48,419 nt of DNA from the NCBI GenBank assembly GCA_947626435.1, contig CANQSB010000025.1:1-48419 (forward strand). Direction: 5' to 3'. The notes beneath the pieces are model-generated. The model was not told the origin of the DNA and did not search any database. It saw nothing but the letters and a program-made list of their open reading frames with translations. The position numbers and the translations under genes are program-made. Below are positions 1 through 48,419 of this stretch, in pieces. Position 1 is the stretch's first letter. The number at the start of each line of letters is the position of its first letter. This DNA comes from an uncultured Lachnospiraceae bacterium. Its GTDB lineage: Bacteria; Bacillota; Clostridia; Lachnospirales; Lachnospiraceae.

Positions 1-279
1 TCTTCCATTAAAATTGAAACGATTGAAAAATCAAGTAAGCTGCTTGTGTCGGTAAAGGATAATGGTATTGGCATACCGAAGGACAGCATCAAGCTTATTT
101 GGGACCGCTTTTATAAGACTGACCTGTCTCGCGGGAAGGACAAGCGCGGTACGGGGCTGGGGCTTTCGATTACGAAGGAGATTATTCGCTCACATAATGA
201 AAACATTAATGTTATCAGTACGGAGGGGGTTGGCACTGAGTTTATTTTTACGCTTGAAAAGAGTAAGGGCGAGGATTAA
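1..279 (+). CDS. Sensor histidine kinase, C-terminal fragment (HATPase domain)
   Basis: The reading frame is open from the first base of the window, so this is the 3' end of a larger gene cut by the window edge. The visible 92 residues are the end of a GHKL ATPase domain: the G1 box DNGIGIP, an F-box-like segment around WDRFYKTD, and the G2 box GTGLGLSI. This part binds ATP and phosphorylates the kinase's own histidine. The frame ends at TAA 277-279. The sensor region and any partner response regulator lie outside the window, so the signal is unknown. Confidence 0.88.
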   Translation, partial: SSIKIETIEKSSKLLVSVKDNGIGIPKDSIKLIWDRFYKTDLSRGKDKRGTGLGLSITKEIIRSHNENINVISTEGVGTEFIFTLEKSKGED

Positions 280-358
280 GGCTCTCGCCCAGTTGCTATC
301 CGTGAAATCATTCATATTCATTCAACTGCTCTAATTTACATCCAAGGTTTTCTATCAG

Positions 359-535
359 TTATGCCTCTAAATGAATTTTCAGATATTCATAGCCTTGCTT
401 CATCAGAGTGCAGATCAGCTCTTTTTCAAACTCTGCCCACTCTGATAACTGTCTAAATATCTGCTCTCCAATGTGTATTTTGCCACCACCGTACTCCCAT
501 TCATAGATGCGACCATATGGAATGTGTCCATTCAC
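359..535 (-). pseudogene. Short gene remnant or small ORF of unknown function
   Basis: On the minus strand a frame of 58 codons runs from GTG 535 to TAA 359. It contains GRIYEWEYGGGKIHIGEQ and ends KIHLEA. An in-frame TGA lies immediately before the GTG and there is no clear ribosome binding site. It is therefore more likely the 3' stub of a longer lost gene than an intact small gene. I do not recognise the family. It lies beside the toxin-antitoxin pair, which suggests a small region of gene turnover. Confidence 0.35.
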
Positions 536-550
536 TCAACCGCTTAAAAG

Positions 551-949
551 TTAATATTCAAACAATTTCAATCCATATTCAACATAATGATTCATTTTGG
601 AATCCACTGATAAAAGTGTTATTTTTTCTGATATTGCCTGCCAGATAATCATCCTATCAAAAGGATCTTTATGTTCTCTTGGAAGATGATAAGAAGAAAT
701 CAGGTTTTGGTTTTCTAACATTTTACATATCAAAAAACTATTTTCAATTTCAGAATAAAGTTCTTCTGGAGTAATCCCATCCAAACATAATTTACCTATT
801 GAATATTTAATGGATATTTCCCACAAACTTACCTGACTATAATATATTTCATTTTCAACCGATGTAAGCACTGTTTTTACCTTATCTGAAATTTTACCAG
901 TATCCATAAACATCCATAGCAGATAATGTGTGTCGATTAGCAGTTTCAT
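551..949 (-). CDS. PIN-domain toxin of a type II toxin-antitoxin pair (VapC-like)
   Basis: The 132-residue protein begins KLLIDTHYLLW, the first acidic motif of PIN-domain ribonucleases. It has a conserved SLWEISIKYSIGKL segment and ends with the second acidic cluster DPFDRMIIWQA and LLSVDSKM. These Asp/Glu residues hold the metal ion of the RNase site. By family, such toxins cleave RNA and are kept inactive by the protein encoded just upstream. The start overlaps the antitoxin stop by 4 bases (ATGA), indicating translational coupling. The length is normal and the acidic residues are present, so it is probably active. Confidence 0.85.
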   Translation of the reverse strand: MKLLIDTHYLLWMFMDTGKISDKVKTVLTSVENEIYYSQVSLWEISIKYSIGKLCLDGITPEELYSEIENSFLICKMLENQNLISSYHLPREHKDPFDRMIIWQAISEKITLLSVDSKMNHYVEYGLKLFEY

Positions 950-1152
950 TCCCCTATCATCTCCTCGTCGCTCAACTCCCAGTCTTCAGAAAAAGAAACC
1001 GTTCCTTTTCCTTCCAATGTTCCCAGCTTTCGTATTTTGGGTGCAACAATTTCATCCAGCGCAGTAATAATTACTTTTTGATTTAATTTCAATTTTTCCC
1101 CTTCTTCAGGAATACAAACCGTTCCGTTATAATATCCTTGCATCGCTATCAT
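946..1152 (-). CDS. Putative antitoxin partner of the PIN toxin
   Basis: The 68-residue protein has a short beta-rich N-terminal part (GYYNGTVCIPEEGEKLKLNQ) like the DNA-binding halves of small antitoxins. The acidic C-terminal tail (SEDWELSDEEMIGE) is the kind of segment that wraps around a PIN toxin. A good ribosome binding site (GGAGG) precedes the ATG. The gene is first in a two-gene operon with the toxin. The antitoxin role is inferred mainly from size, order and the 4-base overlap. The exact antitoxin family is not certain. Confidence 0.7.
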   Translation of the reverse strand: MIAMQGYYNGTVCIPEEGEKLKLNQKVIITALDEIVAPKIRKLGTLEGKGTVSFSEDWELSDEEMIGE

Positions 1153-1357
1153 ACAAATACCTCCATTTTAAACATTGTGATTTATATATTATTTTTTATC
1201 CCTGCTTTTCTAATTTTACCTCTTTAATACAAAAATCCAGTTGATTAATAGAAACTCTTAATGCCAGCAATAAACTCTGTGACATCATTAAAACACTATG
1301 TCATTGAGTAAAGCTTCGCAAACATCCATAATACAAACAAAATTTAGTAATAAGACT

Positions 1358-2698
1358 CTAATGCTTATACCCACTGCCATATATAAGCGAGGTCATATTT
1401 ACCTGCGTTTCATACTCGCCTGCCTTTATGGTATATGTTTCTCCCGCCTTAATATATGGACAGCTTAATACCACGCAATTAAAGGCTTTGTCTGTCCTGC
1501 TTTCGATAAGCGCATTTCCGCTGCTGTCAATAAGCTGTACGAGCGCGCCGTTTGGCTGGTTGTCGAGCTTGACAAGGATTGAGCCCTGAGACGATGCTTC
1601 GCCAAAGTTCTGCGCTTCGCCGCTGTAGCCGAATGCTGCGACTACTCCGCCGCTTATCGTCGCTGAAAGGTCATAATCAATCGGAGCGTTTTCATTGTCT
1701 GACGGTCCCATTATTATCATATTGCCGCCGCTTACGGTTATGTTTCCGTTTGCGTCTATACCGTCGCCCTGCGCGTCGATGGTGATATTTCCGCCCATTA
1801 TGTTTATGCTGACATCATTAGTTTCTGACGAATTTTTGTTGGCGGCGTTTATGCCGTCATTTGCCGCCGTAATGTCTATATTTCCGTCAAAAATATTTAC
1901 CATGGTGCCCTCGATGCCTTCTTTGCCCGCGTTTATGGAAATATCGCTGCCTGTAATGCTAAGCTCGTCATTTGCCGACAAGCCGTGCGATGCTGTTTCA
2001 AGGCTGTATGTCCCGCCCGCAATTCTAAGCTCGTCTTTTGACTCTACCCCATGACCTGCGGGAGAGGCAATGCTGAGCGTTCCTGCGCCGTTAAGGGTTA
2101 AGTCGTCTTTTGAAAAAATAACCGCGTCTATTTTGTCATCGCCTTCTGAATTAAATGTGCCGCCGTTTGCAAGCGCGTTTTGAGTGCCTTCCGCCAGAGT
2201 TACGAATACTTTATCAGCCTTTTTGACATATATTGCGGCGGAGCTTTGGCTTGTCACGGAGGCGTTGTTTAAAACAAGCTGAATTTTATCCGATTTGCCC
2301 GCGTCAACTATTATGCGCCCGTTGCTTATTGAGCCGCTAAAAATATATGTGCCCTCCTGCGTAAGGGTGATATCGCCCCCGTCAACCGTGACCGTATCTG
2401 ACGAGGCAGAGATACTGCCGTCTGAAAGCTCTATGCTGATGCTCTCGCCCGCGTCATATTCCCCGCTTAAATCACGCTTTGAAAATATGTCGTCTATGGT
2501 AATTCCCTGCGATATGCTGTTTTCATTTTTTTGAGCTGCTGCGTCGTCTAAGCTGCCTGATGCCTGAGACGAATTTTCGCTGCTTGAGCTGTCCTGTGTT
2601 GCCTGTGCATTTCCACTTCCCTTTTCCTCTGAAAATGAACAGGCTGTGAGAAATACAGACACGCATATCAAAATCAGTATTCTCTTATATATCTTCAT
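1358..2698 (-). CDS. Secreted lipoprotein with Cthe_2159-like carbohydrate-binding beta-helix
   Basis: The 446-residue protein starts with a lipoprotein signal peptide; the lipobox LTAC places the lipidated cysteine at residue 20. A Ser/Gln/Asn-rich linker follows to about residue 60. The rest is made of repeated short strands with patterns such as GDGIDANGNITVSGG and NDGINAANKN, typical of a right-handed beta-helix. This matches the family named after Cthe_2159 (carbohydrate-binding domain-containing protein), where a polysaccharide-binding role is known for the founding member. It is expected to sit on the outer face of the membrane. No catalytic motif is visible. It is a single gene with no obvious operon partner. 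Confidence 0.75.
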   Translation of the reverse strand: MKIYKRILILICVSVFLTACSFSEEKGSGNAQATQDSSSSENSSQASGSLDDAAAQKNENSISQGITIDDIFSKRDLSGEYDAGESISIELSDGSISASSDTVTVDGGDITLTQEGTYIFSGSISNGRIIVDAGKSDKIQLVLNNASVTSQSSAAIYVKKADKVFVTLAEGTQNALANGGTFNSEGDDKIDAVIFSKDDLTLNGAGTLSIASPAGHGVESKDELRIAGGTYSLETASHGLSANDELSITGSDISINAGKEGIEGTMVNIFDGNIDITAANDGINAANKNSSETNDVSINIMGGNITIDAQGDGIDANGNITVSGGNMIIMGPSDNENAPIDYDLSATISGGVVAAFGYSGEAQNFGEASSQGSILVKLDNQPNGALVQLIDSSGNALIESRTDKAFNCVVLSCPYIKAGETYTIKAGEYETQVNMTSLIYGSGYKH

Positions 2699-3064
2699 AT
2701 TAAATCTTGTACCGCCCTTCCATATTAATTAGTCCCGAAGGTCAAATTCACTTCCCACAAAAAGTTAAAATTAAAAGCAATATCAATGTCATATCTGCCA
2801 ATGCTTTTTATATTTTACAGCTTTGAAAAACTAATAGACTCACTTGCCCGCATACTATATTACCGTTAGTGGCATAAACTTTGTATGCCACAAAAAAACT
2901 TGTAAATTTGGCAGACTTGCTTATCTGCCTGCTGCATTACCTGCGAATTTAAGAATAATTTTACTATACTATTTCCCGATTATCAACAATCAGTCCTCAA
3001 AATCCGCAGACAAATCCACAATCGGAGTCATTACTTATTAAAATATGCACACAGGACAGTCACT
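2699..3064. other. Gene-free stretch with one or two hairpins
   Basis: This 366-base AT-rich gap lies between the lipoprotein and permease genes. It holds an 8-bp hairpin, GTGGCATA/TATGCCAC (2869-2891), and a second short one, GGCAGA/TCTGCC (about 2911-2930). On the minus strand they follow the permease gene and could end its transcript, but neither is followed by a clean T-run. No conserved coding frame is seen. Confidence 0.4.
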
Positions 3065-5266
3065 TCACATCATTACATCACTTTTAAGCGTTTCAGCCAA
3101 ACTGATATTCCGCACGTTCCGCCATGCAAGATAATACGCCAGCGCCACAAATCCTAAAATTGCCAGCATAAACAAAGCAATCGGCATATATGGGGCATTT
3201 GCCACGAATGTTTCAGCCTCCATATAGCTTGCGCGCAGCATAACCGCGACTAAAACAAACGCAATCGGAAAACATATCAAAATCGGGCGTATGGCAATTA
3301 CAGACGCCTCTATGCAGAACATTTTTTTAAGCTCCTTCGGTGTCATTCCTACCGACATATACCTTGCAAATTCCCGCCTTCTCTGGCGCACAAATCCCAT
3401 AGTATTGGAAAACACGCTGCCAATACCGATAATCGCAAGCAGAACACAGAAGCCGCCGAAAACAGCCATCATTCCATGTATCTGTCTGTCATTTGTCTCA
3501 TACTCCTGAATACGGTTTTCCTGTTCTATGGCGTATTCTCCGTTGACAAGCTGCGCTATTTCATTCTGTATATCATTTAATTCTTCAAGCGATGCGCCCT
3601 CACTGCATTTGACACAGATATAAGTATCCTTCTCTGCTCCGCCTATCCGCCCCTTAATTTCATGCCATAAATCCGCTGGCACAAAATGCACCAGCTCATA
3701 ATAATCAAGCGTTGCATACTCCTCCCGCAGCGCAGGCTCCTCCTGCGCATACGACAGCACGGGAAGCTCTGCCGCCATCGCCTCATTACCCGACTGTCTC
3801 AACACGCTTATTTTATTTTCGCCTTTTATATAAGGCATGAACACAGGGTGGCGGAAATCAGGATTTGTCACGTCCCTAATCCTGTTGAGAATCACAGCCC
3901 CGTCAAGCCGCGGAGTAATGCCAAGCTGTTCACAATAAGCCCAAAAGCTTTGATTGTCCATTATAACAATAGGCGCATTTACCAGACAGCCGCTTTCCGT
4001 CTGCGCCACATAGCCTGCAGGCGCTCCATTGAACCCGCCAAAGGACTTCATATCTTCGCTCATTTCGTCTTCGGTAACAAGCCTCTTTGCATACGCCTTC
4101 TGGTAGACGATGGCGCTTTCTACGCCGTCAAGCCCACGAATATCCGCTGCCTTGTCAAAATCATCCGCCTCTGTGTCCTTTACGACAGTCATAATATCCC
4201 AAACATTCTGATACCTTTCAAAATAAGTTTCTTTTGTGCTTATTGTGGAAAGAGTAAAAAAGCACTGCATGACCGTAAATGCGAAAAAAGCTGCCGCAAG
4301 CGATAAAGCCGCTGTTCTGAGAGCCTTTCTCTGCGCTTTCAGGGCATTTCCCGCAAGCTCCCCCTCCGCGCCAAACAGCATGGAAAGCAGACGGGAGCTT
4401 TTTCTACGCTTTAGCTGTAATTCCCCAGTGTTTTTGATTGCCTCAAGGGGCGTCAACTTACTCAGGCGCGCGGCGGGAAGCCATGCGGAAACCCATATCG
4501 TGACAACCGTTACAAGCAATGCCAGCGCAAGAACAACAGGGTGATAGCCAAATGTCGCTTCATGTCGCCCCACATCTATGCTGCCAAGCCAGACATTTGT
4601 GAGCTGCACAAGTCCTGCGCTCCCCGCAATGCCAAGCAAATTCCCGACAATCACAGGCACAGCGCAAAGCGCAGCCGCCTCCTGCAGAAGAAATGTCCGT
4701 ATCTGCCTTGGCGTGGCTCCGACGCTTGAAAAAATGCCGAGCTGGCGCACCTTCGCATTCATAGACACGGCAAAAGAATTGTGGATAATAATAATCAGTG
4801 AAAAAACCGCCGCCAGCGTAATCAGAATGAACAGCGGAAACACCAGCCTTGGAGCTGTATCGCCAGAGTCACGGATTAGATACATGGCAAGCAGTTCATA
4901 ATTATAAACGATTTTTTCCTGCGGAACACCGAGCTGTTTTGCAATGCGGGGAGTATCTGAAAAAACAGCTTTTTTATCGCTGAAATATATGTCAACTGTC
5001 GGCTCCGCCCCATTATAGCCTTTATCGTCTGCCACAGCGTCTTTCACATTTGCAAAATTCTTTATCGTTTCTATATCATCCGACGCAAAAGCGCCAATGA
5101 TACGGCTGTGCCAGCCGCCTTCCTCTAATTCTATTCGCTCCACTTCATATTTCCACGCGTTATAAAACAGCCCGCACAGCAGAGACAAAAGCAGCGCTGA
5201 AATAAATGCCGCAATTCTGACGGAGCCGCCAAATGAGCTGTCATTTTTGAAATACTTATTTTGCAT
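3065..5266 (-). CDS. ABC transporter permease with FtsX domains
   Basis: This is a large membrane protein of about 733 residues. One membrane segment lies near residues 20-40, followed by a small outside domain and a cluster of three segments at about 140-265 (first FtsX unit). A further segment lies near 310-330, then a large outside domain of roughly 270 residues, then three C-terminal segments (second FtsX unit). This layout is typical of MacB/VncB-like and Bce-like exporters that act on peptides or envelope compounds. The frame also allows a GTG at 5278 overlapping the ATPase stop (GTGA). I prefer ATG 5266 because GGAGG sits directly against the GTG. It is last in the module with the ATPase. 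Confidence 0.85.
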   Translation of the reverse strand: MQNKYFKNDSSFGGSVRIAAFISALLLSLLCGLFYNAWKYEVERIELEEGGWHSRIIGAFASDDIETIKNFANVKDAVADDKGYNGAEPTVDIYFSDKKAVFSDTPRIAKQLGVPQEKIVYNYELLAMYLIRDSGDTAPRLVFPLFILITLAAVFSLIIIIHNSFAVSMNAKVRQLGIFSSVGATPRQIRTFLLQEAAALCAVPVIVGNLLGIAGSAGLVQLTNVWLGSIDVGRHEATFGYHPVVLALALLVTVVTIWVSAWLPAARLSKLTPLEAIKNTGELQLKRRKSSRLLSMLFGAEGELAGNALKAQRKALRTAALSLAAAFFAFTVMQCFFTLSTISTKETYFERYQNVWDIMTVVKDTEADDFDKAADIRGLDGVESAIVYQKAYAKRLVTEDEMSEDMKSFGGFNGAPAGYVAQTESGCLVNAPIVIMDNQSFWAYCEQLGITPRLDGAVILNRIRDVTNPDFRHPVFMPYIKGENKISVLRQSGNEAMAAELPVLSYAQEEPALREEYATLDYYELVHFVPADLWHEIKGRIGGAEKDTYICVKCSEGASLEELNDIQNEIAQLVNGEYAIEQENRIQEYETNDRQIHGMMAVFGGFCVLLAIIGIGSVFSNTMGFVRQRRREFARYMSVGMTPKELKKMFCIEASVIAIRPILICFPIAFVLVAVMLRASYMEAETFVANAPYMPIALFMLAILGFVALAYYLAWRNVRNISLAETLKSDVMM

Positions 5267-5274
5267 GCTGCTTG

Positions 5275-5955
5275 TCACCTCCGCCGCTCATCACTGATAA
5301 TGCGCCCGTCCTCAACCGTAACGATACGCCCCGCCTCCATGGCAGCCTTTTCATCATGAGTAATCATCAGAATAGTCTGCTCCAGATTGCGGTTGGAGAG
5401 CTTCAGCATATCAAGGACTTCCTTGGAGTTCTTTCGGTCTAAATTGCCAGTCGGCTCGTCGGCAAGCAGCAGCGCGGGACGGTAAATCAGCGAGCGCGCG
5501 ATAGCCGCCCTCTGCTGCTGCCCGCCTGAAAGCTGGTTTGGCAGAGCGTCAAGCTTATCTGCAATCCCAAGGGAGCTTACAATCTGTTCAAAATACTCCT
5601 TATTTGGCTTTTTCTTATCCAGCGCAAGGGGAAGCAGAATGTTTTTCCGCACCGTGAGCGTCGGGATAAGGTTGTAAAACTGATACACCAGCCCCACCTT
5701 CCGCCGTCTGAAAACCGCAGCCTGCGTCCTGTTAAGCTTTGACAAGTCAGTCCCGTCAACTGTAACTTTTCCGCTTGTCGGCTTGTCCACACTGCCCAAA
5801 ATATGCAGCAGAGTGGATTTTCCTGAGCCCGAAGCGCCGAGGATTGCCACAAATTCTCCCTTATTTACGGATAGGTCAATTCCGTCAAGGGCTGCCACTT
5901 GGTTTTCTCCAGAGCCGTATGTTTTTCTTACTCCTTCACATTTTAAGATTTCCAT
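5275..5955 (-). CDS. ABC transporter ATP-binding protein (MacB/LolD/Bce type)
   Basis: The protein has a Walker A motif GASGSGKST, a Q-loop in VYQFYNLIPTLT, the ABC signature LSGGQQQRAAIARSL, a Walker B motif LLLADEPTGNLD and the switch His in MITHD. This is the class that powers FtsX-type permeases, here the one encoded next with a 4-base frame overlap. I chose the ATG at 5955 (MEILKCEGV) over an upstream ATG at 5973 because AAAGGGG sits at the correct distance from it. The 181-base gap to the kinase gene suggests a separate promoter. Confidence 0.92.
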   Translation of the reverse strand: MEILKCEGVRKTYGSGENQVAALDGIDLSVNKGEFVAILGASGSGKSTLLHILGSVDKPTSGKVTVDGTDLSKLNRTQAAVFRRRKVGLVYQFYNLIPTLTVRKNILLPLALDKKKPNKEYFEQIVSSLGIADKLDALPNQLSGGQQQRAAIARSLIYRPALLLADEPTGNLDRKNSKEVLDMLKLSNRNLEQTILMITHDEKAAMEAGRIVTVEDGRIISDERRR

Positions 5956-6116
5956 TTTTATACCCCTTTGCATTCTTTAACACAAATACCAATCAATAGT
6001 TTGAAAGTTTACCTTCAAATTTGTCACTTTCTGTTTTTAGGCGGCTGCGAAGCTCTATAATGCCGCGTTCAGTAGCTGCCCATTATGTTTTTCTGTTTCC
6101 ATTACAAGCAACAGTA

Positions 6117-6132
6117 TAACAGATGAATGTTA
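6117..6132. promoter_or_regulatory. Candidate response-regulator operator upstream of the ABC genes
   Basis: The inverted repeat TAACA-N6-TGTTA lies between the kinase stop and the ABC ATPase start. It resembles in form the paired TnACA/TGTnA boxes bound by BceR-like regulators. A near-palindrome TCAAATTTGT follows at 6015-6024. The link to the neighbouring response regulator is inferred from position. Confidence 0.35.
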
Positions 6133-6136
6133 CAAT

Positions 6137-7321
6137 TTAGTGACTGTAAAAACGAATTTCAAAAAAAGCGCCGCCCTTTTGCCTGTTACCCGCCCGTATC
6201 GTTCCATTTTGGCGTTCAATGATTTCTTTTGCCAGCGCAAGCCCAATTCCAATACCGCCTTCGCTGGCATTTTCTCCCCGATAAAACCTTTCAAACAGAT
6301 GCGGAATATCCTTTGTTGCAAATCCTGCGCCTTCATCCCAGACCAATATTTCAGTATATAACGGATTCTGCGCATATGAGCAATGGACTTTTCCCCCTTT
6401 ATTATGCTCCATACAGTTTTTCATCAGGTTCATAACAGCCTCCATTGTCCAGTCCATATCTGAGGTTATCGTTATTTCCCCCTGCTCTGGTATGTCTATG
6501 GAAACTCCATAATCGGAGGACATCTCCTGCAGGTTGTCCGAAGCAAGGACAAGAAGGGTATAAACATCTGTTTCTTCTTTTTTCAAAGGCAATGTTCCCG
6601 CATCAAGCTGTGATAAAACCAATAAAGCTTCCTGTAGATAGGACAGCCGCGAGAGCTGCTTCTGTGCCTGCTCCAATGCCTTACCGTCAAAGCCCGCCTT
6701 CATCTTTTGCACTGACAGGGACATAGCCGTAATCGGAGTTTTTATCTGGTGCGCGATATTGGACAGGTTTTCCGCAAAGCCTTTTTTTGCCTGCACTGCC
6801 TGTTCCCTCGTCTGGCAGAGAAAAGTTACCGTTTTATATATTTCATCTTCCAGCTTGGAAAAATCATCTTCCCCAAAAGAGGAAAAAATCAAGGCTTTAC
6901 CGCTGTTTACCTGCGCCAGATAATCGGTTAAAGCCTTGATTCTGCTGTTTTCCACTTTGTTACGATACGAAAAAGTGAAAAGAAAAAGGAAAAAGCCTGC
7001 GGAAAAGCCAACTGCGGCAGAAAGACAAATCCGCTCGTAATTAGCACCCGAAAAGTCAGATACTTGATATCCCCATTCAGACAGTGCATCACTCTCAAAT
7101 ACGCTTTTCTGATTTTCTTCCGTATATTCCTTCAACGCGGACATAAGAGTTTTCACGGTTTCAGGCTGCTGCGCTGCCGCTTTGCCACAGACTGCATTTA
7201 ACAGTTCAAACGAATGTCGGCTGTAATGGCAGGAAACAAGCCAAGCTGTAACTGAGGCGGCAATCAAGCTTGCCGCTAATACAACTCCCAAAGTAATAAA
7301 CAAATTTTTTCTGCCACTCAT
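6137..7321 (-). CDS. Membrane sensor histidine kinase paired with the ABC module
   Basis: The roughly 394-residue protein has two N-terminal membrane segments (about residues 8-28 and 105-125) around a short outside loop. The phosphoacceptor motif NIAHQIKTPITAMS follows, then an ATPase domain with an N box (NLMKNCMEHNKGG), WDEGAGF and GIGIGLALAKEI. It would phosphorylate the response regulator encoded 81 bases upstream. I prefer the start at 7321, preceded by AGGGGGG, over an in-frame ATG at 7396 that lacks such a site. Small kinases of this form next to FtsX-type ABC genes usually sense cell-envelope stress or peptides. The actual ligand is unknown. Confidence 0.88.
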   Translation of the reverse strand: MSGRKNLFITLGVVLAASLIAASVTAWLVSCHYSRHSFELLNAVCGKAAAQQPETVKTLMSALKEYTEENQKSVFESDALSEWGYQVSDFSGANYERICLSAAVGFSAGFFLFLFTFSYRNKVENSRIKALTDYLAQVNSGKALIFSSFGEDDFSKLEDEIYKTVTFLCQTREQAVQAKKGFAENLSNIAHQIKTPITAMSLSVQKMKAGFDGKALEQAQKQLSRLSYLQEALLVLSQLDAGTLPLKKEETDVYTLLVLASDNLQEMSSDYGVSIDIPEQGEITITSDMDWTMEAVMNLMKNCMEHNKGGKVHCSYAQNPLYTEILVWDEGAGFATKDIPHLFERFYRGENASEGGIGIGLALAKEIIERQNGTIRAGNRQKGGAFFEIRFYSH

Positions 7322-7402
7322 ATGAATCCCCCCTGCTGCCTTAAACAGCTTTCTTTTTGCCTTTTGAAGCATCATATTCCCCAAAAGTGATATCACTAAT
7401 CT

Positions 7403-8077
7403 TTAATGTTTTGTATCTTCTATGCGGTAGCCCACGCTCCTGACCGTTTTTATGCAGCTTGGCTGGAAAAGCTTGTCACGAAGGCGTTTCATGGTGACTG
7501 TCAAAGTGTTGTCATTCACGAAATTTCCGTTTATGTCCCATATATGCTCCAGAATTTTCTCTCGGGTAAGCGTTCTTCCCTTATTCTGCATCAGGTATAA
7601 AAGCAACTGGTATTCCGCTGCGCTTAAAGCGATTTCCTCTGAACGTAAAAATACAGCGTGACGGTTTGTGTCGATTTTGATTTCATCGCAGGAAATATAA
7701 TGTTCCGTAGCATTGCCCGCTCTGCGAAGCACTGCCAGAATCCTTGAATATAAAACCTCCAGCTCAAACGGCTTTACCACATAATCATCAGCGCCGTTTT
7801 TGAAACCCGAGACGATATCCGCACTGTCCCCGCGAACGGTAAGAAAAATAATGGGCAGCTCTTTCCATCTGCTGCGAATCCACTGGCACATACCGTCGCC
7901 ACGCCCGTCTGGCATATTCCAGTCAAGCAGAATAAGCGACGGCATATGCTTTTCCAGAGCATGTCTGGTTTCTGAAATTGTGTGACAGACTGAAACTTTA
8001 AAGTCTTTTTGTTCCAGATATTCTTTTACCATATCTGCGATGTCAGTGTCGTCTTCGGCATAGTATAATTCAATCAT
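7403..8077 (-). CDS. OmpR-family response regulator
   Basis: The 224-residue protein has an N-terminal receiver domain with the acidic pair in YYAEDDTD, the phosphorylated Asp in LILLDWNMPDG, Thr in FLTVRG and Lys in VVKPFE. A C-terminal winged-helix DNA-binding domain follows (LSAAEYQLLLYLMQNKGRTLTREKI, given here by its span from about residue 148). It is the first gene of the RR-kinase-ATPase-permease set and likely controls the ABC genes. The start ATG 8077 has only a modest ribosome binding site. Confidence 0.93.
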   Translation of the reverse strand: MIELYYAEDDTDIADMVKEYLEQKDFKVSVCHTISETRHALEKHMPSLILLDWNMPDGRGDGMCQWIRSRWKELPIIFLTVRGDSADIVSGFKNGADDYVVKPFELEVLYSRILAVLRRAGNATEHYISCDEIKIDTNRHAVFLRSEEIALSAAEYQLLLYLMQNKGRTLTREKILEHIWDINGNFVNDNTLTVTMKRLRDKLFQPSCIKTVRSVGYRIEDTKH

Positions 8078-8107
8078 GTCGATTGTCCGCCTTATATTTT
8101 TTGTATT

Positions 8108-8160
8108 TAGGCAATTGCGGAAATTTATTTGGCAGCAAGCTGCAATTGCAAATTATTTGT
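8108..8160. repeat. Short imperfect palindrome related to the TGCGAAA repeat family
   Basis: TAGGCAATTGCGG at one end and CTGCAATTGCAAA at the other frame a small inner hairpin (GCAGC/GCTGC). The left end resembles the ends of the large repeats at 12421, 16303, 32651, 36161 and 45558. It also lies directly upstream of a minus-strand gene. It may be a decayed copy. The rest of the gap 8078-8324 shows no gene. Confidence 0.35.
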
Positions 8161-8324
8161 ATACTATATTTATTATACAACTTTTGACCAGCTTGTGACA
8201 TACTTTCCGCTCACCTTTTCCGTCCCTTTCACAGACATAGAACCTGAATATTGCTTATCCATCGTATCAAGGTTTAGACATCCTAATCTTGGAATACGAT
8301 TATATCTTTCATCTTATTTAATGC

Positions 8325-8370
8325 AAAAAACAGGACAAAGCCATCTTCGCCTTTGCCCTGTTTTTGCTTT
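8325..8370 (-). terminator. Rho-independent terminator of the minus-strand aldolase
   Basis: An 11-bp stem with one mismatch (AACAGGACAAAG against CTTTGCCCTGTT) is flanked by A-runs and T-runs. On the minus strand it follows the aldolase stop by about 25 bases and ends in a T-run. Confidence 0.8.
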
Positions 8371-8395
8371 TACACCCTGTATTTTTTCAGAAAGC

Positions 8396-9259
8396 TTACG
8401 CCTTACCTACTGAGCCGAACAGCTCCATCTTTTCCTTCACTGTAGCCTTGATAGCTTCCGCTCCGGGAGCAAGGAGCTTACGAGGGTCAAATCCCTTGCC
8501 TTCAAGGTCTTTGCCTGCCTCTATATACTTGCGCGTAGCGTCAGCAAATGAAAGCTGGCACTCCGTATTAACATTAATCTTTGCAACTCCAAGCGAAATA
8601 GCCTTCTTAATCATATCCTCAGGAATGCCCGTACCGCCATGAAGAACTAAAGGCATAACGCCTGTCTTCTGCTGGATGGCGTCAAGCGTCTCGAAGCTTA
8701 AGCCTGCCCAGTTTGCGGGATATTTGCCATGGATATTGCCGATGCCTGCCGCGAGCATATCTACGCCCAAATCAGCGATTGATTTGCACTCATCGGGATT
8801 AGCGCACTCGCCCATGCCTACTACGCCGTCTTCCTCGCCGCCGATTGCGCCTACCTCCGCCTCGATTGAAAGACCTAAGTTGTGCGCTACCGCAACAAGC
8901 TCAGTCGTCTTTGCGATGTTCTCCTCGATTGGATAGTGAGAGCCGTCAAACATTATGGATGTAAAGCCTGCCTTGATGCACTTGTAGCAGCCTTCGTATG
9001 TGCCGTGGTCAAGATGGAGCGCAACGGGAACCGTGATTTTAAGCTCCTCGTCCATAGCCTTTACCATTGCGGCAACTGTCTTAAAGCCTGTCATATATTT
9101 GCCTGCGCCTTCTGAAACGCCGAGAATGACAGGGCTGTTTAACTCCTGTGCCGTAAGCAGAATAGACTTTGTCCACTCAAGATTGTTGATGTTGAACTGG
9201 CCTACAGCATAGTGGCCTTCCTTTGCTTTTTTAAGCATCTCTGTAGCTGATACTAACAT
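8396..9259 (-). CDS. fba: Class II fructose-bisphosphate aldolase (FbaA-like)
   Basis: The 287-residue protein carries the zinc-binding LHLDHG motif, the SIMFDGSH segment, VGAIGGEEDG, GIGNIHG, LVLHGGTGIP and the phosphate-binding KINVNTE. These are hallmarks of the zinc-dependent aldolase that splits fructose 1,6-bisphosphate into DHAP and glyceraldehyde 3-phosphate. The closely related tagatose-bisphosphate aldolases share these motifs and cannot be fully excluded. The start is ATG 9259, 9 bases after GGAGG. The upstream in-frame extension to 9337 has no support. The gene is divergent from a second, different aldolase at 9503. Confidence 0.92.
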   Translation of the reverse strand: MLVSATEMLKKAKEGHYAVGQFNINNLEWTKSILLTAQELNSPVILGVSEGAGKYMTGFKTVAAMVKAMDEELKITVPVALHLDHGTYEGCYKCIKAGFTSIMFDGSHYPIEENIAKTTELVAVAHNLGLSIEAEVGAIGGEEDGVVGMGECANPDECKSIADLGVDMLAAGIGNIHGKYPANWAGLSFETLDAIQQKTGVMPLVLHGGTGIPEDMIKKAISLGVAKINVNTECQLSFADATRKYIEAGKDLEGKGFDPRKLLAPGAEAIKATVKEKMELFGSVGKA

Positions 9260-9406
9260 TGAAACCAACCTCCATTTAATTAATGATAAAATCAGTATAT
9301 CCCTAATATTACCAAATGTCAATTTTTTAACAGGCATTTTTCAAGTGTTTTTCATTCGTTTTTAGGTACTTGTTACCAATTTTTACACTATTTTTCGCGG
9401 TATCTA

Positions 9407-9433
9407 TTGTAAAATTATCACTATTGTTATAAT
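9407..9433 (+). promoter_or_regulatory. Probable promoter of the plus-strand aldolase
   Basis: The -10 box TATAAT (9428-9433) is a perfect consensus match. A -35-like TTGTAA lies at 9407-9412 with a slightly short spacing of 15 bases. The start codon follows 70 bases downstream. Confidence 0.5.
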
Positions 9434-9502
9434 ATAAATTTACAGGTAATTTTTAAACTGGCAGGTTTTTCCTGTTAAGAATAAGAAAGAGAGGACAAAC
9501 AA

Positions 9503-10441
9503 ATGGCTTTAGTAACGACAAAGGAGATGTTTGACAAGGCGTATGCGGGAGGCTACGCTATCGGCGCTTTCAATGTAAACAACATGGAGATCGTCCAGGG
9601 CATCACAGAGGCTGCCGGCGAGCTTAATTCGCCGATAATCCTTCAGGTTTCGGCAGGCGCGAGGAAATACGCAAACCATACTTATCTGGTTAAGCTTGTG
9701 GAGGCTGCCTTAATCGAAAACAGCAACATCCCTATCGCGCTCCATCTTGATCACGGCGCTGATTTTGACATCTGCAAATCGTGCATTGACGGCGGCTTTA
9801 CGTCTGTAATGATTGACGGCTCACATCACTCCTTCAAGGACAATATCGAGCTTACACGTCGCGTAGTGGAATACGCTCATTCAAAGGGTGTCGTAGTCGA
9901 GGGCGAGCTCGGACAGCTCGCAGGCATTGAGGATGATGTAAACGTATCAGACGAAAACGCAAGCTACACCCATCCCGACGAGGTTGAGGAGTTTGTCGAC
10001 AAGACGGGCGTTGACTCGCTCGCTATCGCTATCGGCACAAGCCATGGCGCATTCAAGTTTAAGCCGGGCCAGAAGCCGCAGCTTCGCTTTGACATTCTTG
10101 ACGAAGTAAGCAAAAGGCTTCCAAACTTCCCTATCGTGCTTCATGGCGCGTCAAGCGTATCTCAGGAGTATGTAAAGATTATTCAGGAAAACGGCGGACA
10201 GCTTGCGGACGCTATCGGTATCCCCGAGGATATGCTGCGTCAGGCTGCAAGGAGTGCCGTATGCAAGATTAATATTGACTCAGACTTAAGGCTTGCTATG
10301 ACAGCGGGAATCCGCCAGGTGCTTTTCGCAAATCCTGCTGCATTTGACCCAAGGGAATATCTCAAGGTAGGCCGCGCAAACGTAAAGGCAATAGTCGCAC
10401 ACAAGATTAAGAACGTACTTGGCAGTGAGAACAAGGCTTGA
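9503..10441 (+). CDS. fba: Class II fructose-bisphosphate aldolase (second type)
   Basis: The 312-residue protein shares LHLDHG and MIDGSHH with the other aldolase. It differs in GELGQLAGIEDDV, an inserted stretch around residues 155-165, and IVLHGASSVSQE in place of HGGTGIP. This marks the second common branch of class II aldolases. It should catalyse the same reversible glycolytic step with zinc. The ribosome binding site (GAGAGGA) and the promoter upstream are clear, and a strong terminator follows. Its clean signals and length suggest it is highly expressed. It may be the main glycolytic enzyme, with the paralogue serving another sugar, but that is a guess. Confidence 0.92.
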   Translation: MALVTTKEMFDKAYAGGYAIGAFNVNNMEIVQGITEAAGELNSPIILQVSAGARKYANHTYLVKLVEAALIENSNIPIALHLDHGADFDICKSCIDGGFTSVMIDGSHHSFKDNIELTRRVVEYAHSKGVVVEGELGQLAGIEDDVNVSDENASYTHPDEVEEFVDKTGVDSLAIAIGTSHGAFKFKPGQKPQLRFDILDEVSKRLPNFPIVLHGASSVSQEYVKIIQENGGQLADAIGIPEDMLRQAARSAVCKINIDSDLRLAMTAGIRQVLFANPAAFDPREYLKVGRANVKAIVAHKIKNVLGSENKA

Positions 10442-10450
10442 CAAAAAAAC

Positions 10451-10488
10451 ATCCCCACGACGGACAAACCTTCGTGGGGATATTTTTA
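10451..10488 (+). terminator. Rho-independent terminator after the plus-strand aldolase
   Basis: A perfect 10-bp stem, ATCCCCACGA/TCGTGGGGAT, is followed by ATTTTTAT. It begins 10 bases after the stop codon. Confidence 0.9.
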
Positions 10489-10505
10489 TGCGTTTAATAT
10501 TATAT

Positions 10506-11429
10506 TTACCTCACCATTATGTCTATGGCATTCTGCTTATTTTTGAGAGTCACGCTCTTATGCCTTCCGCCAAACTCGCCGTCAAGCGTCCACGCCACCT
10601 CGTCCTCCGCCTCGAAATAAAGCTCACCCGCCTTAAAGCTGTACATAAGGCTTGTATCAAATTTTTCGCTTACCAACGCACTCAATATGGAGTTCAGCTC
10701 CATCGGATTTCTTGGACGCTTTATGAGCACTACCTCAAACAGCCCATCATTCAGAAGCACGTTTTTACCCGTTATGCCCTTGAAACCGCCCACTGAAAGC
10801 GAATTAGTCACCATTCCAAATATAAAGTCGTCCTCGATAATCTGCTCCTCGTCCGAATCCCCGCCCTTTTTGCACACCGCCCTCATATGGTAGGATTTTA
10901 TATTCTGCAGATGCTTCACGCCCTCGAGAATATACGCCATATGACCAAGCATATTTTTCATCTCCTGCGGCGTACCATAAGACACCTCCGTAAAAAGCCC
11001 GAACGCCGCGATATATACAAATATGTCGTTGTTGAAAAGCCCCGCGTCACATGAAAAGAGCTCGCCGCCCGCGATAATCTCCGCCGCCTTCTTCATGCTC
11101 ACAGGGAGCTTGAGGCTGTTTGCAAAATCATTTGTGCTGCCTGACGGTATATAGCCTATAGTGGTCTTAAAGCCCGACTGCAGCATGCCCGTAACAATCT
11201 CATCAAGCGTACCGTCGCCGCCGCTGCACACCACGAGCTCATATGACTTATCGCGCTCCCTGACCGCGCGCACCGCATCACCACGCTCCTGCGTAGTATA
11301 TACGGTCATCTCATATCCCGCCTTAACAAGTATGTCGATTATCTCCAAGGCATGATTTTTGATAAGCCCCTTGCCCGAATGCGGGTTTATGATAAACAGG
11401 GCTTTTTTATTCTTACTTAAATCCTCCAC
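10506..11429 (-). CDS. Diacylglycerol kinase-family lipid kinase (YegS/DgkB type)
   Basis: The protein has the family's nucleotide-binding signatures: INPHSGKG near the start, CSGGDGTLDEIV in the middle, and IPSGSTNDFANSL. These soluble enzymes phosphorylate diacylglycerol or related lipids at the inner membrane face and recycle lipids from envelope synthesis. The length, about 307 residues, is typical. AGGAG lies nine bases before GTG 11429, whereas the two upstream ATG codons at 11438 and 11435 almost touch it. I therefore choose the GTG start. It is followed by the whiA cluster upstream on the same strand, with 102 bases between. Confidence 0.85.
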   Translation of the reverse strand: MEDLSKNKKALFIINPHSGKGLIKNHALEIIDILVKAGYEMTVYTTQERGDAVRAVRERDKSYELVVCSGGDGTLDEIVTGMLQSGFKTTIGYIPSGSTNDFANSLKLPVSMKKAAEIIAGGELFSCDAGLFNNDIFVYIAAFGLFTEVSYGTPQEMKNMLGHMAYILEGVKHLQNIKSYHMRAVCKKGGDSDEEQIIEDDFIFGMVTNSLSVGGFKGITGKNVLLNDGLFEVVLIKRPRNPMELNSILSALVSEKFDTSLMYSFKAGELYFEAEDEVAWTLDGEFGGRHKSVTLKNKQNAIDIMVR

Positions 11430-11531
11430 TGACATCATCTCCTTTGCCGGTACAGTCCATATCCGTAAGCTTTTAGGCTGACTTACTTAAGCCCCCTGCA
11501 ACATCTATGCCTAACGCACTAAGCCAGCATA

Positions 11532-12392
11532 TCAGCCCCTTAAGCTTTCGGCAAGCTCGCTAAGCTTCCTAAGCCTATGGTTTACGCCGGATTTGCCTAC
11601 CTTTGGCTCTAAAAGCTCCCCGAGCTCCTTCAAGGTAGCGTCCTGATGCTCCAGCCTTACCTCGGCTATCTCCCTAAGATTGTCGGAAAGCCTGTCAAAG
11701 CCGTAGTGCTCCTTTATATACCGGATGTCCTCTATCTGCTTTGTAGCCGCGTTTACGGTCTTTGTGATATTTGCCGCCTCGCAGTTTACCCGCCTGTTGA
11801 TGGAATTCCTCATGTCCTTCAAAATGCGCAGGTTTTCCAGATTCATAAGCGACATATGGGCACCCATCACGTTCAGAAGCTCTACTATCTCCTCGCTCTC
11901 CTTTATATAGACCACATAATAGCGCTTCCTAAGCACAAGCTTTCCCTCAATGTCAAAAACGGCAAGCACCTCCATGATCTGACGCGCCTGCTGCTCGTCA
12001 CAGCACACAAATTCAAGATGGTATCCCTTTTCAGGATTGCTCATCGAGCCGTTGCCCAGAAACGCGCCGCGCAGAAAGCATCTCTTGCAGCAGAGGCTTT
12101 TTATCACAAGCGGATTGACTGTCGAAGCGCCGTCCGCATGCTTAATGGTCTGAAATATTTTCTGCGAAGCTGCGCCGTCATATGCATTGCCCTCTATATT
12201 TATGTCAAAAAGCCGCTCTATAAGCATTTTGCCCTTTTTTGCCACAAGCGGCGCGTCCGCCTGAAATTCCACTCTTGAATTTTTTTCAGAACGTGAATAA
12301 ACAAGAAGCGCGGCAAGCTCCGCTATCATACAGTGCCTTGCCGAGCCCTCAGCCTTTATAAGCTCATCCTTTATATCTCCCGAAAATGACAT
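11532..12392 (-). CDS. whiA: DNA-binding protein WhiA
   Basis: The 286-residue protein has an N-terminal domain related to LAGLIDADG homing endonucleases (the KRCFLRGAFLGNGSMSNPEK region, residues about 105-125). A C-terminal helix-turn-helix ends with VGKSGVNHRLRKLSELAESL. WhiA influences cell division and chromosome segregation in Firmicutes and sporulation in actinobacteria. It lies directly downstream of rapZ, the normal order in Firmicutes. A short palindromic repeat fills the 88-base gap between them. Confidence 0.95.
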   Translation of the reverse strand: MSFSGDIKDELIKAEGSARHCMIAELAALLVYSRSEKNSRVEFQADAPLVAKKGKMLIERLFDINIEGNAYDGAASQKIFQTIKHADGASTVNPLVIKSLCCKRCFLRGAFLGNGSMSNPEKGYHLEFVCCDEQQARQIMEVLAVFDIEGKLVLRKRYYVVYIKESEEIVELLNVMGAHMSLMNLENLRILKDMRNSINRRVNCEAANITKTVNAATKQIEDIRYIKEHYGFDRLSDNLREIAEVRLEHQDATLKELGELLEPKVGKSGVNHRLRKLSELAESLRG

Positions 12393-12420
12393 ATGCCTTA
12401 CCCTTCATACCTATTTCCGT

Positions 12421-12483
12421 TAGGTAATTGCGAAACGCGCCCTAAACTAAGCTGTCCGAATTTAGTTTCGCAGATGCCTATTA
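12421..12483. repeat. Short copy of the TGCGAAA palindromic repeat
   Basis: TAGGTAATTGCGAAAC at one end and GTTTCGCAGATGCCTA at the other form inverted ends around a 30-base middle. The middle contains CTAAACTAAGCTGTCC and GAATTTAG, also seen in the large copies. It fills the gap between rapZ (its end touches the rapZ stop) and whiA. It looks like a large copy with the centre deleted, in the opposite orientation. Confidence 0.7.
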
Positions 12484-13332
12484 TTTCGTATCCCTGTGGC
12501 GCAGCGTGAGCCCATAGTCACCCTTGTCCTTCAGACGTTTGTACAGCTCGCCCGCAAGCGTCACGCTCCTGTGCTGTCCGCCCGTACAGCCTATCGCTAT
12601 GACAAGCTGGTACTTTCCTTCGTTGATATAGTTTGGTATTAGGAAGCTTATCATATCGGTAAGCTTGTCCAGAAACTCATGCGCCTCCTTGAAGCCCATC
12701 ACATAATCCTGAACCTCCTTGTCAAGCCCCGTTTTATGCTTTAAATTGTCAATGTAAAATGGATTGGGCAGAAATCTCACGTCAAAAACCAAATCCGCGT
12801 CCTGCGGTATGCCATGCTTAAATCCGAATGACATGACATTTATCATAAGATTATTATAATCCTGATTCTGCACAAAAATCTTGTCCAGCTCCGCCTTCAG
12901 CTCGCGCGTGAGGAGGTTAGTCGTGTCTATGACGTACTCCGACTGCGCCCTCATGCGCGAAAGCAGCTCGCGCTCGCGCCGTATACCGCTCATCAAATCT
13001 CCGTCCGTAGACAGCGGGTGCACGCGCCTTGTTTCCTTATACCTTTTCAAAATCACATTATCAGACGCTTCGAGAAAAAGTATCTCAAACGTATATTTTT
13101 TCCTAAGTCCCGTGACTACGTTATTTACGTCCTCAAATGACTGGCTGGCGCGCGCGTCAAGCCCAAGCGCTACTTTTTGGATGTCGCTGTCGGGCAGCAG
13201 GATAATCTCCATAAATTTTTCTATAAGCGCTACGGGCATATTGTCAACGCAATAAAAGCCCGCGTCCTCAAGCATTTTCATGGCGGTGGACTTGCCGCCG
13301 CCGCTCATGCCCGTCACTATTACAAACCTCAT
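12481..13332 (-). CDS. rapZ: RNase adapter / nucleotide-binding protein RapZ
   Basis: The 283-residue protein has a P-loop GMSGGGKST at residue 8 and a following AGFYCVDNMP. The C-terminal domain contains IGCTGGQHRSV. In E. coli RapZ steers RNase E to a small RNA controlling glucosamine-6-phosphate synthase; in Firmicutes the protein binds nucleotides and its role is less clear. ATG 13332 is chosen because GGAGG lies nine bases upstream; the GTG two codons earlier is too close. It lies between murB and whiA. Confidence 0.95.
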   Translation of the reverse strand: MRFVIVTGMSGGGKSTAMKMLEDAGFYCVDNMPVALIEKFMEIILLPDSDIQKVALGLDARASQSFEDVNNVVTGLRKKYTFEILFLEASDNVILKRYKETRRVHPLSTDGDLMSGIRRERELLSRMRAQSEYVIDTTNLLTRELKAELDKIFVQNQDYNNLMINVMSFGFKHGIPQDADLVFDVRFLPNPFYIDNLKHKTGLDKEVQDYVMGFKEAHEFLDKLTDMISFLIPNYINEGKYQLVIAIGCTGGQHRSVTLAGELYKRLKDKGDYGLTLRHRDTK

Positions 13333-13372
13333 CGTCACTCGCCTCCGTTATCTAATGGCACTTCGTCTAATA

Positions 13373-14314
13373 TCACTCAAAATCGCCAAGACATATAACT
13401 TCCGTCTCAATATTCACGCCCGAGCTTTCCCTGACGCGTCTCTGCACCTCTTTAATGAGCGCGTATATCTGCGCTGCCGTAGCGCTGCCTTTATTCACAA
13501 TAAAGCCGCAATGCTTCTCGGAAACCTGCGCATCCCCGACGCTAAAGCCCCTAAGCCCCGCGTCCTGAATAAGCTTTGCCGCAAAATACCCTTCGGGACG
13601 CTTGAATGTAGAACCCGCGCTTGGATATTCAAGCGGCTGCTTGTCGCGGCGCCGAAATGCCAAGTCGTCCATGCGCGCCTTTATGTCGCCAAAATTGCCC
13701 TGCGTCAGACTGATTGCCGCTCCAAGCACGATAAAGCTTTCCTCCTTCAAAAGGCTGTGCCTGTAGGAAAATCTCATCTCCTCCGCGCCCTTTTCAATAA
13801 CCTCGCCCGTATCCGTCATAAGGCGCACGCTCTTTACCACCTGCTTCATCTCACCGTCATAAGCGCCCGCGTTCATCACTATGGCGCCGCCGAGGCATCC
13901 CGGTATGCCCGCCGCAAACTCAAAGCCTGCAAGCGAATTGTCAAGCGCATATTTCGCGATTGCCGCGAGAGTGCAGCCTGCCTCGCATAGGAGCGTTTCG
14001 CCGTCCCGCGCTATTTTATTAAATTCCTTTGAAATATGGAGCACCGGCTCGCGAAGCCCTTTGTCACTCACAAGAAGGTTGCTCCCATTTCCAAGGATAT
14101 AAAAGCCGCCGCCCGCGAGCGTCAAGCCCTCCGACGCGAACGCCCCCAACGCGCCTGACAGCTCCCTCTCCGACATAATTTCCACAAACAAATCCGCCGC
14201 GCCGCCCGCCTTAAATGTCGTATGCCTTGACATCGGTTCGTCTGTATAAATATTTTCCTGCGGAACGCCCTCTTCCAACCTCTGTATTAAACGCCGTCTT
14301 GTTTTTTCGTCCAA
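13373..14314 (-). CDS. murB: UDP-N-acetylenolpyruvoylglucosamine reductase MurB
   Basis: MurB reduces the enolpyruvyl group of UDP-GlcNAc to make UDP-MurNAc for peptidoglycan. The sequence shows the FAD-binding segment YILGNGSNLLVSD, the AAGIPGCLGGAIVMNAGAY stretch, YRHSLL, and the SAGSTFKRPEGYFAA motif that contains the active-site serine. The C-terminus retains the expected glutamate region (NIETEVICLG). It is 313 residues, a normal length. The start appears to be TTG 14314 behind GGGGGAG. It sits 13 bases after the ROK kinase gene, so the two are likely co-transcribed. Confidence 0.95.
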   Translation of the reverse strand: MDEKTRRRLIQRLEEGVPQENIYTDEPMSRHTTFKAGGAADLFVEIMSERELSGALGAFASEGLTLAGGGFYILGNGSNLLVSDKGLREPVLHISKEFNKIARDGETLLCEAGCTLAAIAKYALDNSLAGFEFAAGIPGCLGGAIVMNAGAYDGEMKQVVKSVRLMTDTGEVIEKGAEEMRFSYRHSLLKEESFIVLGAAISLTQGNFGDIKARMDDLAFRRRDKQPLEYPSAGSTFKRPEGYFAAKLIQDAGLRGFSVGDAQVSEKHCGFIVNKGSATAAQIYALIKEVQRRVRESSGVNIETEVICLGDFE

Positions 14315-14327
14315 TAAACTCCCCCGC

Positions 14328-15263
14328 TTAACCTAAGACAAGCTTTGCCGCTCCGTAAATACCCGCGTCATTGCCAAGCGACGCAAGACGGAATTCAGCT
14401 TTTCTGCTTGCAAAGTGAACATATTTTTCATAATATTTTGACACATACTCGCAAAGGATTTCGCCTGCCTTCGACACGCCGCCGCCAAGCACGATTACCT
14501 CCGGATTTACCACGCAGGCTACGGCGGCAAGTCCCTTGCCAAGGTACTCTCCAAACTCCTCCGCAATCTCGCAGGCAACCTTGTCGCCCGCTTTTACCGC
14601 GTCAAATACGGACTTCGCGCTAAGCTCGTCATTTCTGAGCATGCTGTCGTCCGATACTGCCGCAAGCTTTCTCGCCGCAAGACGCACTACTCCCGTAGCG
14701 GAAGCGTACTGCTCGAGGCAGCCGTAATTGCCGCAGCCGCACTCCTCCTGTTCATCGTCATTCATATGGATATGCCCTATCTCGCCGCCCGCGCCCATAG
14801 CTCCGGTGAGAATTTTGCCTTCGACTATTATGCCGCCGCCTACGCCTGTGCCTAGTGTTGCAAGAATCATATTTTCAAAACCCTTGCCGCCTCCGCACCA
14901 CATCTCGCCAAGCGCCGCCACGTTCGCGTCGTTTGCCGCCTTTACGGGCATCTGCAGCAGACCTCCGAGCACGTCGTTTATATTCATGACGCCCCAGCCA
15001 AGGTTTACCGCCCTGTGTATCACGCCATCACTGTCTACGGGGCCCGGCACTCCTATGCCTACGCCTGTGACAGACTCCCTTGTAATATTCATCTCATCCA
15101 TCTTGCCGAGTATCGCATTTGCTATGTCGGGCAGGATGTTGTTGCCGTTATCGTCCTTTCTCGTAGGTATCTCCCACTTTTCCAAAACTGAGCCCTCCGG
15201 GTCAAAAAGTCCTATCTTTACCGTAGTGCCTCCTAAATCAACTCCAAAACAGTATTTATTCAT
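14328..15263 (-). CDS. ROK-family glucokinase
   Basis: The protein has the ATP-binding DLGGTTVKIGLF near its start, the sugar-binding stretch around NDANVAALGE, the glycine-rich TLGTGVGGGI, and the zinc motif CGCGNYGCLEQY that marks ROK kinases. It most likely phosphorylates glucose in the cytoplasm. I chose ATG 15263, preceded by GGAG, over the ATG six codons upstream. It lies between hprK and murB, a pairing that ties sugar uptake control to hexose entry and wall synthesis. Another hexose or amino sugar as substrate is possible. Confidence 0.9.
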   Translation of the reverse strand: MNKYCFGVDLGGTTVKIGLFDPEGSVLEKWEIPTRKDDNGNNILPDIANAILGKMDEMNITRESVTGVGIGVPGPVDSDGVIHRAVNLGWGVMNINDVLGGLLQMPVKAANDANVAALGEMWCGGGKGFENMILATLGTGVGGGIIVEGKILTGAMGAGGEIGHIHMNDDEQEECGCGNYGCLEQYASATGVVRLAARKLAAVSDDSMLRNDELSAKSVFDAVKAGDKVACEIAEEFGEYLGKGLAAVACVVNPEVIVLGGGVSKAGEILCEYVSKYYEKYVHFASRKAEFRLASLGNDAGIYGAAKLVLG

Positions 15264-15329
15264 ATTCTTCTCCTTTTTCATCTTGTTTTTTGTTTAAGCG
15301 GCTGCGAAACGCCTTCCGCTGCGCGAAAC

Positions 15330-16268
15330 TTAATCATCATTCCCTCGCGGGTTTGCAAGCTGGCTCTGTACGCGGTGGTAAAGCTCCTGCGCCGCGTTGT
15401 AGCCCATCTTTTTCTGCCTGTGGTTTACTGCCGCCGATTCACATATGATTGCAAGGTTGCGCCCCGGTCTGATAGGTATGTTGTGGCATACTATCTTATT
15501 ACCAAGATATTCAGTATAGTTTTCTTCAAGACCTAAGCGGTCATACTTTTTCTCCTTGTCCCAGTCTTCAAGGCGAATGACGAGATTTATGTTTGTCGTG
15601 TCCATTACGCTTGATACGCCGAAAAGCGTCTTGACGTCGATTATGCCTATGCCCCTGAGCTCTATAAAATGGCGCGTGACGTCAGGCGCGGAGCCTACCA
15701 GCGTGTCGTCGCTCACCTTTCTTATCTCCACTACGTCGTCAGATACGAGCCGATGTCCACGCTTTACAAGCTCAAGCGCCGCCTCGCTCTTGCCGATGCC
15801 GCTCTCGCCCGTGATAAGCACACCCTCGCCATATACATCCACAAGCACGCCATGCACGGAAATACAAGGCGCGAGCTTGACGTTAAGCCAGCGGATTATC
15901 TCCGCCATAAATGCCGATGTCGGTTTGTCTGTAAGCAGCAGAGGGACATTATTCTGTATCGCCATATTCAGGAATACCTCGTCGGGCTTCAGACTTCTGC
16001 AGAAGATTATGCATGGAGTCTTATCCGTAAGAAGCCTTGGGAATACTTCCTCCTTCTGCTCCTGCGTCATATAGCCGATATAGGAATGTTCCACAAAGCC
16101 GATTATCTGCACCCTCGACTCCTCAAAATGCTCAAAATATCCCGCAAGCTGCAAAGACGGCTTGTTTATGTCGGGCTGGTGAATTTTGATATTTGAAATA
16201 TCCACCTGCGGAGTTAAATTAGTAAGCCCGAATTTTTCTATCAGGCTCTCAATGCTGACACTTGACAT
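15330..16268 (-). CDS. hprK: HPr kinase/phosphorylase
   Basis: HprK phosphorylates Ser46 of HPr and so controls carbon catabolite repression in Firmicutes. The sequence shows the P-loop GESGIGKSEAALELVKRGH, followed by LVSDDVVEI and the family signature region ELRGIGIIDVKTLFG. It ends within the normal length of about 310 residues. The frame stays open upstream to 16433, but that extension only translates a palindromic repeat, so the start MSSVSIES at 16268 is preferred. The ribosome binding site (AAAGG) is rather distant, about 12 bases. A short hairpin-like GCTGCGAAAC/GCGCGAAAC stretch follows the stop, before the ROK gene. Confidence 0.95.
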   Translation of the reverse strand: MSSVSIESLIEKFGLTNLTPQVDISNIKIHQPDINKPSLQLAGYFEHFEESRVQIIGFVEHSYIGYMTQEQKEEVFPRLLTDKTPCIIFCRSLKPDEVFLNMAIQNNVPLLLTDKPTSAFMAEIIRWLNVKLAPCISVHGVLVDVYGEGVLITGESGIGKSEAALELVKRGHRLVSDDVVEIRKVSDDTLVGSAPDVTRHFIELRGIGIIDVKTLFGVSSVMDTTNINLVIRLEDWDKEKKYDRLGLEENYTEYLGNKIVCHNIPIRPGRNLAIICESAAVNHRQKKMGYNAAQELYHRVQSQLANPRGNDD

Positions 16269-16302
16269 ATTTGTACCATACCTTTCATTATTATTTACTT
16301 TC

Positions 16303-16444
16303 GGCATTTGTAAAACTCTATTCGTCAACATAGAATTTAGGCAAAATATATAAAATAAGCGGTGTCTTGCGCGGTATCCGGCCGCGTTTTTGTATATTTT
16401 GACTAAATTCGGGCAGTTTAGAAAACATTTCACAATTACCTATT
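16303..16444. repeat. Palindromic repeat copy A, upstream of hprK
   Basis: About 142 bp. The left arm contains CATAGAATTTAG and CAAAATATATAAAATAAGCG; the right arm contains GTATATTTTGACTAAATTCG, which mirrors it. The ends are GGCATTTGTAAAAC and TTTCACAATTACCTA. The element can fold into one long imperfect hairpin with a GC-rich tip. It lies 34 bases upstream of the hprK start. Three further full copies are at 32651, 36161 and 45558. The rest of the gap to 16597 holds only the terminator. Confidence 0.9.
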
Positions 16445-16537
16445 ATTATTTCAGTAACAAGCTTTATGTGCGTAGTGTGTTATCTATAATATATATTAGC
16501 ATATTAATTAAATAGTTGCCACACTTTTTAAACAGGA

Positions 16538-16577
16538 AAATAAGGCAGGGACACCGATTTGCCTCCCCGCCTTATTT
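16538..16577 (-). terminator. Terminator of the minus-strand chemoreceptor gene
   Basis: AAATAAGGC and GCCTTATTT pair, with further G-C pairs towards the loop. On the minus strand the stem lies 20 bases after the chemoreceptor stop and continues into T-rich sequence. Confidence 0.7.
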
Positions 16578-16597
16578 CTTGCACATTATAACTCTTC

Positions 16598-19027
16598 TTA
16601 CTCCTCAAGTCTAAAGAACCTCATATCCTCCTCAAGCCGCGAAGATATCGACAGCAGTGTTTGTGACTCCCTCATCAGCTCTGATATCGTGCTGTTGAGC
16701 TGCTGCATTGACGAAGCCGTTTCTGTGGTTGATGCCGCATTTTCCTCCGATATTGCCGAGAGGTTCATCATTATATGAGATACCGTCGAGCTTACTTCAT
16801 TACATTCAACTATCGCTTTCCTGATGACTTCCGTCTTATCCCTTGACTGTGAGATGCCATTGTTCACTATTTCAAACTGGTGCTGCGTCTTGATGAGGTT
16901 TTCGTTCTGCTCGTTTGTCGCCCTGCCTACCTCATCCATTATATCAAGCGTTTCCTTGAAATCGTTTATCAGGTTCGATATTACCTTAAAGATAGTGTCC
17001 GCCGAGCTGTTTGACTGGTCCGCAAGCTGCTGTATCTCCGACGCGACTACCGCAAAGCCTCTGCCCGCCTCGCCCGCGCGCGCCGCCTCTATGCTCGCAT
17101 TCAGTGAAAGCAGGTTCGTCTGGTCCGCGATTGACGAAATGAGCGAAACCGCCTCCTCTATTTCCTTTACGGAATCATTTGTCTTTGATATCTGGCTTGC
17201 GACCTTATGTATGCTGTCCGTCATGTGCGTATTTGACGCGCTAAGCTCGTTCAATATGGAAACCACGCCGTCGCTCGCGTTCTTCATGTCAATCGAAGTC
17301 TCATCAAGCTCCGCGATGTCCGTATTCATGCTTTCCATAAGCTCGCCAAGATGCGTTATCTCGCTTGTGGAGGTCTCGACATCGGAAGCCTGCGTGACCG
17401 CCCCCTGAGCGATTTCTGAAATTGAGCTGTCTATCATCTCCGAGGTCTGCCCCGAGCTCTGCGACATTTGTTCGAGCTCCGCACCGCTCTTGTTCAGCTC
17501 GATTCCGCAGTTTATTACATTGCGTATTACCTCGGCAAGCTTATCAGTCATCGCGTTTAGCGACGCGCCAAAACTGTCGAACTCATCGCGGTTGTCGGTG
17601 CGCGCCTTTACCATGATGTTTCCCTGTGAAATCTGCGAAAGCGTCCCCTCAAATGCCTTGATGCTCCTCTGTATGGACGCTATCACAAACACTGTAAGCA
17701 GCACCACAAGCACAGCTCCGATTATAAATACCGCATATATGAGCACCGACATCATCATCTTCTGCTGCGCCGTCTGTTCCTCTATCTGTTGCCGCACGCT
17801 TGCCGTATCGTTTGTAAGGCTCGTGTTAAGCTCGTTGTTTTCGCCCTTTATCGCAAGTATCTCGCCGTCATACTCAACTATCGCCTGCTGCGCCTGTATT
17901 TTGTCGTCAAGCTCTGACGCGATGGCGTCTTTCAAATCCTGCTGCATTGAATAATACTGCGACATTTCCTTCATCTCGCCAAGTATCGCCGAGATGTCCT
18001 CCGGGTATGTGCCCGTATCGCTTCCCTCCGCCACAAGCTTGTTGTACTCGCCAAAAAGCGTGTTTGCGTCCGACAGCTTGCCTTTAAAATTATACTTGTC
18101 GTTTAATGCCGACGAAACGCTCACCGACGGAGTCTGCGTATCCTCAAAATATATGTCTACGGAAAAGTTTTCGTAGTCCATATTGTTGTAGTCCTTTATG
18201 GGAAGAGTGAGCCTCGCTTCCTGCGCGTTGCCGCCGGTATTTACAAACGCGCCCTTAAAATACACGCAATCCTCGCCGTTAAAGGTCGAAAGCTTCAAAT
18301 CGGTAAACGAATCGCCCATTGAATTTGCAAGCGCCTCCGTATCAAAGCTGCCTATATCCACTTTAGTATCATCAAATTTTATGTTCACCACGTTTACGTC
18401 GCCCACATAATCAACGCCCGTCGCCGTAACGCGCACTATGAGCGTGTCGCGCCTGCTCGTCGCCGGAAGCGTATTGCTGAAGGTCGCCTTGCGGTACGTC
18501 TTGCCGCCTATCTCGACCGTCTCAAGCGTGGAGAGATCCGTTTCCACCCAAAAAATATCTGACCAACTATTTTCGTTGTCAAGCTGCGATATTGACGCTC
18601 CCAAAGCCTCGTCGCCCGCAAGATAAGCCTCATACAAGCCCTCACCCTGCTTAAAGCCTCGCGATGCCAATATTTCTCTAAGCTCATCAGTATTTGCCGA
18701 CACAGCGGAAATATTCTGCGCCACCCTCTCAAGGTCATCTCTGTAGCCCTGTCCCTTGCTGCTCTCCAAAGCCGCGGCTGCCGCATCGTTCATCGAACTG
18801 AGATTTGACGTGATTTTGTCATAATGGCTAAGGTCCAAGTCATACAGAAAAGTTATCTCCTCCGCCTTATTCTCATACTGCATCAGGTTGATGTTGTTTA
18901 TATTATTCAGCACCTGATTGTTTGAGTTGTTGCTGTTCATGATATAAATGCCCGTTATGCCGAGAATTATCGTGCATATAATGGAAACCGCCCCAAGAAT
19001 AACAAGTTTTGACTTTATACTGTTCAT
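16598..19027 (-). CDS. Methyl-accepting chemotaxis protein with large outside domain
   Basis: The 809-residue receptor starts with a membrane segment (about residues 7-30), followed by an outside region of some 390 residues that I cannot match to a named sensor fold. A second membrane segment (about 427-450), a HAMP linker and the coiled-coil signalling domain follow. The tip motif [20 protein letters not shown] is intact, so it should couple to CheA and CheW and steer flagellar rotation. GGAG lies nine bases before the ATG. It is divergent from another chemoreceptor at 19306. The 278-base gap between them is AT-rich, with two TATAAT-like boxes but no clear -35 partners. Confidence 0.92.
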
Positions 19028-19305
19028 TTGCGTAATCTCCTTCCTTACAGCATTTTGTCATCTTCTTTTATCTACATATTTCTTACTTATGCTTTTTATA
19101 TTATGATTTATTTTTAAATTGCTCTATAATATTAATGCTTTTTTTATCAAAAAAATGTCTTTCGTTTGCAAAACCCGTTTTTTGTGCATTAACACGATAA
19201 GCGACGACAAAAAAGCACATTAATATATTGATTTTTGCTAATTATAATAGTAAAATTAATAAGTGACACTATAATAATGTCAAACAAAGATAAGGAGTGA
19301 ACCAA

Positions 19306-21105
19306 ATGGAAACAGAAAAACGCGGAAAGAAAAAAAGCCTGACTGCCGCTATAATGACGCTGTGCCTGATTGTTACGGCAATAACGGCACTATGTATAGG
19401 CGCAAACGCAGTCATATCAATCAAAAGACTTACAAACGACTCTTATGCCACCTATGAAAACGCAATGAACGAGGGCTACAACACCGAGATTAAATCTCAA
19501 GTGCAGAACGCCATTTCCGTACTGCAGGGCGAGTACGACAAGTATATGGCGGGCGAAAAGACCGAGGACGAGGCCAAGCTTGCCGCCAAGGAAACGGTCC
19601 GCGCCATGCGCTACCGCGACGACCAGAGCGGATATTTCTGGATTGACGACACCGACTATATCCTTGTTATGCACCCTATCCTCACTGAAAACGAGGGCAA
19701 CAACCGCTATGACCTCACCGACCCGAACGGTGTGAAAATCGTCCAGTCAATCCTGCAGGTATGCCAGAGCGCCGAAAAAGGTGGCTACAATGAATTTTAT
19801 TTCACCAAATCGGACGGCGTGACCGTAGCGCCAAAGATTGCCTACTCACAGATTTTTGAGCCTTGGGGCTGGATAATTTCCACAGGAAACTACATAGATG
19901 ATATTGAAGCCGATATGGCAGGCGTAAAGCAGCAGCTTGACTCTACATATCACTCTCTCCTTCTCAGGGTTGACATAGTGTTTATAGCAGTACTGGTATT
20001 TTCGCTTATACTCGCATACCTCTACAGCAAACAGCTTGTAAAGCCTCTGCAGAACATGCGCGCGTTTGTGGATAATTTCGCGACGGGCGACCTGACGGGC
20101 TCAATCAGCATCAAGACAAACAACGAAATCGGGCAGACGGCGGATGCCATTATGAAGGCTCAAAGCAATACGCGCAATCTCCTTCAAAATATCAACGAGG
20201 TAGTCGACGGCGTGACAAATGCCCTTGAGCAGTTTGAAAAAATGTTCGGCAATATGCGAAGCTCCATTTCAGAGGTTTCAACCGCGGTTGACTCTATCGC
20301 AAGCAATGTATCCTCACAGGCTTCATCGACAAACAGCGCTTCGACCGAGGCGGATGTAATGGGCGGCAGCATTGACAAGACGGGACAGGAAGTAAAGACG
20401 CTTGACGAAAACGCCAACGACATGAAGCAGCTCAGCGAGAAGTCAATGAATACGCTAAATCAGCTCATCGCCGCAAACGACAAGACGCGCAGCAACATAG
20501 CGGCAATGCATGAACAGACGGAAGCGACAAATAAATCCGTACAAAAAATACAGATGGCAGCCAACCTCATAAACGAAATCTCAGACCAGACGAGCCTCCT
20601 CTCACTCAACGCCAGCATAGAGGCGGCAAGAGCCGGCGAATCAGGCAGGGGGTTTGCAGTAGTTGCCGACGAGATAGGCAAGCTTGCGCAGCAGTCCACC
20701 ACCTCAGTCGAGGAGATAAGCCAAATAGTAGACGACCTTCTCAGGAACGCTTCGCAGTCGGTTGAGATTATGCGCGAGATAAGCGATGCCGTCGGACTGC
20801 AGGTAGACTGCATATCCGATACGCAGCAGAGCTTCAGCCAGCTCTACAAGGAGCTTGACAACTGTGTGACGGCGGTAAGAATCATAGACAACATGACGGG
20901 CGATATCGAAAAGCAGCGCTCCGGCGTTACGGACGCGCTTGACACTCTCAACAATCTTGCTCAGGACAACGCCACAATGACCCAGGAAACGGCAGCCATG
21001 TCGGCTGAGCTTTCACAGCTTGTAGAGGATTCAGGCAGCATTGTAGACGAGCTTGAGCAAAAGGTTCGCACGCTTGTAGATGACATTCATATGTTTAAGC
21101 TGTAA
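19306..21105 (+). CDS. Methyl-accepting chemotaxis protein with single Cache sensor
   Basis: The 599-residue receptor has an N-terminal membrane segment (about residues 14-35). Its outside domain contains [20 protein letters not shown] and [14 protein letters not shown], typical of the sCache_2 fold that binds small organic acids in several receptors. A second membrane segment (about 223-243), HAMP and a full signalling domain with [20 protein letters not shown] follow. ATG 19306 has AAGGAG nine bases upstream; the GTG three codons earlier overlaps that site. A terminator shared with degV follows. The ligand is unknown. Confidence 0.93.
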
Positions 21106-21163
21106 TTTACGGACATTTTCCACAAATAAATTAATTAAAAAATCAGCAAAAAGAGAGCAGCAA

Positions 21164-21199
21164 AAAAGAAGCTCCGGCATTTTCACCGAAGCTTCTTTT
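21164..21199. terminator. Bidirectional terminator between chemoreceptor and DegV genes
   Basis: AAAAGAAGCTCCGG pairs with CCGAAGCTTCTTTT with one mismatch around an 8-base loop. The A/T runs allow it to end both converging transcripts. Confidence 0.85.
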
Positions 21200-21213
21200 A
21201 TTTGCTATTTTAT

Positions 21214-22116
21214 CTAAAATTTCGCCTTTCTGATGATTCCGAAGCCAAGCGGATATGGTCCTGTGTGTACGCTTATAGTCGCACCTATCTGATATATCGG
21301 AAGCTCCTCCTCGGTAATGGAATATCCCTTTGAGTTCAAAAAGCTGACCGCGCCGTCCCTGAATACCACAGCCTCGTCCCTGTCGTAGCCAAAACCAACA
21401 GCCAGACTATAGTCGGAACAGTCGGCATTTAATTCATTCAAATACTCAAGTAACAGCTCATATACCTTATCAAGCGATTTTTTACGGCTTCTGGCTATGC
21501 CCGACGGGAATATCTCCCCCTCCTTCAAGGTAATCAGCGGGCGTATGCCAAGCACAGAGCCTGCAAGCCCCGCAAGCTTCCCTATCCTGCCGCCATGCTT
21601 TAGGTAGTCTATATTTCCTACGGTAAAGAATATCCTGCCCGTACTCTTTATAGCCTCAAGCTCACTGACAGCCCTGTCATAATCTACGCCTGCCGCATGC
21701 AGCTTTGCTGCCTCCAAGACATATAAGCCCTGCAGCACAGTATTGATAGTCGCATCAATAACCGTAATGCGCGCGTCTGGAAAGCTTTCAAGCACTATCT
21801 CCTTTGCGCCCAAAGCAGACTGCATGGAACCGCTGAATTTCGTCGTAATACAGATACAGATAATCGCCTTATTATCCTTGACGATAGGCGTAAAGACATC
21901 TACATAATCCTGAACCGACGGCATCGAAGACTTTGGAAACGTCGTTGGTTCTGCCACCATCTTGTCATAAAATTCCCTGATAGGCATCTCGACTATTTCC
22001 TTTTCATACTTTTCACCGTCAAACGACACATAAAACGGCACCACTGTGATGTCTTTCTGTCTGCACAGCTCCGTAGGCAAATCGCATGAACCGTCTGTTA
22101 CTATTTTATACTCCAT
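21214..22116 (-). CDS. DegV-family fatty acid-binding protein
   Basis: The 300-residue protein opens with YKIVTDGSCDLPTEL and contains TTFPKSSMPSVQDY, ICICITTKFSGSMQSA and LKHGGRIGKLAG. These are the conserved pockets of DegV/FakB proteins that hold a fatty acid and present it to a fatty acid kinase (FakA). No kinase gene is seen nearby, so the partner must be elsewhere. The length is typical. It converges with the plus-strand chemoreceptor and lies 92 bases downstream of a LacI-type regulator. Confidence 0.92.
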   Translation of the reverse strand: MEYKIVTDGSCDLPTELCRQKDITVVPFYVSFDGEKYEKEIVEMPIREFYDKMVAEPTTFPKSSMPSVQDYVDVFTPIVKDNKAIICICITTKFSGSMQSALGAKEIVLESFPDARITVIDATINTVLQGLYVLEAAKLHAAGVDYDRAVSELEAIKSTGRIFFTVGNIDYLKHGGRIGKLAGLAGSVLGIRPLITLKEGEIFPSGIARSRKKSLDKVYELLLEYLNELNADCSDYSLAVGFGYDRDEAVVFRDGAVSFLNSKGYSITEEELPIYQIGATISVHTGPYPLGFGIIRKAKF

Positions 22117-22208
22117 GTATGTTGGACCTCTCTTTTAATTCTTTTATCGGCACAACGCGCCAATCATGCTTCGCCGAATGAACGACGCAATCCGCCATGT
22201 CCGGCATA

Positions 22209-23225
22209 TCAGTTTAATATCGGATACGCCACTATAGTCGTAAACGTGATGTCCATGCTCGGATTCTTCGCCCTGTCCATCACCGACTTCACAAGGCGCT
22301 TGCCAAGCTCCTCCATCCTGACCTCCACCGTCAGAATATCCTTCTTGAAAAAGTCCTTTTCGATAATGTTGTTGAAACCCGTAATCACTATCGACTGGAC
22401 ATATTTGGGGTCTTTCTGCAAAAGCGCGAGCGCGACGTTTTTTGCCACCTCGTCATCCTCGCATATTATGGCGTCAGGCATATACGGAAGCTTGTTTATG
22501 ACCTCCTCGACCATGGCATAGCTAAAGCTTAGCTGATTCGACGGATGAGTAAATTGAAGCGCATCGTCAATGTTTATAAAATTCTGGTTGCAGGCATTCA
22601 AAAAGCCGATATACCTTGCCTGCACCATGCGCGAGCCCTCCGCATAGCCTATGTACGCAAGCTTCGTACAGCCCTTATTATTTATCACGTAATTCGTCAT
22701 TTTGTTCATCGAATAAAAGCCGTCCACATTTACGACGTCGCCAAGCTCTATATACTCCTGCGCATTGACGGGACTGTTGAAAAACGTAAGCGGAAGCCCT
22801 GTCTTGCTTATGCCCTTGACAAACCTTATCGGAAATACGCTCAAGAAGATGATGCCCCTTACATCATCGGCTATGAGCCTGCACACTCCCTCTCCGTCAT
22901 AGTCCTCGTCATCCACCACATAAAGCTGCATGCGATATCCCTCATCGCTTACGGCCGCGCTTATGCCTGCCAGTACCTTGTTCCAGAATACCGACTGGTT
23001 GTGATTTGACAGCACAAGGATTACTCCCGTATTTGGCCTCCTGCAGCTTGTTTTGACCTCATCAAGCAACCGCTCGTCAAGCTTCGCGTACCCCATCTGC
23101 CAAGCCTTCCGAACTACCGCCTGCTTAGTCGGCGGCGACACCAGACCGCCGTTTAGAGCCTTCGCAACTGTATTCCTGCTAAGCCCTAATTCTGCCGCTA
23201 TGTCTTGAATTGTTACCTTTTTCAT
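22209..23225 (-). CDS. LacI-family transcriptional regulator
   Basis: The 338-residue protein begins with a LacI helix-turn-helix, VTIQDIAAELGLSRNTVAKAL. The hinge region follows, then a periplasmic-binding-protein-like sugar-sensing domain to the C-terminus. ATG 23225 has AAAGGAGG upstream. The in-frame extension to 23279 is unlikely. Its targets cannot be read from the window. The alarmone synthetase gene is divergent and 367 bases away; no sugar transport genes are adjacent. Confidence 0.88.
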   Translation of the reverse strand: MKKVTIQDIAAELGLSRNTVAKALNGGLVSPPTKQAVVRKAWQMGYAKLDERLLDEVKTSCRRPNTGVILVLSNHNQSVFWNKVLAGISAAVSDEGYRMQLYVVDDEDYDGEGVCRLIADDVRGIIFLSVFPIRFVKGISKTGLPLTFFNSPVNAQEYIELGDVVNVDGFYSMNKMTNYVINNKGCTKLAYIGYAEGSRMVQARYIGFLNACNQNFINIDDALQFTHPSNQLSFSYAMVEEVINKLPYMPDAIICEDDEVAKNVALALLQKDPKYVQSIVITGFNNIIEKDFFKKDILTVEVRMEELGKRLVKSVMDRAKNPSMDITFTTIVAYPILN

Positions 23226-23500
23226 GCTTAACCTCCTTTTACACAATTGGAACTCCCCTAAACTATCCGCCGGACGCAAACAGATATTTTTTTTATTTTA
23301 ACACAATTTTTTCATATTAGGTATATTATTTTCATAAAATATATAAAATTTTGATAATAATACGTAATTACTTCAAAATCCTAATCACATGTTGTCATAT
23401 CAGCCGCAGCAGCAACGCTCTTTTTTCGTCCCGTCATTTTAAATAAGCTACAAAAATTATTTAAAGATTGTAATTTTTTTGTTAAATTTACACATTCTTA

Positions 23501-23529
23501 TTGATTTTACCGCCCATATAAGCTATAGT
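23501..23529 (+). promoter_or_regulatory. Promoter of the small alarmone synthetase gene
   Basis: TTGATT (23501-23506) and TATAGT (23524-23529) are separated by 17 bases, close to the vegetative consensus. The rest of the 367-base gap (23226-23592) is AT-rich and shows no gene. Confidence 0.7.
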
Positions 23530-23592
23530 TTAATTATAGTAGTTAGCTAAACCTGTACCATAGGCTCTAATCAGGAACAGGAGGTACTTAAT

Positions 23593-24306
23593 TTGATTGC
23601 TAAGATAAACGAAATCCAGAACGAACTGCTAAAAGAAATGATGGCTGCAAAGGCCGTCACGTATGTCCCGACGATAAATACCGAACATATCCCCCAGGAG
23701 GAATACGACCATCTCGTAGAGCCTTACAGGGAGGCTATGATGCGGCTTGAAGTGCGCATGAACGGCTTAAACGAGGACTACAGAAAAAAATACCGCGACT
23801 ATCCGATACATAATATTCAGGCGCGCATAAAGAGCAGAAAGAGCATTGAAAAGAAGCTCTCATACAGGAATCTGCCCGTCACGGCATATTCCGCCAAGGA
23901 TAACCTGACGGACATTGCTGGCATACGCATAATCTGTTATTTTATTGAAGATATATTCAGCATATTATCACTCGTAAAGGCACAGACCGACCTGCTTATT
24001 TTAAAGGAAAGCGATTATATCCATTACCCGAAGTCAAGCGGCTACAAGAGCTACCATATGGTGCTCGGGGTGCCGGTATACCGTATCGAGGGGATGCAGT
24101 ATTACCCTGTCGAGATACAGTTTAGGACATTATCCATGGACTTTTGGGCAAGTATGGAGCACCGTATCTGCTACAAAGGCGATACGCCGGAAGAAACTAC
24201 AGATGATTTCAGAAAATACTCTGCGGAGCTGTCCGAGATGGAGCGGCGTATGAAGCATCTTCTCGACGAAGTGCGTCGCGACAATCCGCAGGAGCCTATG
24301 CAATGA
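23593..24306 (+). CDS. Small alarmone synthetase (GTP pyrophosphokinase family)
   Basis: The 237-residue protein has the RelA/SpoT synthetase core: RIKSRKSIEKKL, DIAGIRIICYF, the GTP-binding KSSGYKSYHMVLGVPVY, and VEIQFRTLSMDFWASMEH. It lacks a hydrolase (HD) domain and the regulatory domains of full-length Rel, as in YjbM/YwaC-type small synthetases. It makes (p)ppGpp from ATP and GDP/GTP. The start is TTG 23593 with AGGAGG eight bases upstream. A weak start codon may keep its level low. A strong terminator follows the stop. Confidence 0.92.
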   Translation: MIAKINEIQNELLKEMMAAKAVTYVPTINTEHIPQEEYDHLVEPYREAMMRLEVRMNGLNEDYRKKYRDYPIHNIQARIKSRKSIEKKLSYRNLPVTAYSAKDNLTDIAGIRIICYFIEDIFSILSLVKAQTDLLILKESDYIHYPKSSGYKSYHMVLGVPVYRIEGMQYYPVEIQFRTLSMDFWASMEHRICYKGDTPEETTDDFRKYSAELSEMERRMKHLLDEVRRDNPQEPMQ

Positions 24307-24313
24307 TTTAGCT

Positions 24314-24352
24314 AAAAACGTTACCCACATGTCAGGCGTGGGTAACGTTTTT
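24314..24352. terminator. Bidirectional terminator overlapping the DUF1934 3' codons
   Basis: A perfect stem, AAAACGTTACCCAC/GTGGGTAACGTTTT, ends in TTTTTT. One arm encodes the last residues (NVTHA) of the minus-strand DUF1934 gene. Confidence 0.9.
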
Positions 24353-24787
24353 TATTCTTATCTCTATGTCGCAGTCCGCCACAAACTGATAGTTTGCCTC
24401 CAGTCCATACTCGATATGTATATCAAGACTGTCCTCTGTGCAGGTCGTCTCGATATGCTGCGTGTCAATCGCGATTAATATATTGCCAAAGGGCGTGCCG
24501 TAGTCCGTCATCGTCTTTTTGCCCTCCGAAAATACCATCTGCACGTTGATTGCGCCTTTCTTTGTGAGAATAAACTCGTCGCCCCGCAGCTTCATCATAT
24601 TTTTTATCGGCTCGTCAAAGCCCTCTATCAGCTCATCATAAAGTATATAATGGGCATTGTTTTTAAAGTAATACTGCCCCGGACAGACAGTCTCTATGCC
24701 TTCAAGCTCGTCGTCCGTCGCGGAGTCTCCGATATCCTCCGTCGCAAACTGCAATCCCTTTATGGAAACCAGTACATCCTTTTCCAT
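24332..24787 (-). CDS. DUF1934-family protein (YwiB-like)
   Basis: The 151-residue protein matches the DUF1934/YwiB pattern: an N-terminal DVLVSIKGLQ strand, a YYFKNNAHYILYDE segment, and the paired MTDYGTPFGNILIAIDT and LDIHIEYGLEANYQ strands of a lipocalin-like beta barrel. Its function is unknown. It is transcribed in the same direction as the small exported protein, gntR and ispE. Its last codons form one arm of the terminator shared with the alarmone synthetase. Confidence 0.82.
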   Translation of the reverse strand: MEKDVLVSIKGLQFATEDIGDSATDDELEGIETVCPGQYYFKNNAHYILYDELIEGFDEPIKNMMKLRGDEFILTKKGAINVQMVFSEGKKTMTDYGTPFGNILIAIDTQHIETTCTEDSLDIHIEYGLEANYQFVADCDIEIRIKNVTHA

Positions 24788-24840
24788 TATTTCCTCTCAT
24801 TCCGCGCCATCGTGTGCGCCAATTATTTGCTTATCCGACG

Positions 24841-25065
24841 TCATTTAAACAGCTCCGCCAGCGCAAGCTTGTATGTCACCTTTTTCTGCGGCTGCGCGCC
24901 GCCGTCCTCAAAAAAGCATTCCTCCATAAACGCGTCCGCCTCTTTTTGAGTAAGCTCCCTGCCATTTTCATCAAATATACAGCCGCCGCCTGATTTTACA
25001 AATATTTCAGGGCTTAACGCGCCTACCCAAAGTATGACTCCCAACGCCATCAATGTTTTTTTCAT
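24841..25065 (-). CDS. Small exported or membrane-anchored protein of unknown function
   Basis: From ATG 25065, which has AGGAG nine bases upstream, the protein is 74 residues. It has a lysine pair and one hydrophobic segment (TLMALGVILWVGALSP) like a signal peptide or membrane anchor. A short polar body follows with two cysteines (GGGCIFDENG and MEECFFEDGG). I do not recognise the family. It lies between gntR and DUF1934 on the same strand. Confidence 0.65.
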   Translation of the reverse strand: MKKTLMALGVILWVGALSPEIFVKSGGGCIFDENGRELTQKEADAFMEECFFEDGGAQPQKKVTYKLALAELFK

Positions 25066-25126
25066 TCCGCCCAACTCCTTTTTCATTATACCTAATCAAA
25101 GTATGGACGGATTTTCACGAAAATAT

Positions 25127-25816
25127 TCAGCGTCTTGCCTTTCTTTCCTCGCGTTCAAGCTGTAGCTGCCTTATTATTGCCTCCTCCTGATTGTCAATGT
25201 GCTTGCGCACCACTGCCGCCGCCGCTTCTTTATTTTTGTTTACAATGTTTTTGTACATGTCCTTATGCTCCTGAACAAGCATACTGTGTTTGCTTTCATC
25301 CTTTAAGTATTCAAAACGGTAGCGGTACATCTGCTCCGCAAGATTATTTACAAGCTGTATAAGGCGCGAATTGCCCGTCGAAGCCACTATAATGTCGTGC
25401 AGCCCCACGTCAGCCTCGGCAATCTTGCGCGTGTCCTTTGTCCGCGTCGCCGCTTCAAAGTTCTCACACGCCCCCGACAGCGCCTCCATGTCGTCGCGGC
25501 TCATGCGCTCGCAGGCAAGCTCGATTGCAAGCACGTCAAGAGCGCGCCTTACCTCGAGCACGTCCTTCAGGCTTTTCCACGTTATCTGCGCCACCTCCGC
25601 GCCCCGCCGCGGTATCATTATGACAAGCCCTTCAAGCTCAAGCTTGCGGATTGCCTCGCGTATCGGCGTGCGGCTCACCCCAAGCTTATTCGCAAGGTGT
25701 ATCTCCATAAGCCGCTCTCCCGGTTTCATTTTTCCCGTAAGTATCTCCTCCCTCAGCGTGTTGAACACCACGTCCCTGAGCGGAAGATACTCGTCGTCAT
25801 TCATAATATTATTCAT
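25127..25816 (-). CDS. GntR-family transcriptional regulator with FCD ligand domain
   Basis: The 229-residue protein has an N-terminal winged helix (LANKLGVSRTPIREAIRKLE, about residues 46-65). The helical C-terminal FCD domain contains LACERMSRDDMEAL, VGLHDIIVAST and a final HIDNQEEAI histidine region that usually binds a metal. This FadR-like subgroup commonly senses organic acids. AAAGGGG precedes the ATG. It lies 45 bases after ispE and is probably co-transcribed with it, though no shared pathway is evident. Confidence 0.9.
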   Translation of the reverse strand: MNNIMNDDEYLPLRDVVFNTLREEILTGKMKPGERLMEIHLANKLGVSRTPIREAIRKLELEGLVIMIPRRGAEVAQITWKSLKDVLEVRRALDVLAIELACERMSRDDMEALSGACENFEAATRTKDTRKIAEADVGLHDIIVASTGNSRLIQLVNNLAEQMYRYRFEYLKDESKHSMLVQEHKDMYKNIVNKNKEAAAAVVRKHIDNQEEAIIRQLQLEREERKARR

Positions 25817-25861
25817 AAAAATCCCCTTTAATCAACACAAAAAGCGCTATCCCTCTTTACT

Positions 25862-26743
25862 TCACTTATTATAAAACTCTGTAACGAATATCTGTGCGCG
25901 CATCTTTTTTTCCTTTAAGGCAGCCTTCATATACTCCGCCGCAGCCCTGGCGTCCTGTTCGCGCTCGTACACGCCGAACACGCTCGGTCCGCTGCCGCTC
26001 ATAAGCGCGTTGAGCGCCCCTTTATCAATCATAATATTCTTTATTTCGGAAATTATGCCGTATTTGCGCTCGGTAACATTTTCAAGCACGTTTCCCATGC
26101 GGCTCGTAATGCCGTTCAGGTCGTTGTTTTTAAGCGCCTCTACCATGCCGTCTATGTCAGGGTGACTTTCAATGACGCCCGCGTCAAGCGCATCGTAAAC
26201 CCATTTTGTCGAAACCATCAACGGCGGCTTCACTACCAACAGGGTTGCCTTGGGCGGATTCGGCAGCGCGGTAAGCTTCTCGCCAATGCCCTCTGCAAGC
26301 GCAGTGCCACCCATTATGCAGTACGGCACATCCGCTCCCAGACGGACGGCAAGCTCCATCAGCTTCTCCTTGCTCTGCCCCAGTACAAATATCTCATTCA
26401 TCGCAAGCATCGTCGCAGCCGCGTCCGTACTTCCTCCCGCCATTCCCGCAGCAACGGGAATGTTTTTGCGCAGGTGGATTTCTATGCCGCCCTTGATGCC
26501 GAAGTATTCCTTCATAAGCTTTGCCGCCTTGAAAATGAGGTTGTTTGATATGCCGCCAAGCTCATCATAACCCGCAACGGACAAAATTATGTCAGGATTT
26601 TTGCTCTGTTTAAATTCAAGCTCGTCATATATGTCTACGGTCTGCATGACCATCTTGACCTCATGATAGCCATTGCTGAGACGCTTCCTTACGTCAAGCC
26701 CCAGATTAATCTTTGCCCTTGCCTTGTATTTCATTATTTCCAT
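25862..26743 (-). CDS. ispE: 4-diphosphocytidyl-2-C-methyl-D-erythritol kinase IspE
   Basis: IspE carries out the ATP-dependent step of the MEP pathway to isoprenoids. The protein shows ARAKINLGLDV at the N-terminus with the catalytic Lys, the GHMP ATP loop PVAAGMAGGSTDAAA, the catalytic Asp in RLGADVPYCIMGGTA, and a C-terminal MSGSGPSVFGVY motif. Its length of 293 residues is normal. GAGGG lies six bases before ATG 26743. The gene shows that the organism uses the MEP route. Confidence 0.95.
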   Translation of the reverse strand: MEIMKYKARAKINLGLDVRKRLSNGYHEVKMVMQTVDIYDELEFKQSKNPDIILSVAGYDELGGISNNLIFKAAKLMKEYFGIKGGIEIHLRKNIPVAAGMAGGSTDAAATMLAMNEIFVLGQSKEKLMELAVRLGADVPYCIMGGTALAEGIGEKLTALPNPPKATLLVVKPPLMVSTKWVYDALDAGVIESHPDIDGMVEALKNNDLNGITSRMGNVLENVTERKYGIISEIKNIMIDKGALNALMSGSGPSVFGVYEREQDARAAAEYMKAALKEKKMRAQIFVTEFYNK

Positions 26744-26983
26744 TACTTTCCCTCACTTTCCATGCGCATCCTTCATGCAGCAGACAGGCTTTGCCTTATG
26801 TATTTTTTTTAATACAATTTTAATTGATTATATCCAATATTTATAATTTAGTCAATATTTTGGGAAAGCTTGTCCTTTATCTTTTCATATTTTCTTTGTT
26901 TCCACACTTATTTTTGTAAGTTTTATATAATGTAAGTATACTCGTTTTGTATGATTTTTTCAGCAAAAATTTTCTTTTATTGG

Positions 26984-27011
26984 TAAAGTTTTCGTGCTAT
27001 AATGACGATAT
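26984..27011 (+). promoter_or_regulatory. Sigma-D (sigma-28)-type promoter
   Basis: TAAA (26984-26987, within TAAAGTTT) and GACGATAT (27004-27011) are 16 bases apart. The Bacillus sigma-D consensus is TAAA-N14-16-GCCGATAT, so only one base differs. It lies 76 bases before the start codon at 27087. A TATAAT also occurs at 26998-27003, but without a good -35. The rest of the gap 26744-26983 is AT-rich and empty. Confidence 0.65.
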
Positions 27012-27086
27012 AAATTCAAAGAAACATATTAATGCGCAGTCAGGGATGACTATATTTTTGTAATTATAGAAGGGAAGGGATACCAT

Positions 27087-27770
27087 ATGAGCACAATTTC
27101 AACTATTAATGATACTGTTTATACCAATACTTCTGCCGTAAACGAGCAGAATCAGGCTGTTGAGAGCGCTACATCCTCTAAGGCGTCTGAGAGCGAGGCT
27201 AAAAAGAACGAGACTTCTGCCGAGGTCACTACCTCTAAGCAGGATGATACCGCCGCAGTCTATGACAAGTCAAAGCTTTCTGAGGACGACAGGAAGACTA
27301 TTGTGGCGCAGTTAAAGGCGGATCAGGAGAAGCGCCAGGCTCAGCTTACGGAGCTTGTACATAATATGCTTTCATCACAGACCGATATGTACGGCAAGGC
27401 AAACAATATCTGGCGTTTCCTTGCAAGCGGCAATTTCACCGTTGACGCTGAGACAAAGCAGAAGGCGCAGGAAGCTATTTCCGAGGACGGCTATTGGGGC
27501 GTAAAGCAGACCTCTGACCGCATTGTTTCATTTGCTACGGCGCTTGCGGGCGACGATACGAGCGCACTTGAAAAGATGCGCGACGCGTTTATCAAGGGCT
27601 ATAAGCAGGCGGAGAAGACATGGGGCGGCGAGCTGCCTGATATTTCAAAGAGGACTTATGATTCTGTTATCGAGAAGCTTGACAACCTTATCAAGCCGGC
27701 AGAGGAGACAAAGCCTGACAACTCTACTACTACTGAAGATGGGACTGTGGTTGTTAAGGGCGAGGAATAA
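27087..27770 (+). CDS. Unknown protein, probably of the motility regulon
   Basis: The 227-residue protein has a Ser/Thr/Glu/Lys-rich, probably unfolded N-terminus (residues 1-60). A conserved-looking core follows with ISEDGYWGVKQTSDRIVSFA and KGYKQAEKTWGGELPDIS, then a Thr-rich acidic tail. No signal peptide or membrane segment is seen. Proteins with a similar GYWGV...GGELPDIS core occur in other motile Clostridia, where I recall a doubtful hydrogenase-4 component G label. I do not accept that as a function. The sigma-D-like promoter upstream suggests co-expression with late flagellar genes. It is monocistronic, with a strong terminator. Confidence 0.8.
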   Translation: MSTISTINDTVYTNTSAVNEQNQAVESATSSKASESEAKKNETSAEVTTSKQDDTAAVYDKSKLSEDDRKTIVAQLKADQEKRQAQLTELVHNMLSSQTDMYGKANNIWRFLASGNFTVDAETKQKAQEAISEDGYWGVKQTSDRIVSFATALAGDDTSALEKMRDAFIKGYKQAEKTWGGELPDISKRTYDSVIEKLDNLIKPAEETKPDNSTTTEDGTVVVKGEE

Positions 27771-27783
27771 ATGAATAATAATT

Positions 27784-27828
27784 ATGGGGGTGTTTCCAGT
27801 CTGGAAACGCCCCCATGTTTTTGTTTTA
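27784..27828 (+). terminator. Rho-independent terminator after the 227-residue protein gene
   Basis: ATGGGGGTGTTTCCAG pairs with CTGGAAACGCCCCCAT with one G-T wobble and is followed by GTTTTTGTTTT. It could also serve the converging restriction-gene remnant. Confidence 0.93.
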
Positions 27829-28329
27829 TATGTTTAACCAATTTAAGGCTTTATTCTTAACCTTTTCATACCAATCATTTTCATCTTTTGAAATTTTAGC
27901 CTGTTCCATGGAATATTCAAAATAGGGCTTTACTCCAAATGTGCCTTTAATTTCATCGGTTTCTTTATGATACGGCGACGGGAGCTGAAACTTTAATAAT
28001 TGGCGCAGCAGCACTTCCTCTGTTCTTTTTCCGCTGATAAAACTTTTCCCTGCTTGTGTCAGGCTTATTTTTGGTTTCAAGTCAACAAATCCCAAAGCCT
28101 TAGGTGCGCGATTAATACGGTCACGCGCGCTAAATGCCAGTTCCTTTGCAAAACCTTCACCTTGAAAATCCTTTCCATCAGCCAATTTTTTTATAAATTC
28201 TATTTGCGTATCCTTATTCCACAATTCGCCTTCAAAATACTTCTCAAGAATCTCTATTTCAGGAATCATCTTTAAAGGCGTTCTTGGCGATGTTGTAAAA
28301 AATAATGTTTTACTCTTTAAGTAAGCCAC
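27826..28329 (-). pseudogene. Truncated AlwI-family restriction endonuclease
   Basis: The ORF of about 167 residues contains LFFTTSPRTPLKMIPEI, FSARDRINRAPKALGFVDL and LLRQLLKFQLPSPYH. These are features I associate with the N-terminal part of AlwI-type endonucleases. Members are usually several hundred residues long, so the catalytic half is missing here. The sequence changes character after GVKPYFE and ends EKVKNKALNWLNI, as if an internal deletion joined the two ends. GTG 28329 has GGAG upstream and lies 13 bases after the methyltransferase stop. The region is AT-rich compared with its neighbours. Confidence 0.6.
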
Positions 28330-28342
28330 CTGATTCTCCAAT

Positions 28343-29194
28343 CTAATAGTTTGTCACTATAATATGCTTTGCATCTGCCTTAAACCGATTTCTAATATTA
28401 ACGGCATATGATTTATCATATTCTTCAACAATATAATTGCCATATAATTCTTCCGTCAGTTTTGTTTTGCCAATAACCAGCAGTGCCTTGCAGGGCAGAT
28501 TTTTGAAATCATTAGCTAACCGCCTATGTTCTTCTTCTCCAAACCCTTCTTTATAATTCTCATTCCCATAATCGCTGAAAATACAATCATACGGCGGATC
28601 CAAAAATATGAAGTCATCATTATCCGCCATATCAAAAACCCTCGAATAATCGTAATTATAAATTTCCGCATTCTGCAGGAGCTTAAAATGCTCCTCTGTT
28701 ATAAGCTTTGTATTAAAGTTCTTATATCTTCCGAACGGCACATTATATTCACCATTTGCATTATATCTTATCATGCCTGAATATGCCGTTTTATTGATAA
28801 AAAAATACACCACTGATTCAAGATACTCTGTATCTATCTTATGGTTAAAGGCATCTCGCATCTGATAATACAGCGCTTCATTTCTATTTTCAGCATATCC
28901 ATCTGGGTTTTTTGCTTTTAGTTCTTCATAGTCTTTTTGGTTTTTTTCATATTCCCCCTGGAGCTGGTCTAGCTGCAGCCTTGCCTTGGGGTATTTTTCC
29001 TTCATTTCACTATAAAAACCATACAGTCTGCAATTTATATCATTTATAATCGCATTTTGTGGCTGAAGATAAAAGTATAATGCCCCGCCTCCAAAAAACG
29101 GCTCTATATATCTTGAATATTTTTCAGGCATATTATTTACAAAGTGCGCTATCTCTTTTGATTTTCCGCCTCTGTATTTAATCATCGGATTCAC
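28343..29194 (-). CDS. Dam-type (D12 class) adenine-N6 DNA methyltransferase
   Basis: The protein has the D12-class motifs: KYRGGKSKE near the N-terminus (motif X), EPFFGGGALYF (motif I, binds AdoMet), and FIFLDPPYDC (motif IV, the catalytic DPPY). It should methylate adenine in a short DNA site. GTG 29194, with AGGGGG seven bases upstream, is the likely start. The TTG one codon earlier and ATG 29185 are alternatives. It directly precedes the truncated restriction gene, so it probably now acts alone. AT-rich composition suggests transfer. The target cannot be read here; GGATC would follow if the AlwI relation holds. Confidence 0.88.
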   Translation of the reverse strand: MNPMIKYRGGKSKEIAHFVNNMPEKYSRYIEPFFGGGALYFYLQPQNAIINDINCRLYGFYSEMKEKYPKARLQLDQLQGEYEKNQKDYEELKAKNPDGYAENRNEALYYQMRDAFNHKIDTEYLESVVYFFINKTAYSGMIRYNANGEYNVPFGRYKNFNTKLITEEHFKLLQNAEIYNYDYSRVFDMADNDDFIFLDPPYDCIFSDYGNENYKEGFGEEEHRRLANDFKNLPCKALLVIGKTKLTEELYGNYIVEEYDKSYAVNIRNRFKADAKHIIVTNY

Positions 29195-29272
29195 CAAGCA
29201 TCCCCCTGTTCAAGTGCGCAGATTTAAGTCACATTTAATTATTTACATATCTGTCCGCCTTTTTATGCCGCT

Positions 29273-29671
29273 TTACAGTATAAAGTAGTTATTCACCGCA
29301 CTAGCAAGCAGCGTGCCGTCGTCGCTTGTGACATTTACCTCGTAGACGGCTACCTTGCTTCCGTATTTTATCTCGCGTGACTGAGCGACAAGCTTTGTCG
29401 TGTTCTCGGCGGGGCGCAGGTAGTTTATGTTGCTGCTGACTGTCACTACCGTCGCCTCGGGATTGTGCGATATTGCCGCAAGTCCGCCGATTGTGTCCGC
29501 CAGTGAAAACACGCAGCCGCCATGAGCCATCCCAAGCGGATTTAAGTGCTCGGGTTTTAGCTCCATCTCGCCCTTACAGTAGCCTGAGTCAAGCTCTGTG
29601 ATGTTTATGCCGAGAAAAGGAATAAACGCGGGCGTCTTATACATTTGGTCCAATATTTCCTTGTATGTCAT
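29273..29671 (-). CDS. PaaI-family hotdog thioesterase
   Basis: The protein has the hotdog-fold thioesterase core: CKGEMELKPEHLNPLGMAHGG, with the HGG turn and following DTIGGLAA, and paired strands VVTVSSNINYLRPA and EVNVTSDDGTLLASA. Such enzymes hydrolyse acyl-CoA thioesters, often aromatic ones; the substrate here is unknown. I take ATG 29671 as start because AGGAG lies nine bases upstream. The GTG three codons earlier sits too close to it. Length is 132 residues, typical of the family. Confidence 0.9.
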   Translation of the reverse strand: MTYKEILDQMYKTPAFIPFLGINITELDSGYCKGEMELKPEHLNPLGMAHGGCVFSLADTIGGLAAISHNPEATVVTVSSNINYLRPAENTTKLVAQSREIKYGSKVAVYEVNVTSDDGTLLASAVNNYFIL

Positions 29672-29853
29672 ATATTTCACTGCTCCTGTAATTTTTTATC
29701 TTAATCCGCCATTTCACAATCGGCTTGTCCGAACTCATAAATAATACGAATGCCTTTACAGCTATGCGTAAATCATTGCATAACAGCAATCCGCAATCAA
29801 CTTTTACAGATTCAACAGCCGGCATTTATGTTTTTATCTTAATTTTCGTACTA

Positions 29854-30498
29854 CTAAAAAGAAACCGTCTTCATAAGCTCCGGAAGCTGCGCAAACTCCT
29901 TTAGGACATAGTCGGGCGCTTTTGCCTTTCCAAAGCCGTACTCGGCAAATACAAACGGTATCTTTGCTACTCTTGCGGATTCCTCGTCGCCCGCCGTATC
30001 GCCTACATAGACGGCGCGCTCTATATTGTTGCGCTTCATTATAAGCTTATTGTTTTCACCTTTGGGAAGCTGGTTATTGCCCCAGCACTCGATATCATCA
30101 AAACAGTCCGAAAGCCCATGCGCCTCAATAAAGCTCTCGATATACCCCTGCTGACAATTGCTCACCACAAAAAGCTTGTAGTCCTTTTTAAGCTCCAAAA
30201 GCGTCTCCCTAAGCTTTGGATAAAGCTTTGCGCCATGCGTGCGCAGGTACTCGTTTTCAACACTGCCGCACTCCTCTAAAAGCTCGAGCTGCCGTTCCTT
30301 TGAAGCCTTGGGAAAAAGCTTCTCCGCTATCTTAGTCATAGGAAGTCCCAGACACTCACCCATCTCCTCAATGGAAATCGGAGTTTCCCTGCTGCCCGGA
30401 TTCTTCTTCACTACCTCGTTCCATGTATAGCAAATCTCCTCCACAGCGTTCCATAAAGTCCCGTCCAAATCAAACAAAACCGCCTGCGCCCTTTCCAT
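29854..30498 (-). CDS. HAD-superfamily hydrolase (phosphoglycolate phosphatase-like)
   Basis: The 214-residue protein shows HAD motif I, VLFDLDGTLW, motif II in FVVSNC, a conserved Lys region KGENNKLIMKRNN, and motif IV, AVYVGDTAGDEESA. A helical cap domain lies between motifs I and II. It is a cytoplasmic phosphatase acting on a small phosphorylated compound. ATG 30498 has GGGGGAG eight bases upstream; the in-frame extension to 30570 is not supported. Confidence 0.9.
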   Translation of the reverse strand: MERAQAVLFDLDGTLWNAVEEICYTWNEVVKKNPGSRETPISIEEMGECLGLPMTKIAEKLFPKASKERQLELLEECGSVENEYLRTHGAKLYPKLRETLLELKKDYKLFVVSNCQQGYIESFIEAHGLSDCFDDIECWGNNQLPKGENNKLIMKRNNIERAVYVGDTAGDEESARVAKIPFVFAEYGFGKAKAPDYVLKEFAQLPELMKTVSF

Positions 30499-30538
30499 AT
30501 ATTTGTCTCCCCCTATTACTTCATCAACCCAAACACGC

Positions 30539-30562
30539 CAAAAACGCTGCTCTTGCGTTTTT
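30539..30562 (-). terminator. Probable terminator of metG
   Basis: CAAAAACGC pairs with GCGTTTTTG around a 7-base loop. It lies about 75 bases after the metG stop on the minus strand, ending in TTTTT within the stem arm. Confidence 0.5.
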
Positions 30563-30636
30563 GTAAACATTTAGAAATTCTCAGGCGCTTCAACACCTTG
30601 TGAGTGCCTATTGGCACGAGTGATTAGAATTATTTT

Positions 30637-32616
30637 TCATGCTATTTCAGCCCCTGACGGCATATCCTTTTCAGGCGTCACAAGCGCAAGGTTTCCGTCT
30701 GCGTCCTCGGCGCACAAAAGCATCCCCTCAGACAGCACTCCCGCAAGCTTGGCGGGCTTTAAGTTTACAAGCACCATAACCTTCTTGCCAACCATCTCCT
30801 CGGGCGTATAGTGCGCCTTTATTCCAGACACAATCTGCTTCACCTGCGAGCCTACGCGCACCTGGCTGCAGAGCAGCTTCTTTGACTTAGGCACTGCCTC
30901 GCAGGAGATAATCTCGCCCACCTGAAACTGCATTTTTGCAAAATCATCATATTCTATCTCAGCCTTTGGTTCTATGTCGATAACACCCTCCGCGCTTTCA
31001 CTTTCCTTCCCGGACGCTGCCCCAGCCTCGGCAATCTGCTTTGCCGCAAGCGCCTCCACTTTTGCGTCTATCTCCTTCTGGTCAAGGCGCGCAAAAAGTA
31101 TCTCGGGCTTATCCGTCACCTTATTCCCCGACTTGTACTTGCCAAAAGTCTTTGTCGACTCAAAGCTCCTAACCTCGCAATTAAGCTGCGCCGCAATCTT
31201 CTGCGCCGTCTCAGGCATGAACGGCTCGAGAAGTCCCGCGCCTATGGAAATGCTCTCCACCAGATTGTAGAGAACTGTCGAAAGCCTATCCTTCTTCGCC
31301 TCGTCCTTTGCCAATACCCATGGCTCCGTCTCGTCGATATACTTGTTGCAACGCTTGAAAAGCGAAAAAATCTCAGTAAGCGCGTCGGCTACCCTAAGCT
31401 CCGCCATCTTCGCCTCAACCTTGTCATATGCGCCTGTCGCTACAGCCTTTAAATCCTCGTCTATCGTTTCGGCTGCGCCCTTGTCCTCCACCACGCCGCC
31501 AAAGTATTTGTTACTCATAGAGATTGTCCTGTTTACAAGATTTCCAAGCGTGTTTGCAAGGTCAGAGTTTAACCGCTCCACCATCAAATCCCAAGTGATT
31601 GAGCCGTCATTTTCAAACGGCATTTCATGCAGCACAAAATACCTCACCGCGTCAACGCCGAATATGTCCGCAAGGTCATCGGCGTACATTACATTGCCCT
31701 TTGACTTGCTCATCTTGTCATTGTTCTGCAAAAGCCAAGGATGTCCGAATACCTGATGCGGCAGCTCCTCGCCGAGCGCCATCAGGAAGATAGGCCAGTA
31801 AATCGTGTGGAAGCGTATTATATCCTTTCCTATCAAATGCAGGTCAGCGGGCCAAAGCTTTTTGTACTGCTCAGTACTGCCGCCGTCCGCGTCATACCCA
31901 ATGCCCGTAATATAGTTTGTCAGCGCGTCAAGCCACACATAAACGACATGCTTGTCATCAAAATCCACCGGAATACCCCATTTAAACGAGGTACGCGACA
32001 CACACAAATCCTGCAGCCCGGGCAAAAGGAAGTTGTTCATCATCTCATTTTTGCGCGATACAGGCTGGATAAACTCGGGGTGCTTGTTTATATGGTCGAT
32101 AAGCCTATCCGCGTATTTGCTCATTTTAAAGAAATACGCCTCCTCTTTGGCAGGCTTTACCTCGCCGCCGCAGTCGGGGCATCTTCCGTCGCGCAGCTGC
32201 GACTCTGTCCAGAACGACTCGCATGGTGTACAGTAAAGCCCCTCATACGCACCCTTGTAAATATCACCCTGATTATAAAGGCGCTTAAAAATCTTCTGCA
32301 CCTGCTTTTCATGGTAATCATCCGTAGTGCGAATAAATTTGTCATATGAAACATTCAGCCTGTCACAAAGCCCTTTGATAACACCCGCAACCTTGTCAAC
32401 AAACTCCTTCGGCGTCACACCCGCGTCCGCCGCCTTAAGCTCGATTTTCTGTCCATGCTCGTCAGTACCCGTCTGAAAGAACACATCATAGCCGTCCTTT
32501 CGCTTAAACCGCGCTATGCTGTCCGCAAGGACTATCTCATAATTATTTCCGATATGCGGCTTACCCGAAGTATAGGCTATCGCCGTAGTAATATAGTATT
32601 TTCCCTTATTCTGCAT
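30637..32616 (-). CDS. metG: Methionyl-tRNA synthetase
   Basis: MetG charges tRNA-Met with methionine. The 659-residue enzyme has the class I HIGH-type motif as KPHIGNNYE, a zinc-knuckle pair CTPCESFW and CPDCGG, and the KMSKSKGN motif. The C-terminal EMAP/Trbp111-like tRNA-binding domain starts near residue 550 (FAKMQFQVGEIISCE). I chose ATG 32616, preceded by AGGAAGG. The frame stays open upstream only because it runs into a palindromic repeat. No T-box or SAM riboswitch features are seen in the leader. Confidence 0.96.
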   Translation of the reverse strand: MQNKGKYYITTAIAYTSGKPHIGNNYEIVLADSIARFKRKDGYDVFFQTGTDEHGQKIELKAADAGVTPKEFVDKVAGVIKGLCDRLNVSYDKFIRTTDDYHEKQVQKIFKRLYNQGDIYKGAYEGLYCTPCESFWTESQLRDGRCPDCGGEVKPAKEEAYFFKMSKYADRLIDHINKHPEFIQPVSRKNEMMNNFLLPGLQDLCVSRTSFKWGIPVDFDDKHVVYVWLDALTNYITGIGYDADGGSTEQYKKLWPADLHLIGKDIIRFHTIYWPIFLMALGEELPHQVFGHPWLLQNNDKMSKSKGNVMYADDLADIFGVDAVRYFVLHEMPFENDGSITWDLMVERLNSDLANTLGNLVNRTISMSNKYFGGVVEDKGAAETIDEDLKAVATGAYDKVEAKMAELRVADALTEIFSLFKRCNKYIDETEPWVLAKDEAKKDRLSTVLYNLVESISIGAGLLEPFMPETAQKIAAQLNCEVRSFESTKTFGKYKSGNKVTDKPEILFARLDQKEIDAKVEALAAKQIAEAGAASGKESESAEGVIDIEPKAEIEYDDFAKMQFQVGEIISCEAVPKSKKLLCSQVRVGSQVKQIVSGIKAHYTPEEMVGKKVMVLVNLKPAKLAGVLSEGMLLCAEDADGNLALVTPEKDMPSGAEIA

Positions 32617-32650
32617 AATCAATCGCCTTCCTATATAAAATAAATATTTA

Positions 32651-32795
32651 ATCATTTGCGAAACTATATTCGACAACATAGAATTTAGACAAAATATATA
32701 AAATAAGCGGCGTCTTGCAGCTAGCTGCACCTAGCTGCTTTTTATATATTTTGGCTAAATTCGGACGGTTTAGAACACATTTCGCAATTACTAAT
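32651..32795. repeat. Palindromic repeat copy B, upstream of metG
   Basis: About 145 bp. The ends are CATTTGCGAAAC and TTTCGCAATTACTAAT. Inner arms are CAAAATATATAAAATAAGCG and TTTTTATATATTTTGGC. The tip is a GCAGCTAGCTGC palindrome. The element lies 34 bases upstream of the metG start, at nearly the same distance as copy A from hprK. Confidence 0.9.
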
Positions 32796-32852
32796 AAAAC
32801 ATTCACTATGTTTAAATTTAGCATAATATGATAATTTTGTAAATGCAAAATC

Positions 32853-33464
32853 TCAATCCAAAAATCCAAACGGCTCATCCGCATTTGAATGTAAAAAATT
32901 CATCAAAAGATAAGCGGCACGCAGCGACACCTTTTCCTCCTTTAGTATTCTTGCCGCCTCCGCCTTGTTCACTACAAGCACCTGTATCGTTTCCGTATCC
33001 TCCATATCCTCGCGGCTTATCTTCCCACTTGCATAACCAAACACAGCATTGCAGCTCTCGTCGGTAAAGCCCGCCCCCATAAAAAACGGACGGCGGATAG
33101 CGCTATTTCCGCCATTATATACCTCAAAATCAAGCCCCGTTTCCTCCTTCATCTCGCGCACTGCGGCTACGTCGGGCGTCTCCCCTTCGTCAATAAGCCC
33201 CGCGGGCAATTCATATAGATAATCGCCAAGCGGATACCTGTATTGGCGTATCATTATTATCTTTTCAGGCTCGTCCTTTAAAACAGGATATATAACTACG
33301 CCCTCCGCCGATATGTCACCCGTCAAAAGCTTTATCCGATCCGGCTTCCTCCTCGATACGAAGAAATAATCAAACTGCCTGCCCGAATCGGTAAGCGCGT
33401 CAAGCTTGAATAAATTAAGGAAACGGTTGTCGGAAAGCTTATGTATCTTTGTGTATTTTTTCAT
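32853..33464 (-). CDS. Nudix hydrolase (ADP-ribose pyrophosphatase-like)
   Basis: The 203-residue protein contains a complete Nudix box, with GETPDVAAVREMKEETGL matching Gx5Ex7REUxEExGU. It is preceded by YRYPLGDYLYELPAGLIDEG, as in ADP-ribose pyrophosphatases. It should hydrolyse a nucleoside diphosphate linked to another group, probably ADP-ribose, in the cytoplasm. GGAG lies six bases before the ATG. It is upstream of metG on the same strand, but repeat B and 236 bases separate them, so metG probably has its own promoter. Confidence 0.92.
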   Translation of the reverse strand: MKKYTKIHKLSDNRFLNLFKLDALTDSGRQFDYFFVSRRKPDRIKLLTGDISAEGVVIYPVLKDEPEKIIMIRQYRYPLGDYLYELPAGLIDEGETPDVAAVREMKEETGLDFEVYNGGNSAIRRPFFMGAGFTDESCNAVFGYASGKISREDMEDTETIQVLVVNKAEAARILKEEKVSLRAAYLLMNFLHSNADEPFGFLD

Positions 33465-33737
33465 ATCTCACTCCATTTCCGCGCCGCCATTTACATACAT
33501 CACACACTTGCCCATTATGTAGGCGCACGCCTATAATATTTCCTCATAAAATTATACCATAGCTAATATATTATTGCTAATTATTTTCAACCATATCCAA
33601 AGTATTTCATATTCAAGGCAGCAATCAAGCCGATACCAAAATTCAAAAAGGAACTTATACCCGCACAGATTCGTAGAATCAAAACAGGAAAAAGCTCCGC
33701 GAAACTCTGCGAAACTCTGCGAATTTTAAAATCAAAA

Positions 33738-33766
33738 TTGACATTTCATTATCTAAGGTCTAAAAT
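33738..33766 (+). promoter_or_regulatory. Vegetative promoter of the HD-GYP-like gene
   Basis: TTGACA (33738-33743) and TAAAAT (33761-33766) have a 17-base spacer, an almost perfect consensus. Just upstream, TGCGAAACTC occurs in tandem (33701-33724). The rest of the 386-base gap (33465-33850) has no gene. Confidence 0.8.
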
Positions 33767-33850
33767 ATATATGATTGTGTATGGCGCGTTATATGAACAT
33801 GGCGAGTTTTCTCAGAAACCGCACTGTGCGCTTGGGAAAGGGGAATACAA

Positions 33851-34960
33851 ATGAAACGGTTACCTGTTTCAGATTTAAAATCAGGTATGGTGACTGCGGA
33901 GGATATTCTGACCTATGATTTAAAGGTACTTGTCCCCAAGGGAGTCGTCCTTACCGAAAACATTATAACAAGACTCGACGGATATTCAGTCTACTACGCT
34001 TGCGTCGAAGATGAGGCCGCGAATGAATTTAACCGCCCTATATCAATGGCAGATAAGACATCCGGCTCCACAAATCAATTTTCACGCGAGTTTGGCAGAT
34101 TTTGTGAATATTTCCAAGAGAGCATTACAAATACGCTGTACAGAAACGAACCAATCCGCGAAAAGGAGCTCATGAATGGCTTTACAAGACTTATCAGCTT
34201 GGAAGACAGCTCAAAGGGACTTCTCATGAGCCTTTTGGGTATGCGCGGACTGCACCCTTCTGTCTACGCGCACTGTATCAATGTCGCTGTGATTTCATAT
34301 ATCCTTGCCGACTGGCTGAAATTGCCTGAAAACGACAAGCTTCTATCCGCTGAATGTGGACTTTTTCACGATATCGGAAAGATTATGCTGCCTTCTTCGA
34401 TATCCGGGATATCCGGCAGCAAGCTCAACAGGCTTACATCAAAAGAGCTTGAGATTGCAAAGACACACACTATCGAAGGATTTCATCTGCTTGGCAGGTA
34501 CAAAAACATACCTAAGTCTGTCCAAAATGCCGCGCTCATGCACCATGAAAAATTTGACGGCAGCGGCTATCCGTATCGGCTTAAAGGTGACGAAATTGAC
34601 AGCTTTGCGCGTATCGTCGCTATCGCAAACAGCCTTGCCAACGCCATAAGCGCCTCAAGCCCAAACTCCTGCACCTATCCTTTGTCCGCCGTAAAATATT
34701 TTGAGAATAGCGGCTTACATAAATACGAACTTAAATATCTGCTTGTCTTTCTGGAAAATGTGGTAAACCTTTTTTCAGACGCTCCCGTAAAGCTCAGTCA
34801 AGGCATGGACGGAAATGTTATTTTAGTAGCTTACAATAACTGTCTGCCTAAACGCGCGCCCGAAAATGACAGCGACGATTTCATCATACACCAGCAATAC
34901 TACAGGAGCATTATACAGCTTTCCACAAAAAAGAATGTTTCCCTTGAAACTATCGTATAG
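33851..34960 (+). CDS. HD-GYP domain protein, possibly catalytically impaired
   Basis: The 369-residue protein opens with a short beta-rich domain seen in HD-GYP proteins (LPVSDLKSGMVTAEDI). The HD-GYP domain has HCINVAVISY, LFHDIGKIMLP, THTIEGFHLL, LMHHEKFDGSGYP and then RIVAIANSLANAIS. Active family members hydrolyse cyclic di-GMP. The last motif normally reads VADxxDAL, with an Asp that binds metal; here both Asp positions are Asn. The protein may therefore bind rather than cleave its ligand. AAAGGGG precedes the ATG. It converges with a small unknown gene. Confidence 0.88.
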   Translation: MKRLPVSDLKSGMVTAEDILTYDLKVLVPKGVVLTENIITRLDGYSVYYACVEDEAANEFNRPISMADKTSGSTNQFSREFGRFCEYFQESITNTLYRNEPIREKELMNGFTRLISLEDSSKGLLMSLLGMRGLHPSVYAHCINVAVISYILADWLKLPENDKLLSAECGLFHDIGKIMLPSSISGISGSKLNRLTSKELEIAKTHTIEGFHLLGRYKNIPKSVQNAALMHHEKFDGSGYPYRLKGDEIDSFARIVAIANSLANAISASSPNSCTYPLSAVKYFENSGLHKYELKYLLVFLENVVNLFSDAPVKLSQGMDGNVILVAYNNCLPKRAPENDSDDFIIHQQYYRSIIQLSTKKNVSLETIV

Positions 34961-34966
34961 GGGCTT

Positions 34967-35350
34967 TTACATAAAAATATTCCTTTTGGGTTTTTTAACA
35001 GGCTCAAATTCCTTTTTAATGAATCGGACTACCTGATTGCTGTCACCGCGGTCTATAGTGTGGGTATATTTTCCGTCTATACTTCCAAAGGTCACTATAT
35101 TTTCCACTGACAGTTTCTGAGTAAGATAATCCGTCATATTCTGCTTTTCAGCATTGTGATTGTATATTTTTATGTAGGCATATCCCTCATAGTCCTCAGA
35201 ATCATACTTAAGCACCTTTAATTTGCCAAAAAAGCTTTGCTCTTCAAGAGCAGCATAGAGCGCGAAATGTCCTATTATTACAAGCTTTTCACCTTCCCTG
35301 ACCTCAAGATTTACATTTTTTGATACCTGTAAATCTCCAAATTTTTGCAT
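34967..35350 (-). CDS. Unknown protein, 127 residues
   Basis: The protein has mixed strands and helices, no membrane segment and a basic C-terminal tail (EFEPVKKPKRNIFM). I do not recognise the family. Its stop lies seven bases from the end of the converging HD-GYP gene. The ribosome binding site is weak (CCGGAAAA). It lies downstream of rubrerythrin on the same strand, with a hairpin between them. Confidence 0.6.
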   Translation of the reverse strand: MQKFGDLQVSKNVNLEVREGEKLVIIGHFALYAALEEQSFFGKLKVLKYDSEDYEGYAYIKIYNHNAEKQNMTDYLTQKLSVENIVTFGSIDGKYTHTIDRGDSNQVVRFIKKEFEPVKKPKRNIFM

Positions 35351-35405
35351 ATGTTTTCCGGCTTAATCATATCTTCCCTTCAGCATAAATTAAAATAAAA
35401 CAGAA

Positions 35406-35438
35406 ATGGCGCTCCACTGATTTACAGTGGAACGCCAT
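35406..35438 (-). terminator. Hairpin between rubrerythrin and the 127-residue gene
   Basis: ATGGCGCTCCACTG pairs with CAGTGGAACGCCAT with one mismatch around five bases. On the minus strand it is followed by T-rich sequence, so it could end the rubrerythrin transcript. Confidence 0.6.
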
Positions 35439-35590
35439 CGTCCCTTGACACCATGCATATTAGTTTATTTTTTATGATATATCAACCTTTTTTCCTGAAA
35501 ATTTTTGAGAAAATTCGATTTTTATTTTTTACTGTCATTTTCAGTTTCCTGATTATTGAGCTGTAACAGTGCTTATATGCGCATTAATCC

Positions 35591-36130
35591 TTAATAGTTT
35601 TCAGCACATACCTCAAAATACGCCTGCGGGTGAGCGCATACCGGACATACCTCAGGCGCCTTCGTACCTACTACGATATGACCGCAATTCCTGCATTCCC
35701 AGACCTTGACCTCGCTCTTTTCAAATACCGTCGCCGTCTCGACATTCTTTAGCAGCGCGCGGTAACGCTCCTCATGGTGCTTTTCAACAGCGCCTACCGC
35801 CCTAAATTTTGCCGCAAGCTCTGTAAAACCCTCCTCCTCGGCAGTCTTTGCAAACTCCTCGTACATATCCGTCCACTCATAGTTTTCGCCGTCCGCCGCA
35901 GCCGCAAGGTTCTCAGCCGTATTACCGATGCCTTTAAGCTCTTTCAACCACATCTTTGCGTGTTCTTTTTCATTGTCAGCCGTCTTCAAAAAGATTGACG
36001 ATATCTGCTCAAAGCCCTCCTTTTTTGCCACTGACGCAAAAAATGTGTACTTATTGCGCGCCTGCGATTCTCCCGCGAAAGCCGCCTCAAGATTTTTTTC
36101 CGTTTTTGTACCGCTGTACTTATTTGACAT
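35591..36130 (-). CDS. rbr: Rubrerythrin
   Basis: The 179-residue protein has an N-terminal four-helix domain with the di-iron ligands in [28 protein letters not shown] and [15 protein letters not shown]-terminal rubredoxin-like domain has two cysteine pairs, CRNCGH and CPVCAH. It removes hydrogen peroxide in anaerobes using electrons from NADH via rubredoxin-type partners. AAAAGGAG lies upstream of the ATG. The order, di-iron domain before rubredoxin, is the classic one. Palindromic repeat C starts 31 bases before the start codon. Confidence 0.95.
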
Positions 36131-36160
36131 AGCCTTATTCTCCTTTTCATTTTAATACAT

Positions 36161-36304
36161 TAGGCATTCACAAAACTCTATTCGACAACATAGAATTTAG
36201 GCAAAATATATAAAATAAGCGGCGTCTTGCGGAGCACCTAGCCGCGTTTTTATATATTTTGACTAAATTCGGACGATTGAAAACACATTTCGCAAACACC
36301 TTAT
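36161..36304. repeat. Palindromic repeat copy C, upstream of rubrerythrin
   Basis: About 144 bp. The ends are TAGGCATTCACAAAAC and CGCAAACACCTTA. Inner arms are CATAGAATTTAG with CAAAATATATAAAATAAGCG, mirrored by TTTTTATATATTTTGAC. It is very similar to copy A, including the CGCGG tip. The remaining 245 bases to the next gene (36305-36549) show nothing recognisable. Confidence 0.92.
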
Positions 36305-36549
36305 TTTGATACATTTAATTATACTTAAATTTCACTTTTCTGCAAGCCTTTAATTAATTATCCGCCGACATTATTTCCCAATCTAATATATGCAGTTTAC
36401 CACATTTTTATTTACAACAAACCAAACCATAAGCAATCCAAATAAAAAACTAAGCGGAACATCACAATACATCATGACATCCCGCCGTCTAGTCTTATTG
36501 AAAATTTATGTGTTATTTCCGGTTACGCATACAAGCTGCCGCCTATTTT

Positions 36550-37173
36550 TTAGTTCAAAGCATCATCCTGTTTAGGGCTTTCCTGCACAGTCTGCTGATA
36601 TTGCGCCGACTGCTGTACGCTTCCCTGTTCCGGCTGTTGATACTGCACCTGCTGCTGACCGCCGCCCTGCTCCGGCTGCTGCTGATAGCCCATATTTTGA
36701 TTGGGCTGCTGATAACCCACATTCGGATTGGGCTGCTGATACTGCATATTCTGCATTGGCGGCTGCGTATATACGGCTTTCCTCACAATACCAAACGCCT
36801 TGTCCGCAAAGCCCTTGGCAATAGGTACCTCAGCCTCCTGCTCTTTTGCCACACGCATTATGGCAATAATGGCAAGGATAAGTATTATCAAATCTATAAT
36901 CGACACCACTGCACCCAGCGTCGCCGAAATTGCCGTTCCCATTATAGGTATCCTATAAATAGGACTGATAATGCTGATGATTATGTTCACTATGTTGGAC
37001 ACCATACCAAGGAAAAACGCCTGCATAACCTGCCTGATGAGCCACTGGTCCTTATGCACCAGAATGACAAAGCCAAGCAAAAGCGCCAAAATCGTAGTAT
37101 TTCCAAATATGGTAAGCACAAATGCCAGCACCGCATAAAAACTTAAACAAATTCCAAAGTTGTCTCTTCTCAT
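36550..37173 (-). CDS. Membrane protein with Gln/Pro-rich repeat tail
   Basis: The 207-residue protein has about four hydrophobic segments between residues 5 and 108 (for example FYAVLAFVLTIFG and IIDLIILILAIIAIM). The cytoplasmic or exposed tail from about residue 137 is built of short units such as MQYQQPNPNVGYQQPNQ. I do not recognise a named family beyond a loose likeness to small membrane proteins with such tails. GGAGGAG lies 13 bases before the ATG. The repeats may vary in number between strains, which is an inference. Confidence 0.7.
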   Translation of the reverse strand: MRRDNFGICLSFYAVLAFVLTIFGNTTILALLLGFVILVHKDQWLIRQVMQAFFLGMVSNIVNIIISIISPIYRIPIMGTAISATLGAVVSIIDLIILILAIIAIMRVAKEQEAEVPIAKGFADKAFGIVRKAVYTQPPMQNMQYQQPNPNVGYQQPNQNMGYQQQPEQGGGQQQVQYQQPEQGSVQQSAQYQQTVQESPKQDDALN

Positions 37174-37284
37174 AATTAATTTTACTCCTCCATATTATGT
37201 AATTTCCTATAAGACCTTGTTGATTATAACATTTTATGCGCCATTCGTCAATCAATGCAAGCCCCCGCAGCCTTGTTATATTTA

Positions 37285-38103
37285 TTATTTTGCCAAGTCA
37301 TTCTCAAGCTCCCGCGAAAGCACTACCATCTCCTTCAGCACCTCCTGTATGCCGCTTATGCTGCCGCTGTGCTGCTTTGCAAAACTACTCGCGTCCTTCA
37401 CTGAAGTAATTATGGAAGCAAGATGCTCCATAATAGTATGAAGCGTATTTTTTATCTCCGTAGCCGAGCTGCCGCTGTCATTCGCAAGCTTCCCCATCTC
37501 CGTAGCGACCACCGCAAAGCCCCGCCCGTTCTCACCGCTTCTCGCCGCCTCTATAGAAGCATTGAGCGCCAGAATATTTGAACGCGACGCGTTGCTGCTG
37601 ATTTTATTTACTACCTCGACCGCATTGTGCACATCACTCTCCACACTGCTCGTCATCGAATCCATCTCTTCGAGCATTTTAAATAAACGCTCCATCCCAT
37701 CCACAAGCTCCTGTAGCGAAGTGCTGACATTTCCCACAGACTTCTGGAATTTATCGGTTATCTCCGCCATCTGCTCACGCACATCCACCGAATATGTACA
37801 TGTAATGCAGCCCACCACTTCACTGCCATCCTTAATCGGCACAAGCTCGCCCTCAAACGCCTCGCCCATTACTTCCTTTGCCAGACGGTTATGCTGTGCA
37901 CGCCCTGTCCTAAGCACCTTGTCAAGCATTCCACTCGGGTCATTAAAACGCTGCCCCACGCTCATTATAGGCTTTTCGCCATCCGGAATTGAATACCCGA
38001 CAACCACGCCGTCACTGTCAATCACAGTGATATAGACATCCTTCTCAAACATCTGCCTTATCGTCGGTAAAGCGTCAACATAATACTCTAACTGCTGATT
38101 CAC
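37285..38103 (-). CDS. Soluble chemoreceptor-like protein
   Basis: The protein has no membrane segment. Residues about 20-120 look like a PAS/Cache-type sensor ([31 protein letters not shown]-like strands). They are followed by a short signalling coiled coil with [20 protein letters not shown]. It should bind CheA/CheW in the cytoplasm and respond to an internal signal. GTG 38103 is preceded by AAGGAGG at eight bases, so I reject the long in-frame extension to 38244. The signalling arm is short, about 150 residues. Confidence 0.82.
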
Positions 38104-38259
38104 AATACATACCTCCTTACTATCTGCACATGCCATCAAACACCGCATCCCAAAATCCATACCCATATTATAATACCACACTTTTTTCCCACACTCAACA
38201 ATCTTTATTGTCGAATACTGAAAAATTTTGAAAACAAGCGGCATCAGGGAAAAACCTAA

Positions 38260-38426
38260 GCCCGAGCAGGGTTATATATCCCATGAAGACCCTTGGGAAG
38301 CGTCGGCACTTAGCGAAGCAAGCTGTAAAAGCGTAACTCCTTTTACAGCGCCGCTGAGCTTAGTGTCCGCTACGCTTCCCACTGAGCGCAAGCGGGTCTG
38401 AATGGGATATATAACCCTGCTCGGGC
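38260..38426. repeat. 167-bp hairpin element with perfect 25-bp inverted ends
   Basis: The left end (38260-38284) begins GCCCGAGCAGGG and the right end (38402-38426) finishes CCCTGCTCGGGC. They are perfect reverse complements over 25 bases. Further pairs lie inside: TGGGAAGCGT/ACGCTTCCCA and GCTGTAAAAG/CTTTTACAGC. The whole element folds on itself. No coding frame is visible. It lies between the DEAD-box helicase stop and the soluble chemoreceptor start, in a 358-base gap that holds nothing else. Confidence 0.93.
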
Positions 38427-38461
38427 GCCCCCTTCAACACATATGTATATACGCAAAAAAC

Positions 38462-40078
38462 CTATTTCGCATTAGCCGGCTCAATATTAATCGCCTTCCC
38501 CTTAATCTTAACATTCTTCATAGCACGCAGCACCTCCAACGCATTCTCCTTAGGCACCTCCACAAATGTATACTTGTCATACAAATCAATCGCCCCAACA
38601 AGCTTCCCGGAAATATTCGTCTCATTAGCAATAGCCCCCAAAATATCCTTAGGCTTAACCTTCTGCGCCTTCCCGATATTGATAAACAAACGCGCCATAC
38701 CTTCCTCCTCAGCGCCCGTATTATCAAAGTCAAAACCAGCCTCGCCAGCCTCACTCTCCTGCCCGTTCGCATCGTTAAGCTGCCCCATATACATCTTCAA
38801 AAACGCCGCCGCTATATCCATCGCCGTATAATCCGACTCGTTCACATACTTCTCCACAGTATTTATCATTGAAGTCAAGTCCTCGTCCTCAATAATATTC
38901 CCAATCCTGTCCATAATCTTTTCAGTCTTAATCTGGTTCACATCATTGAGCGATGGCACAGGCATAGCGTAAATCTTCGTCTTGCAGTAGCGCATAAGCT
39001 CCTTAATCTTGTAAACCTCCTTACCCCTCACAAAGGTAAACGAACGCCCCGCCTTACCCGCGCGCCCCGTCCTGCCTATACGGTGCACATAATACTCGTC
39101 ATCCTGCGGAATATCGTAATTAAAAACAGCCTCAACATCATCAACATCAATACCGCGCGCCGCCACATCAGTAGCTATCAAAATATCCGTCTTTCCATTC
39201 CTGAAGCTCTTCATCACGCGGTCGCGCTGCGCCTGGCTCATATCGCCATGCAGCCCCTCCGCAAAGTAGCCCCTGCCCTTAAGCACCTCCGCCAAGTCAT
39301 CAACCATCTTCTTTGTATTGCAGAACACAAGCGAGAGCTTCGGCTCATAAAAATCAAGCAGACGCGTCAGCACCTCCACCTTGTCCTTGCGCTTCACATC
39401 AAGATAATACTGCTCAATCATAGGCACAGTAAGCTCTTTCTTAACCACCTTGATAAACTTGGCATCCTCTTTCTGATAGTTTTTCGTGATGTCAAGAATA
39501 GCCTTTGGCATGGTCGCTGAAAAAAGAATAGTCTGCCTGTCCTGATTAGGCACATACTCCAACACAGTCTCTATATCCTCGCGAAAGCCCATATTCAGCA
39601 TCTCGTCAGCCTCGTCAAGCACGATGGTGTCCACATAATCGCAGCGAATCGTCTTGCGGCGCAGATGGTCCATCACGCGCCCCGGAGTGCCTATAATTAC
39701 CTGCGTACCCTTCAGCGCCCTAATCTGCTTGCTTATATCCTGCCCGCCATATATGGGAAGCACCTTCACGCCATGCATATATTTAGCAATCTTCCTAATC
39801 TCCTCCGCCGCCTGCACCGCAAGCTCCCTCGTCGGACACAAAATCAGCGTCTGCGGATGCTTTACATCCTTATTTTTATTTACCTTTTCAAGCACAGGTA
39901 TGCCAAACGCCGCCGTCTTACCCGTACCGGTCTGCGCCTGCCCGATAATGTCATAGCCCTCCATAGCCACAGGTATAGCCTGCGCCTGAATAGCGGACAT
40001 CTCCTCAAACCCCATCTCACGCACGCCGCGCAAAATTTCCTTACTCAAATTCAAATCCTCAAACCTAATCGCTTCCAT
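38462..40078 (-). CDS. DEAD-box RNA helicase with DbpA-type RNA-binding domain
   Basis: The 538-residue protein has the full DEAD-box set: AQTGTGKTAA (motif I), PTRELAVQ (Ia), TPGRVMDHL (Ib), VLDEADEML (II), FSATMP (III), ATDVAARGIDVD (V) and HRIGRTGRAGK (VI). A C-terminal DbpA/CsdA-like RNA-binding domain starts near residue 465 (RLFINIGKAQKVKPKDI). Such helicases help ribosome assembly and RNA turnover, especially in the cold. AAGGAAATT precedes the ATG. It is monocistronic by spacing. Confidence 0.94.
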   Translation of the reverse strand: MEAIRFEDLNLSKEILRGVREMGFEEMSAIQAQAIPVAMEGYDIIGQAQTGTGKTAAFGIPVLEKVNKNKDVKHPQTLILCPTRELAVQAAEEIRKIAKYMHGVKVLPIYGGQDISKQIRALKGTQVIIGTPGRVMDHLRRKTIRCDYVDTIVLDEADEMLNMGFREDIETVLEYVPNQDRQTILFSATMPKAILDITKNYQKEDAKFIKVVKKELTVPMIEQYYLDVKRKDKVEVLTRLLDFYEPKLSLVFCNTKKMVDDLAEVLKGRGYFAEGLHGDMSQAQRDRVMKSFRNGKTDILIATDVAARGIDVDDVEAVFNYDIPQDDEYYVHRIGRTGRAGKAGRSFTFVRGKEVYKIKELMRYCKTKIYAMPVPSLNDVNQIKTEKIMDRIGNIIEDEDLTSMINTVEKYVNESDYTAMDIAAAFLKMYMGQLNDANGQESEAGEAGFDFDNTGAEEEGMARLFINIGKAQKVKPKDILGAIANETNISGKLVGAIDLYDKYTFVEVPKENALEVLRAMKNVKIKGKAINIEPANAK

Positions 40079-40244
40079 AATTTCCTTATACCTATCCCTT
40101 CCACAAATTTAATAACCATTGCCACAAATCAAGACATTAAAAAACTGCATCAATCCCACAGTGATTAATACAGCTCTTTAAATCAACTTATTCAAGTATA
40201 TTTGCTATAAGCTAAAAAGTCAATACCATAATCAAAAAACTTAA

Positions 40245-41666
40245 TCAAAAAGCTTCAACGCCCTTCGTAATATCCTCCAGCTTCCTAAGCAGCACATTGA
40301 CATCAATAGGCTTTGACAGGAAATCGTTCATCCCACTCTCAATAGCCTTATCCCTGTCCTCCTTAAAGGTATTTGCCGTACATGCATAAATCGCCACCTT
40401 ATGCGCGTCGCCCCTGTCAAGCCCCCTGATTTCAGACGATGCCTCGCACCCGTCCAAAACAGGCATATGCATATCCATAATGATGGCGTTTATCTCGTCC
40501 TCCGCCGATTTTTTGAATATCTCCACAGCCTCCCTACCGTCATGCGCCCTCATGGTCTTATAGCCAAGCTCGTGCAGAATGTCCATGATAATCTCAGCGT
40601 TTATGTCATTGTCCTCCGCTACCAGAATATTTACCGTCTCTCCATTGCCCAGATTCTTTATGCTTGAAACATCATCATCTATGCCCAGAATATTCTTCAC
40701 ATATTCCGAATCGACTATCACAGCCTGTTTCTTTATATTAATAAACATCTGCGCCAGAAAAACTAAGACGACCGTAATTGCCGCAAAGGTCACGACATTA
40801 AGCACCAGAAAATGAGTGCCGTAATGCGTCAAGGTTTCCTTCGGCACTTCGACCAGAAAATACCAATTTGTCATAGGTATCGTATAAAGCGCGGCTGCCT
40901 TATCCTTACCGCCGCCATCCGTATACTTGAAAAAATATTCGCCATTCTCCAGCGCCTCGCTTTTTATCTCCTCCGCGCTCTCTTTCATATCCGCGTTTTC
41001 AAGCCGCACAAAAAAATTGTCGTCGTACTGCGCATTTAAAACATTTTCCACATACACAATATAATTGCCATCGCTGTCAAGTATCGCGCTGCTTTCCTCT
41101 CGTTCAAAGCTGTCAAGCTTGTACTTTCTCATAATAGAAGCGACATTATTTGTACTGACAATGGTGTCACATTCCACCCCGCCAATGCTTACGCCGTCCA
41201 CATCAATGCCATAAACAAGCGTTCCCTTATTCAAAAATCCATCGTCAAAATCATACCTTGCGGCAAACCGCCCCTCATTTCCCTTTTTGCGTATTATGTC
41301 ATCCAGCTTGTGCCCCGAGGCGTCGCTGATTATTTTGTCCCCGCCGTACAGCCTGCCATCGCTGCCAAGCAGATACAGACCGTCAAACGAACTCGTCCTC
41401 TCCTCCAGTTCAATACGACTTTGCAGCTCCTCCGTCGTCGCTATATCGCACAGCTCCATTCGCTCAGAAATATTTTCAAGTTCATTCCAGTTTAAATCAA
41501 GATAATTCCTTATGCTCTGTATATCGTGCCTTGCAAGCTCCCCGATACTCGCGTAAACCCTGTCAGAAACCGCATTGTTCATCAACAGAAAATATATATA
41601 AATAACAATCAATATCGCACTCACCGAAACTATCAATGCCGGAAACAAAGGCTTGCGCATATTCAT
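40245..41666 (-). CDS. Membrane-anchored Cache sensor fused to a receiver domain, no kinase core
   Basis: The 473-residue protein has a membrane segment near residues 8-30, an outside region of about 250 residues resembling a double Cache sensor, and a second membrane segment near 285-312. A short linker and a complete receiver domain follow: acidic pair in LVAEDNDIN, phosphorylated Asp in IIMDMHMPVLDG, Thr in YACTANTF and Lys in LSKPID. The histidine-phosphoacceptor and ATPase domains that normally lie between are absent. A partner kinase is therefore needed. The start ATG follows the rsmI stop directly (TAGATG), with its ribosome binding site inside rsmI. Confidence 0.85.
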   Translation of the reverse strand: MNMRKPLFPALIVSVSAILIVIYIYFLLMNNAVSDRVYASIGELARHDIQSIRNYLDLNWNELENISERMELCDIATTEELQSRIELEERTSSFDGLYLLGSDGRLYGGDKIISDASGHKLDDIIRKKGNEGRFAARYDFDDGFLNKGTLVYGIDVDGVSIGGVECDTIVSTNNVASIMRKYKLDSFEREESSAILDSDGNYIVYVENVLNAQYDDNFFVRLENADMKESAEEIKSEALENGEYFFKYTDGGGKDKAAALYTIPMTNWYFLVEVPKETLTHYGTHFLVLNVVTFAAITVVLVFLAQMFINIKKQAVIVDSEYVKNILGIDDDVSSIKNLGNGETVNILVAEDNDINAEIIMDILHELGYKTMRAHDGREAVEIFKKSAEDEINAIIMDMHMPVLDGCEASSEIRGLDRGDAHKVAIYACTANTFKEDRDKAIESGMNDFLSKPIDVNVLLRKLEDITKGVEAF

Positions 41667-42536
41667 CTATTCCAACTCCCCTCTTACGCTTTCTCCCACA
41701 GACAGCAAATGCTGATAGACCTCGCGCTTGGAAATCCCCCTGTCCTTAGCCACAAGCTTCATAGCCTCCTTGCGCCCGATGCCCTTCTCCTCATAAATAC
41801 CCATATGCTCCTCTATGGAAATGCTCTGCCAGTCAGCCTCATGCTCGCGCTTGAGCTCATCATGGCTTTTCCCCTCCAACACAATAACATACTCGCCTCG
41901 CGGCTCCTCGCTCTCATACATGGAAAGCGCCCCCTGGAGCGTCGTCGGCAAAATAGTCTCAAACTTTTTTGTAAGCTCCCTGCATAGCGTCGCTCGCCTG
42001 TCTCCAAGCGCCTCATACAACTCCCCCAGCGTCCTTACTAAATGATGCGGCGCTTCATACAGAATAATAGTCCTCGTCTCATTTTTCAAGTCTTCAAGCA
42101 CAGCGCCTTTAGCTTTCTTATCGGCAGGCAGAAAGCCCTCAAAGCAAAATCTCCTCGTACTAAGCCCCGAAAGCGTCAGCGCCGTTATGCATGCCGCCGC
42201 TCCGGGCAGCGAAGTCACAGTGATTCCCGCCTCATAACATAGCTTCACAAGCACCTCACCCGGGTCTGAAATCGCAGGCGTACCCGCGTCCGTTATAAGC
42301 GCTACATTTTTTCCGTCATTCAACTGTCCAATCAAATATTTGGCCTTCTCTACCTTGTTATACTCATGGTAGCTCGTCATCGGCGTATGTATATCAAAAT
42401 GATTCAGCAGCCTGATACTGTTGCGCGTATCCTCAGCAGCTATCAAATCCACCATGTTCAAAGTTTCCGCCACCCGAGGCGTCATATCCCCCAAATTGCC
42501 AATCGGCGTAGCACACAAATACAATTTCCCCGCCAT
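41667..42536 (-). CDS. rsmI: 16S rRNA (cytidine1402-2'-O)-methyltransferase RsmI
   Basis: RsmI methylates the ribose of C1402 in 16S rRNA. The protein opens with KLYLCATPIGNLGDMTPR and continues with AEDTRNSIRLLNHF, ALITDAGTPAISDPG and SLPGAAACITAL, the AdoMet-binding signatures of this SpoU-unrelated tetrapyrrole-methylase fold. Its length of 289 residues is normal. GGGGAAAATGAG precedes the ATG. The stop is coupled to the start of the receiver-protein gene. The neighbours yaaR, holB and ricT match the Bacillus yaaR-holB-yaaT-yabB-yabC order. Confidence 0.95.
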   Translation of the reverse strand: MAGKLYLCATPIGNLGDMTPRVAETLNMVDLIAAEDTRNSIRLLNHFDIHTPMTSYHEYNKVEKAKYLIGQLNDGKNVALITDAGTPAISDPGEVLVKLCYEAGITVTSLPGAAACITALTLSGLSTRRFCFEGFLPADKKAKGAVLEDLKNETRTIILYEAPHHLVRTLGELYEALGDRRATLCRELTKKFETILPTTLQGALSMYESEEPRGEYVIVLEGKSHDELKREHEADWQSISIEEHMGIYEEKGIGRKEAMKLVAKDRGISKREVYQHLLSVGESVRGELE

Positions 42537-42673
42537 CTCATTTTCCCCGTTTATACACAGACTTTACAGCAAAACTTGCCGACAAACCTAAAATCCGTCT
42601 GCCGAATTCTAACCGTTTACAGCATGACTATCTGGCTTTCTCAACATCTAAAGCCTCTTTCCGTTCTCAATAC

Positions 42674-43492
42674 TTAATATCCGAATTTCTCACAAATCTC
42701 ATCCGTATATACATTAGGCGCCTTATAAACTATGAGCGGCTTTTCCACAGTCATGCGCGATTTGCCGCCCCTGCAGCCCTCTATAAGCACCATATTAGGC
42801 TCCTTGTCAACATACGGATACACAAGCCTCATGCGCTTCGGCTCAAGCTTATACCTCGTCATAATGTTTATAATCTCCGCCAGCCGAAACGGTCTGTGTA
42901 CCATGAAAAAGCTCCCGCCGGTCTTCAGCAGTTTTGCCGCGTTTCTCACCACATCATCAAGCGTACACAAAATTTCATGCCGAGCTATCGCCTTGGGCGC
43001 ATCAGGATTAGTCAGCCCATGCTCGCCAATCATATACGGCGGATTGGAAGTCACTACATCAAAAGAAGCAGCCTTAAAAATCAATTCTGCTTCTTTAATA
43101 TCTCCCGTCACTATATCAATTTTATTCTCCAAGTGGTTCAGACAGACGCTCCGCCTTGCCATATCCGCACTCTCAGCCTGTATCTCAAGCCCCGTCAAAT
43201 GCGAAGCCTGTGTCTTTGCCTCAAGCAGAATAGGAATTATCCCAGTTCCCGTCCCCAAGTCAAGCACATTCCCGCCGCGCCTCACGCGCACAAACCCGCT
43301 AAGCAGCACCGCGTCCATTCCAAAGCGGAATTTATCAGGGCTCTGGATAATCCTGTACCCATTCCTCTGCAAATCATCAATGCGCTCATTCTCTTTAAGA
43401 AAGGACTCCGCCGAACAGCTTTTCATAGAAGCCTCGCTCCTAAATGCCTCCTCCCCAAAAGCCTCAGTTGTCGTCAAGCTTTGATTTTCCAT
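42674..43492 (-). CDS. tRNA1(Val) adenine-N6-methyltransferase family protein (YabB/TrmN6-like)
   Basis: The protein has an AdoMet-binding motif VLDLGTGTGIIPILL and the adenine-N6 motif TSNPPYM. By family it modifies A37 of tRNA-Val or a related adenine. ATG 43492 has AGGAG upstream and lies within the last codons of ricT (29-base overlap). A later start at residue 33 (MKSCSAES) is possible, because the first 40 residues are variable in the family. Position between ricT and rsmI agrees with yabB in Bacillus. Confidence 0.9.
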   Translation of the reverse strand: MENQSLTTTEAFGEEAFRSEASMKSCSAESFLKENERIDDLQRNGYRIIQSPDKFRFGMDAVLLSGFVRVRRGGNVLDLGTGTGIIPILLEAKTQASHLTGLEIQAESADMARRSVCLNHLENKIDIVTGDIKEAELIFKAASFDVVTSNPPYMIGEHGLTNPDAPKAIARHEILCTLDDVVRNAAKLLKTGGSFFMVHRPFRLAEIINIMTRYKLEPKRMRLVYPYVDKEPNMVLIEGCRGGKSRMTVEKPLIVYKAPNVYTDEICEKFGY

Positions 43493-44393
43493 CCTGCTTC
43501 TCCTGCTTTTCGAGTTTTTCAAGCTCTTTTAGCTCCTTAAGCTCCTCGTCTGTCATCCCGTCATTTTTGTCGCGCTTATGACGCTTCTTAAAGCGAAGCT
43601 GCTCCACGCTGTACTCGCGTATTTCCTTTTCGTCATCAGCCTCAACCAACACCTTGACAAGCTGGCGCAGGACATTCACGCTGTGCACTTCGCCTTTCAG
43701 TCCATCGTCCGTAGTCACGAAATCACCCACATTAGGCAGCTTTCTGTTTAAATATTCGTAAGTATCCTCCTCGTGCTTCAAACAGCACATAAGCCGCCCG
43801 CACACACCGGAAATCTTTGTAGGATTGAGCGACAAATTCTGCTCCTTTGCCATCTTGATGGACACAGGCACAAACTCCGAAAGATGCGAATGGCAGCAAA
43901 GCGGTCTGCCGCAGATTCCTATTCCTCCAAGTATTTTCGTCTCGTCGCGCACACCAATCTGACGCAGTTCAATACGCGTCTTAAACACCGAAGCCAAATC
44001 CTTTACAAGCTCCCTAAAGTCAATCCGCCCGTCCGCCGTAAAGTAAAACAGCACTTTGTTATTGTCAAAGGTATACTCAGCGTCAATAAGCTTCATCTCG
44101 AGCTTATGCTTCTGTATCTTCTCCAAACAGATTTTAAATGCCTCTTTCTCCTTCGCCTTGTTTGCCGCCTCCTGCTCCATATCGCGCTTATTGGCTACGC
44201 GCAGCACAGGCTTTAAGGGCTGCACCACCTTGTCGTCTTCAACTTCCTTTGGATTGCCTACTACCGTACCATACTCCACGCCCCTTGCAGTTTCCACTAT
44301 CACATGGTCTCCACGCTTTACATCAAAGTCAAGCGGGTCAAAAAAGTAAATCTTTCCCGCCGTCCTAAATCTTACTCCTATTACCTTTTTCAT
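43464..44393 (-). CDS. ricT: RicT (YaaT) PSP1-domain regulator
   Basis: The 309-residue protein has the PSP1 domain with its cysteine-rich segment: GICGRPLCCHSHL followed by GVCGRLMCCLKHE. These cysteines bind Fe-S clusters in the RicA-RicF-RicT complex, which works with RNase Y in mRNA maturation and affects sporulation and competence in Bacillus. Its C-terminal tail is highly charged (KELKELEKLEKQEKQDGK). It lies after holB with a 40-base gap and overlaps the next gene. RicA and RicF genes are not visible nearby. Confidence 0.93.
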   Translation of the reverse strand: MKKVIGVRFRTAGKIYFFDPLDFDVKRGDHVIVETARGVEYGTVVGNPKEVEDDKVVQPLKPVLRVANKRDMEQEAANKAKEKEAFKICLEKIQKHKLEMKLIDAEYTFDNNKVLFYFTADGRIDFRELVKDLASVFKTRIELRQIGVRDETKILGGIGICGRPLCCHSHLSEFVPVSIKMAKEQNLSLNPTKISGVCGRLMCCLKHEEDTYEYLNRKLPNVGDFVTTDDGLKGEVHSVNVLRQLVKVLVEADDEKEIREYSVEQLRFKKRHKRDKNDGMTDEELKELKELEKLEKQEKQDGKSKLDDN

Positions 44394-44433
44394 ATCTATA
44401 AACCACCCTTCTTAAATTAAGCAAAATCTATTT

Positions 44434-45456
44434 TCAGCCTGCTTTCATATCCATAAACATAAGCTCCATAGTGAGGTCAAAGCTGACATTTGCCGCAATC
44501 CTGCTCCTTGCCCTGTCTATCGAGCGTATAATGCGCTCTATCCCCTCATAGCTGTAAAACGCCGCCGCCCTGCTTATCTCACGCTGCTCATCCTTAAAAA
44601 TAATATGCCGCGTATCCCTGCACGCTTTATATAATAACACATCTCTGTACCAAGTGAAACATAAATCAAGATAATCGTCTATGTCAAGTTTTTCCTTCTT
44701 CTTTTCCTCCGCTATATGCTTCACGCGCTCTGCTATCTGATTAATCTCAAGGCTGGAAATTTTCTTCATGGTATCCAGGACTTCAGATTTCATATTGTCA
44801 AAATCCTCATTTGAAGCAAGCTGCACAGCGCGCCCTACATTCCCCCGCGCAAACGAAGCGCAGATGCCGGCTCTGTAATCAGGTATATTTGCCTTTGCCA
44901 TCAGATAATTCTTTATCGCCTCATCAGAAACAGGCTTGATGTTCAGCACTACGCAGCGGCTCAAAATAGTGGGAAGCATTGCCTCCACCCGCGTCGCAAG
45001 CAGCAAAATTACAGCATATTCGGGAGGCTCCTCAAGCGTCTTCAGGAGCGCGTTCTGCGCCTGTACATTCATCTTCTCCGCCTCATCCACAATGTAAATC
45101 TTACGGCTGCTGCTGTACGGCTTTATTACGATGTCACCGTTTATCTGCTGTCTGACATTGTCCACCGAAATGACATTCGGCTTGTCATGCCCTACATAGA
45201 TTATATCAGGATTATTCCCATTCATTGATTGCCTGCATGTCCTACAGCAATTGCAAGGCTTGTCACCATCCGCCTCGCACTGCAAAGCCCGCGCGAAAAT
45301 ATCCGCAAGCATTTTTTTTCCTGAAAGCTTCTCGCCCTGTACCAGATAAGCATGCGATATTTTATTATGTCTGACTGCATTTTTTAAATTATCAGTAAGC
45401 TGCGACTGTCCCAGTATGTCACTCCATCCGTCAGCCATATAACTTTCTTCTCCCAT
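44434..45456 (-). CDS. holB: DNA polymerase III delta' subunit HolB
   Basis: HolB is part of the clamp loader. The 340-residue protein has the conserved start ILGQSQLTDNLKNAV, a SHAYLVQGEKLSGKK P-loop-like segment, a zinc-binding cysteine group CNCCRTC, YIVDEAEKMNVQAQNALLKT and LEEPPEYAVILL, as in DnaX-related proteins. The P-loop is degenerate, normal for delta'. ATG 45456 with GAGG upstream is used; ATG 45438 is an alternative. Repeat D lies 100 bases upstream. Confidence 0.94.
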   Translation of the reverse strand: MGEESYMADGWSDILGQSQLTDNLKNAVRHNKISHAYLVQGEKLSGKKMLADIFARALQCEADGDKPCNCCRTCRQSMNGNNPDIIYVGHDKPNVISVDNVRQQINGDIVIKPYSSSRKIYIVDEAEKMNVQAQNALLKTLEEPPEYAVILLLATRVEAMLPTILSRCVVLNIKPVSDEAIKNYLMAKANIPDYRAGICASFARGNVGRAVQLASNEDFDNMKSEVLDTMKKISSLEINQIAERVKHIAEEKKKEKLDIDDYLDLCFTWYRDVLLYKACRDTRHIIFKDEQREISRAAAFYSYEGIERIIRSIDRARSRIAANVSFDLTMELMFMDMKAG

Positions 45457-45557
45457 AAAAATCCTCTATACCATCTATGATAATTTATTTTCGCCCTCTG
45501 CCAGTCTAATAATTAAACATCGGCAAAGCTATTTACTCACAATTACCCACTAACAAT

Positions 45558-45728
45558 AATCATTTGCAAAACTCGATTCGACAACATAGAATTTAAACAA
45601 AATATATAAAATAAATGATATATTGCATAGCACCAATATACTGTATCTGTTATGTGCAGTACATTAACACGATTTTTATATATTTTGACTAAATTGAGAT
45701 TATTAAGAACATGTTTCGCAATACTTAA
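45558..45728. repeat. Palindromic repeat copy D, upstream of holB
   Basis: About 171 bp, with the same arms as copies A-C (CATAGAATTTAAACAAAA and TTTTTATATATTTTGAC). Ends are CATTTGCAAAAC and TTTCGCAATACTTAA. The central loop is longer and AT-rich, unlike the GC-rich tips of A-C, so it may be an older or distinct variant. Confidence 0.88.
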
Positions 45729-45738
45729 TTTGATTCAA

Positions 45739-45877
45739 GTGTCAAAAGGGTGTTCTGCAAAAATCACTTATGCAATTTTCCCAAAAAACAGATATCAAAA
45801 CACTCTAAAATCAATTGCTGAGTGTCGCTTTTTGTGCAATATAACGGCGTGCATTTGAAAACTCAAACTTTTGACAC
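45739..45877. repeat. Second, unrelated element with 10-bp inverted ends
   Basis: GTGTCAAAAG (45739-45748) and CTTTTGACAC (45868-45877) are perfect inverted ends 119 bases apart. The inside has no coding frame. It directly follows repeat D in the 464-base gap between yaaR and holB. It could be a small mobile element or chance. Confidence 0.4.
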
Positions 45878-45920
45878 CCTAATCTTAATTTATAACAAAC
45901 ATTTTACGCTTATCTATAAA

Positions 45921-46361
45921 TTAAGTAAATATATCAAGCAAAAGCCCGCGTATCTCTCCAACCTTCGCCAAAATTGCTATAGTATCCTTCTCATCCTTTA
46001 CAAGCTCCTGCGCCAACTCATCCAGCTTCTGGTCCACCAGCCTGATAATGCCATAAACCCTATGTCGTCCACGCCTGTCCAAAAAATTTTCCCTTGAAAA
46101 CTTATGCGAGCGGTTTACAATCTCATTCATAAAATCCTTTATCAAAGAACGGTACTTGCGCATATCCCTCACATCCATGCGCTTGACAAGCTTATCTCCC
46201 TGCATGACGATTTCTTCCATCATAAGGTTGAGCCTGTTTGCAAGCTCCGCTTCCTCGATATTACTCGCCAGCATAAATTTAAAAGAACCGTCTGACGGCT
46301 GCGCCGCCTGCTGCTGTGTAACCTGTGTAGTCTGCTGCAACTCATTTATTTTCATATCCAT
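45921..46361 (-). CDS. yaaR: YaaR (DUF327) family protein
   Basis: The 146-residue protein matches the DUF327/YaaR pattern: a Gln-rich variable start, then helices with [33 protein letters not shown] and the signature [21 protein letters not shown]. Function is unknown. In Bacillus yaaR lies just before holB and after tmk; here the same order holds with a guanylate kinase-like gene in the tmk position. It is 16 bases after that gene and probably co-transcribed with it. The later 464-base gap holds two repeat elements before holB. Confidence 0.9.
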
Positions 46362-46377
46362 AAATAACCACGCCCCC

Positions 46378-46965
46378 TTAGTTCAAGCCCATTATATATT
46401 CAGTTATCTCGCCTATGCACTCATTAAGATTCCTATTGTAGAAAATCCTTTCGATTCCTGCCACCTTTAAATTTTCCTCCGAAAAATCCCTACTGTCGGC
46501 AATAAAACGCCTGCACATTTCTTCATATTTCGGCTCCTTCTGCCGTTTTTCACGCCTCAACGCCCGACTCAACCGCTCGCCGTCCTCCAACTCCACATAG
46601 ACAGGTATCACCTTGTCCCTGCCGAAATAATCCCTTGTCATCATAAAAGACTGCAATGTACCGATAATCAGATAATTATTTTTTTCAAGGTCAATCTGAT
46701 TATCCTTTACCATAAAATAATACCATGTTCCATACACCGTATCATATGAGCGACATTCAATAATTTTTTTCTCCGCCTTAAACCGCTCAAGCGCCTCCAC
46801 CGTAGAAAACCTATACTCCACTCCGTCATGCTCACCCTCCCTGATTGGGCGCGTAGTATACGGCACAAGCCTTTTCAACTTTAATCTGGGATTTTTAAGC
46901 AGTTTTTTATAAATCGTATCCTTTCCTGTCGAGCTTTTCCCAATTAAGCAAAAAATTCTTCCCAT
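46378..46965 (-). CDS. Guanylate kinase-like protein
   Basis: The 195-residue protein has a P-loop [11 protein letters not shown] and the GMP-binding region [17 protein letters not shown], as in guanylate kinases, plus a lid-like segment [16 protein letters not shown]. It could make GDP from GMP, but GKSSTGKD differs from the usual GPSGxGK. In Bacillus the tmk gene (thymidylate kinase) holds this place before yaaR. It may be a divergent paralogue, with the main guanylate kinase elsewhere. Confidence 0.8.
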
Positions 46966-47055
46966 CTTTATTTCAGACCTCTAAATATAAAATATTTATG
47001 TAAAATGTCGCTTTGGCATCAGCCTCCACTATGGCAGGAATGTAAAATTTAGTAA

Positions 47056-47556
47056 TTAATTTTTATTTTTATAATTTTTCCCATGTATTTTTTTTGTATG
47101 AATGACACCCTTCTGTATATGTACCGTTTCCAAAAACGAACAATATTTGTCAGCCATTGTTACTATCCATGCTTCCCTGCACATAGGCGGTATTATCGTG
47201 AGTGGCCACATATGCTTTATTATGATGTCTTCCTGCCTTGAGCTTAAATAATATTCTTTTTTTGCATTTCGTAAAGCTCTTCCCGGATGAAAAAATCCAT
47301 GAAGTCTATGCGGAGCAAGCTTATCATTTTTATGCCAGTCATACAAAAAGTAATCATGAAGCAGTGCCCCTCTGATTAGATCTCGTGTATTGCATTCAAT
47401 ATTATATTTATCACGTATCGCCAAGCTGGTCTTCGCCACGCTTATACAGTGCTCGTGCACAGACATATTGCCATGCTGTATAAATTCTTTCATGCTTTCA
47501 AAATTTTCAGATATAAGTATGTCATTGGCATATTTCTGTAATTCATCTTCATACAT
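47056..47556 (-). CDS. HD-domain phosphohydrolase
   Basis: The 166-residue protein has the metal-binding set of HD hydrolases: HEHCISVAKTS, ALLHDYFLYDWH, a mid His (FFHPGRAL), KHMWPL and the last Asp in TMADKYCS. It probably acts on a nucleotide or phosphate ester; the substrate is unknown. GGAG lies eight bases before the ATG. It is AT-rich compared with nearby genes. It sits beside the tRNA cluster, a common insertion site, though no mobile element is seen. Confidence 0.85.
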   Translation of the reverse strand: MYEDELQKYANDILISENFESMKEFIQHGNMSVHEHCISVAKTSLAIRDKYNIECNTRDLIRGALLHDYFLYDWHKNDKLAPHRLHGFFHPGRALRNAKKEYYLSSRQEDIIIKHMWPLTIIPPMCREAWIVTMADKYCSFLETVHIQKGVIHTKKIHGKNYKNKN

Positions 47557-47629
47557 AGCTCTGTCTCCGATTTACATATATTTATTTACATACTCAACCA
47601 ATATACATTCTATCATATATCTAATCAAA

Positions 47630-47653
47630 AAAACACGGTATAAACCGTGTTTT
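47630..47653. terminator. Terminator after the tRNA cluster
   Basis: A perfect stem, AAAACACGGT/ACCGTGTTTT, with loop ATAA and T-runs on both strands. It should end the rRNA-tRNA transcript on the minus strand. Confidence 0.9.
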
Positions 47654-47675
47654 TTATATTTTTTTAATTTTAAAA

Positions 47676-47749
<74 letters not shown>

Positions 47750-47752
47750 TAG

Positions 47753-47826
47753 TAGCGGGGACAGGATTTGAACCTATGACCTTCGGGTTATGAGCCCGAC
47801 GAGCTTCCAGACTGCTCCACCCCGCG
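47753..47826 (-). tRNA. Initiator tRNA-fMet (CAT)
   Basis: Anticodon CAT in loop CTCATAA. The three G-C pairs at the base of the anticodon stem (GGG/CCC) and the unpaired C1 opposite T72 are features of initiator tRNA. Confidence 0.93.
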
Positions 47827-47844
47827 ATAATATATTAAATTGAA

Positions 47845-47926
47845 TGGGTGGAGGTGGATTCGAACCACCGAAGCATAAAGCAGCAGATTTACAGTCTGTC
47901 CCCTTTGGCCACTCGGGAATCCACCC
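47845..47926 (-). tRNA. tRNA-Tyr (GTA)
   Basis: The acceptor stem GGGTGGA/TCCACCC, anticodon GTA in loop CTGTAAA, and a long variable arm, as expected for bacterial tRNA-Tyr. Confidence 0.96.
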
Positions 47927-47930
47927 ATAA

Positions 47931-48003
47931 AGCCGATGATCGGACTCGAACCGATAACCTGCTGATTACAAATCAGCTGCTCTGCCAATTGAGCCACATC
48001 GGC
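47931..48003 (-). tRNA. tRNA-Thr (TGT)
   Basis: Acceptor stem GCCGATG/CATCGGC and anticodon TGT in loop TTTGTAA; standard cloverleaf. It is four bases from tRNA-Tyr. Confidence 0.96.
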
Positions 48004-48035
48004 GTATCATATTCAATACGCACTTCCCATTCTAA

Positions 48036-48108
48036 TGGGACCTATAGGGCTCGAACCTATGACCCTCTGCTTGTAAGGCAGATGCTCTCCCAGCTGAGCT
48101 AAGATCCC
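48036..48108 (-). tRNA. tRNA-Val (TAC)
   Basis: Acceptor stem GGGATCT/AGGTCCC with one T-G wobble, and anticodon TAC in loop CTTACAA. Confidence 0.96.
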
Positions 48109-48137
48109 ATATTCAAAATGAATTAATCATTTTAAAG

Positions 48138-48211
48138 CGACCCAGAAGGGACTCGAACCCTCGACCTCCGCCGTGACAGGGCGGCGCTCTAACCAACTGA
48201 GCCACTAGGCC
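48138..48211 (-). tRNA. tRNA-Asp (GTC)
   Basis: Acceptor stem GGCCTAG/CTGGGTC with wobble pairs, and anticodon GTC in loop CTGTCAC. It is the first tRNA after the 23S rRNA. Confidence 0.96.
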
Positions 48212-48345
48212 ATCTTCTTTTGAGGTATTCCCTCAAAACCGAATACAGCTTATCTTTCAGCTATATATCTCCCTTATTCCTTAACGGAATCATTACATTA
48301 ACACATACGCTTACTTCCCTTTTCCTGCCATACCCTGCCTCTCCA

Positions 48346-48419
48346 GGATAAGCTCTCGGCCTATTAGTGACAGCCAGCTTAACACATCTCTATGCTTACA
48401 CCTCTGCCCTATCTACCTC
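48346..48419 (-). rRNA. 23S rRNA, 3' end (partial)
   Basis: On the minus strand the sequence reads CACTAATAGGCCGAGAGCTT at its end, the conserved 3' terminus of 23S rRNA, preceded by GATAGGGCAGAGGTGTAAG. The gene continues beyond the window. The 3' end is placed near 48346 by similarity. The 134-base spacer to tRNA-Asp (48212-48345) shows no 5S rRNA. Confidence 0.92.

What the first reader, a model, noticed from the sequence alone, without database searches (positions are those of the whole stretch)
16303..45728. Family of 140-170 bp palindromic repeats placed just upstream of genes
Four full copies (16303-16444, 32651-32795, 36161-36304, 45558-45728) share arms, ends and a long hairpin fold. 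All have the same orientation relative to the downstream minus-strand gene: hprK, metG, rubrerythrin, holB. Copies A, B and C lie 31-34 bases from the start codon. Ends such as TAGGCA...TGCGAAAC would fit a non-autonomous mobile element (MITE) with TA target sites. The fixed position would fit a leader or promoter role instead. I know of no named family that matches.
Basis: partly seen in the sequence, partly recalled or inferred. Interest (0 to 1): 0.75.

Follow-up and report, generated by a model that had tools for sequence, protein, structure and literature searches.

The report
Mini-transposons inserted beside ribosome-binding sites
The repeats are short non-coding hairpin-shaped transposons, apparently cut-down relatives of a longer gut-bacterial transposon, that tend to lie a fixed short distance in front of the ribosome-binding sites of genes.

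Summary
The four repeats are real. They belong to a large family of non-autonomous mobile elements (MITE type) in a Lachnospiraceae MAG. I paired 94 two-ended copies of 55-264 bp. The ends are TAGGTAATTGCGAAA...TTTCGCAAATGCCTA. Target duplications peak at 10 bp, not TA. The metG copy is absent from its sister species' orthologous site. The window holds a fifth copy (12421-12480) in the opposite orientation; over the fetched copies, 30 left ends and 41 right ends face the nearby start codon.

The fixed position is real. Edges lie 20-50 bp from a start codon in 49 of 62 testable elements (17.2 expected), with a Shine-Dalgarno (SD) motif about 16-18 nt out.

I also found a likely parent: ~1.77-kb insertion sequences (ISs) in other Lachnospiraceae with the same left/right-specific ends, 10-12-bp duplications and a DUF772/DDE transposase. 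Their right end lies 15-23 nt from an SD motif at 18 of 19 sites; their left end at 0 of 16. The position is therefore best explained as a target preference shared with the IS, not a promoter or leader role. An RNA effect of the hairpin remains possible but untested.

The parts
16301..16442 (-). Copy A, 142 bp, right end facing hprK, 32 nt from its ATG
32649..32794 (-). Copy B, 146 bp, right end facing metG, 32 nt from its ATG; site empty in the sister species G017
   Evidence: empty site at L168:2055-2061
36161..36302 (-). Copy C, 142 bp, right end facing the rubrerythrin gene, 30 nt from its ATG; target duplication ATTTTAATACAT/ATTTTGATACAT (11 of 12)
45557..45727 (-). Copy D, 171 bp, with a decayed nested hairpin in the tip; about 100 nt upstream of the holB-like ORF 44434-45456; no visible target duplication. 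Not among the 94 counted copies (its region was not fetched)
12421..12480 (+). Not among the 94 counted copies
8108..8150 (+). Probable degenerate copy F (one good end only), 30 nt from the start of ORF 7403-8077; right boundary uncertain

Best explanation
The repeats are miniature transposons (MITE type). Their 15-16-bp terminal repeats, with a left and a right version, match those of a ~1.77-kb IS with a DUF772/DDE transposase found in other Lachnospiraceae. They were probably mobilised in trans by such a transposase. Insertion duplicates about 10 AT-rich bases, and sites are chosen so that a Shine-Dalgarno-like purine motif lies about 16-20 nt beyond one end. The usual result is that the element sits just upstream of an intact ribosome-binding site, about 30 nt before the start codon. 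Shown here: matching ends, duplications, an empty site, copy number, spacing to SD and start codon, and the same spacing for the full-length IS. Inferred: that this transposase moved these copies, that the spacing reflects sequence recognition rather than selective survival, and that the hairpin is carried in the mRNA.
For: 94 two-ended copies in 81 fetched regions of the own genome. Exact duplications of 9 bp or more in 16 of 94, against about 0.5 by shuffled flanks. Identity between flanks peaks at k = 10 (0.474; 14 of 118 with at least 9 of 10). Copy B's site is empty in G017. Start-codon distance 20-50 bp in 49 of 62 testable elements of G000 and G017 together, 17.2 expected under uniform placement in the gap, maximum 30 in 5000 simulations; an earlier version on G000 alone gave 35 of 66 within 20-40 bp, 12.4 expected, maximum 25 of 2000. 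SD 4-mers 12-21 nt outside an edge in 77 of 118 elements, against 7 to 17 of 118 in five other 10-nt windows. IS copies with ends TAGGTAATTGCGAAAC / TAGGCGTTTGCGAAAC, against MITE consensus TAGGTAATTGCGAAA / TAGGCATTTGCGAAAC. IS right-end flanks carry an SD 4-mer at 15-23 nt in 18 of 19 sites (17 of 19 in the window 12-21 fixed beforehand), left-end flanks in 0 of 16. IS target duplications of 10-12 bp in 6 of 9 two-ended copies.
Against: No transposase of this IS family was found in the fetched parts of G000 and G017; the best hits there are about 29% identical, and the whole genomes were not searched with it. In G002 and G010 the number of end-like sites is not clearly above the reversed control (5 against 2, 5 against 11), so the IS rests on paired ends around a transposase, not on end counts. 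The IS points its right end at the SD motif, whereas the MITEs do so with either end (30 left, 41 right); this is unexplained. 34 of 118 elements have no SD plus start on either side. Copy D does not fit. Survival of harmless insertions could produce part of the pattern. Of 22 sites compared with the sister species, one is cleanly empty, one ambiguous and 20 occupied, so recent movement is rare.
Confidence: 0.82

Rival explanations
1. MITEs with only a general AT-rich target preference; the position near start codons is what survives selection, because insertions into promoters and genes are lost.
For: The target duplications are 83% A+T (22 duplications with at least 8 of 10 matches) and the region -21 to -40 is mildly AT-rich (0.65-0.69, 144 genes). 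Elements are mostly either 20-50 bp or 130 bp and more from starts, few between, which would fit avoidance of promoters.
Against: The spacing to the SD motif is sharp (4-mers peak at 16-18 nt). The peak is present among copies with intact duplications (11 of 20 with a start-codon neighbour, against 59 of 85 for the others). The IS shows it on one end only, 18 of 19 against 0 of 16. Of 34 elements without SD plus start, 10 still have an SD-like motif at 8-28 nt, against 1 and 1 in the next two windows, though some of these are probably missed starts. Two IS sites, L281 and L266, may be intragenic yet carry the motif at the same spacing; this rests on open frames and is weak. Selection alone would allow larger distances upstream of the SD.
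Confidence: 0.25
2. A cis-regulatory RNA leader (riboswitch-like or attenuator) conserved upstream of certain genes.
For: Strong hairpin, position before start codons, most compared sites shared by the two sister species.
Against: No Rfam family at gathering score in the window apart from tRNAs, and only hits far below gathering score over copy C. Different genes, both orientations. Target duplications, empty site. The tips differ between the species at shared sites. Present in 2 of 24 genomes of the genus searched.
Confidence: 0.03
3. The elements are mobile but have been co-opted: the leader hairpin acts on the mRNA (RNase III site, decay barrier or weak terminator), and this is why so many are kept.
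For: Precedent: RNase III cuts Correia-element transcripts (PMC10969869, section 4.1 read). The palindrome would form a hairpin in either orientation. One terminator-like site in copy B, on the strand opposite to metG.
Against: No expression data. Some sites hold a minimal element in one species and the full hairpin in the other (L105 and L099 in G000 against 143 nt in G017). The position is explained without a function.
Confidence: 0.25

Closest known systems
Correia elements (Neisseria MITEs)
   Same: Short MITE, >120 copies, mostly just upstream of genes, transcripts cut by RNase III (PMC10969869, sections 2, 3 and 4.1 read)
   Different: Unrelated host; the TA target duplication usually given for Correia is recalled, not looked up; here it is 10 bp, with a fixed distance to the SD motif
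bcr repeats of the Bacillus cereus group
   Same: Repeat family of 100-400 bp, bcr1 in up to 130 copies, restricted to one group (PMC6542083, passages seen)
   Different: Mobility tied to TTTAT repeats there; here terminal inverted repeats, 10-bp duplications and a matching IS
IS1182-type insertion sequences
   Same: Transposases of the matching IS hit NCBIfam NF033551 (IS1182) at 64-74 bits
   Different: Far below the model's cut-off of 270 bits; best called IS1182-like
RUP / BOX / SPRITE repeats of Streptococcus pneumoniae
   Same: Small repeats that cluster and insert into one another (PMC10969869, section 3.3 read)
   Different: No sequence relation was tested; position relative to SD motifs is not described in the sections read

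Membership tests
MITE (miniature inverted-repeat transposable element) | Length under 500 bp, no transposase | tested here: met
   94 copies of 55-264 bp
MITE (miniature inverted-repeat transposable element) | Terminal inverted repeats | tested here: met
   Consensus TAGGTAATTGCGAAA / TAGGCATTTGCGAAA over 118 elements, which were chosen by their ends
MITE (miniature inverted-repeat transposable element) | Target-site duplication | tested here: met
   Peak at 10 bp, 14 of 118 with at least 9 of 10; exact 9 bp or more in 16 of 94 against about 0.5 expected
MITE (miniature inverted-repeat transposable element) | Presence/absence at orthologous sites | tested here: met
   Copy B empty in G017; only 1 clean case among 22 compared sites
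MITE (miniature inverted-repeat transposable element) | Autonomous element with the same ends | tested here: met
   IS copies in G002, G010, Butyrivibrio pCY360, a Roseburia plasmid and IMG/VR contigs; none seen in the fetched parts of G000
MITE (miniature inverted-repeat transposable element) | Mobilisation in trans by that transposase | not testable with these tools
   Needs an assay
IS1182 family (the matching IS) | NCBIfam NF033551 score at or above the curated cut-off | tested here: not met
   63.6-74 bits for five open frames against a cut-off of 270
IS with DUF772 / DDE transposase | PF05598 above cut-off | tested here: met
   45.7-53 bits against 23.1 in 5 of 5 open frames; DDE_Tnp_1 above cut-off in only 2 of 5
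Known structured RNA family | Rfam match at gathering score over the copies | tested here: not met
   Only tRNAs in the window

The most novel reading that the evidence does not exclude
A Lachnospiraceae IS family and its MITEs choose their target by the Shine-Dalgarno sequence itself (AT-rich 10-11 bp, then the SD core about 6-8 nt on), the full IS with its right end towards it. This would be a transposon system addressed to ribosome-binding sites, possibly through DNA sequence, possibly through something bound there, that rewrites the 5' leaders of many genes while keeping them translatable.
Probability: 0.6. Interest if true: 0.8.

Novelty: new variant of a known kind. Interest (0 to 1): 0.68.

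Why it matters
MITEs near genes are common, but a fixed distance to the SD motif, shared with the full-length IS in other genera and one-sided for the IS, points to a target rule that can be tested directly. It would explain how a bacterium tolerates about a hundred insertions, many close to start codons, including those of metG and hprK, and gives a natural set of leader replacements. It also warns that hairpins conserved in position upstream of genes need not be regulatory.

Tried and rejected
Promoter role: promoter-like sites in copy C's region do not exceed shuffles (1 found, mean 1.6); copy B's region has 4 against a mean of 1.8, sd 1.5; either end of the MITE can face the gene. Known RNA family: none. 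Carriage of the MITE by phages or plasmids: no match to one type-1 copy; no exact match of one arm pattern in viral contigs. The tip module AATGTACTGTATCNNAGATACAGTACAT as an independent mobile element: the 18 further sites fetched for this check lie inside element tips (2 of the 18 failed my arm filter and were accepted by eye), as do the 18 found in the earlier G000 loci (2 of them failed the filter likewise). I first thought G017 nearly lacked this module; one search corrected it (13 palindromic sites, each listed on both strands). Five DDE_Tnp_1 hits in the own genome: no end site with 2 or fewer mismatches in the stretches around them; similarity to the IS transposase about 29% at two of the five places. 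A long element in G000 between matching ends: I saw no pair of opposed ends 1.3-2.4 kb apart among the 100 end sites listed of 188 (by eye). Order-wide search: 2 of 392 genomes match, one of them G000 itself and the other (G352) by 23 nt only; only two candidates per genome were scored there.

Limits: gene starts come from my own ORF and SD heuristic, not a gene caller; elements were found by similarity to early copies, so divergent ones are missed and some of the 94 pairs may be wrong (for example L097, whose right end lies further out); G000 and G017 share sites, so pooled counts are not independent; the IS flanks were collected by end patterns and transposase similarity, mostly in IMG/VR contigs. 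The paper searches cover an open-licence library only; ISfinder was not available. Three searches for SD-targeted insertion sequences returned 0 papers each.
Full report
Observation. The four repeats are present. With boundaries set at the terminal TA they are A 16301-16442, B 32649-32794, C 36161-36302 and D 45557-45727. Copy C folds at -51.7 kcal/mol, z = -7.1. A scan for the 15-base end found a fifth, 60-base copy at 12421-12480 and a probable remnant at 8108. The fifth copy turns its other end to its gene, so the shared orientation of A-D is not a rule.

Family. The window is contig C25 of a 3.70-Mb genome in 98 contigs. A search with copy C gave 86 matches, of which I count about 42 distinct places because the palindrome matches twice. 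I fetched 81 regions covering 106 hits from three searches. Models of the left and right ends paired into 94 elements of 55-264 bp; copies D and E lie outside the fetched regions and are not among them. Tip types by regular expression: t1a 22, t2 19, mod2 16, t1b 14, minimal 9, mod3 6, t2b 5, other 3. Further copies turned up later. The family is in 2 of 24 genus members searched (G000, G017), and beyond them only a 23-nt match appeared in 392 genomes of the order. The tool may leave out the window's own record.

Mobility. Exact duplications of at least 9 bp flank 16 of 94 elements, against about 0.5 for shuffled flanks. On 118 elements with strict boundaries (88 from G000, 30 from G017), identity between flanks peaks at 10 bp. 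The metG copy has an empty orthologous site in G017, where flanks at 91% identity meet. Of 22 compared sites, 1 is cleanly empty, 1 ambiguous (L097) and 20 occupied, so most copies compared predate the split of the two species.

Tips. At 8 of the 20 occupied sites the tip label differs between the species. I aligned six of these (L099, L116, L121, L122 and two in L090) and a further site, L105: there the interior differs while the flanks, and mostly the outer ends, correspond. The other two (L074 at 1987, L135) were not aligned. Gene conversion among copies and deletion of hairpin cores are my inference.

Position. Edges lie 20-50 bp from a start codon for 40 of 77, 11 of 15 and 20 of 31 start distances in three sets, and 51-100 bp for 2, 1 and 0. 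The sets are not independent: G017 shares sites with G000. Under uniform placement in the same gaps, 17.2 of 62 would fall there and 49 do. The end facing the start is left in 30 and right in 41 cases. Measured without gene calls, an SD 4-mer begins 12-21 nt outside an edge in 77 of 118 elements, against 9, 15, 17, 7 and 13 of 118 in the windows 0-9, 22-31, 32-41, 42-51 and 52-61.

Likely parent. A genus-wide search for the end gave paired ends in G002 and G010, although the number of end sites there is not clearly above the control. Between the ends lie transposase remnants. The left end of these IS copies is identical to the MITE left end over 15 bases. The right end differs from the MITE right consensus (TAGGCATTTGCGAAAC) at one base in G002 and two in the G010 copy L246. 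The left/right difference is thus shared. Open frames of 490-516 codons, counted stop to stop, occur in Butyrivibrio proteoclasticus pCY360 (two copies), Roseburia sp. 831b and IMG/VR contigs; the one in L259 runs to the contig end. Of five such frames scanned, 5 of 5 hit DUF772 above cut-off, and the IS1182 model only at 64-74 bits against a cut-off of 270.

Target of the IS. The script tallied 39 end flanks: an SD 4-mer starts at 12-21 nt in 19 of 39, against 2, 4, 2 and 1 of 39 in the windows 0-9, 22-31, 32-41 and 42-51. Of the 21 right-end rows I dropped two (L282 at 1193, a 3-mismatch match on the opposite strand at the same end; L262 at 2386, which abuts another IS copy). Of the remaining 19, 18 carry an SD 4-mer at 15-23 nt and 17 in the window 12-21 fixed beforehand; L269 carries none. 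With all rows kept the count is 18 of 21. Of the 18 left-end rows I dropped two that are right ends under a left label (L259, and L266 at 2923); of the remaining 16 none carries the motif (0 of 15 without L262 at 2371, which also abuts another IS copy). In 14 of the 19 right-end sites an ATG follows behind the motif at 26-36 nt (read). Six of nine two-ended copies have a duplication of 10-12 bp; L246, L258 and L263 have none, and the L269 pair is 3650 bp apart. L281 and L266 may be intragenic and still show the motif at this spacing. That would speak for recognition of sequence, but it rests on open frames only, and frames open to the edge also occur at sites with a normal start (L279, L280).

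Interpretation. A MITE family sharing the ends and the target geometry of an IS is best read as that IS's non-autonomous derivative. Insertion just upstream of the SD leaves it intact, which would help tolerance. For copy B a promoter-like site lies upstream of the insertion, so the hairpin may be in the metG leader RNA; this is inference. Unexplained: the one-sided orientation of the IS against the free orientation of the MITEs, and copy D.

Comparison with the literature. The MITE review PMC10969869 (sections 2, 3 and 4.1 read) describes the general features met here and the Correia precedent for leader effects. Passages of PMC6542083 describe bcr repeats. Searches for SD-targeted insertion sequences returned no paper in an open-licence library; this is weak evidence of novelty.

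Noticed in passing
window 38260-38426: A separate palindromic repeat of about 170 bp with more than ten further places in the sister genome G017 (arms)
   Followed up: no
L096, L097, L108, L110, L122: A ~110-nt module (TAGTGTACTGTACCGTT...AACGGTACAGCACACTA) nested in the elements at TA or CTAG, apparently a second mobile element
   Followed up: partly
L065, L074, L077, L089, L100, L129: Tandem pairs of related hairpins, often with different inner arms (GAAATATAC type) and decayed ends, mostly away from start codons
   Followed up: partly
G007 loci L241-L245, L252: IS-like ends TAGGTATTTGCAAAACG about 100-185 bases from the ends of eight contigs, suggesting a multi-copy relative of the IS that breaks the assembly; L245 encodes a stretch 63% identical to the transposase N-terminus
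   Followed up: partly
L239 (G010 C15): A truncated IS copy beside an inverted duplication that encloses a radical-SAM gene
   Followed up: no
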